A stretch of DNA of 64,000 bases, from positions 9,256,157 to 9,320,156 of the forward strand of contig JARUPZ010000023.1 in the NCBI GenBank assembly GCA_031213475.1. The letters are read 5' to 3'. Position numbers and translations under genes: made by a program. This DNA is from Nereocystis luetkeana. Taxonomy: Eukaryota; Sar; Phaeophyceae; Laminariales; Laminariaceae. Under the pieces are notes generated by a model, which had not been told where the DNA came from, did not search any database, and saw only the letters and a program-made list of their open reading frames with translations. This document shows, in pieces, positions 1-64,000 of the stretch (position 1 is the stretch's first letter; each line of letters starts with the position of its first letter).

Positions 1-808
1 CGTTGCTGTTCCGTGCGGTTCCTTTACGCGTGACTGGCCTACGCCGAGTCCTAGCCTGTCTCCCCCCGTCCTCGCGTTGGGACGAAGCCTTGGCCTTTGT
101 CCCTGAAACACCCGAAGTAGACCCGCTCCCAGCTTTCGTATTGCGGCGGTTGTTTTTGATGCTGCTGCTAGAGCTCTTGCCACTGCGAGTATTAGTCATG
201 TCGATGCTTTCGACTCGTAGCGGCTGGTGTCTCGCGTGTCGGCGTGGTGAAGGCTTGCGCGCCTGGAGAGGCGATGCTGCTGTGGCTTGTGGACTACGGG
301 TACGTGTCAACAAATCTACCGGTACCTCGCATGAAAGTTCAATTTCAGGTTTTAGTAATCTCGCCGTACTCCGGGGGGCGGCGAGATTCCAGATTCCAGA
401 TTCCAGATTCGAGTTTCCAGATTCCGTTTTTATATGAATAATCGGGAAGGTAAAGCTGATTATCGCATGTCTCGTACATACAGCAGTTATTACCTGGTAC
501 ATCTGGTGAGGTGGCACGAGGCTGAGGCTGAGATGAGTAGACAGCGCCGCGCATCCGCCGTGGATGGTGCCCAAAGGAACGGGGGGGGAGGGGGCAACAG
601 GAGAAGTGGCATAAAGCCCGACCGAGTGAATGCGGAGAGGGGGGGGAACAGGAGGGGTAGAAGGGAAACGGCGGTAGACGAAAGTAGGAAGGAGATGGCA
701 GACAGGGTAGCAAGGCACCAAGTCGACTAGGAAGTAGAATATGACCATACTACTAGTGCTACCAACTGGTGCAGCTGGCTCGAACGTGGTCTTCCCTTGT
801 CTTCTCTT
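1..808 (-). CDS. Open frame running off the left edge (possible 5'-partial exon, unknown)
   Basis: On the minus strand one frame stays open from 808 (just after a TAA at 811-809) to position 1, about 269 codons, and continues outside the window. The part nearest the edge (about 345 to 1) is most protein-like. It has a basic, Ser-rich, low-complexity stretch with KSSSSSIKNNRR, then Gly/Ser/Thr and Arg-rich runs (RQARTRRRPVTRKG). ATG codons lie at 748, 502 and 199. The upper part crosses pyrimidine-poor repeats and the 64-bp unit stub, so it is unlikely to be a single exon. A CAG/GTAATA donor-like site sits near 497. The plus strand is also open over much of 3-437, so the strand is not certain. 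No family was recognised. The length without a stop is the main support. Confidence 0.25.
384..425 (+). repeat. Heptamer tandem repeat (AGATTCC)n
   Basis: Six consecutive copies of a 7-bp unit AGATTCC, the fourth and fifth with one substitution each. It lies just left of the stub of unit-tail sequence. Confidence 0.85.
440..503 (+). repeat. Isolated 64-bp stub of the macrosatellite unit tail
   Basis: This stretch matches the last bases of the unit (about 18855-18927 in R1/R2) up to the motif TTACCTGGTACATC, which forms the tail/head junction of every later copy. It lacks one of two tandem ATGT repeats present in the other tails. The sequence to its left (1-439) does not match the unit, and the unit head only resumes at 1614. 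Confidence 0.8.
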
Positions 809-1613
809 TTAGTTTTTTTTTTTTTTTTTTCTTTCTTGCGCTGACTCTCCGTGATTTTCATTTCATTTTTTCTCTTCCTCTTCCTTTTCTGATTGATAAG
901 CCGTACTCAAGGAGCCGTGTGGCGTGGTTGGAAGACGAACCTGCTCTGCTCGGCTCGTATTGTCTGACGCCAAGGGGCTGGGCATAGTTGACGAACGCAG
1001 GGCGGAGACGGCAGTCTGGGTAGCAAGGTACCAGGCGGATTAGCAGGGAGAACCTGGCTATACTACTCGTACCACAAGCTGCTGCCGCCACCTAGAAGGT
1101 GCTTTGGGCTTTGGTCTGCCTGTTATTTCCCCTTTGTTATTTTCCTTGTTACTTTCTCCTTGGTTCTTTGTCTTACTCTGTTCACAAGCAGTGGTGTTTT
1201 TTGTTATTTCTTCTTTTTTCCAGCTCGTTCTTTTTCAAGTGTAGGCCACCTCGCCTGCGGGGGGGGGGGCACGACAGATTGTTTCTCTTAGATTTTGCTT
1301 TCATTTTTCTTCTTTTTCTTTTTCGACTTGTCTACCTTGTTTTTGTTTTCTCTTTGATTGTTTCTTTTCGTTTCACTATTTCATAGATTGCGTATGTCGT
1401 GCCTGTCGTATCTAGTATGATGACATGGCTTTGCATTGCCCACTGCAGTTCACACTGCACACGTGGCAACGTTGTATCTCTGTGGCGTAGCTTTGTGACC
1501 ACAGAACTTGTATCTCTTCTAGGATGGAAGAATCGGCACGGACACTGGTTGTGCTGGATGTCGACGGGTAGAAAGAACGGTTTAATGTGAAGAACACACA
1601 CACACACACACAC
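504..1613. other. 1.1-kb segment separating the tail stub from the first unit head
   Basis: This segment interrupts the tail/head junction that is contiguous in the other copies. It contains a G-rich stretch (580-660), a run of about 20 T near 812-832, pyrimidine-rich DNA (1100-1385) and a CA microsatellite at its right end. I see no convincing gene and no terminal inverted repeats. Confidence 0.6.
683..1090 (+). repeat. Diverged direct duplication (about 683-779 and 991-1090)
   Basis: Two blocks of about 100 bp share a recognisable order of motifs: GGCAG, GGGTAGCAAGG, ACCA, ATACTACT, ACCA and AGCTG. I judge roughly two-thirds identity by eye. Each block is followed by a T-rich tract, suggesting an old tandem duplication with a period of about 310 bp. 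Confidence 0.5.
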
Positions 1614-1616
1614 ACA
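1594..1616 (+). repeat. CA dinucleotide microsatellite
   Basis: An uninterrupted (AC)n run ends exactly at the start of the first macrosatellite unit (ACATCGTAGAG from 1614). Confidence 0.9.
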
Positions 1617-2918
1617 TCGTAGAGATTGGTCTGTACGGTGCTGGGCGGGCGACTCTTTTCAATCTTGATCCAGCGAATCAAGACAGCGTTCGCTATAGCT
1701 CTGCCCACCAGCAGCCACGCCATGCTGGCGCTGCCGCTGGGCTGACCGTTGCGTGCCCTGGTGCCACCCCGCACTCCGCCGGCGCCTGGCTTTTGGTATC
1801 CGTTTTGATCACAGAGGGGTGCCGGTGTCCGTGTGCTCTGTCTTTTTTCGCGCGGCTTTGCTTTTCTTCCAACTGGGGAGTTCTCTTGTTGTCACTCGAG
1901 TCGAGAACGCCGGATCGAGGCATGTGAACACTGAAGGTGGTACAATAGGTACAAGGTAGCGGTCTCAATGCCCCGCCCGTCGATCGTCGCGAACCCATAT
2001 GGCGCGAAGTCGGGGCTCTCCCTTTCTTTCGAAAATAAAGCGACCCGCCTGCCTCAGAGAGAGACCCTCCGTACAGCAAGCAGTGCTATCAATACCACTC
2101 GCACTGTAGTACAGAAGTACACAAACTAAAAAATGAACATCGCTCGCACTTGCTGCCTGCGGGAACCCGATTTTTCCGCCCACTGAAAAGAAAGGTATTC
2201 TACGTAGCGAAGGGGTGAGGTCTGGCTGTGCTGATTGATGCCGCTGCTGCCATGCTCGCCACACAGCCTCTCCCCATCCCCTCGCCTGCTGGAATCGACC
2301 ACTCTGGCCCTCACCGCGTTTGGGACCGACCGTCGTTGCGCTATGATAAACTGGTATCTGGTACCTGGTACAGTATATGATACAGCAGTGGTAGTGGTAG
2401 CGTACGAAAGAAGTACAAGTACATGTCACTTTGCCGTCCACAAAAAGGTCGGATATTTCGCACCAAGGCGTTTCACAAAAACGACCTACTCGTACAGCAA
2501 CTCTGTTTCCAAGTACTCTAGGTCCGAAATATAAAGAACGTTTGTGTATTTATATTCAAAACATACATTCCTTATATTTTGGGAGATAGTGGGATATATT
2601 AGTGATACTGACACTCGATTCCAGGCGACGACAACCTTGCGTGCATTAACTCACATGTTTCTACCCCCATCTCTTCTCCCCTACCTCTCCATCCCCACCT
2701 CCGTCGGTTGCAAACCAGGTACGAGAGCAGACCCCGTCATCCCGATGCGGCACCTCTTCAAGCGCGAACTATCCGCGTTGTCGCCGGGTAAGGCCGGATG
2801 CGTTGTACCCGAATGAAGGACGCCACCGATCCCGCCGGGAAAACAACGTGAGCCCTCTCAATATGTCCGCCGAACCTTGTACACAAGTAGAAACATCCGT
2901 GCGCCGCACGCTTGAGCT

Positions 2919-2937
2919 ATATATACCAGGTATATAT
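2919..2937. repeat. AT palindrome ATATATACC-a-GGTATATAT
   Basis: A perfect 9-bp inverted repeat with a one-base spacer, followed by further TATA steps. It is kept in all copies: 20221-20239, 32007-32025 and 48716-48734. The following TATATGTATATATG run is altered in R4. It could form a cruciform or be a nucleosome-poor site; no function is shown. Confidence 0.8.
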
Positions 2938-3300
2938 GTATATATGTATACTGGCGCTATTCATCGCGACCTACCTTATTCTCGCGTAGAAAAATACATG
3001 TATACACGAAACTGCGAAGTCAACGCTTCGACCGTCGTAGAGGGCGCAAAGTGTGTGCAATGCTCACAGACTCACGGTCACCAGCCCGCGCGCATCTTGC
3101 TGTCCGTCTTGTTCCGTGCCCGCACACCATGATACAGGCGAGACGGGTCATGTGACGAAGACGAGGGCAGGTGGTGATCGGGAAGCTGTATCGTGGCACG
3201 GCCGAGGCGAAGACAGCTCAACCGCGCCGACGTTGTTGTTGTTATATTGTTAGTTCCGGTCGTATCTGTTGTTGGCGTCTACTTTGTGATTGCTTTTGAG

Positions 3301-6300
3301 TGTGACAAGGTTGTCAGTGGGAGTCGGAGTATAGAAGTGGAGTACCGGTGTTACTCGCGATGGGCGTTTGGATGTTTCCGCCGGTAGCGACGCCACGGAG
3401 TTCTTCCTGCCGTACAGAGCGTTTCTGTCGTTTGGACTTGCACATGAGAATGACCTCTGGTGGGAGGCAGGCCTCTTCAAACAGGCTGTAAGTGCGAACA
3501 CAAGTTTCTAGGTCGCTCGTTTTCGTGGCGACCAGTGTTGTGCGTTCGGTTCTCTGGCGCGGTGTATCCCGCGGGTGCTCTCCATGTCATAGACAGCTAC
3601 GTTGATGCGGCAGGAATCGAGGGTGGCTCCCCCCCCTCGGCTCTGATCCTTGGTCTGGGTAACTCAGCCTCTCGCGTTAACTCGCGAGGAAAACAATAAT
3701 GGCGTCGGGCAATCACGCGGTCCGTCGGGGTTAGTGTTATTGAACACAACACTAAAATTTGTAGCGTTCACGGAGGTTTCCGTTAATCGGCGACGTTTCT
3801 TCGTGAATGCTGCATTGAAGGTACACTATCTACTTTTGTAAGTCGGTTGTCGGTGATGTCTTTGTTGATGTTTAGTTCGGGGTCGCTGTGCATGTGACAA
3901 GGTCGTCAGTGGGAGTCGGGGTATAGAAGTGGAGTACCGGTGTTACTCGCGATGGGCGTTTGAATGTTTCCGCCGGTAGCGACGCCACGGAGTTCTTCCT
4001 GCCGTACAGAGCGTTTCTGTCGTTTGGACTTGCACATGAGAATGACCTCTGGTGGGAGGCAGGCCTCTTCAAACAGGCTGTAAGTGCGAACACAAGTTTC
4101 TGACACTAGGTCGCTCGTTTTCATGGCGACCAGTGTTGTGCGTTCGGTTCTCTGGCGCGGTGTATCCCGCGGGTGCTCTCCATGTCATAGACAGCTACGT
4201 TGATGCGGCAGGAATCGAGGGTGGCTCTCCCCCCTCGGCTCTGATCCTTGGTCTGGGTAACTCAGCCTCTCGCGTTAACTCGCGAGGAAAACAATAATGG
4301 CGTCGGGCAATCACGCGGTCCGTTGGGGTTAGTGTTATTGAACACAACACTAAAATTTGTAGCGTTCACGGAGGTTTCCGTTAATCGGCGACGTTTCTTC
4401 GTGAATGCTGCATTGAAGGTACGCTATCTACGTTTGTAAGTCGGTTGTCGGTGATGTTTTTGTTGATGTTTAGTTCGGGGTCGCTGTGCATGTGACAAGG
4501 TTGTCAGTGGGAGTCGGGGTATAGAAGTGGAGTACCGGTGTTACTCGCGATGGGCGTTTGGATGTTTCCGCCGGTAGCGACGCCACGGAGTTCTTCCTGC
4601 CGTACAGAGCGTTTCTGTCGTTTGGACTTGCACATGAGAATGACCTCTGGTGGGAGGCAGGCCTCTTCAAACAGGCTGTAAGTGCGAACACAAGTTTCTG
4701 ACACTAGGTCGCTCGTTTTCGTGGCGACCAGTGTTGTGCGTTCGGTTCTCTGGCGCGGTGTATCCCGCGGGTGCTCTCCATGTCATAGACAGCTACGTTG
4801 ATGCGGCAGGAATCGAGGGTGGCTCTCCCCCCTCGGCTCTGATCCTTGGTCTGGGTAACTCAGCCTCTCGCGTTAACTCGCGAGGAAAACAATAATGGCG
4901 TCGGGCAATCACGCGGTCCGTTGGGGTTAGTGTTATTGAACACAACACTAAAATTTGTAGCGTTCACGGAGGTTTCCGTTAATCGGCGACGTTTCTTCGT
5001 GAATGCTGCATTGAAGGTACGCTATCTACGTTTGTAAGTCGGTTGTCGGTGATGTTTTTGTTGATGTTTAGTTCGGGGTCGCTGTGCATGTGACAAGGTT
5101 GTCAGTGGGAGTCGGGGTATAGAAGTGGAGTACCGGTGTTACTCGCGATGGGCGTTTGGATGTTTCCGCCGGTAGCGACGCCACGGAGTTCTTCCTGCCG
5201 TACAGAGCGTTTCTGTCGTTTGGACTTGCACATGAGAATGACCTCTGGTGGGAGGCAGGCCTCTTCAAACAGGCTGTAAGTGCGAACACAAGTTTCTGAC
5301 ACTAGGTCGCTCGTTTTCGTGGCGACCAGTGTTGTGCGTTCGGTTCTCTGGCGCGGTGTATCCCGCGGGTGCTCTCCATGTCATAGACAGCTACGTTGAT
5401 GCGGCAGGAATCGAGGGTGGCTCTCCCCCCTCGGCTCTGATCCTTGGTCTGGGTAACTCAGCCTCTCGCGTTAACTCGCGAGGAAAACAATAATGGCGTC
5501 GGGCAATCACGCGGCCCGTCGGGGTAAGTGTCATTGAACACAACACTAAAATTTGTAGCGTTCACGGAGGTTTCCGTTAATCGGCGACGTTTCTTCGTGA
5601 ATGCTGCATTGAAGGTACGCTATCTACTTTTGTAAGTCGGTTGTCGGTGATGTTTTTGTTGATGTTTAGTTCGGGGTCGCTGTGCATGTGACAAGGTTGT
5701 CAGTGGGAGTCGGGGTAAAGAAGTGGAGTACCGGTGTTACTCGCGATGGGCGTTTGGATGTTTCCGCCGGTAGCGACGCCACGGAGTTCTTCCTGCCGTA
5801 CAGAGCGTTTCTGTCGTTTGGACTAGCACATGAGAATGACCTCTGGTGGGAGGCAGGCCTCTTCAAACAGGCTGTAAGTGCGAACACAAGTTTCTAGGTC
5901 GCTCGTTTTCATGGCGACCAGTGTTGTGCGTTCGGTTCTCTGGCGCGGTGTATCCCGCGGGTGCTCGCCATGTCATAGACAGCTACGTTGATGCGGCAGG
6001 AATCGAGGGTTGCTGCCCCCCCTCGGCTCTGATCCTTGGTCTGGGTAACTCAGCCTCTCGCGTTAACTCGCGAGGAAAACAATAATGGCGTCGGGCAATC
6101 ACGCGGTCCGTCGGGGTAAGTGTCATTGAACACAACACTAAAATTTGTAGCGTTCACGGAGGTTTCCGTTAATCGGCGACGTTTCTTCGTGAATGCTGCA
6201 TTGAAGGTACACTATCTACTTTTGTAAGTCGGTTGTCGGTGATGTTTTTGTTGATGTTTAGTTCGGGGTTGCTGTGCATGTGACAAGGTCGTCAGTGGGA

Positions 6301-6836
6301 GTCGGGGTATAGAAGTGGAGTACCGGTGTTACTTGCGATGGGCGTTTGGATGTTTCCGCCGGTAGCGACGCCACGGAGTTCTTCCTGCCGTACAGAGCGT
6401 TTCTGTCGTTTGGACTTGCACATGAGAATGACCTCTGGTGGGAGGCAGGCCTCTTCAAACAGGCTGTAAGTGCGAACACAAGTTTCTAGGTCGCTCGTTT
6501 TCGTGGCGACCAGTGTTGTGCGTTCGGTTCTCTGGCGCGGTGTATCCCGCGGGTGCTCTCCATGTCATAGACAGCTACGTTGATGCGGCAGGAATCGAGG
6601 GTGGCTCCCCCCCCTCGGCTCTGATCCTTGGTCTGGGTAACTCAGCCTCTCGCGTTAACTCGCGAGGAAAACAATAATGGCGTCGGGCAATCACGCGGTC
6701 CGTCGGGGTAAGTGCTATTGAACACAACACTAAAATTTGTAGCGTTCACGGAGGTTTCCGTTAATCGGCGACGTTTCTTCGTGAATGCTGCATTGAAGGT
6801 ACGCTATCTACTTTTGTAAGTCGGTTGTCGATGATG
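3301..6836 (+). repeat. Nested 592/598-bp satellite array in R1, six copies
   Basis: Copies begin (motif TGTGACAAGG) at 3301, 3893, 4491, 5089, 5687 and 6279; the last is cut at 6836. Two length classes differ by a 6-bp TGACAC insertion, present in copies 2-4. Each copy contains a short open stretch with residues FFLPYRAFLSFG and GLAHENDLWWEAGLFKQ, ending at a GTAAGT donor-like site. A second open stretch follows (VIDSYVDAAGIEGGSPPSA). An in-frame TAG interrupts the first stretch in every copy but the fifth, so these are probably not functional exons. Two small hairpins recur: GGTCGC/GCGACC and CTCGCG/CGCGAG. Confidence 0.95.
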
Positions 6837-8164
6837 AAAACGTCACCGCTCGTTTAGCACGGCCAAATGGATGTCTCTTAGGTGGGTGGACGAGATTCTC
6901 TAGGAGTGTTGTCTACATGCTGAGATTGTAAAAGTAGAAACGGAGTTTTGATGAGAGATACGGACGGAATTAGCTATTGATAATACCAACGTGCAACAAC
7001 AACATGGGAAGATTTGTGACGATTTGCAAGTATGTTGCAGGTTGTCTTTCACGACTTGCGTCTGATAGTCCGTCAAGGACATAGATCCAAGCGCCATTCT
7101 TCTCCGCTGGACACCGTGAACTCGGGCCTGTTTCACGCGCCCGCGTTTCAGCATCCCCAGAGGGCTACGTATGCTGTGCCCTCGCCATGTTCCGCGTTTC
7201 CACGACGGCGCCTCTTACTAATAGCAGGCCACCGTGATGTGTGACCTGTCTTCTGTGGACTCCGTTTTCGCACAATGATCCATTTTGCTTTCCCGCTCGA
7301 CCGGGACGACCTCTCTATCCTTTCCCTACCTGCCCTTCCGCCGTTGAAAACCTAATGGGCACGGCTCGACCATCCCCTTGACAAAATGAGTAGCAACCAC
7401 TCAATCGGCCGAACTCACAGCTGACGTACTCGTGGTAATTTAATCAAATATTCTCGACGTCATTACGGCCGCCGACACTCTCGGACAGTCGGCCTTTGAC
7501 CTTACCCACGTGTATTCCACGGACCGATACGTTGCGTCGTGTTGGCAGCCACCCCGTTCAATGTTTTTTGGCAGTGGTTTTCGTCGATATTTTGGTTCGC
7601 CAGTGATCAATGCTTCGTATTCCTGCACGGGGGAGTGTACACATGGTCACCAATAAGGCTTGAGTTCTGTAAGGACCACTCCGAGCTGGAGCGCATTATG
7701 AGCTCGTCAGATCCGCTGTCGCACAATCTAATATACCTGGTGCCAACAGGTCGTAGCGAACGTGGTTTGGATTACGCTGTTAGTAGGTGGGAGCGCGAAC
7801 GGGAAACGCTGTAAGCTCTCGCTGCCACTTTAGCTAGTTGCACACATAATCCGATAATGAAACAGCACCTGTTGAACTGTGACCCTTGGCGTTTGGCTGA
7901 AGCCAGCCTTTCGAACCTCGAGCCATGTTGCCCGTAGGGCGGGTAGGGTACCAACCATTTCTCAATTAATACATAGCTACACACCTCACCCAAAAACTCG
8001 ATTCTGGAACAAAATGTACCTCCCTCCTTCAAGTGTTGCGTTTCACGGCGGGGAGCTTGGTTCGACAACACCTACCGCCAGCCACCAGCTGGCCACACAC
8101 AAACACAGATCACTCAACTCACGGTCACCAGTACTCGTGTGGACGGCGCAGACGCCGTGCATGA
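6837..8164. other. Stretch without a supported feature between the satellite and the proline-rich frame
   Basis: Short open frames occur on both strands, the most protein-like at 7539-7814 on the plus strand. R4 breaks that frame with a one-base deletion near 7776 and otherwise changes amino acids. About eleven differences from R4 are visible between 7000 and 8050. I see no repeat or RNA gene here. Equivalent stretches are 23541-24868, 35327-36654 and 51447-52773. Confidence 0.6.
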
Positions 8165-8590
8165 AAGCGTATCTCACGGGTAAGGTCGATCGATCAGCAG
8201 CGGCACCAGCATCACCACCGCCGCCACCGCCACCACCTCCACCAACCACCACCTCAATATCCCCCCACAGCAACCCGCAACACAGCGCAAGCACAGCCAT
8301 CAGAACAGCCATCAGCTGGCACCGCAACAGTGCTTGGGACAGGGGCGGGAAGGAATAAGAAGACGTCGCCTGCCTATGTGGCAGTACTTCTCGGAGTTGA
8401 GTCGCCGGTCATGAAGAAAAGCGTCAAGTGCGCGGTAGTCACAGAGTTACGTGCCTCGGGACGACTCCTTGCGCGCAACCAGCAGTGCAGGGAACTCTTC
8501 GCGTACAACCGCGCCGACCCTGCGGCGAGAAATAAAAGCTCCGGGACAAGCAGTCAGCTGTGCCATCTGAACGAGTATTACACCCCCTAG
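8165..8590 (+). CDS. Possible exon with His/Pro/Gln-rich start and soluble C-terminal half, unknown
   Basis: Open for 141 codons from after a TGA at 8162 to TAG at 8588-8590. The first third is His/Arg-rich, created by a CCACCG-type triplet run. It is followed by a Pro/Gln linker (QPPPQYPPTATRNTAQAQP). The C-terminal half reads like a folded segment: SPAYVAVLLGVESPVMKKSV, then LRASGRLLARNQQCRELF, then a short acidic end with NEYYTP. No ATG precedes it in frame, so it would have to be spliced or start at GTG/ATG codons inside. Copies are at 24869-25294, 36655-37080 and 52774-53199. R4 differs by one silent and two replacement changes. No family was recognised. Confidence 0.22.
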   Translation, partial: KRISRVRSIDQQRHQHHHRRHRHHLHQPPPQYPPTATRNTAQAQPSEQPSAGTATVLGTGAGRNKKTSPAYVAVLLGVESPVMKKSVKCAVVTELRASGRLLARNQQCRELFAYNRADPAARNKSSGTSSQLCHLNEYYTP

Positions 8591-8677
8591 TACAAGGTGG
8601 CGATCAAGGCCAGCCGTCTATCGACATCCACCAGGAAGAAGCGTTCCCTCCCGTGCCGTCGTCGAGTTTTTCTTCTA

Positions 8678-9021
8678 CCATCCCGACCCGTCGTGACAAA
8701 ACTCACATTGCGCTTTACCGTCCCGTCTCGTCACCAAAACCTGTGCGTACCGTCCCGTCCCGCCGTGAATGTATAATCATAATGATTCACCGTCCCTTTC
8801 CACCGAGGGAAAAAATAGTTACTGTCCCGTCTCGTTCCGTCGTGAAATGGCCTATTGAGTTGAGTTTTACCGTCCCGTCCCGTCCCGTCGATAAATTGTG
8901 CATCCGCTGTCCTGTCCCGTCCCGCCCCGCCAATGTTTCATGTCTCCATTTTACCGTCCCGTTTTCATTTTTCTTTCCTGTCCAACAAGTCAAAACTGTC
9001 CCGTCCCGTCCCGTCACGGTT
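8678..9021 (+). repeat. Dispersed CCGTC pentamer tracts
   Basis: About nine short tracts of CCGTCCCGTC type, one to three pentamers long, recur every 30-45 bp. They are often preceded by TTTA or ACTG. The minus strand therefore carries spaced GGG runs. Copies are at 25382-25725, 37168-37511 and 53287-53630. The repeat makes a VPSRPV-like peptide in one frame, which is a by-product of the repeat rather than evidence of coding. Confidence 0.85.
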
Positions 9022-9149
9022 CTCAGCCAATGTGACATGCCTGGCTATTATTGAACTCGGGAAAGGCGGATATAATGTTGGCCTTAGCCAGCGGAGTTCG
9101 GGGACGAGGAAGACTCAGTGTATGCAGATGGAGCAGCGATATGTGGGCA

Positions 9150-9620
9150 AGATCCAAACGGACAAAGACGGCGTATATCACTATTGTTTGTTGTATAAGA
9201 TCTGCCGCTGCAATAGCCTCTAGGTAGAGCTAGAGGACACTACTGGCTCTATACGTCTGATAGTTTCTCTTTTCAGCTCGCCTGTCTAGAAAACTGAGCA
9301 CGTCTCGCTGGGAAACTTGTGTAGATGTTTCAACAACAACAGTGTATTCAGCGATCTCATTCAACCTCGGTATACACAAAGTCTTCGAAAGCACCGCCTG
9401 AAACATTCTAGTACACCTCGGGCAGATCATGATCTACGGTATAGATCATCCGCTATAGTTCCTCACCTGCCGTTGTGAGAGGTTGTGCAGGATCTGCATA
9501 TATAATACAGATCCAACCCATCAGGGAGTATGTGTTAGAATCATGCAGACTACGTGGGTCCCACCAGGAAACACGATGAGCGGTAGATCATACAAGACCA
9601 TGAACAGATCCATCTGGGTT
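9150..9620. other. Hairpin cluster rich in AGATC motifs
   Basis: Three perfect stem sequences lie within 300 bp: CCTCTAG/CTAGAGG at about 9217-9236, ATGATCTA/TAGATCAT at 9429-9449 and GGATCTG/CAGATCC at about 9490-9514. AGATC or GATCT occurs at least eight times in the interval. It could be a structured RNA or a protein-binding region; neither is shown. Copies are at 25854-26324, 37640-38110 and about 53759-54229. Confidence 0.5.
9277..9401 (+). CDS. Possible short terminal exon after a strong splice acceptor
   Basis: A pyrimidine tract ending TTCTCTTTTCAG at 9276 is a good acceptor. The following 125 bases are open in one frame to TGA at 9399-9401, about 40 residues, including LSTSRWETCVDVSTTTVYSA and FNLGIHKVFESTA. 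R4 (53886-54010) differs by a single silent change in a valine codon. Other copies are at 25981-26105 and 37767-37891. It overlaps the hairpin cluster, so the open frame could be chance. Function unknown. Confidence 0.2.
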
Positions 9621-9692
9621 GAAATATCTAGATGAGGTGGGAATTGATAATCTGTCAGAGGTGTTAAAACATGCGATAGACAGACGTACCTA

Positions 9693-9874
9693 TGTTAAGT
9701 GTGAAGCAGTAGGCACTGACTGCTGCTAGCAGGTGTGCCTTTGACTCTGCTCTGGTCACTCATATAAGGAGCCTGACGATGTCAAAAGTTATAGGCTCTT
9801 GTATTAGTTGCTGCTTGCCCAGTCAGATGTCTTCTGAACGAAGGAGCGACACATTCATCAGAAAGGCAGGCGAT
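9693..9874 (+). repeat. Diverged internal direct repeat, left copy
   Basis: Begins TGTTAAGTGTGAAGCAG and ends GGCAGGCGATA. It shares the blocks TATAGGCTCTT, AGTTGCTGCTTGCC, TTCTGAACGAAGG and CATTCATCAG with 10506-10696. The two copies are clearly older than the macrosatellite, since both occur in every unit (26397-26578, 38183-38364, about 54302-54484). Confidence 0.8.
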
Positions 9875-10275
9875 AACGCCTGCTAGGTGGGATGAGGGGA
9901 CGCTTGATCTAAATCATAATTCCGCAACAGGAGAAAGGGGATAGCATAGCACCAGCCCACCCTGAAGGGTCGCATATGCAGATTCATAGAAAATCAGGCA
10001 GGAACCAAACCCACCAGGGGAACTCGGAGAATGGGTTGAAGATGCGGCGCTTCACCACCCACTCCCACACCTCTAACTCGTAAGGCTGAAGACAATTACA
10101 CGTGTACACCGCGAGGCAGCGAAGAGTGATCCAGCCCACGATGCTGCCGTGAGGCGTGCTTATGCCAACATCAACGCCCACAAAATCGAACGTGTCACAC
10201 CTATGCTGTTTCACGCTGCTCTCGACAAAACCAACGCAGCACACCAGTTAACACGTAGTGTCAAACTCCCGGTAG

Positions 10276-10533
10276 CAGACATACTACAATGTAGTACAAT
10301 GTGACGACACATGCTGCGACGGTCTAGACTTCGAGCCTGGGGTTCTCGGTTGGGAACTCCCGCTTCGCAAATGCGTTCAGAGAGCCATCACACCCGATAA
10401 AACCTCGTTCGTGTTGGTGCCGTTGTCCGCTGCTTGGGCGGAGAACGAGTGCTGGCGGGGGTCCTTGCCCAGTTTGAGTGATTTCGGCCCTACCGACGAC
10501 ACCAGTGTTAAGTGTAAGGCAGCATGGATCTAG
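10276..10533 (+). CDS. Possible Cys-containing exon, unknown
   Basis: Open from after TAG at 10273 to TAG at 10531-10533, 85 codons. It reads as a small Cys-rich segment (CDDTCCDGLDFEPGVLGWEL), then KTSFVLVPLSAAWAE and a C-terminal KCKAAWI. Its last 28 bases overlap the right copy of the internal direct repeat. In R4 a 4-bp duplication lies near the left end, and an ATG-initiated frame of 82 codons runs 54898-55146. R4 shows two replacement and no silent changes. Other copies are at 26980-27237 and 38766-39023. It lies upstream of the stalk and membrane-segment frame on the same strand and could supply a luminal domain if spliced to it; that is inference. Confidence 0.2.
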   Translation, partial: QTYYNVVQCDDTCCDGLDFEPGVLGWELPLRKCVQRAITPDKTSFVLVPLSAAWAENECWRGSLPSLSDFGPTDDTSVKCKAAWI

Positions 10534-10696
10534 GGACCGACTACTTCAAGCAGATGTGCCTCTGGCTCTGCTTTGGTCACTTACCAAAAGTGTTTGACAA
10601 TGTTAGAAGCTATAGGCTCTTATACTAGTTGCTGCTTGCCTCGCCAGATGTATTCTGAACGAAGGGGCGAGGCATTCATCAGTAAGGCAGGCGATA
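10506..10696 (+). repeat. Diverged internal direct repeat, right copy
   Basis: Partner of 9693-9874, displaced by about 813 bp in the same orientation. The ends TGTTAAGTGT and GGCAGGCGATA are conserved. Copies are at 27210-27400, 38996-39186 and 55119-55309. The arrangement is long-terminal-repeat-like in geometry, but the ends are not TG...CA and nothing between the copies resembles a retroelement gene. Confidence 0.8.
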
Positions 10697-11378
10697 CATT
10701 TCGGTCTACTTGATTTTAATGTGTTTGATTTGTATGTTTCTATCCCATTCATTATATTCGCTCATTTTTATCTCTCTCTTTCCTAGTAGTCGTAACGCAG
10801 GTCCGGGGTCAGAGTAAATGTATGTAAATACTTTCAACGCGATTTATCGTACGAGTGAGGTCGTCTGTTTTCTTTGTGTGTGTATATGTCGACCTTGAAG
10901 TTGTACCTACGTCTACTGGAAGGGGGAGACTAACGGCCACCATTTTCTTCCAAATTGCGGTGTGTTTTATTTTCCTTTTGATGTTGAACTGCTGGGAAAA
11001 CCTTTTGGGTTTGTGGCTGATATGCTGGTATTGATGTAAACTGATACTCTGGGACAGACAGCACGGAACTCGTCTACAACCAAAGAATACCACCGCCGCA
11101 AAGAGATGGGCACCTTGATCAACGTCAGGAAGCAATAAATTACATATCATCAGGAAGTGAAATAGGACTCATAGACTGGCAACTCTATCACACTAGTGTT
11201 TCCGTCACCGTCATTGCCACTACGGCAGCTTGGCTTATATACGCACACAGCCCGAGACAAAAGTAACACTTGTACGGGAAGAACGGTCCACGCCTTAATA
11301 CAACAGCGGTAGTCGTGCCTAAAACAGCAGTAGCAAAGCCTGGATCGACAAAACAAAATAGGGGTACGATATACATAG

Positions 11379-11972
11379 GATATAATATGTATATATGTAC
11401 ATGATTATGTTGTAGCTGCTGCGAGGGAGAAGCATCTACACAGGCGAGAGGAATCCTCCACCCAAGAAGGCTCTGCACGCCCCCGATGCTCTCCCGTCGC
11501 CCCCCGCCCCCCGTCCTATCGTTGCCACTGCCGATATCAACACGGTATCCCCGCAAGCACCACCTCGACAACCACCAACACAACCACGGACACAACCACC
11601 AACACCACCACCAACGCCACCACCACCATCACCAACACCACCAATACCGTTGACATCACCACCACTACCACTACTACGACCGCAACCACCACTACCACCA
11701 CTATCATCATCGACAGAAAGAGGTTTGCTATCGATAACGTTGCCGAGCCGGTCGACACCGGGGCATGGCAGGTGGTCATGATGATTGTGTCGGTCGCGAC
11801 CCTCCTGCCGGTAGAACTCTTCGTCGTGCTCCTGCTGCTCTTTCCGGTCCTGTTCTTCTGTCGTCCCGTTCTGCGTTGGGCTTACATCTCCGTAGAGCCC
11901 GGGCATCAACGACTTTATCTGGAGATGCTGAAAGAAATCCCACGGGTGCATAACTTTCGATTGTGGGTTTAG
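11379..11972 (+). CDS. Possible membrane glycoprotein segment: Thr-rich stalk, membrane helix, short tail (R1)
   Basis: Open from after TAG at 11376 to TAG at 11970-11972, up to 197 residues. From about residue 61 to 108 the sequence is almost all threonine with some Asn and Ile, a mucin-like stalk coded by repeated ACC/ACT/ACA. A charged linker follows (IIIDRKRFAIDNVAEPVDTG). Residues 132-161 are strongly hydrophobic, centred on ATLLPVELFVVLLLLFPVLF. A basic-flanked tail of about 36 residues follows, containing WAYISVEPGHQRLYLEMLKE. The order stalk, membrane segment, tail fits the C-terminal end of a type I surface protein. An upstream exon would be needed for a signal peptide; the codons before residue 60 look non-coding. 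The ACC repeat makes Gly- and Val-rich shadows on the other strand. No family was recognised. Confidence 0.35.
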   Translation, partial: DIICIYVHDYVVAAAREKHLHRREESSTQEGSARPRCSPVAPRPPSYRCHCRYQHGIPASTTSTTTNTTTDTTTNTTTNATTTITNTTNTVDITTTTTTTTATTTTTTIIIDRKRFAIDNVAEPVDTGAWQVVMMIVSVATLLPVELFVVLLLLFPVLFFCRPVLRWAYISVEPGHQRLYLEMLKEIPRVHNFRLWV

Positions 11973-12059
11973 CTATCGTAGTGAGTTTGCAGAATCTGCG
12001 CGGATTGGCCGAGACCTGCAGTTATTTATTTACTTGACATCAAATACCTCTGAAAATGT

Positions 12060-13700
12060 GTGCTTGAGGCAGGGCGAGGGGGGGGGTCTGATTGACCACG
12101 CATGCATTTCGACACGGAGCACCGCGGGGAGGGGGCGGGGGGGGGGACGGGCTCATCGCCATCGTTGGACACTAGCGGGAGAGAAGATTGGTCGGCCACT
12201 AAAGTGCGTCGACAGCATAATACATCCAATTGTTAGTAATTGTTGAGCGCGCGCGGGGGGGGAGGGGGGGGGGAGTACTAGTCCCTAAACACCAAGGATG
12301 CACAAAAGTCATGCTGCCTGGTGGTCGAGGTATCGTGTACCACTCTGTCCCAAACCAAAAGGCAAACTATAAGGACAGTTATATATATAATTGATCAAAA
12401 TGTTCCTTGTAATATCGAACAGATTGATACTTTGCAGGGAAGATCACTCGGAATCTCGTCATTCTACTGTTAGTAATAGCCTGCAAGACGAAACATACAC
12501 CCCTGGAATGTACCCTAAATATGTTGACGTTCGATCGAGTAGTGCGGCGGTGATGACTGCGTCGGCCAAAGAGTGGATATAACCCAGACGGTGACCACAA
12601 CCGCGAGGAAGAGGGGGGAAATACAGATCAACCGTACGCCCCCCTCCCCGGGGGGGGGGTGTCCTCGATATTATGCATGGCCGGAGTCGTATGACCATGA
12701 ACCCTCGCATCCCTGCAATGCTGGGGGGTGGGGGGGTACTCGATATCATGCATGGCCATAGTCGTATGACCATAGACCCTCGCATCCGTACAATGCCGCG
12801 ACGGAGAAAATCGGGTTTTCACCGACCAAGCAGACACTGCTTGCACAGGAGGCTTCATTGGGGAGGAGAGGGGGGTGTACGCATGTCGTGCACATGGACG
12901 TAGTCGTATTACTATAGACTTTCGCATCCCTTTAATGCCGGAACGGAGCACTTCGAAGTTTTTTACCCACCAGGCAGATCTAGAGGGGGGTGTACTCATG
13001 TCATGCACATGGCCGTAGTCGTATGAATATAGACCATTGGTTCCCTTCAACGTCGAGACGGAGCACGTCGGTTTTCACCAACCAGACAGATATTGCTTGC
13101 ACCAAGCGCGAAGCGTAACGTGAGGTGCTGGCCGAGTCGCATGAAGGAGTGAAGTGCATCCTACTTACAACCGCTTGTCAATCGGAAATTGCAACGGATG
13201 ACAGCTTCGACCGAATGGGGAGGGGGAGGAGGAAAGGGCGGGGGGAGGGAGGGGGGGGTGTACTCATTATCATGCATGGCCGTATCGTATGATCATCGAC
13301 CCTCGCATCCCTACAATGCTGGGACGGGGCACGTTAGCTTTTCACCGACCAGGCAGACATTGCTTGCACCAAGCGCGAAGCGCCGTGAGGTGTTGGGCGA
13401 GCCGCATGAAGGGCGAGCCGCGCCGTACTGAGAACAGCTTTTGAGGCGGATTATTTTGCACATGGATGATAGGGTTAATGAACTAACTTATGGTCTGGTG
13501 TGGCCACTTCGTGAGACAGCGATGGGTTTACGGGGGGATGGAATCAATACCATGCATAGCCGTAGTCGTATGGCCATAGACCGGGGGGGATGGGGGTCAT
13601 TAGGGGGAGGGGAGGGCCAGTAGGGGGGTGTAGTCCTATGACTGGACGGGGGGTAGTTCTGGGTGGGGGGGGTCGGCTGAGGAGGAGTCGCCATCGATTG
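12060..13700 (+). repeat. G-rich minisatellite region
   Basis: Six degenerate elements built around ATGCATGGCC...GTAGTCGTATGACCATAGACC begin near 12673, 12748, 12883, 12998, 13272 and 13552. Between them recurs a second block, ACCGACCAGGCAGACATTGC followed by TTGCACCAAGCGCGAAGCG, near 12820, 13077 and 13342, giving a higher-order period of about 270 bp. Runs of 6-11 G separate the elements, including 12245-12274 and 12121-12150. The plus strand has strong G-quadruplex potential. Copies are at 28764-29664 (cut by the deletion), 40550-42190 and about 56672-58310. Confidence 0.8.
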
Positions 13701-13881
13701 ATGTGAGGATTGACCTAGAGCTCTCGCTGGCTCTCTCTGACGGGTTTGGTCAGGAAACGGAATAAAACGCCCTGTCGTGCCCGACGGCGCTTTACAATAA
13801 TTTACGGTAGGTACACAATGTAGCTGGGTGTGTATGCTTGCTTGCTTGTCCGCGTGGTAGAATGTTGCCGTCACCCGCTTG

Positions 13882-14038
13882 TCATACACTGGTACCATAT
13901 AGAGCTACCAACAACTCGCTTAGGTTTAGTCTCACGTGCTGCAGTTTGGCCATGTTGATGAGCTCGTACGCCTCCACCAGCAGCCGCTCCAAACTGCCGC
14001 ACCGCGCCTTCGCCCTCTGTCCCTCTCGCCACTGACGC
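13882..14038 (-). CDS. Possible exon on the minus strand, helical segment, unknown
   Basis: On the minus strand an acceptor-like CTGGACCGCAG ends at 14039. The next 157 bases are open to TGA at 13884-13882. The peptide contains RQWREGQRAKARCGSLERLL, VEAYELINMAKLQHVRLNL and ends in SELLVALYGTSV. The hydrophobic spacing suggests an amphipathic helix. In R4 (58523-58652) the segment is unchanged up to SEL, where TTG becomes TAG. R4 also has one extra base just upstream, which joins this frame to a 111-codon frame. R3 copy: 42372-42528. R2 lost the region. Function unknown. Confidence 0.22.
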
Positions 14039-14376
14039 CTGCGGTCCAGCAGAATCGTACGAAACGAGGTTTCTTGGTGTTAGCGCAGTTCGTTTCGTTC
14101 CTACGCAGGTGAAAACACGGCTTTTGGGGTGGGTTCATGCAGCATCCTGGACTGCCGACCCCGAACACATCTACAGCAATACATCGGCGCTCGCATGTAG
14201 AATACAGACTTTGAGAAATCCAGTCTAGAACAAAGCTCAACAAATCGAGAAAATACGCAGTCGATGTATGCGTTCGACGTCTATATATGAGAAATAGTAA
14301 GGAATGTACCTATCCCCCCCCGCCCCCCATGCTCGCTCGGGAAAAATAAGGATCTTAGCCTAACATCTGATTTCAG

Positions 14377-14629
14377 GTTTCCTATACACGAGAAGGCCGA
14401 ATACTGCATACCACTTTACGTGAACACGTACAAAACGATCGGGCTCGTGGAAGAAACATTCGCTTACAGCGGCAGCAGTCAAGGGGGAAGCGCAGGGATT
14501 GATCGCCGTAAGCCATGTGGCATCCGGCAACACGTGGCAGCCGCTGCTAGAAATCTGGGGAAGAAATTGCAGAGCCACGACGAGGCTGGGAGGCAGAATC
14601 TCCGGCCGATTAGAGAGAGAACGGTATAG
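14377..14629 (+). CDS. Possible exon after a TTTCAG acceptor, unknown
   Basis: TAACATCTGATTTCAG at 14361-14376 combines a branch-like TAAC and a good acceptor. The following frame is open for 83 codons to TAG at 14627-14629. It begins FPIHEKAEYCIPLYVNTYKT, continues GLVEETFAYSGSSQGG, and later has a Lys/Arg-rich part. A GCC/GTAAGC donor-like site near 14507 could end the exon after GIDR. R4 (58992-59244) shows one silent and two replacement changes. R3 copy: 42867-43119. Deleted in R2. Confidence 0.22.
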
Positions 14630-14907
14630 CCCCACCGCAGCAAGACACGGAACAAGGGCAGAAAAGCACCACCCCAGCTCCAAAGACGATCTTCAGCATC
14701 AACCTCAACAGAAACTCCAACATCAAGTTCACCATCACACTTAACATTAAGTTCAACATCAAGTTCAACAACATGTTCAACATCAGTTCTAGCAGCAGCT
14801 CCTGTTTCAAAACGCTATCGCGGCTGAGAACACGACGAATGCTGAAGATCCTGTTGAGAGACTGGCACCACAACCACTGGCTGCTCTACGTGTACAATGT
14901 ACTGTGA
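14614..14907 (+). CDS. Possible C-terminal exon with Asn/Lys/Phe repeat and basic tail, unknown
   Basis: Open for 97 codons from after TAG at 14611 to TGA at 14905-14907. A 12-bp theme AACATCAAGTTC repeats several times at about 14700-14790 and gives an alternating NIKF pattern. It is followed by ISSSSSSCFKTLSRLRTRRM and an aromatic C-terminus with RDWHHNHWLLYVYNVL. The antisense reading is Leu/Met-rich, a normal shadow of this repeat. R4 (59229-59522) has one replacement change (Lys to Asn). R3 copy: 43104-43397. Deleted in R2. It overlaps the end of the 14377 frame in another frame, so only one of the two can be right at that point. Confidence 0.18.
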   Translation, partial: RENGIAPPQQDTEQGQKSTTPAPKTIFSINLNRNSNIKFTITLNIKFNIKFNNMFNISSSSSSCFKTLSRLRTRRMLKILLRDWHHNHWLLYVYNVL

Positions 14908-15272
14908 GCGACCATGAAGCACAGAGAGAATGCGAGCTTCATGCAAAACGCAAGCCCTAACAAGACGCACAACTAGACGAGAAGGCTTCGTGGGATCGAC
15001 TGATAGAAACATACACAAATGTTCACCGTACCAGTACCAGAGGATAAACGGAAGAGGATTATATGTTATATGAAGTTGTTGCTGACTGCTGACTGCATTA
15101 GGACTGGCATCAAACTGCAACAAGCAAACGCCAGCGCATTTGGTGATATCCCTTCAAGCAACAGCTTCCTCACTACAGGACGTCCTTCTGGTTTTCAACA
15201 CTCTAATAATAGCAGCAAAGGCGCGGAGACATGCGACATCGCCGCTTACCGCACACCCCGAACCAGCCTGTC

Positions 15273-15626
15273 CTAACCCTTGCACTGACCCCATACGCCC
15301 CTCACCTCCAGCCTCCGCAAGTCCAGAAGCCCCATCCAAGACGCCTCGGAGTAGCTCACGGGTGCGCTCGGCAGGCAGCACCACCTCGCCGCGACGAGGC
15401 TCGGTAGCGTCTGCCAAACCTCAATACACCGCTGCCGCTGCCGCTGCTGTGCGTCGGCTTTCGGCATTCGGTTCCCTCCCAGACCACGCCCATTTGACGA
15501 CGCGTCCCCCTCCAGCCATTGCAGCAGCTGCACCGGCGCGTACGAAACGCGCATCGTCATGCCCGTCCGCCGGCGCGCCTCCTCCAGGCCTCCGGTCCCG
15601 TCGCGGCCCGTCCTTTCGAGGGCCTC
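15273..15626 (-). CDS. Possible minus-strand exon, unknown
   Basis: Open for 117 codons from after TGA at 15629-15627 to TAG at 15275-15273, with an internal ATG at 15560. Readable parts are YAPVQLLQWLEGDASSNG, RQRCIEVWQTLPSLVAARW and SYSEASWMGLLDLRRLEVRG. Against it, the changes seen in R4 (59888-60241) all replace amino acids. The GC-rich DNA here also keeps other frames open, including a 149-codon minus-strand frame (15421-15870) and a 193-codon plus-strand frame (15140-15721), both of biased composition. R3 copy: 43763-44116. Confidence 0.15.
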   Translation of the reverse strand, partial: EALERTGRDGTGGLEEARRRTGMTMRVSYAPVQLLQWLEGDASSNGRGLGGNRMPKADAQQRQRQRCIEVWQTLPSLVAARWCCLPSAPVSYSEASWMGLLDLRRLEVRGVWGQCKG

Positions 15627-16079
15627 TCAGAACCGTTACTTGGCGCCCGCGGAGGCCGAGGACGTGTTGGCGTAGGTGTACACCGGGGTGCACGGCCAGC
15701 CGTCCCCGTCGACACCAATGAGGTTTATTCCGAAGCACGCGATGGCGACGGCAACCACGGCGTGCGAAATATCTCGCAAGCGCAGCTCGCTTCAGAACGG
15801 AAGCGGCGCGGCGAGGCGGCAAGGCGGCAAGAAGGGGGGCGCGTGAGCGTGGTCGCATAGGCGTGTTCATCGTGCGTGATGTTTTGGGAAGAGGCAGGTA
15901 GGAGTGTGGTAGATCGGTGAGGAGATGTCTGGCCAGCGCTTGTTCGTCGCACTAATGTGACTCGCCTGGAGTCGAAAAACAACCGCACCGAACCATAAAA
16001 AACGTTCCATGGTCCAGGTGCCTGCGTGGATTGCTTGGTACCCGTCCTCTTTTCTGGGGGAGCCGACAGGCCACCATAG

Positions 16080-16334
16080 CTGTTTCCAGCTGCGGGCATC
16101 GCGCGCGTTTCTGCGGGAGCCAGCGGAGTGAGCGGTATCTCTTGTGGATGCTTCAAGGCTGAAGCCATCGAGAAACGCCGGCATCGGGAAGCTCTTCACA
16201 ACTGTCAGCACAATTACAGCATGCAGCCAAGGTGGTTCGAGTGTTTTAACAGCATGTACGTCTCGGGTTGGACGTTGGGCGCGATCCCTAGACCCCCAGG
16301 TGATTTTCGTCTGTTCTATTGCTACAAAATATGA
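16080..16334 (+). CDS. Possible exon with Cys, His and aromatic residues, unknown
   Basis: Open for 84 codons from after TAG at 16077 to TGA at 16332-16334. It includes SGISCGCFKAEAIEKRRHRE, CQHNYSMQPRWFECFNSMYV and SGWTLGAIPRPPG, followed by CCCCCAG/GTGATT, a donor-like site near 16300. R4 (60695-60949) has one replacement change. A 167-codon minus-strand frame covers the same DNA (15867-16370), but five replacement and no silent changes are seen in its R4 copy. R3 copy: 44570-44824. Confidence 0.17.
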   Translation: MFPAAGIARVSAGASGVSGISCGCFKAEAIEKRRHREALHNCQHNYSMQPRWFECFNSMYVSGWTLGAIPRPPGDFRLFYCYKI

Positions 16335-17812
16335 ACTAAGACCTACGCCAATGGGAAAGCGAAGTATCAATAATTTTTTTGAATTTCAAAGATACCCTCC
16401 AGAATTTTTTAGAACACGCTTCCTATGGGCACGGTGAGAAAAAAAAAAGTTCCAAACTTTTGGGAAAGCCCGAAAAAAGCAAATCTGGGGCCGATGTTGG
16501 CGCCAACATCAGCTTGAGAAAAACTCAGGCCGATCTTTGGTTCGAAGCGGCGAGATTCCGAGTCCATGACAGACGTCGATCGGCAAAACCAAAGACTGCG
16601 TCATGAATTCTGAACGGGGTGCGCTCGTTAGGGGCTCCGACCCACCCTAGGGTCACCGTCTTCACACCATGGCCGGTGTCGTGTGGCGGGGGCTGACGAG
16701 GCGTATGATAAACAAACAATTGGCCGCTGGTGTGCACCAAACAGAAGACAAAACTTCTCCATCCGTCTCAAATGGCAAAAAATAGACTTTCGTTCAGGTT
16801 TGGGAGGATACCGTAGGACGCCGCCGCTCTCGCCCCCTAGACCATGGACCCACCCGATATCTTCGAGGCCGCCATCTATATTCGTTTGCCTTGTTGCCGG
16901 ACACCGAGTGGGTTGCCCGTGGGCTGCGTCTATGTTGAGATCGAGCGTCGATCGCCGCACGAGCTGGTTTCTACCAGCGTGTTGACAATTTGCAAGCAGA
17001 AAAAACAAATTGCGCCGCCTGCAGCCATTGGAGGAAGAAAAAAAGAAAAAAAGAAAAAATCAAAACTTTTTTTCGCTTTTTTCCCACAGCGGCGGTGCGA
17101 GGAAATTTTCGGTTGTTCTTTGAAGGCAATATGTTTGAAAAAAAACTTTTAAACTTCGCGTTTCCATTGGCATAGGTCTAACCCCGGAGAAGGCAAACTG
17201 AGACATGGAGAACTTGCAGGGACTTTAAACTTTCAGGCCCTTTCGACCCAATCTGAAGGCTGCGATCATATAGTGCGCGTACGTTAAGAACAGTGTGGCA
17301 AACAGCAGCAGAAGATCCATTCGCAGACACCACAGCAGGTACATCAATGATAACAGTGTTAGTGTTCGAAAGAGTCCACAGCTGAACTTAACCAACAGCA
17401 GCAGTGTACAGCACCCCCCCCCCCATTGCCTACCCCAAGATTAACGCGGCAGCGGAGAATGCTGCTGTTTTCTCAAGTAGCTGGGCTACAGCAGTGGGCG
17501 CACGGTCAAATTGGTGTCCATGCTTCATGTCTTGTTTTTTTTTCAACCTTGACCTCAGAGTAATTTTAGTATAGGGTTTATACTGTAGTTGGTCCCACTG
17601 CTGTTGAGCTTCTCTTTTTTTTTCAACCCAATGTTTTTGTTGTTCGTGCCGATCTGAGCCTATTTTTCTCGACATAATGTTTCTTACCTGCGGGCGCCCA
17701 GTACTGCTGTACACATGAATACAAGTGCGCATGTTAAATACGTATGATACCAGCATCGTGTCTTGACAACAGAACGGAGAAGTAAAAATCTGCAAAACTC
17801 AAATTTGAAAGT

Positions 17813-18403
17813 TTGAAAGTCCGCGAATCATCTGCAGAGTATCACCATACGAATATGACCATCAAGTCGAACGTTGAGGCTATGAGTATCATGCGTCGGC
17901 ACCGTCTCGGAAACGCCGTTGTTACACCTTGGAGTCGCACCTTAGACTGCTGCGTCAACAGCATAACATCACCAGGCAAGCAAACACACATCTACGTACG
18001 AGTAGTGCATCGTCCTCACCGAAAGCAGCGATCGACAGCTCGATCGACGAGATCAATGACTTCGTCCGCATCGGCAGTCCCGCAATCCCTTACGACCACG
18101 TGCTTCATCTGGACGGCGCAGCCCGGCACCAGCTGCGGTGGCGAGCCCACAAGGTACGCCGAGCACCTCTCGGAGGAACTGCCGATGCCAATCGCCAAGA
18201 GTATACGAGCGCCGCAATCGATGGCTCTCTTTGCTTGCGACATCCCATCACGAATCGCCGGTCCCCGCTTCCGGGTAACAGAAGCAGCGACAGCAACAAC
18301 AACTGAAGAGACGGAGAGCAACACGAGCGCTCGCAGCAGTAGTATTTGTGACGCCTGTGAGCTCCTTCAATCGCTAGATCGAGATACACCCTGCTTTAAG
18401 TAA
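17813..18403 (+). CDS. Long plus-strand open frame near the unit tail, unknown
   Basis: 196 codons with ATG at 17813 and TAA at 18401-18403. The second half is the more protein-like: EHLSEELPMPIAKSIRAPQS, then Ala/Thr/Glu-rich (TATTTEETESNTSARSSSIC) and DACELLQSLDRDTPCFK at the end. It overlaps a second plus-strand frame and a 102-codon minus-strand frame (18016-18324), so coding cannot be assigned from length alone. R3 copy: 46303-46893. In R2 the deletion fuses the frame to minisatellite sequence, giving 202 codons at 29579-30187. R4 lacks the region, so no comparison with a diverged copy is possible. Confidence 0.2.
   Translation: MKVRESSAEYHHTNMTIKSNVEAMSIMRRHRLGNAVVTPWSRTLDCCVNSITSPGKQTHIYVRVVHRPHRKQRSTARSTRSMTSSASAVPQSLTTTCFIWTAQPGTSCGGEPTRYAEHLSEELPMPIAKSIRAPQSMALFACDIPSRIAGPRFRVTEAATATTTEETESNTSARSSSICDACELLQSLDRDTPCFK
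17877..18306 (+). CDS. Overlapping plus-strand frame with basic N-terminal segment, unknown
   Basis: Open from after TGA near 17874 to TGA at 18304-18306. It reads SAPSRKRRCYTLESHLRLL, then RQQHNITRQANTHLR, a Ser-rich linker, and IDEINDFVRIGSPAIPYDHV. The basic cluster followed by leucines is weakly bZIP-like but lacks the conserved Asn/Arg pattern of that family. A CACAAG/GTACGC donor-like site at about 18153 would end the exon after RWRAHK. The downstream part would then continue in the frame of 17813-18403, which is one way to reconcile the two frames. Copies: 29661-30090 and 46367-46796. Confidence 0.2.
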
Positions 18404-18488
18404 CGGTGTAGGCCCTCCACAAGTACTATAGTGCGGCGATGCACGACGACGCGGGTTCGGTGAACATGTTCTGGTCACAGGTCAATGA

Positions 18489-18971
18489 TCAAGTGGCCAA
18501 AGCTGTGGAGGTCAAAGGCGAGGCGCACCGTAGATGTGGCGTTTGTAGCCAAACCGGAGGCGTTCCACGCAAGGAGTTAGGGGTTCCGACGTTTCGACAT
18601 GTTTCGTTGTTCCGTTTTCGACGTTTCGACATGGTTCGTTGTTCCGTTTTCGACGTTTCGACATGGTTTGCTGTTTGGATCGAGCATTTTGCCACTCCGC
18701 TTTTCCACCCCTGCGCTCCCGGCGCGCCGACCCCCCTGGGTCGGCGCGCCGGAGCGTAAGCGCTGAGGAAAGCAGAATGCGGTTCGGTGGCGAGCCGATC
18801 CAAGTATGCCTCGCTCCCCGGCGCTTGTGGTTCGCGAATACTTTTCTGCCTGTCGGGAAAATCGGGAAGGTAAAGCTGATTATCGCATGTATGTCTCGTA
18901 CATACAGCAGTTATTACCTGGTACATCGTAGAGATTGGTCTGTACGGTGTCGGGCGGGCGACTCTTTTCAA
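18489..18971 (-). CDS. Minus-strand open frame spanning the unit tail, doubtful
   Basis: 160 codons on the minus strand, crossing the tail/head junction, the GGCGCGCC hairpin and the 32-bp repeat. The repeat supplies residues such as TEQRTMSKRRKRNNET. It occurs at each complete junction (30273-30755, 46979-47461). The first part (MYQVITAVCTRH) is also present at the left-flank stub. Composition is dictated by the repeats, so I regard it as probably non-coding. Confidence 0.1.
   Translation of the reverse strand: MKRVARPTPYRPISTMYQVITAVCTRHTCDNQLYLPDFPDRQKSIREPQAPGSEAYLDRLATEPHSAFLSAYAPARRPRGVGAPGAQGWKSGVAKCSIQTANHVETSKTEQRTMSKRRKRNNETCRNVGTPNSLRGTPPVWLQTPHLRCASPLTSTALAT
18587..18675 (+). repeat. 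32-bp tandem repeat, about 2.8 copies
   Basis: Copies start at 18587, 18619 and 18651 with CGACGTTTCGACATG and continue GTTCGTTGTTCCGTTTT. The first differs by one base. Also at 30371-30459 and 47077-47165; absent from truncated R4. Confidence 0.9.
18714..18756. repeat. Strong inverted repeat with two GGCGCGCC cores (R1)
   Basis: Arms of 19-20 bp (CGCTCC[C]GGCGCGCCGACCC and its complement) pair with a single bulged C and a four-base loop. Could extrude as a cruciform or fold in RNA. It lies 39 bp after the 32-bp repeat and 166 bp before the next unit head. Confidence 0.9.
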
Positions 18972-20602
18972 TCTTGATCCAGCGAATCAAGACAGCGTTC
19001 GCTATAGCTCTGCCCACCAGCAGCCACGCCATGCTGGCGCTGCCGCTGGGCTGACCGTTGCGTGCCCTGGTGCCACCCCGCACTCCGCCGGCGCCTGGCT
19101 TTTGGTATCCGTTTTGATCACAGAGGGGTGCCGGTGTCCGTGTGCTCTGTCTTTTTTCGCGCGGCTTTGCTTTTCTTCCAACTGGGGAGTTCTCTTGTTG
19201 TCACTCGAGTCGAGAACGCCGGATCGAGGCATGTGAACACTGAAGGTGGTACAATAGGTACAAGGTAGCGGTCTCAATGCCCCGCCCGTCGATCGTCGCG
19301 AACCCATATGGCGCGAAGTCGGGGATCTCCCTTTCTTTCGAAAATAAAGCGACCCGCCTGCCTCAGAGAGAGACCCTCCGTACAGCAAGCAGTGCTATCA
19401 ATACCACTCGCACTGTAGTACAGAAGTACACAAACTAAAAAATGAACATCGCTCGCACTTGCTGCCTGCGGGAACCCGATTTTTCCGCCCACTGAAAAGG
19501 TATTCTACGTAGCGAAGGGATGAGGTCTGGCTGTGCTGATTGATGCCGCTGCTGCCATGCTCGCCACACAGCCTCTCCCCATCCCCTCGCCTGCTGGAAT
19601 CGACCACTCTGGCCCTCACCGCGTTTGGGACCGACCGTCGTTGCGCTATGATAAACTGGTATCTGGTACCTGGTACAGTATATGATACAGCAGTGGTAGT
19701 GGTAGCGTACGAAAGAAGTACAAGTACGTCACTTTGCCGTCCACAAAAAGGTCGGATATTTCGCACCAAGGCGTTTCACAAAAACGACCTACTCGTACAG
19801 CAACTCTGTTTCCAAGTACTCTAGGTCCGAAATATAAGAACGTTTGTGTATTTATATTCAAAACATACATTCCTTATATTTTGGGAGATAGTGGGATATA
19901 TTAGTGATACTGACACTCGATTCCAGGCGACGACAACCTTGCGTGCATTAACTCACATGTTTCTACCCCCATCTCTTCTCCCCTACCTCTCCATCCCCAC
20001 CTCCGTCGGTTGCAAACCAGGTACGAGAGCAGACCCCGTCATCCCGATGCGGCACCTCTTCAAGCGCGAACTATCCGCGTTGTCGCCGGGTAAGGCCGGA
20101 TGCGTTGTACCCGAATGAAGGACGCCACCGATCCTGCCGGGAAAACAACGTGAGCCCTCTCAATATGTCTGCCGAACCTTGTACACAAGTAGAAACATCC
20201 GTGCGCCGCACGCTTGAGCTATATATACCAGGTATATATGTATATATGTATACTGGCGCTATTCATCGCGACCTACCTTATTCTCGCGTAGAAAAATACA
20301 TGTATACACGAAACTGCGAAGTCAACGCTTCGACCGTCGTAGAGGGCGCAAAGTGTGTGCAATGCTCACAGACTCACGGTCACCAGCCCGCGCGCATCTT
20401 GCTGTCCGTCTTGTTCCGTGCCCGCACACCATGATACAGGCGAGACGGGTCATGTGACGAAGACGAGGGCAGGTGGTGATCGGGAAGCTGTATCGTGGCA
20501 CGGCCGAGGCGAAGACAGCTCAACCGCGCCGACGTTGTTGTTGTTATATTGTTAGTTCCGGTCGTATCTGTTGTTGGCGTCTACTTTGTGATTGCTTTTG
20601 AG

Positions 20603-23540
20603 TGTGACAAGGTTGTCAGTGGGAGTCGGAGTATAGAAGTGGAGTACCGGTGTTACTCGCGATGGGCGTTTGGATGTTTCCGCCGGTAGCGACGCCACGG
20701 AGTTCTTCCTGCCGTACAGAGCGTTTCTGTCGTTTGGACTTGCACATGAGAATGACCTCTGGTGGGAGGCAGGCCTCTTCAAACAGGCTGTAAGTGCGAA
20801 CACAAGTTTCTAGGTCGCTCGTTTTCGTGGCGACCAGTGTTGTGCGTTCGGTTCTCTGGCGCGGTGTATCCCGCGGGTGCTCTCCATGTCATAGACAGCT
20901 ACGTTGATGCGGCAGGAATCGAGGGTGGCTCCCCCCCCTCGGCTCTGATCCTTGGTCTGGGTAACTCAGCCTCTCGCGTTAACTCGCGAGGAAAACAATA
21001 ATGGCGTCGGGCAATCACGCGGTCCGTTGGGGTTAGTGTTATTGAACACAACACTAAAATTTGTAGCGTTCACGGAGGTTTCCGTTAATCGGCGACGTTT
21101 CTTCGTGAATGCTGCATTGAAGGTACACTATCTACTTTTGTAAGTCGGTTGTCGGTGATGTCTTTGTTGATGTTTAGTTCGGGGTCGCTGTGCATGTGAC
21201 AAGGTCGTCAGTGGGAGTCGGGGTATAGAAGTGGAGTACCGGTGTTACTCGCGATGGGCGTTTGAATGTTTCCGCCGGTAGCGACGCCACGGAGTTCTTC
21301 CTGCCGTACAGAGCGTTTCTGTCGTTTGGACTTGCACATGAGAATGACCTCTGGTGGGAGGCAGGCCTCTTCAAACAGGCTGTAAGTGCGAACACAAGTT
21401 TCTGACACTAGGTCGCTCGTTTTCATGGCGACCAGTGTTGTGCGTTCGGTTCTCTGGCGCGGTGTATCCCGCGGGTGCTCTCCATGTCATAGACAGCTAC
21501 GTTGATGCGGCAGGAATCGAGGGTGGCTCTCCCCCCTCGGCTCTGATCCTTGGTCTGGGTAACTCAGCCTCTCGCGTTAACTCGCGAGGAAAACAATAAT
21601 GGCGTCGGGCAATCACGCGGTCCGTTGGGGTTAGTGTTATTGAACACAACACTAAAATTTGTAGCGTTCACGGAGGTTTCCGTTAATCGGCGACGTTTCT
21701 TCGTGAATGCTGCATTGAAGGTACGCTATCTACGTTTGTAAGTCGGTTGTCGGTGATGTTTTTGTTGATGTTTAGTTCGGGGTCGCTGTGCATGTGACAA
21801 GGTTGTCAGTGGGAGTCGGGGTATAGAAGTGGAGTACCGGTGTTACTCGCGATGGGCGTTTGGATGTTTCCGCCGGTAGCGACGCCACGGAGTTCTTCCT
21901 GCCGTACAGAGCGTTTCTGTCGTTTGGACTTGCACATGAGAATGACCTCTGGTGGGAGGCAGGCCTCTTCAAACAGGCTGTAAGTGCGAACACAAGTTTC
22001 TGACACTAGGTCGCTCGTTTTCGTGGCGACCAGTGTTGTGCGTTCGGTTCTCTGGCGCGGTGTATCCCGCGGGTGCTCTCCATGTCATAGACAGCTACGT
22101 TGATGCGGCAGGAATCGAGGGTGGCTCTCCCCCCTCGGCTCTGATCCTTGGTCTGGGTAACTCAGCCTCTCGCGTTAACTCGCGAGGAAAACAATAATGG
22201 CGTCGGGCAATCACGCGGTCCGTCGGGGTAAGTGTCATTGAACACAACACTAAAATTTGTAGCGTTCATGGAGGTTTCCGTTAATCGGCGACGTTTCTTC
22301 GTGAATGCTGCATTGAAGGTACGCTATCTACTTTTGTAAGTCGGTTGTCGGTGATGTTTTTGTTGATGTTTAGTTCGGGGTCGCTGTGCATGTGACAAGG
22401 TTGTCAGTGGGAGTCGGGGTAAAGAAGTGGAGTACCGGTGTTACTCGCGATGGGCGTTTGGATGTTTCCGCCGGTAGCGACGCCACGGAGTTCTTCCTGC
22501 CGTACAGAGCGTTTCTGTCGTTTGGACTAGCACATGAGAATGACCTCTGGTGGGAGGCAGGCCTCTTCAAACAGGCTGTAAGTGCGAACACAAGTTTCTA
22601 GGTCGCTCGTTTTCATGGCGACCAGTGTTGTGCGTTCGGTTCTCTGGCGCGGTGTATCCCGCGGGTGCTCGCCATGTCATAGACAGCTACGTTGATGCGG
22701 CAGGAATCGAGGGTTGCTGCCCCCCCTCGGCTCTGATCCTTGGTCTGGGTAACTCAGCCTCTCGCGTTAACTCGCGAGGAAAACAATAATGGCGTCGGGC
22801 AATCACGCGGTCCGTCGGGGTAAGTGTCATTGAACACAACACTAAAATTTGTAGCGTTCACGGAGGTTTCCGTTAATCGGCGACGTTTCTTCGTGAATGC
22901 TGCATTGAAGGTACACTATCTACTTTTGTAAGTCGGTTGTCGGTGATGTTTTTGTTGATGTTTAGTTCGGGGTTGCTGTGCATGTGACAAGGTCGTCAGT
23001 GGGAGTCGGGGTATAGAAGTGGAGTACCGGTGTTACTTGCGATGGGCGTTTGGATGTTTCCGCCGGTAGCGACGCCACGGAGTTCTTCCTGCCGTACAGA
23101 GCGTTTCTGTCGTTTGGACTTGCACATGAGAATGACCTCTGGTGGGAGGCAGGCCTCTTCAAACAGGCTGTAAGTGCGAACACAAGTTTCTAGGTCGCTC
23201 GTTTTCGTGGCGACCAGTGTTGTGCGTTCGGTTCTCTGGCGCGGTGTATCCCGCGGGTGCTCTCCATGTCATAGACAGCTACGTTGATGCGGCAGGAATC
23301 GAGGGTGGCTCCCCCCCCTCGGCTCTGATCCTTGGTCTGGGTAACTCAGCCTCTCGCGTTAACTCGCGAGGAAAACAATAATGGCGTCGGGCAATCACGC
23401 GGTCCGTCGGGGTAAGTGCTATTGAACACAACACTAAAATTTGTAGCGTTCACGGAGGTTTCCGTTAATCGGCGACGTTTCTTCGTGAATGCTGCATTGA
23501 AGGTACGCTATCTACTTTTGTAAGTCGGTTGTCGATGATG
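20603..23540 (+). repeat. Nested 592/598-bp satellite array in R2, five copies
   Basis: Copies start at 20603, 21195, 21793, 22391 and 22983. The TGACAC insertion is present in copies 2 and 3. Copy 4 carries the TAAAG variant that removes the in-frame TAG. Confidence 0.95.
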
Positions 23541-26500
23541 AAAACGTCACCGCTCGTTTAGCACGGCCAAATGGATGTCTCTTAGGTGGGTGGACGAGAT
23601 TCTCTAGGAGTGTTGTCTACATGCTGAGATTGTAAAAGTAGAAACGGAGTTTTGATGAGAGATACGGACGGAATTAGCTATTGATAATACCAACGTGCAA
23701 CAACAACATGGGAAGATTTGTGACGATTTGCAAGTATGTTGCAGGTTGTCTTTCACGACTTGCGTCTGATAGTCCGTCAAGGACATAGATCCAAGCGCCA
23801 TTCTTCTCCGCTGGACACCGTGAACTCGGGCCTGTTTCACGCGCCCGCGTTTCAGCATCCCCAGAGGGCTACGTATGCTGTGCCCTCGCCATGTTCCGCG
23901 TTTCCACGACGGCGCCTCTTACTAATAGCAGGCCACCGTGATGTGTGACCTGTCTTCTGTGGACTCCGTTTTCGCACAATGATCCATTTTGCTTTCCCGC
24001 TCGACCGGGACGACCTCTCTATCCTTTCCCTACCTGCCCTTCCGCCGTTGAAAACCTAATGGGCACGGCTCGACCATCCCCTTGACAAAATGAGTAGCAA
24101 CCACTCAATCGGCCGAACTCACAGCTGACGTACTCGTGGTAATTTAATCAAATATTCTCGACGTCATTACGGCCGCCGACACTCTCGGACAGTCGGCCTT
24201 TGACCTTACCCACGTGTATTCCACGGACCGATACGTTGCGTCGTGTTGGCAGCCACCCCGTTCAATGTTTTTTGGCAGTGGTTTTCGTCGATATTTTGGT
24301 TCGCCAGTGATCAATGCTTCGTATTCCTGCACGGGGGAGTGTACACATGGTCACCAATAAGGCTTGAGTTCTGTAAGGACCACTCCGAGCTGGAGCGCAT
24401 TATGAGCTCGTCAGATCCGCTGTCGCACAATCTAATATACCTGGTGCCAACAGGTCGTAGCGAACGTGGTTTGGATTACGCTGTTAGTAGGTGGGAGCGC
24501 GAACGGGAAACGCTGTAAGCTCTCGCTGCCACTTTAGCTAGTTGCACACATAATCCGATAATGAAACAGCACCTGTTGAACTGTGACCCTTGGCGTTTGG
24601 CTGAAGCCAGCCTTTCGAACCTCGAGCCATGTTGCCCGTAGGGCGGGTAGGGTACCAACCATTTCTCAATTAATACATAGCTACACACCTCACCCAAAAA
24701 CTCGATTCTGGAACAAAATGTACCTCCCTCCTTCAAGTGTTGCGTTTCACGGCGGGGAGCTTGGTTCGACAACACCTACCGCCAGCCACCAGCTGGCCAC
24801 ACACAAACACAGATCACTCAACTCACGGTCACCAGTACTCGTGTGGACGGCGCAGACGCCGTGCATGAAAGCGTATCTCACGGGTAAGGTCGATCGATCA
24901 GCAGCGGCACCAGCATCACCACCGCCGCCACCGCCACCACCTCCACCAACCACCACCTCAATATCCCCCCACAGCAACCCGCAACACAGCGCAAGCACAG
25001 CCATCAGAACAGCCATCAGCTGGCACCGCAACAGTGCTTGGGACAGGGGCGGGAAGGAATAAGAAGACGTCGCCTGCCTATGTGGCAGTACTTCTCGGAG
25101 TTGAGTCGCCGGTCATGAAGAAAAGCGTCAAGTGCGCGGTAGTCACAGAGTTACGTGCCTCGGGACGACTCCTTGCGCGCAACCAGCAGTGCAGGGAACT
25201 CTTCGCGTACAACCGCGCCGACCCTGCGGCGAGAAATAAAAGCTCCGGGACAAGCAGTCAGCTGTGCCATCTGAACGAGTATTACACCCCCTAGTACAAG
25301 GTGGCGATCAAGGCCAGCCGTCTATCGACATCCACCAGGAAGAAGCGTTCCCTCCCGTGCCGTCGTCGAGTTTTTCTTCTACCATCCCGACCCGTCGTGA
25401 CAAAACTCACATTGCGCTTTACCGTCCCGTCTCGTCACCAAAACCTGTGCGTACCGTCCCGTCCCGCCGTGAATGTATAATCATAATGATTCACCGTCCC
25501 TTTCCACCGAGGGAAAAAATAGTTACTGTCCCGTCTCGTTCCGTCGTGAAATGGCCTATTGAGTTGAGTTTTACCGTCCCGTCCCGTCCCGTCGATAAAT
25601 TGTGCATCCGCTGTCCTGTCCCGTCCCGCCCCGCCAATGTTTCATGTCTCCATTTTACCGTCCCGTTTTCATTTTTCTTTCCTGTCCAACAAGTCAAAAC
25701 TGTCCCGTCCCGTCCCGTCACGGTTCTCAGCCAATGTGACATGCCTGGCTATTATTGAACTCGGGAAAGGCGGATATAATGTTGGCCTTAGCCAGCGGAG
25801 TTCGGGGACGAGGAAGACTCAGTGTATGCAGATGGAGCAGCGATATGTGGGCAAGATCCAAACGGACAAAGACGGCGTATATCACTATTGTTTGTTGTAT
25901 AAGATCTGCCGCTGCAATAGCCTCTAGGTAGAGCTAGAGGACACTACTGGCTCTATACGTCTGATAGTTTCTCTTTTCAGCTCGCCTGTCTAGAAAACTG
26001 AGCACGTCTCGCTGGGAAACTTGTGTAGATGTTTCAACAACAACAGTGTATTCAGCGATCTCATTCAACCTCGGTATACACAAAGTCTTCGAAAGCACCG
26101 CCTGAAACATTCTAGTACACCTCGGGCAGATCATGATCTACGGTATAGATCATCCGCTATAGTTCCTCACCTGCCGTTGTGAGAGGTTGTGCAGGATCTG
26201 CATATATAATACAGATCCAACCCATCAGGGAGTATGTGTTAGAATCATGCAGACTACGTGGGTCCCACCAGGAAACACGATGAGCGGTAGATCATACAAG
26301 ACCATGAACAGATCCATCTGGGTTGAAATATCTAGATGAGGTGGGAATTGATAATCTGTCAGAGGTGTTAAAACATGCGATAGACAGACGTACCTATGTT
26401 AAGTGTGAAGCAGTAGGCACTGACTGCTGCTAGCAGGTGTGCCTTTGACTCTGCTCTGGTCACTCATATAAGGAGCCTGACGATGTCAAAAGTTATAGGC

Positions 26501-28082
26501 TCTTGTATTAGTTGCTGCTTGCCCAGTCAGATGTCTTCTGAACGAAGGAGCGACACATTCATCAGAAAGGCAGGCGATAACGCCTGCTAGGTGGGATGAG
26601 GGGACGCTTGATCTAAATCATAATTCCGCAACAGGAGAAAGGGGATAGCATAGCACCAGCCCACCCTGAAGGGTCGCATATGCAGATTCATAGAAAATCA
26701 GGCAGGAACCAAACCCACCAGGGGAACTCGGAGAATGGGTTGAAGATGCGGCGCTTCACCACCCACTCCCACACCTCTAACTCGTAAGGCTGAAGACAAT
26801 TACACGTGTACACCGCGAGGCAGCGAAGAGTGATCCAGCCCACGATGCTGCCGTGAGGCGTGCTTATGCCAACATCAACGCCCACAAAATCGAACGTGTC
26901 ACACCTATGCTGTTTCACGCTGCTCTCGACAAAACCAACGCAGCACACCAGTTAACACGTAGTGTCAAACTCCCGGTAGCAGACATACTACAATGTAGTA
27001 CAATGTGACGACACATGCTGCGACGGTCTAGACTTCGAGCCTGGGGTTCTCGGTTGGGAACTCCCGCTTCGCAAATGCGTTCAGAGAGCCATCACACCCG
27101 ATAAAACCTCGTTCGTGTTGGTGCCGTTGTCCGCTGCTTGGGCGGAGAACGAGTGCTGGCGGGGGTCCTTGCCCAGTTTGAGTGATTTCGGCCCTACCGA
27201 CGACACCAGTGTTAAGTGTAAGGCAGCATGGATCTAGGGACCGACTACTTCAAGCAGATGTGCCTCTGGCTCTGCTTTGGTCACTTACCAAAAGTGTTTG
27301 ACAATGTTAGAAGCTATAGGCTCTTATACTAGTTGCTGCTTGCCTCGCCAGATGTATTCTGAACGAAGGGGCGAGGCATTCATCAGTAAGGCAGGCGATA
27401 CATTTCGGTCTACTTGATTTTAATGTGTTTGATTTGTATGTTTCTATCCCATTCATTATATTCGCTCATTTTTATCTCTCTCTTTCCTAGTAGTCGTAAC
27501 GCAGGTCCGGGGTCAGAGTAAATGTATGTAAATACTTTCAACGCGATTTATCGTACGAGTGAGGTCGTCTGTTTTCTTTGTGTGTGTATATGTCGACCTT
27601 GAAGTTGTACCTACGTCTACTGGAAGGGGGAGACTAACGGCCACCATTTTCTTCCAAATTGCGGTGTGTTTTATTTTCCTTTTGATGTTGAACTGCTGGG
27701 AAAACCTTTTGGGTTTGTGGCTGATATGCTGGTATTGATGTAAACTGATACTCTGGGACAGACAGCACGGAACTCGTCTACAACCAAAGAATACCACCGC
27801 CGCAAAGAGATGGGCACCTTGATCAACGTCAGGAAGCAATAAATTACATATCATCAGGAAGTGAAATAGGACTCATAGACTGGCAACTCTATCACACTAG
27901 TGTTTCCGTCACCGTCATTGCCACTACGGCAGCTTGGCTTATATACGCACACAGCCCGAGACAAAAGTAACACTTGTACGGGAAGAACGGTCCACGCCTT
28001 AATACAACAGCGGTAGTCGTGCCTAAAACAGCAGTAGCAAAGCCTGGATCGACAAAACAAAATAGGGGTACGATATACATAG

Positions 28083-28676
28083 GATATAATATGTATATAT
28101 GTACATGATTATGTTGTAGCTGCTGCGAGGGAGAAGCATCTACACAGGCGAGAGGAATCCTCCACCCAAGAAGGCTCTGCACGCCCCCGATGCTCTCCCG
28201 TCGCCCCCCGCCCCCCGTCCTATCGTTGCCACTGCCGATATCAACACGGTATCCCCGCAAGCACCACCTCGACAACCACCAACACAACCACGGACACAAC
28301 CACCAACACCACCACCAACGCCACCACCACCATCACCAACACCACCAATACCGTTGACATCACCACCACTACCACTACTACGACCGCAACCACCACTACC
28401 ACCACTATCATCATCGACAGAAAGAGGTTTGCTATCGATAACGTTGCCGAGCCGGTCGACACCGGGGCATGGCAGGTGGTCATGATGATTGTGTCGGTCG
28501 CGACCCTCCTGCCGGTAGAACTCTTCGTCGTGCTCCTGCTGCTCTTTCCGGTCCTGTTCTTCTGTCGTCCCGTTCTGCGTTGGGCTTACATCTCCGTAGA
28601 GCCCGGGCATCAACGACTTTATCTGGAGATGCTGAAAGAAATCCCACGGGTGCATAACTTTCGATTGTGGGTTTAG
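28083..28676 (+). CDS. Possible membrane glycoprotein segment, R2 copy
   Basis: Copy of the 11379-11972 frame with no difference seen in the stalk, membrane segment or tail. It lies about 1 kb left of the R2 deletion junction. Confidence 0.35.
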   Translation, partial: DIICIYVHDYVVAAAREKHLHRREESSTQEGSARPRCSPVAPRPPSYRCHCRYQHGIPASTTSTTTNTTTDTTTNTTTNATTTITNTTNTVDITTTTTTTTATTTTTTIIIDRKRFAIDNVAEPVDTGAWQVVMMIVSVATLLPVELFVVLLLLFPVLFFCRPVLRWAYISVEPGHQRLYLEMLKEIPRVHNFRLWV

Positions 28677-29654
28677 CTATCGTAGTGAGTTTGCAGAATC
28701 TGCGCGGATTGGCCGAGACCTGCAGTTATTTATTTACTTGACATCAAATACCTCTGAAAATGTGTGCTTGAGGCAGGGCGAGGGGGGGGGTCTGATTGAC
28801 CACGCATGCATTTCGACACGGAGCACCGCGGGGAGGGGGCGGGGGGGGGGACGGGCTCATCGCCATCGTTGGACACTAGCGGGAGAGAAGATTGGTCGGC
28901 CACTAAAGTGCGTCGACAGCATAATACATCCAATTGTTAGTAATTGTTGAGCGCGCGCGGGGGGGGAGGGGGGGGGGAGTACTAGTCCCTAAACACCAAG
29001 GATGCACAAAAGTCATGCTGCCTGGTGGTCGAGGTATCGTGTACCACTCTGTCCCAAACCAAAAGGCAAACTATAAGGACAGTTATATATATAATTGATC
29101 AAAATGTTCCTTGTAATATCGAACAGATTGATACTTTGCAGGGAAGATCACTCGGAATCTCGTCATTCTACTGTTAGTAATAGCCTGCAAGACGAAACAT
29201 ACACCCCTGGAATGTACCCTAAATATGTTGACGTTCGATCGAGTAGTGCGGCGGTGATGACTGCGTCGGCCAAAGAGTGGATATAACCCAGACGGTGACC
29301 ACAACCGCGAGGAAGAGGGGGGAAATACAGATCAACCGTACGCCCCCCTCCCCGGGGGGGGGGTGTCCTCGATATTATGCATGGCCGGAGTCGTATGACC
29401 ATGAACCCTCGCATCCCTGCAATGCTGGGGGGTGGGGGGGTACTCGATATCATGCATGGCCATAGTCGTATGACCATAGACCCTCGCATCCGTACAATGC
29501 CGCGACGGAGAAAATCGGGTTTTCACCGACCAAGCAGACACTGCTTGCACAGGAGGCTTCATTGGGGAGGAGAGGGGGGTGTACGCATGTCGTGCACATG
29601 GACGTAGTCGTATTACTATAGACTTTCGCATCCCTTTAATGCCGGAACGGAGCA

Positions 29655-29674
29655 CTTCGAAGTTTATGAGTATC
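29655..29674. other. Junction of the 4,920-bp internal deletion in R2
   Basis: R2 reads CTTCGAAGTT|TATGAGTATC at 29664/29665. The left side equals R1 up to 12960 and the right side equals R1 from 17881. Only one base (T) is shared at the ends. The deletion removes the end of the minisatellite and all open segments from 13882 to 16334. Confidence 0.95.
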
Positions 29675-30497
29675 ATGCGTCGGCACCGTCTCGGAAACGC
29701 CGTTGTTACACCTTGGAGTCGCACCTTAGACTGCTGCGTCAACAGCATAACATCACCAGGCAAGCAAACACACATCTACGTACGAGTAGTGCATCGTCCT
29801 CACCGAAAGCAGCGATCGACAGCTCGATCGACGAGATCAATGACTTCGTCCGCATCGGCAGTCCCGCAATCCCTTACGACCACGTGCTTCATCTGGACGG
29901 CGCAGCCCGGCACCAGCTGCGGTGGCGAGCCCACAAGGTACGCCGAGCACCTCTCGGAGGAACTGCCGATGCCAATCGCCAAGAGTATACGAGCGCCGCA
30001 ATCGATGGCTCTCTTTGCTTGCGACATCCCATCACGAATCGCCGGTCCCCGCTTCCGGGTAACAGAAGCAGCGACAGCAACAACAACTGAAGAGACGGAG
30101 AGCAACACGAGCGCTCGCAGCAGTAGTATTTGTGACGCCTGTGAGCTCCTTCAATCGCTAGATCGAGATACACCCTGCTTTAAGTAACGGTGTAGGCCCT
30201 CCACAAGTACTATAGTGCGGCGATGCACGACGACGCGGGTTCGGTGAACATGTTCTGGTCACAGGTCAATGATCAAGTGGCCAAAGCTGTGGAGGTCAAA
30301 GGCGAGGCGCACCGTAGATGTGGCGTTTGTAGCCAAACCGGAGGCGTTCCACGCAAGGAGTTAGGGGTTCCGACGTTTCGACATGTTTCGTTGTTCCGTT
30401 TTCGACGTTTCGACATGGTTCGTTGTTCCGTTTTCGACGTTTCGACATGGTTTGCTGTTTGGATCGAGCATTTTGCCACTCCGCTTTTCCACCCCTG

Positions 30498-30540
30498 CGC
30501 TCCCGGCGCGCCGACCCCCCTGGGTCGGCGCGCCGGAGCG
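30498..30540. repeat. GGCGCGCC inverted repeat, R2 copy
   Basis: Identical to the R1 hairpin, in the same position relative to the tail/head junction. Confidence 0.9.
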
Positions 30541-32388
30541 TAAGCGCTGAGGAAAGCAGAATGCGGTTCGGTGGCGAGCCGATCCAAGTATGCCTCGCTC
30601 CCCGGCGCTTGTGGTTCGCGAATACTTTTCTGCCTGTCGGGAAAATCGGGAAGGTAAAGCTGATTATCGCATGTATGTCTCGTACATACAGCAGTTATTA
30701 CCTGGTACATCATAGAGATTGGTCTGTACGGTGTCGGGCGGGCGACTCTTTTCAATCTTGATCCAGCGAATCAAGACAGCGTTCGCTATAGCTCTGCCCA
30801 CCAGCAGCCACGCCATGCTGGCGCTGCCGCTGGGCTGACCGTTGCGTGCCCTGGTGCCCCCCCCGCACTCCGCCGGCGCCTGGCTTTTGGTATCCGTTTT
30901 GATCGCAGAGGGGTGCCGGTGTCCGTGTGCTCTGTCTTTTTTCGCGCGGCTTTGCTTTTCTTCCAACTGGGGAGTTCTCTTGTCGTCACTCGAGTCGAGA
31001 ACGCCGGATCGAGGCATGTGAACACTGAAGGTGGTACAATAGGTACAAGGTAGCGGTCTCAATGCCCCGCCCGTCGATCGTCGCGAACCCATATGGCGCG
31101 AAGTCGGGGCTCTCCCTTTCTTTCGAAAATAAAGCGACCCGCCTGCCTCAGAGAGAGACCCTCCGTACAGCAAGCAGTGCTATCAATACCACTCGCACTG
31201 TAGTACAGAAGTACACAAACTAAAAAATGAACATCGCTCGCACTTGCTGCCTGCGGGAACCCGATTTTTCCGCCCACTGAAAAGGTATTCTACGTAGCGA
31301 AGGGATGAGGTCTGGCTGTGCTGATTGATGCCGCTGCTGCCATGCTCGCCACACAGCCTCTCCCCATCCCCTCGCCTGCTGGAATCGACCACTCTGGCCC
31401 TCACCGCGTTTGGGACCGACCGTCGTTGCGCTATGATAAACTGGTATCTGGTACCTGGTACAGTATATGATACAGCAGTGGTAGTGGTAGCGTACGAAAG
31501 AAGTACAAGTACGTCACTTTGCCGTCCACAAAAAGGTCGGATATTTCGCACCAAGGCGTTTCACAAAAACGACCTACTCGTACAGCAACTCTGTTTCCAA
31601 GTACTCTAGGTCCGAAATATAAAGAACGTTTGTGTATTTATATTCAAAACATACATTCCTTATATTTTGGGAGATAGTCGGATATATTAGTGATACTGAC
31701 ACTCGATTCCAGGCGACGACAACCTTGCGTGCATTAACTCACGTGTTTCTACCCCCATCTCTTCTCCCCTACCTCTCCATCCCCACCTCCGTCGGTTGCA
31801 AACCAGGTACGAGAGCAGACCCCGTCATCCCGATGCGGCACCTCTTCAAGCGCGAACTATCCGCGTTGTCGCCGGGTAAGGCCGGATGCGTTGTACCCGA
31901 ATGAAGGACGCCACCGATCCTGCCGGGAAAACAACGTGAGCCCTCTCAATATGTCTGCCGAACCTTGTACACAAGTAGAAACATCCGTGCGCCGCACGCT
32001 TGAGCTATATATACCAGGTATATATGTATATATGTATACTGGCGCTATTCATCGCGACCTACCTTATTCTCGCGTAGAAAAATACATGTATACACGAAAC
32101 TGCGAAGTCAACGCTTCGACCGTCGTAGAGGGCGCAAAGTGTGTGCAATGCTCACAGACTCACGGTCACCAGCCCGCGCGCATCTTGCTGTCCGTCTTGT
32201 TCCGTGCCCGCACACCATGATACAGGCGAGACGGGTCATGTGACGAAGACGAGGGCAGGTGGTGATCGGGAAGCTGTATCGTGGCACGGCCGAGGCGAAG
32301 ACAGCTCAACCGCGCCGACGTTGTTGTTGTTATATTGTTAGTTCCGGTCGTATCTGTTGTTGGCGTCTACTTTGTGATTGCTTTTGAG

Positions 32389-35326
32389 TGTGACAAGGTT
32401 GTCAGTGGGAGTCGGAGTATAGAAGTGGAGTACCGGTGTTACTCGCGATGGGCGTTTGGATGTTTCCGCCGGTAGCGACGCCACGGAGTTCTTCCTGCCG
32501 TACAGAGCGTTTCTGTCGTTTGGACTTGCACATGAGAATGACCTCTGGTGGGAGGCAGGCCTCTTCAAACAGGCTGTAAGTGCGAACACAAGTTTCTAGG
32601 TCGCTCGTTTTCGTGGCGACCAGTGTTGTGCGTTCGGTTCTCTGGCGCGGTGTATCCCGCGGGTGCTCTCCATGTCATAGACAGCTACGTTGATGCGGCA
32701 GGAATCGAGGGTGGCTCCCCCCCCTCGGCTCTGATCCTTGGTCTGGGTAACTCAGCCTCTCGCGTTAACTCGCGAGGAAAACAATAATGGCGTCGGGCAA
32801 TCACGCGGTCCGTTGGGGTTAGTGTTATTGAACACAACACTAAAATTTGTAGCGTTCACGGAGGTTTCCGTTAATCGGCGACGTTTCTTCGTGAATGCTG
32901 CATTGAAGGTACACTATCTACTTTTGTAAGTCGGTTGTCGGTGATGTCTTTGTTGATGTTTAGTTCGGGGTCGCTGTGCATGTGACAAGGTCGTCAGTGG
33001 GAGTCGGGGTATAGAAGTGGAGTACCGGTGTTACTCGCGATGGGCGTTTGAATGTTTCCGCCGGTAGCGACGCCACGGAGTTCTTCCTGCCGTACAGAGC
33101 GTTTCTGTCGTTTGGACTTGCACATGAGAATGACCTCTGGTGGGAGGCAGGCCTCTTCAAACAGGCTGTAAGTGCGAACACAAGTTTCTGACACTAGGTC
33201 GCTCGTTTTCATGGCGACCAGTGTTGTGCGTTCGGTTCTCTGGCGCGGTGTATCCCGCGGGTGCTCTCCATGTCATAGACAGCTACGTTGATGCGGCAGG
33301 AATCGAGGGTGGCTCTCCCCCCTCGGCTCTGATCCTTGGTCTGGGTAACTCAGCCTCTCGCGTTAACTCGCGAGGAAAACAATAATGGCGTCGGGCAATC
33401 ACGCGGTCCGTTGGGGTTAGTGTTATTGAACACAACACTAAAATTTGTAGCGTTCACGGAGGTTTCCGTTAATCGGCGACGTTTCTTCGTGAATGCTGCA
33501 TTGAAGGTACGCTATCTACGTTTGTAAGTCGGTTGTCGGTGATGTTTTTGTTGATGTTTAGTTCGGGGTCGCTGTGCATGTGACAAGGTTGTCAGTGGGA
33601 GTCGGGGTATAGAAGTGGAGTACCGGTGTTACTCGCGATGGGCGTTTGGATGTTTCCGCCGGTAGCGACGCCACGGAGTTCTTCCTGCCGTACAGAGCGT
33701 TTCTGTCGTTTGGACTTGCACATGAGAATGACCTCTGGTGGGAGGCAGGCCTCTTCAAACAGGCTGTAAGTGCGAACACAAGTTTCTGACACTAGGTCGC
33801 TCGTTTTCGTGGCGACCAGTGGTGTGCGTTCGGTTCTCTGGCGCGGTGTATCCCGCGGGTGCTCTCCATGTCATAGACAGCTACGTTGATGCGGCAGGAA
33901 TCGAGGGTGGCTCTCCCCCCTCGGCTCTGATCCTTGGTCTGGGTAACTCAGCCTCTCGCGTTAACTCGCGAGGAAAACAATAATGGCGTCGGGCAATCAC
34001 GCGGTCCGTCGGGGTAAGTGTCATTGAACACAACACTAAAATTTGTAGCGTTCATGGAGGTTTCCGTTAATCGGCGACGTTTCTTCGTGAATGCTGCATT
34101 GAAGGTACGCTATCTACTTTTGTAAGTCGGTTGTCGGTGATGTTTTTGTTGATGTTTAGTTCGGGGTCGCTGTGCATGTGACAAGGTTGTCAGTGGGAGT
34201 CGGGGTAAAGAAGTGGAGTACCGGTGTTACTCGCGATGGGCGTTTGGATGTTTCCGCCGGTAGCGACGCCACGGAGTTCTTCCTGCCGTACAGAGCGTTT
34301 CTGTCGTTTGGACTAGCACATGAGAATGACCTCTGGTGGGAGGCAGGCCTCTTCAAACAGGCTGTAAGTGCGAACACAAGTTTCTAGGTCGCTCGTTTTC
34401 ATGGCGACCAGTGTTGTGCGTTCGGTTCTCTGGCGCGGTGTATCCCGCGGGTGCTCGCCATGTCATAGACAGCTACGTTGATGCGGCAGGAATCGAGGGT
34501 TGCTGCCCCCCCTCGGCTCTGATCCTTGGTCTGGGTAACTCAGCCTCTCGCGTTAACTCGCGAGGAAAACAATAATGGCGTCGGGCAATCACGCGGTCCG
34601 TCGGGGTAAGTGTCATTGAACACAACACTAAAATTTGTAGCGTTCACGGAGGTTTCCGTTAATCGGCGACGTTTCTTCGTGAATGCTGCATTGAAGGTAC
34701 ACTATCTACTTTTGTAAGTCGGTTGTCGGTGATGTTTTTGTTGATGTTTAGTTCGGGGTTGCTGTGCATGTGACAAGGTCGTCAGTGGGAGTCGGGGTAT
34801 AGAAGTGGAGTACCGGTGTTACTTGCGATGGGCGTTTGGATGTTTCCGCCGGTAGCGACGCCACGGAGTTCTTCCTGCCGTACAGAGCGTTTCTGTCGTT
34901 TGGACTTGCACATGAGAATGACCTCTGGTGGGAGGCAGGCCTCTTCAAACAGGCTGTAAGTGCGAACACAAGTTTCTAGGTCGCTCGTTTTCGTGGCGAC
35001 CAGTGTTGTGCGTTCGGTTCTCTGGCGCGGTGTATCCCGCGGGTGCTCTCCATGTCATAGACAGCTACGTTGATGCGGCAGGAATCGAGGGTGGCTCCCC
35101 CCCCTCGGCTCTGATCCTTGGTCTGGGTAACTCAGCCTCTCGCGTTAACTCGCGAGGAAAACAATAATGGCGTCGGGCAATCACGCGGTCCGTCGGGGTA
35201 AGTGCTATTGAACACAACACTAAAATTTGTAGCGTTCACGGAGGTTTCCGTTAATCGGCGACGTTTCTTCGTGAATGCTGCATTGAAGGTACGCTATCTA
35301 CTTTTGTAAGTCGGTTGTCGATGATG
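32389..35326 (+). repeat. Nested 592/598-bp satellite array in R3, five copies
   Basis: Copies start at 32389, 32981, 33579, 34177 and 34769, with the same order of variants as R2. Copy 3 has one private change (CAGTGGTGTGCG for CAGTGTTGTGCG) that R2 lacks but R4 shares. Confidence 0.95.
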
Positions 35327-38300
35327 AAAACGTCACCGCTCGTTTAGCACGGCCAAATGGATGTCTCTTAGGTGGGTGGACGAGATTCTCTAGGAGTGTT
35401 GTCTACATGCTGAGATTGTAAAAGTAGAAACGGAGTTTTGATGAGAGATACGGACGGAATTAGCTATTGATAATACCAACGTGCAACAACAACATGGGAA
35501 GATTTGTGACGATTTGCAAGTATGTTGCAGGTTGTCTTTCACGACTTGCGTCTGATAGTCCGTCAAGGACATAGATCCAAGCGCCATTCTTCTCCGCTGG
35601 ACACCGTGAACTCGGGCCTGTTTCACGCGCCCGCGTTTCAGCATCCCCAGAGGGCTACGTATGCTGTGCCCTCGCCATGTTCCGCGTTTCCACGACGGCG
35701 CCTCTTACTAATAGCAGGCCACCGTGATGTGTGACCTGTCTTCTGTGGACTCCGTTTTCGCACAATGATCCATTTTGCTTTCCCGCTCGACCGGGACGAC
35801 CTCTCTATCCTTTCCCTACCTGCCCTTCCGCCGTTGAAAACCTAATGGGCACGGCTCGACCATCCCCTTGACAAAATGAGTAGCAACCACTCAATCGGCC
35901 GAACTCACAGCTGACGTACTCGTGGTAATTTAATCAAATATTCTCGACGTCATTACGGCCGCCGACACTCTCGGACAGTCGGCCTTTGACCTTACCCACG
36001 TGTATTCCACGGACCGATACGTTGCGTCGTGTTGGCAGCCACCCCGTTCAATGTTTTTTGGCAGTGGTTTTCGTCGATATTTTGGTTCGCCAGTGATCAA
36101 TGCTTCGTATTCCTGCACGGGGGAGTGTACACATGGTCACCAATAAGGCTTGAGTTCTGTAAGGACCACTCCGAGCTGGAGCGCATTATGAGCTCGTCAG
36201 ATCCGCTGTCGCACAATCTAATATACCTGGTGCCAACAGGTCGTAGCGAACGTGGTTTGGATTACGCTGTTAGTAGGTGGGAGCGCGAACGGGAAACGCT
36301 GTAAGCTCTCGCTGCCACTTTAGCTAGTTGCACACATAATCCGATAATGAAACAGCACCTGTTGAACTGTGACCCTTGGCGTTTGGCTGAAGCCAGCCTT
36401 TCGAACCTCGAGCCATGTTGCCCGTAGGGCGGGTAGGGTACCAACCATTTCTCAATTAATACATAGCTACACACCTCACCCAAAAACTCGATTCTGGAAC
36501 AAAATGTACCTCCCTCCTTCAAGTGTTGCGTTTCACGGCGGGGAGCTTGGTTCGACAACACCTACCGCCAGCCACCAGCTGGCCACACACAAACACAGAT
36601 CACTCAACTCACGGTCACCAGTACTCGTGTGGACGGCGCAGACGCCGTGCATGAAAGCGTATCTCACGGGTAAGGTCGATCGATCAGCAGCGGCACCAGC
36701 ATCACCACCGCCGCCACCGCCACCACCTCCACCAACCACCACCTCAATATCCCCCCACAGCAACCCGCAACACAGCGCAAGCACAGCCATCAGAACAGCC
36801 ATCAGCTGGCACCGCAACAGTGCTTGGGACAGGGGCGGGAAGGAATAAGAAGACGTCGCCTGCCTATGTGGCAGTACTTCTCGGAGTTGAGTCGCCGGTC
36901 ATGAAGAAAAGCGTCAAGTGCGCGGTAGTCACAGAGTTACGTGCCTCGGGACGACTCCTTGCGCGCAACCAGCAGTGCAGGGAACTCTTCGCGTACAACC
37001 GCGCCGACCCTGCGGCGAGAAATAAAAGCTCCGGGACAAGCAGTCAGCTGTGCCATCTGAACGAGTATTACACCCCCTAGTACAAGGTGGCGATCAAGGC
37101 CAGCCGTCTATCGACATCCACCAGGAAGAAGCGTTCCCTCCCGTGCCGTCGTCGAGTTTTTCTTCTACCATCCCGACCCGTCGTGACAAAACTCACATTG
37201 CGCTTTACCGTCCCGTCTCGTCACCAAAACCTGTGCGTACCGTCCCGTCCCGCCGTGAATGTATAATCATAATGATTCACCGTCCCTTTCCACCGAGGGA
37301 AAAAATAGTTACTGTCCCGTCTCGTTCCGTCGTGAAATGGCCTATTGAGTTGAGTTTTACCGTCCCGTCCCGTCCCGTCGATAAATTGTGCATCCGCTGT
37401 CCTGTCCCGTCCCGCCCCGCCAATGTTTCATGTCTCCATTTTACCGTCCCGTTTTCATTTTTCTTTCCTGTCCAACAAGTCAAAACTGTCCCGTCCCGTC
37501 CCGTCACGGTTCTCAGCCAATGTGACATGCCTGGCTATTATTGAACTCGGGAAAGGCGGATATAATGTTGGCCTTAGCCAGCGGAGTTCGGGGACGAGGA
37601 AGACTCAGTGTATGCAGATGGAGCAGCGATATGTGGGCAAGATCCAAACGGACAAAGACGGCGTATATCACTATTGTTTGTTGTATAAGATCTGCCGCTG
37701 CAATAGCCTCTAGGTAGAGCTAGAGGACACTACTGGCTCTATACGTCTGATAGTTTCTCTTTTCAGCTCGCCTGTCTAGAAAACTGAGCACGTCTCGCTG
37801 GGAAACTTGTGTAGATGTTTCAACAACAACAGTGTATTCAGCGATCTCATTCAACCTCGGTATACACAAAGTCTTCGAAAGCACCGCCTGAAACATTCTA
37901 GTACACCTCGGGCAGATCATGATCTACGGTATAGATCATCCGCTATAGTTCCTCACCTGCCGTTGTGAGAGGTTGTGCAGGATCTGCATATATAATACAG
38001 ATCCAACCCATCAGGGAGTATGTGTTAGAATCATGCAGACTACGTGGGTCCCACCAGGAAACACGATGAGCGGTAGATCATACAAGACCATGAACAGATC
38101 CATCTGGGTTGAAATATCTAGATGAGGTGGGAATTGATAATCTGTCAGAGGTGTTAAAACATGCGATAGACAGACGTACCTATGTTAAGTGTGAAGCAGT
38201 AGGCACTGACTGCTGCTAGCAGGTGTGCCTTTGACTCTGCTCTGGTCACTCATATAAGGAGCCTGACGATGTCAAAAGTTATAGGCTCTTGTATTAGTTG

Positions 38301-39868
38301 CTGCTTGCCCAGTCAGATGTCTTCTGAACGAAGGAGCGACACATTCATCAGAAAGGCAGGCGATAACGCCTGCTAGGTGGGATGAGGGGACGCTTGATCT
38401 AAATCATAATTCCGCAACAGGAGAAAGGGGATAGCATAGCACCAGCCCACCCTGAAGGGTCGCATATGCAGATTCATAGAAAATCAGGCAGGAACCAAAC
38501 CCACCAGGGGAACTCGGAGAATGGGTTGAAGATGCGGCGCTTCACCACCCACTCCCACACCTCTAACTCGTAAGGCTGAAGACAATTACACGTGTACACC
38601 GCGAGGCAGCGAAGAGTGATCCAGCCCACGATGCTGCCGTGAGGCGTGCTTATGCCAACATCAACGCCCACAAAATCGAACGTGTCACACCTATGCTGTT
38701 TCACGCTGCTCTCGACAAAACCAACGCAGCACACCAGTTAACACGTAGTGTCAAACTCCCGGTAGCAGACATACTACAATGTAGTACAATGTGACGACAC
38801 ATGCTGCGACGGTCTAGACTTCGAGCCTGGGGTTCTCGGTTGGGAACTCCCGCTTCGCAAATGCGTTCAGAGAGCCATCACACCCGATAAAACCTCGTTC
38901 GTGTTGGTGCCGTTGTCCGCTGCTTGGGCGGAGAACGAGTGCTGGCGGGGGTCCTTGCCCAGTTTGAGTGATTTCGGCCCTACCGACGACACCAGTGTTA
39001 AGTGTAAGGCAGCATGGATCTAGGGACCGACTACTTCAAGCAGATGTGCCTCTGGCTCTGCTTTGGTCACTTACCAAAAGTGTTTGACAATGTTAGAAGC
39101 TATAGGCTCTTATACTAGTTGCTGCTTGCCTCGCCAGATGTATTCTGAACGAAGGGGCGAGGCATTCATCAGTAAGGCAGGCGATACATTTCGGTCTACT
39201 TGATTTTAATGTGTTTGATTTGTATGTTTCTATCCCATTCATTATATTCGCTCATTTTTATCTCTCTCTTTCCTAGTAGTCGTAACGCAGGTCCGGGGTC
39301 AGAGTAAATGTATGTAAATACTTTCAACGCGATTTATCGTACGAGTGAGGTCGTCTGTTTTCTTTGTGTGTGTATATGTCGACCTTGAAGTTGTACCTAC
39401 GTCTACTGGAAGGGGGAGACTAACGGCCACCATTTTCTTCCAAATTGCGGTGTGTTTTATTTTCCTTTTGATGTTGAACTGCTGGGAAAACCTTTTGGGT
39501 TTGTGGCTGATATGCTGGTATTGATGTAAACTGATACTCTGGGACAGACAGCACGGAACTCGTCTACAACCAAAGAATACCACCGCCGCAAAGAGATGGG
39601 CACCTTGATCAACGTCAGGAAGCAATAAATTACATATCATCAGGAAGTGAAATAGGACTCATAGACTGGCAACTCTATCACACTAGTGTTTCCGTCACCG
39701 TCATTGCCACTACGGCAGCTTGGCTTATATACGCACACAGCCCGAGACAAAAGTAACACTTGTACGGGAAGAACGGTCCACGCCTTAATACAACAGCGGT
39801 AGTCGTGCCTAAAACAGCAGTAGCAAAGCCTGGATCGACAAAACAAAATAGGGGTACGATATACATAG

Positions 39869-40462
39869 GATATAATATGTATATATGTACATGATTATGT
39901 TGTAGCTGCTGCGAGGGAGAAGCATCTACACAGGCGAGAGGAATCCTCCACCCAAGAAGGCTCTGCACGCCCCCGATGCTCTCCCGTCGCCCCCCGCCCC
40001 CCGTCCTATCGTTGCCACTGCCGATATCAACACGGTATCCCCGCAAGCACCACCTCGACAACCACCAACACAACCACGGACACAACCACCAACACCACCA
40101 CCAACGCCACCACCACCATCACCAACACCACCAATACCGTTGACATCACCACCACTACCACTACTACGACCGCAACCACCACTACCACCACTATCATCAT
40201 CGACAGAAAGAGGTTTGCTATCGATAACGTTGCCGAGCCGGTCGACACCGGGGCATGGCAGGTGGTCATGATGATTGTGTCGGTCGCGACCCTCCTGCCG
40301 GTAGAACTCTTCGTCGTGCTCCTGCTGCTCTTTCCGGTCCTGTTCTTCTGTCGTCCCGTTCTGCGTTGGGCTTACATCTCCGTAGAGCCCGGGCATCAAC
40401 GACTTTATCTGGAGATGCTGAAAGAAATCCCACGGGTGCATAACTTTCGATTGTGGGTTTAG
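39869..40462 (+). CDS. Possible membrane glycoprotein segment, R3 copy
   Basis: Copy of the 11379-11972 frame with no difference seen. Confidence 0.35.
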   Translation, partial: DIICIYVHDYVVAAAREKHLHRREESSTQEGSARPRCSPVAPRPPSYRCHCRYQHGIPASTTSTTTNTTTDTTTNTTTNATTTITNTTNTVDITTTTTTTTATTTTTTIIIDRKRFAIDNVAEPVDTGAWQVVMMIVSVATLLPVELFVVLLLLFPVLFFCRPVLRWAYISVEPGHQRLYLEMLKEIPRVHNFRLWV

Positions 40463-43400
40463 CTATCGTAGTGAGTTTGCAGAATCTGCGCGGATTGGCC
40501 GAGACCTGCAGTTATTTATTTACTTGACATCAAATACCTCTGAAAATGTGTGCTTGAGGCAGGGCGAGGGGGGGGGTCTGATTGACCACGCATGCATTTC
40601 GACACGGAGCACCGCGGGGAGGGGGCGGGGGGGGGGACGGGCTCATCGCCATCGTTGGACACTAGCGGGAGAGAAGATTGGTCGGCCACTAAAGTGCGTC
40701 GACAGCATAATACATCCAATTGTTAGTAATTGTTGAGCGCGCGCGGGGGGGGAGGGGGGGGGGAGTACTAGTCCCTAAACACCAAGGATGCACAAAAGTC
40801 ATGCTGCCTGGTGGTCGAGGTATCGTGTACCACTCTGTCCCAAACCAAAAGGCAAACTATAAGGACAGTTATATATATAATTGATCAAAATGTTCCTTGT
40901 AATATCGAACAGATTGATACTTTGCAGGGAAGATCACTCGGAATCTCGTCATTCTACTGTTAGTAATAGCCTGCAAGACGAAACATACACCCCTGGAATG
41001 TACCCTAAATATGTTGACGTTCGATCGAGTAGTGCGGCGGTGATGACTGCGTCGGCCAAAGAGTGGATATAACCCAGACGGTGACCACAACCGCGAGGAA
41101 GAGGGGGGAAATACAGATCAACCGTACGCCCCCCTCCCCGGGGGGGGGGTGTCCTCGATATTATGCATGGCCGGAGTCGTATGACCATGAACCCTCGCAT
41201 CCCTGCAATGCTGGGGGGTGGGGGGGTACTCGATATCATGCATGGCCATAGTCGTATGACCATAGACCCTCGCATCCGTACAATGCCGCGACGGAGAAAA
41301 TCGGGTTTTCACCGACCAAGCAGACACTGCTTGCACAGGAGGCTTCATTGGGGAGGAGAGGGGGGTGTACGCATGTCGTGCACATGGACGTAGTCGTATT
41401 ACTATAGACTTTCGCATCCCTTTAATGCCGGAACGGAGCACTTCGAAGTTTTTTACCCACCAGGCAGATCTAGAGGGGGGTGTACTCATGTCATGCACAT
41501 GGCCGTAGTCGTATGAATATAGACCATTGGTTCCCTTCAACGTCGAGACGGAGCACGTCGGTTTTCACCAACCAGACAGATATTGCTTGCACCAAGCGCG
41601 AAGCGTAACGTGAGGTGCTGGCCGAGTCGCATGAAGGAGTGAAGTGCATCCTACTTACAACCGCTTGTCAATCGGAAATTGCAACGGATGACAGCTTCGA
41701 CCGAATGGGGAGGGGGAGGAGGAAAGGGCGGGGGGAGGGAGGGGGGGGTGTACTCATTATCATGCATGGCCGTATCGTATGATCATCGACCCTCGCATCC
41801 CTACAATGCTGGGACGGGGCACGTTAGCTTTTCACCGACCAGGCAGACATTGCTTGCACCAAGCGCGAAGCGCCGTGAGGTGTTGGGCGAGCCGCATGAA
41901 GGGCGAGCCGCGCCGTACTGAGAACAGCTTTTGAGGCGGATTATTTTGCACATGGATGATAGGGTTAATGAACTAACTTATGGTCTGGTGTGGCCACTTC
42001 GTGAGACAGCGATGGGTTTACGGGGGGATGGAATCAATACCATGCATAGCCGTAGTCGTATGGCCATAGACCGGGGGGGATGGGGGTCATTAGGGGGAGG
42101 GGAGGGCCAGTAGGGGGGTGTAGTCCTATGACTGGACGGGGGGTAGTTCTGGGTGGGGGGGGTCGGCTGAGGAGGAGTCGCCATCGATTGATGTGAGGAT
42201 TGACCTAGAGCTCTCGCTGGCTCTCTCTGACGGGTTTGGTCAGGAAACGGAATAAAACGCCCTGTCGTGCCCGACGGCGCTTTACAATAATTTACGGTAG
42301 GTACACAATGTAGCTGGGTGTGTATGCTTGCTTGCTTGTCCGCGTGGTAGAATGTTGCCGTCACCCGCTTGTCATACACTGGTACCATATAGAGCTACCA
42401 ACAACTCGCTTAGGTTTAGTCTCACGTGCTGCAGTTTGGCCATGTTGATGAGCTCGTACGCCTCCACCAGCAGCCGCTCCAAACTGCCGCACCGCGCCTT
42501 CGCCCTCTGTCCCTCTCGCCACTGACGCCTGCGGTCCAGCAGAATCGTACGAAACGAGGTTTCTTGGTGTTAGCGCAGTTCGTTTCGTTCCTACGCAGGT
42601 GAAAACACGGCTTTTGGGGTGGGTTCATGCAGCATCCTGGACTGCCGACCCCGAACACATCTACAGCAATACATCGGCGCTCGCATGTAGAATACAGACT
42701 TTGAGAAATCCAGTCTAGAACAAAGCTCAACAAATCGAGAAAATACGCAGTCGATGTATGCGTTCGACGTCTATATATGAGAAATAGTAAGGAATGTACC
42801 TATCCCCCCCCGCCCCCCATGCTCGCTCGGGAAAAATAAGGATCTTAGCCTAACATCTGATTTCAGGTTTCCTATACACGAGAAGGCCGAATACTGCATA
42901 CCACTTTACGTGAACACGTACAAAACGATCGGGCTCGTGGAAGAAACATTCGCTTACAGCGGCAGCAGTCAAGGGGGAAGCGCAGGGATTGATCGCCGTA
43001 AGCCATGTGGCATCCGGCAACACGTGGCAGCCGCTGCTAGAAATCTGGGGAAGAAATTGCAGAGCCACGACGAGGCTGGGAGGCAGAATCTCCGGCCGAT
43101 TAGAGAGAGAACGGTATAGCCCCACCGCAGCAAGACACGGAACAAGGGCAGAAAAGCACCACCCCAGCTCCAAAGACGATCTTCAGCATCAACCTCAACA
43201 GAAACTCCAACATCAAGTTCACCATCACACTTAACATTAAGTTCAACATCAAGTTCAACAACATGTTCAACATCAGTTCTAGCAGCAGCTCCTGTTTCAA
43301 AACGCTATCGCGGCTGAGAACACGACGAATGCTGAAGATCCTGTTGAGAGACTGGCACCACAACCACTGGCTGCTCTACGTGTACAATGTACTGTGAGCG

Positions 43401-46400
43401 ACCATGAAGCACAGAGAGAATGCGAGCTTCATGCAAAACGCAAGCCCTAACAAGACGCACAACTAGACGAGAAGGCTTCGTGGGATCGACTGATAGAAAC
43501 ATACACAAATGTTCACCGTACCAGTACCAGAGGATAAACGGAAGAGGATTATATGTTATATGAAGTTGTTGCTGACTGCTGACTGCATTAGGACTGGCAT
43601 CAAACTGCAACAAGCAAACGCCAGCGCATTTGGTGATATCCCTTCAAGCAACAGCTTCCTCACTACAGGACGTCCTTCTGGTTTTCAACACTCTAATAAT
43701 AGCAGCAAAGGCGCGGAGACATGCGACATCGCCGCTTACCGCACACCCCGAACCAGCCTGTCCTAACCCTTGCACTGACCCCATACGCCCCTCACCTCCA
43801 GCCTCCGCAAGTCCAGAAGCCCCATCCAAGACGCCTCGGAGTAGCTCACGGGTGCGCTCGGCAGGCAGCACCACCTCGCCGCGACGAGGCTCGGTAGCGT
43901 CTGCCAAACCTCAATACACCGCTGCCGCTGCCGCTGCTGTGCGTCGGCTTTCGGCATTCGGTTCCCTCCCAGACCACGCCCATTTGACGACGCGTCCCCC
44001 TCCAGCCATTGCAGCAGCTGCACCGGCGCGTACGAAACGCGCATCGTCATGCCCGTCCGCCGGCGCGCCTCCTCCAGGCCTCCGGTCCCGTCGCGGCCCG
44101 TCCTTTCGAGGGCCTCTCAGAACCGTTACTTGGCGCCCGCGGAGGCCGAGGACGTGTTGGCGTAGGTGTACACCGGGGTGCACGGCCAGCCGTCCCCGTC
44201 GACACCAATGAGGTTTATTCCGAAGCACGCGATGGCGACGGCAACCACGGCGTGCGAAATATCTCGCAAGCGCAGCTCGCTTCAGAACGGAAGCGGCGCG
44301 GCGAGGCGGCAAGGCGGCAAGAAGGGGGGCGCGTGAGCGTGGTCGCATAGGCGTGTTCATCGTGCGTGATGTTTTGGGAAGAGGCAGGTAGGAGTGTGGT
44401 AGATCGGTGAGGAGATGTCTGGCCAGCGCTTGTTCGTCGCACTAATGTGACTCGCCTGGAGTCGAAAAACAACCGCACCGAACCATAAAAAACGTTCCAT
44501 GGTCCAGGTGCCTGCGTGGATTGCTTGGTACCCGTCCTCTTTTCTGGGGGAGCCGACAGGCCACCATAGCTGTTTCCAGCTGCGGGCATCGCGCGCGTTT
44601 CTGCGGGAGCCAGCGGAGTGAGCGGTATCTCTTGTGGATGCTTCAAGGCTGAAGCCATCGAGAAACGCCGGCATCGGGAAGCTCTTCACAACTGTCAGCA
44701 CAATTACAGCATGCAGCCAAGGTGGTTCGAGTGTTTTAACAGCATGTACGTCTCGGGTTGGACGTTGGGCGCGATCCCTAGACCCCCAGGTGATTTTCGT
44801 CTGTTCTATTGCTACAAAATATGAACTAAGACCTACGCCAATGGGAAAGCGAAGTATCAATAATTTTTTTGAATTTCAAAGATACCCTCCAGAATTTTTT
44901 AGAACACGCTTCCTATGGGCACGGTGAGAAAAAAAAAAGTTCCAAACTTTTGGGAAAGCCCGAAAAAAGCAAATCTGGGGCCGATGTTGGCGCCAACATC
45001 AGCTTGAGAAAAACTCAGGCCGATCTTTGGTTCGAAGCGGCGAGATTCCGAGTCCATGACAGACGTCGATCGGCAAAACCAAAGACTGCGTCATGAATTC
45101 TGAACGGGGTGCGCTCGTTAGGGGCTCCGACCCACCCTAGGGTCACCGTCTTCACACCATGGCCGGTGTCGTGTGGCGGGGGCTGACGAGGCGTATGATA
45201 AACAAACAATTGGCCGCTGGTGTGCACCAAACAGAAGACAAAACTTCTCCATCCGTCTCAAATGGCAAAAAATAGACTTTCGTTCAGGTTTGGGAGGATA
45301 CCGTAGGACGCCGCCGCTCTCGCCCCCTAGACCATGGACCCACCCGATATCTTCGAGGCCGCCATCTATATTCGTTTGCCTTGTTGCCGGACACCGAGTG
45401 GGTTGCCCGTGGGCTGCGTCTATGTTGAGATCGAGCGTCGATCGCCGCACGAGCTGGTTTCTACCAGCGTGTTGACAATTTGCAAGCAGAAAAAACAAAT
45501 TGCGCCGCCTGCAGCCATTGGAGGAAGAAAAAAAGAAAAAAAGAAAAAATCAAAACTTTTTTTCGCTTTTTTCCCACAGCGGCGGTGCGAGGAAATTTTC
45601 GGTTGTTCTTTGAAGGCAATATGTTTGAAAAAAAACTTTTAAACTTCGCGTTTCCATTGGCATAGGTCTAACCCCGGAGAAGGCAAACTGAGACATGGAG
45701 AACTTGCAGGGACTTTAAACTTTCAGGCCCTTTCGACCCAATCTGAAGGCTGCGATCATATAGTGCGCGTACGTTAAGAACAGTGTGGCAAACAGCAGCA
45801 GAAGATCCATTCGCAGACACCACAGCAGGTACATCAATGATAACAGTGTTAGTGTTCGAAAGAGTCCACAGCTGAACTTAACCAACAGCAGCAGTGTACA
45901 GCACCCCCCCCCCCATTGCCTACCCCAAGATTAACGCGGCAGCGGAGAATGCTGCTGTTTTCTCAAGTAGCTGGGCTACAGCAGTGGGCGCACGGTCAAA
46001 TTGGTGTCCATGCTTCATGTCTTGTTTTTTTTTTCAACCGTGATCTAGAGTAATTTTAGTATAGGGTTTATACTGTAGTTGGTCCCACTGCTGTTGAGCT
46101 TCTCTTTTTTTTTCAACCCAATGTTTTTGTTGTTCGTCCCGATCTGAGCCTATTTTTCTCGACATAATGTTTCTTACCTGCGGGCGCCCAGTACTGCTGT
46201 ACACATGAATACAAGTGCGCATGTTAAATACGTATGATACCAGCATCGTGTCTTGACAACAGAACGGAGAAGTAAAAATCTGCAAAACTCAAATTTGAAA
46301 GTTTGAAAGTCCGCGAATCATCTGCAGAGTATCACCATACGAATATGACCATCAAGTCGAACGTTGAGGCTATGAGTATCATGCGTCGGCACCGTCTCGG

Positions 46401-47203
46401 AAACGCCGTTGTTACACCTTGGAGTCGCACCTTAGACTGCTGCGTCAACAGCATAACATCACCAGGCAAGCAAACACACATCTACGTACGAGTAGTGCAT
46501 CGTCCTCACCGAAAGCAGCGATCGACAGCTCGATCGACGAGATCAATGACTTCGTCCGCATCGGCAGTCCCGCAATCCCTTACGACCACGTGCTTCATCT
46601 GGACGGCGCAGCCCGGCACCAGCTGCGGTGGCGAGCCCACAAGGTACGCCGAGCACCTCTCGGAGGAACTGCCGATGCCAATCGCCAAGAGTATACGAGC
46701 GCCGCAATCGATGGCTCTCTTTGCTTGCGACATCCCATCACGAATCGCCGGTCCCCGCTTCCGGGTAACAGAAGCAGCGACAGCAACAACAACTGAAGAG
46801 ACGGAGAGCAACACGAGCGCTCGCAGCAGTAGTATTTGTGACGCCTGTGAGCTCCTTCAATCGCTAGATCGAGATACACCCTGCTTTAAGTAACGGTGTA
46901 GGCCCTCCACAAGTACTATAGTGCGGCGATGCACGACGACGCGGGTTCGGTGAACATGTTCTGGTCACAGGTCAATGATCAAGTGGCCAAAGCTGTGGAG
47001 GTCAAAGGCGAGGCGCACCGTAGATGTGGCGTTTGTAGCCAAACCGGAGGCGTTCCACGCAAGGAGTTAGGGGTTCCGACGTTTCGACATGTTTCGTTGT
47101 TCCGTTTTCGACGTTTCGACATGGTTCGTTGTTCCGTTTTCGACGTTTCGACATGGTTTGCTGTTTGGATCGAGCATTTTGCCACTCCGCTTTTCCACCC
47201 CTG

Positions 47204-47246
47204 CGCTCCCGGCGCGCCGACCCCCCTGGGTCGGCGCGCCGGAGCG
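47204..47246. repeat. GGCGCGCC inverted repeat, R3 copy
   Basis: Identical to the R1 hairpin. R4 ends before this point. Confidence 0.9.
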
Positions 47247-49100
47247 TAAGCGCTGAGGAAAGCAGAATGCGGTTCGGTGGCGAGCCGATCCAAGTATGCC
47301 TCGCTCCCCGGCGCTTGTGGTTCGCGAATACTTTTCTGCCTGTCGGGAAAATCGGGAAGGTAAAGCTGATTATCGCATGTATGTCTCGTACATACAGCAG
47401 TTATTACCTGGTACATCGTAGAGATTGGTCTGTACGGTGTCGGGCGGGCGACTCTTTTCAATCTTGATCCAGCGAATCAAGACAGCGTTCGCTATAGCTC
47501 TGCCCACCAGCAGCCACGCCATGCTGGCGCTGCCGCTGGGCTGACCGTTGCGTGCCCTGGTGCCCCCCCCGCACTCCGCCGGCGCCTGGCTTTTGGTATC
47601 CGTTTTGATCGCAGAGGGGTGCCGGTGTCCGTGTGCTCTGTCTTTTTTCGCGCGGCTTTGCTTTTCTTCCAACTGGGGAGTTCTCTTGTCGTCACTCGAG
47701 TCGAGAACGCCGGATCGAGGCATGTGAACACTGAAGGTGGTACAATAGGTACAAGGTAGCGGTCTCAATGCCCCGCCCGTCGATCGTCGCGAACCCATAT
47801 GGCGCGAAGTCGGGGATCTCCCTTTCTTTCGAAAATAAAGCGACCCGCCTGCCTCAGAGAGAGACCCTCCGTACAGCAAGCAGTGCTATCAATACCACTC
47901 GCACTGTAGTACAGAAGTACACAAACTAAAAAATGAACATCGCTCGCACTTGCTGCCTGCGGGAACCCGATTTTTCCGCCCACTGAAAAGAAAGGTATTC
48001 TACGTAGCGAAGGGATGAGGTCTGGCTGTGCTGATTGATGCCGCTGCTGCCATGCTCGCCACACAGCCTCTCCCCATCCCCTCGCCTGCTGGAATCGACC
48101 ACTCTGGCCCTCACCGCGTTTGGGACCGACCGTCGTTGCGCTATGATAAACTGGTATCTGGTACCTGGTACAGTATATGATACAGCAGTGGTAGTGGTAG
48201 CGTACGAAAGAAGTACAAGTACGTCACTTTGCCGTCCACAAAAAGGTCGGATATTTCGCACCAAGGCGTTTCACAAAAACGACCTACTCGTACAGCAACT
48301 CTGTTTCCAAGTACTCTAGGTCCGAAATATAAGAACGTTTGTGTATTTATATTCAAAACATACATTCCTTATATTTTGGGAGATAGTGGGATATATTAGT
48401 GATACTGACACTCGATTCCAGGCGACGACAACCTTGCGTGCATTAACTCACATGTTTCTACCCCCATCTCTTCTCCCCTACCTCTCCATCCCCACCTCCG
48501 TCGGTTGCAAACCAGGTACGAGAGCAGACCCCGTCATCCCGATGCGGCACCTCTTCAAGCGCGAACTATCCGCGTTGTCGCCGGGTAAGGCCGGATGCGT
48601 TGTACCCGAATGAAGGACGCCACCGATCCCGCCGGGAAAACAACGTGAGCCCTCTCAATATGTCTGCCGAACCTTGTACACAAGTAGAAACATCCGTGCG
48701 CCGCACGCTTGAGCTATATATACCAGGTATATATGTCTATATGTATACTGGCGCTATTCATCGCGACCTACCTTATTCTCGATTGGAAAAATACATGTAT
48801 ACACGAAACTGCGAAGTCAACGCTTCGACCGTCCTAGAGAGCGCGAATTGTGTGCAATGCTCACAGACTCACGGTCACCAGCCCGCGCGCATCTTGTTAT
48901 CCGTCTTGTTCCGTGCCCGCACACCATGATACAGGCGAGACGGGTCATGTGACGAAGACGAGGGCAGGTGGTGATCGGGAAGCTGTATCGTGGGACGGCC
49001 GAGGCGAAGACAGCTCAACCGCGCCGACGTTGTTGTTGTTGTTATATTGTTAGTTCCGGTCGTATCTGTTGTTGACGTCTACTTTGGGATTGCTTTTGAG

Positions 49101-51446
49101 TGTGACAAGGTTGTCGGTGAGAGTCGGAGTATAGAAGTGGAGTACCGGTGTTACTCGCGATGGGCGTTTGGATGTTTCCGCCGGTAGCGACGCCACGGAG
49201 TTCTTCCTGCCGTACAGAGCGTTTCTGTCGTTTGGACTTGCACATGAGAACGACCTCTGGTGGGAGGCAGGCCTCTTCAAACAGGCTGTAAGTGCGAACA
49301 CAAGTTTCTGACACTAGGTCGCTCGTTTTCGTGGCGACCAGTGGTGTGCGTTCGGTTCTCTGGCGCGGTGTATCCCGCGGGTGCTCTCCATGTCATAGAC
49401 AGCTACGTTGATGCGGCAGGAATCGAGGGTGGCTCCCCCCCCTCGGCTCTGATCCTTGGTCTGGGTAACTCAGCCTCTCGCGTTAACTCGCGAGGAAAAC
49501 AATAATGGCGTCGGGCAATCACGCGGTCCGTCGGGGTTAGTGCTATTGAACACAACACTAAAATTTGTAGCGTTCACGGAGGTTTCCGTTAATCGGCGAC
49601 GTTTCTTCGTGAATGCTGCATTGAAGGTACGCTATCTACTTTTGTAAGTCGGTTGTCGGTGATGTTTTTGTTGATGTTTCGCTCGGGGTTGCTGTGCATG
49701 TGACAAGGTTGTCAGTGGGAGTCGGGGTATAGAAGTGGAGTACCGGTGTTACTCGCGATGGGCGTTTGGATGTTTCCGCCGGTAGCGACGCCACGGAGTT
49801 CTTCCTGCCGTACAGAGCGTTTCTGTCGTTTGGACTTGCACATGAGAATGACCTCTGGTGGGAGGCAGGCCTCTTCAAACAGGCTGTAAGTGCGAACACA
49901 AGTTTCTGACACTAGGTCGCTCGTTTTCGTGGCGACCAGTGTTGTGCGTTCGGTTCTCTGGCGCGGTGTATCCCGCGGGTGCTCTCCATGTCATAGACAG
50001 CTACGTTGATGCGGCAGGAATCGGGGGTGGCTCTCCCCCCTCGGCTCTGATCCTTGGTCTGGGTAACTCAGCCTCTCGCGTTAACTCGCGAGGAAAACAA
50101 TAATGGCGTCGGGCAATCACGCGGTCCGTTGGGGTAAGTGCTATTGAACACAACACTAAAATTTGTAGCGTTCATGGAGGTTTCCGTTAATCGGCGACGT
50201 TTCTTCGTGAATGCTGCATTGAAGGTACGCTATCTACTTTTGTAAGTCGGTTGTCGGTGATGTCTTTGTTGATGTTTAGTTCGGGGTCGCTGTGCATGTG
50301 ACAAGGTTGTCAGTGGGAGTCGGGGTATAGAAGTGGAGTACCGGTGTTACTCGCGATAGGCGTTTGGATGTTTCCGCCGGTAGCGACGCCACGGGGTTCT
50401 TTCTGCCGTACAGAGCGTTTCTGTCGTTTGGACTTGCACATGAGAATGACCTCTGGTGGGAGGCAGGCCTCTTCAAACAGGCTGTAAGTGCGAACACAAG
50501 TTTCTAGGTCGCTCGTTTTCGTGGCGACCAGTGGTGTGCGTTCGGTTCTCTGGCGCGGTGTATCCCGCGGGTGCTCGCCATGTCATAGACAGCTACGTTG
50601 ATGCGGCAGGAATCGAGGGTGGCTCTCCCCCCTCGGCTCTGATCCTTGGTCTGGGTAACTCAGCCTCTCGCGTTAACTCGCGAGGAAAACAATAATGGCG
50701 TCGGGCAATCACGCGGTCCGTCGGGGTAAGTGTTATTGAACACAACACTAAAATTTGTAGCGTTCACGGAGGTTTCCGTTAATCGGCGACGTTTCTTCGT
50801 GAATGCTGCATTGAAGGTACACAATCCACTTTTGTAAGTCGGTTGTCGGTGATGTTTTTGTTGATGTTTAGTTCGGGGTTGCTGTGCATGTGACAAGGTC
50901 GTCAGTGGGAGTCGGGGTATAGAAGTGGAGTACCGGTGTTACTCGCGATGGGCGTTTGGATGTTTCCGCCGGTAGCGACGCCACGGAGTTCTTCCTGCCG
51001 TACAGAGCGTTTCTGTCGTTTGGAGTTGCACATGAGAATGACCTCTGGTGGGAGGCAGGCCTCTTCAAACAGGCTGTAAGTGCGAACACAAGTTTCTAGG
51101 TCGCTCGTTTTCGTGGCGACCAGTGTTGTGCGTTCGGTTCTCTGGCGCGGTGTATCCCGCGGGTGCTCTCCATGTCATAGACAGCTACGTTGATGCGGCA
51201 GGAATCGAGGGTGGCTCCCCCCCCTCGGCTCTGATCCTTGGTCTGGGTAACTCAGCCTCTCGCGTTAACTCGCGAGGAAAACAATAATGGCGTCGGGCAA
51301 TCACGCGGTCCGTCGGGGTAAGTGCTATTAAACACAACACTAAAATTTGTAGCGTTCACGGAGGTTTCCGTTAATCGGCGACGTTTCTTCGTGAATGCTG
51401 CATTGAAGGTACGCTATCTACTTTTGTAAGTCGGTTGTCGATGATG
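49101..51446 (+). repeat. Nested 592/598-bp satellite array in R4, four copies
   Basis: Copies start at 49101, 49699, 50297 and 50889. The TGACAC insertion is in copies 1 and 2. No copy has the TAG-free variant. Copies 1 and 3 have CAGTGGTGTGCG, a variant rare in R1-R3. Confidence 0.95.
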
Positions 51447-54400
51447 AAAACGTCACCGCTCGTTTAGCACGGCCAAATGGATGTCTCTTAGGTGGGTGGA
51501 CGAGATTCTCTAGGAGTGTTGTCTACATGCTGAGATTGTAAAAGTAGAAACGGAGTTTTGATGAGAGATACGGACGGAATTAGCTATTGATAATACCAAC
51601 GTGCAACAACAACATGGGAAGATTTGTGACGATTTGCAAGTATGTTGCAGGTTGTCTTTCACGACTTGCGTCTGATCGTCCGTCAAGGACATAGATCCAA
51701 GCGCCATTCTTCTCCGCTGGACACCGTGAAGTCGGGCCTGTTTCACGCGCCCGCGTTTCAGCATCCCCAGAGGGCTACGTATGCTGTGCCCTCGCCATGT
51801 TCCGCGTTTCCACGACGGCGCCTCTTACTAATAGCAGGCCACCGTGATGTGTGACCTGTCTTCTGTGGACTCCGTTTTCGCACAATGATCCATTTTGCTT
51901 TCCCGCTCGACCGGGACGACCTCTCTATCCTTTCCCTACCTGCCCTTCCGCCGTTGAAAACCTAATGGGCACGGCTCGACCATCCCCTTGACAAAATGAG
52001 TAGCAACCACTCAATCGGCCGAACTCACAGCTGACGTACTCGTGGTAATTTAATCAGATATTCTCGACGTCATTACCGCCGCCGACACTCTCGGACAGTC
52101 GGCCTTTGACCTTACCCACGTGTATTCCACGGACCGATACGTTGCGTCGTGTTGGCAGCCACCCCGTTCAAGGTTTTTTGGCAGTGGTTTTCGTCGATAT
52201 TTTGGTTCGCCAGTGATCAATGCTTCGTATTCCTGCACGGGGGAGTGTACACATGGTCACCAAAAAGGCTTGAGTTCTGTAAGGACCACTCCGAGCTGGA
52301 GCGCATTATGAGCTCGTCAGATCCGCTGTCGCACAATCTAATATACCTGGTGCCAACAGGTCGTAGCGAACGTGGTTTGGATTACGTGTTAGTAGGTGGG
52401 AGCGCGAACGGGAAACGCTGTAAGCTCTCGCTGCCACTTTAGCTAATTGCACACATAATCCGATAATGAAACAGCACCTGTTGAACAGTGACCCTTGGCG
52501 TTTGGCTGAAGCCAGCCTTTCGAACCTCGAGCCATGTTGCCCGTAGGGCGGGTAGGGTACCAACCATTTCTCAATTAATACATAGCTACACACCTCACCC
52601 AAAACCTCGATTCTGGAACAAAGTGTACCTCCCTCCTTCAAGTGTTGCGTTTCACGGCGGGGAGCTTGGTTCGACAACACCTACCGCCAGCCACCAGCTG
52701 GCCACACACAAACACAGATCACTCAACTCACGGTCACCAGTACTCGTGTGGACGGCGCAGACGCCGTGCATGAAAGCGTATCTCACGGGTAAGGTCGATC
52801 GATCAGCAGCGGCACCAGCATCACCACCGCCGCCACCGCCACCACCTCCACCAACCACCACCTCAATATCCCCCCACAGCAACCCGCAACACAGCGCAAG
52901 CACAACCATCAGAACAGCCATCAGCTGGCACCGCAACAGTGCTTGGGACAGGGGCGGGAAGGAATAAGAAGACGTCGCCTGCCTATGTGGCAGTACTTCT
53001 CGGAGTTGAGTCGCCGGTCATGAAGAAAAGCGTCAAGTGCGCGGTAGTCACAGAGTTACGTGCCTCGGGACGACTCCTTGCGCGCAACCAGCAGTGCAGG
53101 GAACTCTTCACGTACAACCGCGCCGACCCTGCGGCGAGAAATGAAAGCTCCGGGACAAGCAGTCAGCTGTGCCATCTGAACGAGTATTACACCCCCTAGT
53201 ACAAGGTGGCGATCAAGGCCAGCCGTCTATCGACATCCACCAGGAAGAAGCGTTCCCTCCCGTGCCGTCGTCGAGTTTTTCTTCTACCATCCCGACCCGT
53301 CGTGACAAAACTCACATTGCGCTTTACCGTCCCGTCTCGTCACCAAAACCTGTGCGTACCGTCCCGTCCCGCCGTGAATGTATAATCATAATGATTCACC
53401 GTCCCTTTCCACCGAGGGAAACAATAGTTACTATCCCGTCTCGTTCCGTCGTGAAATGGCCTATTGAGTTGAGTTTTACCGTCCCGTCCCGTCCCGTCGA
53501 TAAATTGTGCATCCGCTGTCCTGTCCCGTCCCGCCCCGCCAATGTTTCATGTCTCCATTTTACCGTCCCGTTTTCATTTTTCTTTCCTGTCCAACAAGTC
53601 AAAACTGTCCCGTCCCGTCCCGTCACGGTTCTCAGCCAATGTGACATGCCTGGCTATTATTGAACTCGGGAAAGGCGGATATAATGTTGGCCTTAGCCAG
53701 CGGAGTTCGGGGACGAGGAAGACTCAGTGTATGCAGATGGAGCAGCGATATGTGGGCAAGATCCAAACGGACAAAGACGGCGTATATCACTATTTTTTGT
53801 TGTATAAGATCTGCCGCTGCAATAGCCTCTAGGTAGAGCTAGAGGACACTACTGGCTCTATACGTCTGATAGTTTCTCTTTTCAGCTCGCCTGTCTAGAA
53901 AACTGAGCACGTCTCGCTGGGAAACTTGTGTAGATGTTTCAACAACAACAGTATATTCAGCGATCTCATTCAACCTCGGTATACACAAAGTCTTCGAAAG
54001 CACCGCCTGAAACATTCTAGTACACCTCGGGCAGATCATGATCTACGGTATAGATCATCCGCTATAGTTCCTCACCTGCCGTTGTGAGAGGTTGTGCAGG
54101 ATCTGCATATATAATACAGATCCAACCCATCAGGGAGTATGTGTTAGAATCATGCAGACTACGTGGGTCCCACCAGGAAACACGATGAGCGGTAGATCAT
54201 ACAAGACCATGAACAGATCCATCTGGGTTGAAATATCTAGATGAGGTGGGAATTGATAATCTGTCAGAGGTGTTAAAACATGCGATAGACAGACGTACCT
54301 ATGTTAAGTGTGAAGCAGTAGGCACTGACTGCTGCTAGCAGGTGTGCCTTTGACTCTGCTCTGGTCACTCATATAAGGAGCCTGACGATGTCAAAAGTTA

Positions 54401-55991
54401 TAGGCTCTTGTATTAGTTGCTGCTTGCCCAGTCAGATGTCTTCTGAACGAAGGAGCGACACATTCATCAGAAAGGCAGGCGATAACGCCTGCTAGATGGG
54501 ATGAGGGGACGCTTGATCTAAATCATAACTCCGCAACAGGAGAAAGGGGATACCATAGCACCAGCCCACCCTGAAGGGTCGCATATGCAGATTCATAGAA
54601 AATCAGGCAGGAACCCAATCCACCAGGAGAACTCGGAGAATGGGTCGAAGATGCGGCGCTTCACCACCCACTCCCACACCTCTAACTCGTAAGGCTGAAG
54701 ACAATTACACGTGTACACCGCGAGGCAGCGAAGAGTGATCCAGCCCACGACGCTGCCGTGAGGCGTGCTTATGCCAACATCAACGCCCACAAAATCGAAC
54801 GTGTCACACCTATGCTGTTTCACACAGCTCTCGACAAAACCAACGCAGCACACCAGTTAACACGTAGTGTCAAACTCCCGGTAGCAGACATACTACAATG
54901 TATGTAGTACAATGTGACGACAAATGCTGCGACGGTCTAGACTTCGAGCCTGGGGTTCTCGGTTGGGAACTCCCGCTTCGCAAATGCGTTCAGAGAGCCA
55001 TCACACCCGATAAAACCTCGTTCGTGTTGGTGCCGTTGTCCGCTGCTTGGGCGGAGAACGAGCGCTGGCGGGGGTCCTTGCCCAGTTTGAGTGATTTCGG
55101 CCCTACCGACGACACCAGTGTTAAGTGTAAGGCAGCATGGATCTAGGGACCGACTACTTCATGCAGATGTGCCTCTGGCTCTGCTTTGGTCACTTACCAA
55201 AAGTGTTTGACAATGTTAGAAGCTATAGGCTCTTGTACTAGTTGCTGCTTGCCTCGCCAGATGTATTCTAAACGAAGGGGCGAGGCATTCATCAGTAAGG
55301 CAGGCGATACATTTCGGTCTACTTGATTTTAATGTGTTTGATTTGTATGTTTCTATCCCATTCATTATAATCGCTCATTTTTATCTCTCTCTTTCCTAGT
55401 AGTCGTAACGCAGGTCCGGGGTCAGAGTAAATGTATGTAAATACTTTCAACGCGATTTATCGTACGAGTGAGGTTGTCTGTTTTCTTTGTGTGTGTATAT
55501 GTCGACCTTGAAGTTGTACCTACGTCTACTGGAAGGGGGAGACTAACGGCCACCATTTTCTTCCAAATTGCGGTGTGTTTTATTTTCCTTTTGATGTTGA
55601 ACTGCTGGGAAAACCTTTTGGGTTTGTGGCTGATACGCTGGTACTGCTGTAAACTGATACTCTGGGACAGACAGCACGGAACTCGTTTACAACCAAAGAA
55701 TACCACCGCCGCAAAGAGATGGGCACCTTGATCAACGTCAGGAAGCAATAAATTACGTATCATCAGGAAGTGAAATAGGACTCATAGACTGGCAACTCTA
55801 TCACACTAGTGTTTCCGTCACCGTCATTGCCACTACGGCAGCTTGGCTTATATACGCACACAGCCCGAGACAAAAGTAACACTTGTACGGGAAGAACGGT
55901 CCACGCCTTAATACAACAGCGGTAGTCGTGCCTAAAACAGCAGTAGCAAAGCCTGGATCGACAAAACAAAATAGGGGTACGATATACATAG

Positions 55992-56585
55992 GATATAATA
56001 TGTATATATGTACATGATTATGTTGTAGCTGCTGCGAGGGAGAAGCATCTACACAGGCGAGAGGAATCCTCCACCCAAGAAGGCTCTGCACGCCCCCGAT
56101 GCTCTCCCGTCGCCCCCCGCCCCCCGTCCTATCGTTGCCACTGCCGATATCAACACGGTATCCCCGCAAGCACCACCTCGACAACCACCAACACAACCAC
56201 GGACACAACCACCAACACCACCACCAACGCCACCACCACCATCACCAACACCACCAATACCGTTGACATCACCACCACTACCACTACTACGACCGCAACC
56301 ACCACTACCACCACTATCATCATCGACAGAAAGAGGTTTGCTATCGATAACGTTGCCGAGCCGGTCGACACCGGGGCATGGCAGGTGGTCATGATGATTG
56401 TGTCGGTCGCGACCCTCCTGCCGGTAGAACTCTTCGTCGTGCTCCTGCTGCTCTTTCCGGTCCTGTTCTTCTGTCGTCCCGTTCTGCGTTGGGCTTACAT
56501 CTCCGTAGAGCCCGGGCATCAACGACTTTATCTGGAGATGCTGAAAGAAATCCCACGGGTGCATAACTTTCGATTGTGGGTTTAG
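55992..56585 (+). CDS. Possible membrane glycoprotein segment, R4 copy
   Basis: Identical to the R1 frame, although R4 is otherwise diverged. The identity covers the equivalent of R1 11145-12085. Conservation by selection or a local gene-conversion tract would both explain this. Confidence 0.38.
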   Translation, partial: DIICIYVHDYVVAAAREKHLHRREESSTQEGSARPRCSPVAPRPPSYRCHCRYQHGIPASTTSTTTNTTTDTTTNTTTNATTTITNTTNTVDITTTTTTTTATTTTTTIIIDRKRFAIDNVAEPVDTGAWQVVMMIVSVATLLPVELFVVLLLLFPVLFFCRPVLRWAYISVEPGHQRLYLEMLKEIPRVHNFRLWV

Positions 56586-59500
56586 CTATCGTAGTGAGTT
56601 TGCAGAATCTGCGCGGATTGGCCGAGACCTGCAGTTATTTATTTACTTGACATCAAATACCTCTGAAAATGTGTGCTTGAGGCAGGGCGAGGGGGGGGTT
56701 CTGATTGACCACGCATGCATTTCGAGACGGAGCACCGCGGGGAGGGGGCGGGGGGGGGGACGGGCTCATCGCCATCGTTGGACACTAGCGGGAGAGAAGA
56801 TTGGTCGGCCACTAAAGTGCGTCGACAGCATAATACATCCAATTGTTAGTAATTGTTGAGCGCGCGCGGGGGGGGAGGGGGGGGGGAGTACTAGTCCCTA
56901 AACACCAAGGATGCACAAAAGTCATGCTGCCTGGTGGTCGAGGTATCGTGTACCACTCTGTCCCAAACCAAAAGGCAAACTATAAGGACAGTTATTAATT
57001 GATCAAAATGTTCCTTGTAATATCGAACAGATTGATACTTTGCAGGGAAGATCACTCGGAATCTCGTCATTCTACTGTTAGTAATAGCCTGCAAGACGAA
57101 ACATACACCCCTGGAATGTACCCTAAATATGTTGACGTTCGATCGAGTAGTGCGGCGGTGATGACTGCGTCGGCCAAAGAGTGGATATAACCCAGACGGT
57201 GACCACAACCGCGAGGAAGAGGGGGGAAATACAGATCAACCGTACGCCCCCCTCCCCGGGGGGGGGGGTGTCCTCGATATTATGCATGGCTGGAGTCGTA
57301 TGACCATGGACCCTCGCATCCCTGCAATGCTGGGGGGTGGGGGGGTACTCGATATCATGCATGGCCATAGTCGTATGACCATAGACCCTCGCATCCGTAC
57401 AATGCCGCGACGGAGAAAATCGGGTTTTCACCGACCAAGCAGACACTGCTTGCACAGGAGGCTTCATTGGGGAGGAGAGGGGGGTGTACGCATGTCGTGC
57501 ACATGGACGTAGTCGTATTACTATAGACTTTCGCATCCCTATAATGCCGGAACCGAGCACTTCGAAGTTTTTTACCCACCAGGCAGATCTAGAGGGGGGT
57601 GTACTCATGTCATGCACATGGCCGTAGTCGTATGAATATAGACCATTGGTTCCCTTCAACGTCGAGACGGAGCACGTCGGTTTTCACCAACCAGACAGAT
57701 ATTGCTTGCACCAAGCGCGAAGCGGAACGTGAGGTGCTGGCCGAGTCGCATGAAGGAGTGAAGTGCATCCTACTTACAACCGCTTGTGAATCGGAAATTA
57801 CAACGGATGACAGCTTCGACCGAATGGGGAGGGGGAGGAGGAAAGGGCGGGGGGAGGGAGGGGGGGGTGTACTCATTATCATGCATGGCCGTATCGTATG
57901 ATCATGGACCCTCGCATCCCTACAATGCTGGGACGGGGCACGTTAGCTTTTCACCGACCAGGCAGACATTGCTTGCACCAAGCGCGAAGCGCCGTGAGGT
58001 GTTGGGCGAGCCGCATGAAGGGCGAGCCGCGCCGTACTGAGAACAGCTTTTGAGGCGGATTATTTTGCACATGGATGATAGGGTTAATGAACTAACTTAT
58101 GGTCTGGTGTGGCCACTTCCTGAGACAGCGATGGGTTTACGGGGGGATGGAATCAATACCATGCATAGCCGTAGTCGTATGGCCATAGACCGGGGGGGAT
58201 GGGGGTCATTAGGGGGAGGGGAGGGCCAGTAGGGGGGTGTAGTCCTATGACTGGACGGGGGGTAGTTCTGGGTGGGGGGGGTCGGCTGAGGAGGAGTCGC
58301 CATCGATTGATGTGAGGATTGACCTAAAGCTCTCGCTGGCTCTCTCTGACGGGTTTGGTCTGGAAACGGAATAAAACGCCCTGTCGTGCCCGACGGCGCT
58401 TTACAATAATTTACGGTAGTTCCGGTACAAAATGTAGCTGGGTGTGTATGCTTACTTGCTTGTCCGCGTGGTAGAATGTTGCCGTCACCCGCTTGTCATA
58501 CACTGGTACCATATAGAGCTACCTACAACTCGCTTAGGTTTAGTCTCACGTGCTGCAGTTTGGCCATGTTGATGAGCTCGTACGCCTCCACCAGCAGCCG
58601 CTCCAAACTGCCGCACCGCGCCTTCGCCCTCTGTCCCTCTCGCCACTGACGCCTGCGGTTCCAGCAGAATCGTACGAAACGAGGTTTTTTGGTGTTAGCG
58701 CAGTTCGTTTCGTTCCTACGCAGGTGAAAACACGGCTTTTGGGGTGGGTTCATGCAGCATCCTGGACTGCCGACCCCGAACACATCTACAGCAATACATC
58801 GGCGCTCGCATGTAGAATACAGACTTTGAGAAATCCAGTCTAGAACAAAGCTCAACAAATCGAGAAAATACCCAGTCGATGTATGTGTTCGACGTCTATA
58901 TATGAGAAATAGTAAGGAATGTACCTATCCCCCCCCGCCCCCCATGCTCGCTCGGGAAAAATAAGGATCTTAGCCTAACATCTGATTTCAGGTTTCCTAT
59001 ACACGAGAAGGCCGAATACTGCATACCACTCTACGTGAACACGTACAAAACGATCTGGCTCGTGGAAGAAACATTCGCTTACAGCGGCAGCAGTCAAGGG
59101 GGAAACGCAGGGATTGATCGCCGTAAGCCATGTGGCATCCGGCAACACGTGGCAGCCGCTGCTAGAAATCTGGGGAAGAAATTGCAGAGCCACGACGAGG
59201 CTGGGAGGCAGAATCTCCGGCCGATTAGAGAGAGAACGGTATAGCCCCGCCGCAGCAAGACACGGAACAAGGGCAGAAAAGCACCACCCCAGCTCCAAAT
59301 ACGATCTTCAGCATCAACCTCAACAGAAACTCCAACATCAAGTTCACCATCACACTTAACATTAAGTTCAACATCAAGTTCAACAACATGTTCAACATCA
59401 GTTCTAGCAGCAGCTCCTGTTTCAAAACGCTATCGCGGCTGAGAACACGACGAATGCTGAAGATCCTGTTGAGAGACTGGCACCACAACCACTGGCTGCT

Positions 59501-62357
59501 CTACGTGTACAATGTACTGTGAGCGACCATAAAGCACAGAGAGAATGCGAGCTTCATGCAAAACGCAAGCCCTAACAAGACGCACAACTAGACGAGAAGG
59601 CTTCGTGGGATCGACTGATAGAAACATACACAAATGTTCACCGTACCAGTACCAGAGGATAAACGGAAGAGGATTATATGTTATATGAAGTTGTTGCTGA
59701 CTGCTGACTGCATTAGGACTGGCATCAAACTGCAACAAGCCAACGCCAGCGCATTTGGTGATATCCCTTCAAGCAACAGCTTCCTCACTACAGGACGTCC
59801 TTCTGGTTTTCAACACTCTAATAATAGCAGCAAAGGCGCGGAGACATGCGACATCGCCGCTTACCGCACACCCCGAACCAGCCTGTCCTAACCCTTGCAC
59901 TGACCCCATACGCCCCTCACCTCCAGCCTCCGCAAGTCCAGAAGCCCCATCCAAGACGCCTCGGAGTAGCTCACGGGTGCGCTCGGCAGGCAGCACCGCC
60001 TCGCCGCGACGAGGCTCGGTAGCGTCTGCCAAACCTCAATACACCGCTGCCGCTGCCGCTGCTGTGCGTCGGCTTTCGGCATTCGGTTCCCTCCCAGACC
60101 ACGCCCATTTGACGACGCGTCCCCCTCCAGCCATTGCAGCAGCTGCACCGGCGCGTACGAAACGTGCATCGTCGTGCCCGTCCGCCGGCGCGCCTCCTCC
60201 AGGCCTCCGGTCCCGTCGCGGCCCGTCCTTTCGAGGGCCTCTCAGAACCGTTACATGGCGCCCGCGGAGGCCGAAGACGTGTTGGCGTAGGTGTACACCG
60301 GGGTGCACGGCCTGCCGTCCCCGTCGACACCAATGAGGTTTATTCCGAAGCACGCGATGGCGACGGCAACCACGGCGTGCGAAATATCTCGCAAGCGCAG
60401 CTCGCTTCAGAACGGGAGCGGCGCGGCGAGGCGGCAAGGCGGCAAGAAGGGGGGCGCGTGAGCGTGGTCGCATAGGCGTGTTCATCGTGCGTGATGTTTT
60501 GGGAAGAGGCAGGTAGGAGTGTGGTAGATCGGTGAGGAGATGTCTGGCCAGCGCTTGTTCGTCGCACTAATGTGACTCGTCTGGAGTCGAAAAACAACCG
60601 CACCGAGACATAAAAAACGTTCCATGGTCCAGGTGCCTGCGTGGATTGCTTGGTACCCGTCCTGTTTTCTGGGGGAGCCGACAGGCCACCATAGCTGTTT
60701 CCAGCTGCGGGCATCGCGCGCGTTTCTGCGGGAGCCAGCGGAGTGAGCGGTATCTCTTGTGGATGCTTCAAGGCTGAAGCCATCGAGAAACGCCGGCATC
60801 GGGCAGCTCTTCACAACTGTCAGCACAATTACAGCATGCAGCCAAGGTGGTTCGAGTGTTTTAACAGCATGTACGTCTCGGGTTGGACGTTGGGCGCGAT
60901 CCCTAGACCCCCAGGTGATTTTCGTCTGTTCTATTGCTACAAAATATGAACTAAGACCTACGCCAATGGGAAAGCGAAGTATCAATATTTTTTTTGAATT
61001 TCAAAGATACCCTCCAGAATTTTTTAAAACACGCTTCCTATGGGCACGGTGAGAAAAAAAAAAGTTCCAAACTTTTGGGAAAGCCCGAAAAAAGCAAATC
61101 TGGGGCCGATGTTGGGGCCAACATCAGCTTGAGAAAAACTCAGGCCGATCTTTGGTTCGAAGCGGCGAAATTCCGAGTCCATGACAGACATCGATCGGCA
61201 AAACCAAAGACTGCGTCATGAATTCTGAACGGGGTGCGCTCGTTAGGGGCTCCGACCCACCCTAGGGTCACCGTCTTCACACCATGGCCGGTGTCGTGTG
61301 GCGGGGGCTGACGAGGCGTATGATAAACAAACAATTGGCCGCTGGTGTGCACCAAACAGAAGACAAAACTTCTCCATCCGTCTCAAATGGCAAAAAATAG
61401 ACTTTTGTTCAGGTTTGGGAGGATACCGTAGGACGCCGCCGCTCTCGCCCCCTAGACCATGGACCCACCCGATATCTTCGAGGCCGTCATCTATATTCGT
61501 TGGCCTTGTTGCCGGACACCGAGTGGGTTGCCCGTGGGCTGCGTCTATGTTGAGATCGAGCGTCGATCGCCGCACGAGCTGGTTTTTACCAGCGTGTTGA
61601 CAATTTGCAAGCAGAAAAAACAAATTGCGCCGCCTGCAGCCGTTGGAGGAAGAAAAAAAGAAAAAAAAAAAAAATCAAAACTTTTTTTCGCTTTTTTCCC
61701 ACAGCGGCGGTGCGAGGAAATTTTCGGTTGTTCTTTGAAGGCAATATGTTTGAAAAAAAACTTTTAAACTTCGCGTTTCCATTGGCATAGGTCTAACCCC
61801 GGAGATGGCAAACTGAGACATGGAGAACTTGCAGGGACTTTAAACTTTCAGGCCCTTTCGACCCAATCTGAAGGCTGCGATCATATAGTGCGCGTACGTT
61901 AAGAACAGTGTGGCAAACAGCAGCAGAAGATCCATACCCAGACACCACAGCAGGTACATCAATGATAACAGTGTTAGTGTTCGAAAGAGTCCACAACTGA
62001 ACTTAACCAACAGCAGCAGTGTACAGCACCCCCCCCCCCCATTGCCTACCCCAAGATTAACGCGGCAGCGGAGAATGCTGCTGTTTTCTCAAGTAGCTGG
62101 GCTACAGCAGTGGGCGCACGGTCAAATTGGTGTCCATGCTTTTATGTCTTGTTTTTTTTTCAACCTTGATCTATTAATAGAGTAATTTATAATTTTAGTA
62201 TAGGGTTTATACTGTAGTTGGTCCCACCGCTGTTGAGCTTCTCTTTTTTTTTCAACCCAATGTTTTTGTTGTTCGTCCCGATCTGAGCCTATTTTTCTCG
62301 ACATAATGTTTCTTACCTGCGGGTGCCCAGTACTGATGTACACATGAATACAAGGGT

Positions 62358-63296
62358 AGGTTTGTCCGTAGACGAGGTAACGGCCTCCGCAAACGAAGTA
62401 ACGGACAAAGCAGGGTTTATTGGTAGAGAGAATGTGGCATGTCCGTATCGGGAACTGGGATAGATCAAGTTTGGTTGGAAGGGAAGGCCTCGCACGCAGT
62501 CCTTCCAAGCAAAGCACCGAGCGTAGGTCAGCATCCCCACGCCGGGCACGAGCAAGCACGAGGTCCTGTGACGAGCACGGGCAGACGTGAGGTAATCGCT
62601 GGTATGTCGATCCAAGCCAGGAATTAATGCCTTATTTTCCCTTTCCTCCCGTCTCTACTCCGGCCCGGCTGGGACCACGTACTGAGGGCGGGGGCGAGCT
62701 GACGCGACTTTGGTGATCGGGGGGGATTTGCTGCGAGGACTGGATTCAGCGAGTTCCAAAAAAAAAAAAACACACGGTATGTCATGTGTAGTGATTGTCG
62801 ACTGACGATAAAGTGCTATCTAACGATAGGCGAAGAAATGATGAGTGGGAGCGGCGACCGCGTCCCAGTAACGGGAGGCGGCCCGTTTAGAGAAGAAAGA
62901 ACCCGTACGGGTTGGGGCACCCGCTCACACGAGAGCACGAGCATAGACGTGGCTGTACGGGTGGGAAGCAGCGCGACGCGGGTCTTTGTCTCGAGGTGCA
63001 TACATGCACATCGAAAAGACGCTATGATGCATTCGTGAAGGCGGCAGAGGGAGGACGTGTGGTGGAGACAACGGGCGCGCCAGTGTACGAGAGAGAGCAA
63101 AAAAAAAACGGAAAAAAACGCATACTGATGCCTGGTACCTGGTACGTATTGATCTATGCGCACATCCCACAACATACACCCCAGACCACCAGACCACCCA
63201 GGCAGGTAGGTTTGGGGAGGTCCCAGGACGCTTGTGGTGCTGCTGTGTACAGTCAGTCCCCTTTTTAACGCGACCGAGAAGGCAAGCACAAGTTCT
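62358..63296. other. Right flank with no supported gene
   Basis: Unrelated to the macrosatellite. It holds A-runs near 62757-62771 and 63100-63118, and a CTGGTACCTGGTAC motif near 63130 that echoes the unit junction motif CTGGTACAT and the unit-head sequence near 2350. Open frames on the minus strand (up to 177 codons at 62925-63458) are of low-complexity composition and partly repeat-derived. Confidence 0.5.
62361..62409. repeat. Inverted repeat TTTGTCCGT/ACGGACAAA next to the R4 breakpoint
   Basis: Perfect 9-bp arms with a 31-base spacer begin four bases after the last base of unit homology (62357). The sequence is unique flank, not unit. Confidence 0.75.
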
Positions 63297-64000
63297 GGAC
63301 ATGATACTCATGGAAACATATACTGTTGGTAGTATAATTTGAGTCGGTGGAGACAGCAGTACTGCTGTATGCGATGGAAACATGCCGTCGCAAGACCGAC
63401 ACGGTGTTGTTTGCTGTGGAGGCGCAGCCTCGTTACTAGCTCTTGGCATGATACTCATGGAAACATGCCGGAGTATAGGCCGCTATAATAATAATGAGAC
63501 TAATAATAATGATAATAGAAAATAACACGCAGGACAGCAGCACAGACAGGTCGGGGTTTTCATAAACGTGATAACACAGGAATGCGATGGGCACTGTATA
63601 ATCAGCCCGGGGTACAAGAAAAGGGACGAAAAGGGGAGCAAATTGTTTCGTATACACGTGGACGGGGGTTTCCATAAACGTGATAAAACAGGAATGCGAG
63701 GGGCACTGTATAATCAGCCCCGGGGTACAAGGAAAGGGACGAAAACGAGACGAAATGCTACATGTACCAAATATGATGTGGCTGTAGACTAAATTGAGTC
63801 GGTGCACAGTGGAGATGGTACCGCTACTGTGGGCGACAATTAAGAAGGAAACAAAACATGTTGACGCACGACCGACACGGGGTTGCTTGCTGTGTGTGGA
63901 GACACAGTCCGGCTGCAAGCTCTGGGCCTGATACTCTTGGAAATATGACGAAGTATCGGCCGCTATAATAATTTGAGTTGGTGCGCTGTGGAGACAGTTC
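63297..64000 (+). repeat. Diverged nested tandem repeats at the right edge
   Basis: The block TGATACTC(A/T)TGGAAA(C/T)AT recurs at about 63302, 63450 and 63930. GAGT(C/T)GGTG follows at 63341, 63796 and 63975. GACCGACACGG occurs near 63394 and 63870, and GCCGCTATAATAAT near 63480 and 63960. The array probably continues beyond the window. Confidence 0.75.
63553..63744 (+). repeat. Two copies of an 80-bp block at 112-bp spacing
   Basis: The copies run from about 63553 and 63665. They share CATAAACGTGATAA, ACAGGAATGCGA, GGCACTGTATAATCAGCCC and GGGACGAAAA, with a few substitutions. They sit inside the larger right-edge repeat. Confidence 0.85.

Follow-up and report, generated by a model that had tools for sequence, protein, structure and literature searches.

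How a segment of about 16.7 kb that carries no recognisable gene comes to be repeated head to tail, and whether the repetition belongs to the genome or to its assembly, are the questions raised by a locus of Nereocystis luetkeana on the chromosome-scale contig C23. The 64,000-nucleotide stretch of DNA analysed here (the window; C23:9256157-9320156) contains the four head-to-tail units described in an initial annotation (Table 1); the last of these stops 3 bp before the end of 62357 given there. That the repetition is not due to chance is clear from exact repeats of up to 11,978 bp in the window, as compared to the 14-17 bp reached in all five first-order Markov shuffles. In a MAFFT alignment of the units (default method, gap placement approximate inside subrepeats, with the subrepeats recounted using anchors), U1 and U2 are 99.915% identical, U1 and U3 99.874%, and U2 and U3 99.875%, with U4 at 98.97-99.06% identity to each of these three.

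Table 1. Features of the locus in window coordinates (negative positions and positions above 64000 lie outside the window)
Feature	Position	Strand	Remarks
uA	-63891..-47181		left of window
uB	-47180..-31649		left of window
Spacer 1	-31648..503		about 32 kb; between uB and U1
Palindrome, spacer 1	-14371..440		14.8 kb, 99.5% self-complementary; outer end is window 1..440
Final 68 bp of unit tail	436..503	+	array goes on left of the annotated start
1,110-bp insertion	504..1613	+	ends in (AC)n; ACATC on either side; its 3' side is the left edge at 1614
Unit U1	1614..18922	+	17,309 bp
Subrepeats in U1	3300..6875	+	6 copies of 592/598 bp
Array join in U1	14415..14417		unit position about 12803
Unit U2	18923..30706	+	11,784 bp; lacks the equivalent of U1 12962-17880
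Subrepeats in U2	20602..23579	+	5 copies
U2 deletion junction	29664..29665		4.9 kb gone; about 1 bp shared; removes the array's own join in U2
Unit U3	30707..47412	+	16,706 bp; full-length reference copy
Subrepeats in U3	32388..35365	+	5 copies
Dispersed repeat, about 1 kb	36553..37525		copies elsewhere in the genome at about 70-80% identity
Dispersed repeat, about 290 bp	41707..42021		mostly 82-86% on many contigs; 75-86% in the flanks
Array join in U3	42905..42907		meets at 42906/42907
Unit U4	47413..62354	+	14,942 bp; about 1.0% from U1-U3; tail broken by the insertion starting at 62355
Subrepeats in U4	49100..51485	+	4 copies
Array join in U4	59031..59033		
8.6-kb insertion	62355..70947	+	62355..64000 in window; in U4 tail; same insertion in uB
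Spacer 2	62355..100886		about 38.5 kb; between U4 and uC
Palindrome, spacer 2	86250..100891		counterpart of the spacer 1 palindrome; 99.6% self-complementary
uC	100950..114354		right of window

The picture of a single unit of about 17 kb filling sixty kb is accurate in that the arrangement is tandem with several kb per unit, but the units are not uniform, ranging from 11.8 to 17.3 kb across U1-U4: U2 is missing 4.9 kb, U4 is interrupted, and each unit contains four to six nested copies of a sequence of about 598 bp. As the annotation had stated, the copies differ by defined indels, seen in the U2 deletion and in subrepeat counts of 6/5/5/4, and by substitutions, of which 23 distinguish U1, U2 and U3. 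Twenty of these are at sites present in all three units, within 1619-5030, and the three others separate U1 from U3 at 17549-17648, where U2 is deleted.

Examination of the 200 kb around the window reveals that these units are part of a larger structure extending past both edges of the annotated interval (1614 and 62354). The array occupies C23:9186741-9370510, or -69415 to about 114354 in window coordinates, a span of about 184 kb in which seven monomer-equivalents of about 16.7 kb are arranged in eight blocks of one orientation, with a partial copy at the left end. A count of four copies is thus correct for the part visible in the window but not for the array as a whole. When three stretches of the unit (about 7 of its 16.7 kb) were searched against the genome (1987 contigs totalling 465 Mb), as had been proposed, full-length matches among the best candidates scored were limited to C23 (7, 7 and 5 for the three stretches) and a redundant small contig, C1165 (1, 1 and 0).

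The array is itself organized at a higher level. Colinear pieces longer than 1 kb in the two spacers are 99.06-99.94% identical, with smaller gaps present, and uB together with the start of spacer 1 matches U4 and the start of spacer 2 at 99.85% over 22.7 kb. This match, along with the likeness of the spacers, indicates that a block of about 94-101 kb has been duplicated, pairing uB, spacer 1 and U1 with U4, spacer 2 and uC.

Where the units were originally joined is a separate issue from where they are most conveniently divided. The “precise tail/head junctions” reported at 18923, 30707 and 47413 do not mark the joins left by duplication, because a paralogue on another contig, C20, has both sides of this point adjacent to each other. 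That paralogue runs from unit position 16473 through the unit head to 5688 at 76-84% identity, rising to about 90% in the subrepeats, with about 40 bp around the tail/head point aligning poorly. The left edge of the array instead corresponds to unit position 12804 and its right edge to 12802, placing the join at about 12803. The same phase is evident in the genome search, in which, among the best 40 of 8753 candidates, five matches were full length, one started at query position 1458 and one stopped at 1456. It is in this phase that the count of seven monomer-equivalents is made, with one join having been lost with the U2 deletion. No terminal inverted repeats were seen, nor, by eye, a target duplication at the array edges; apart from one pair of 45 bp, the inverted matches within the unit are short hairpins, and all of them lie away from its ends. 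Since the edge sequences meet without a visible repeat or duplicated target, the join looks like a non-homologous tandem duplication.

The paralogue on C20 (C20:8597643-8606714), which corresponds to only part of the unit, has its own array of ten subrepeats of about 594 bp; TRF, with a longest period of 500, listed nothing for the piece fetched from there. Relatives of the subrepeat occur on other contigs as well, at 64-92% identity in matches over 100 bp. Within the array, the subrepeats of U1-U3 match position by position with 0-3 differences, indicating that the subrepeat array is older than the duplications that gave rise to these three units. The extra subrepeat of U1 is intermediate between its neighbours, with three and five differences from them, the neighbours themselves being eight apart. 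In U4, a close match (three differences) is found in the last copy only, pointing to separate turnover of its subrepeat array.

Divergence among the copies is likewise unevenly distributed along the unit. In the unit head, the seven copies differ pairwise at 6-27 of about 1680 sites (0.4-1.6%). In the first core region, U1, U2 and U3 are identical (0/6111) and their heads differ at 6-11 of about 1680 sites; uA and U4 differ at only 1 of 6110 sites in this core but at 27 of 1680 in the head. In the first core, again, uB shows 6-7 differences from uA and U4, uC shows 46-68 from the other six copies, and uA, uB, U4 and uC are each 0.7-0.8% from U1-U3. In the second core, U4 and uB differ at 4 of 4783 sites. 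Divergence is highest in the outer partial copies, with differences at 103-112 of about 1789 sites on the left and 70-73 of about 1450 on the right. A mosaic of this kind, in which the cores are alike, the heads have diverged and the edges have decayed, is the pattern expected from exchange and conversion between copies and suggests that both have acted here.

Another type of variation involves insertions within the units and spacers. The 1,110-bp insertion preceding U1 has empty sites at window 100950 and in the heads of U2, U3 and U4. Another copy of it, 99.3% identical and in inverted orientation, is found about 95 kb upstream and overlaps the end of an adjoining reverse-transcriptase ORF (L009:5489-7705, minus strand, 739 aa, RVT_1 domain, E 9e-36), from which the insertion would be the 3' end of a 5'-truncated LINE. 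The 8.6-kb insertion is bounded by an imperfect 8-bp target-like duplication (AATACAAG / AATA-AAG); it carries internal direct repeats of 286 bp (99.65%) and 247 bp (97.6%). Spacer 1 includes an ORF (L017:3547-4425, plus strand) with the PIF/Harbinger transposase domain DDE_Tnp_4 (E 4.5e-30), and a near-identical counterpart of this ORF is found in spacer 2. A domain was detected in one of seven further ORFs tested from the spacers and the left flank, the reverse transcriptase. Spacer 2 alone has a 6.8-kb insertion with inverted ends of about 213 bp (87%), at 71732-78509 in window coordinates.

Taken together, these features probably identify the locus as a non-coding macrosatellite (megasatellite) that began with one tandem duplication and was expanded by unequal exchange and conversion. 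A single stretch, already containing the older satellite of about 598 bp and old dispersed repeats, would have been duplicated in tandem through a non-homologous join. Thereafter, gene conversion and unequal exchange among the copies may have altered the numbers of monomers and nested subrepeats while homogenising parts of the array; mobile elements, including the 8.6-kb element, the PIF/Harbinger-bearing stretch and the LINE, would have entered, as would the 14.8-kb palindrome; and duplication of one block with its spacer would have produced the higher-order repeat of about 94-101 kb. Exchange as the mechanism is read from the pattern of the copies in one assembly, and its continuation to the present would be conjectural. 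Seven copies is a low number for a macrosatellite, and the label “tandem segmental duplication cluster” fits equally well.

A complicating issue for any such reconstruction is that some of the copies could be products of assembly, with alleles or overlapping reads strung together among U1-U3 so that their true number is lower. The identity of these three units across 6,111 bp of the first core, the 11,978-bp exact repeat and the existence of the unplaced contig C1165 are what would be expected in that case; the first 10,000 of the 23,254 bp of this contig match window 701-10701 at 99.98%, from which it follows that redundant contigs exist in the assembly, C1165 itself likely being a haplotig or an unresolved copy. 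Against this, the 4.9-kb deletion is private to U2, the subrepeat counts differ, the 23 substitutions all fall in the head/subrepeat part or near the tail, the 1.1-kb insertion is confined to U1 with uninterrupted sites elsewhere, and uA, uB, U4 and uC differ from U1-U3 by 0.7-0.8% in the first core. Inflation of the U1-U3 copy number is therefore unlikely. The assertion that this is “not a simple assembly duplication” draws support from the indels, the private insertion with its empty sites and the range of divergence, and is probable rather than certain, given a stretch of about 12 kb over which U1 and U3 are indistinguishable.

Two further explanations concern what the unit might be rather than how many copies of it exist. 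In one, judged quite improbable, it would be an amplified gene, either for a protein with repeated exons or for a long non-coding RNA, kept multicopy for dosage. The conservation of the subrepeat at other loci is compatible with this, as is a minus-strand subrepeat frame (window 33592-33867 and equivalents) whose pN/pS of 0.60 is the lowest of 18 frame-by-region values and which has no stops in the reference copy and five in 624 compared codons; a three-base rhythm is also seen in the substitutions among subrepeat relatives (14 alignments). However, all 14 of these alignments include 1- or 2-bp gaps, stops interrupt the frame in one U3 subrepeat, in the copy designated C32a and in three C6 copies, and none of six pieces of the head and subrepeat has a Pfam family at the cut-off (best E 0.011). 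The frame is possibly of decayed coding origin, a decayed exon; on either strand, the case for a coding exon in the subrepeat is weak. In the other explanation, the unit would be a giant non-autonomous transposon inserted in tandem, for which its large size, the absence of a domain and the dispersed partial relatives on other contigs could be cited. Giant KDZ, EnSpm and Sola-1 elements reported in Ectocarpus mostly exceed 10 kb and reach about 30 kb (PMC12477816). No transposase family attained the Pfam cut-off in six frames of U3; non-autonomous elements have none, and a domain split over short exons could be missed. Against this explanation are the confinement of inverted matches to hairpins and one short internal pair, the edges without a duplicated target, the restriction of matches for window 42022-44700 to this array among the best 40 of 8753 candidates, and the continuity of the C20 paralogue across unit positions 16473 to 5688 only. 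All four make the transposon explanation very improbable.

The wider search for coding and RNA content bears out the view that the unit has “no recognisable gene”, with no Pfam or Rfam family at threshold. Six-frame translations of U3, in which stops were written as X, had no Pfam match at the cut-off (lowest E-value 0.015), in a search that could miss exons shorter than a domain, and the lowest E-value in the two flanks of the window was 0.05. At 211 codons, the longest open frame falls within the range of shuffles (mean 199, 95% point 248); the fifth and tenth longest, 176 and 157, exceed the shuffle means of 143 and 125, the fifth being also above its 95% point of 164. At two stretches classed by TRF as simple repeats, three-base periodicity reaches up to 16 (shuffle maximum 3.5), and at 43667-43757 and 45647-45737 it is slightly above that maximum, at 3.8-4.5. 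Most likely the array has no coding role. An origin as a ribosomal spacer, or as some other repeated RNA gene, was rejected, there being no Rfam match in the whole window at the gathering score nor in 30707-36400 at E values up to 1. A bacterial, plasmid or phage origin was rejected on finding no near match for U3 in phage or plasmid collections; a 27-base subrepeat pattern, a weak test in being exact, had no matches in viral_contigs or genome_contigs.

The spacer palindromes add a further dimension. Among the substitution sites of the four arms, 31 pair the arms within one palindrome against the other, and three pair the same arm across palindromes; 42 more are found in a single arm. Spacer 2 has 20 of these in its left arm, 17 of them at the inner end of that arm. 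The likeness of arms within a palindrome may reflect either conversion between arms or a separate origin of each palindrome. Ampliconic palindromes of mammalian sex chromosomes have arms that are more alike within one palindrome than between palindromes, and the same is true here; unlike those palindromes, the arm ORFs of this locus show no Pfam match (0 of 3 tested). A tentative and rather unlikely proposal from this comparison is that the locus would be an ampliconic block that maintains itself, consisting of tandem 16.7-kb monomers and of two 14.8-kb palindromes whose arms would be kept alike by arm-to-arm gene conversion. This would be an architecture of mammalian sex chromosomes in an unrelated eukaryote, and the block might be linked to sex or have little normal recombination for another reason. 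In any event, arm-to-arm conversion could be tested in this genome with the help of palindromes whose arms match.

Under the favored interpretation as a non-coding macrosatellite, the locus is a well-resolved case of a very long non-coding unit turning into an array, in which a single assembly records the phase of the array, its non-homologous join, incomplete homogenisation, decay of the edges and second-order duplication. Any role for the array as a functional element, such as one in chromatin or recombination, would be conjectural. The array seems to be a commonplace instance, albeit a large one in a good state of preservation, of DNA that repeats itself through unequal exchange.

Comparison with human arrays places the locus among known structures while also marking its departures from them. 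Macrosatellites are described as consisting of tandem units of several kb in variable number, specific to one or two chromosomes (PMC3018141). The array shares the tandem several-kb units in one orientation and, for the best candidates of the three searched stretches, the restriction of full-length matches to C23 and C1165, with partial paralogues elsewhere. As in the human D4Z4, DXZ4, RS447, TAF11-like, SST1, PRR20 and ZAV arrays (PMC3018141), tandem kb-scale units with high identity within the array are found on one or two chromosomes; unlike them, the array here has a longer unit, fewer copies and interruptions. Human megasatellites are described as showing repeating transposable-element patterns and higher-order repeats arising from unequal crossing over (PMC2588610). 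A repeating transposable-element pattern and a higher-order duplication are both found here, the unequal exchange itself being deduced. Relative to those megasatellites, whose described units measure from a few kb up to 12 kb, this locus differs in its unit of about 16.7 kb, its seven monomers, its nested satellite of about 598 bp and its large spacer palindromes; it resembles them in having kb-scale units with fixed interspersed elements, no genes and higher-order repeats, and their missing monomers are ascribed to unequal crossing over (PMC2588610).
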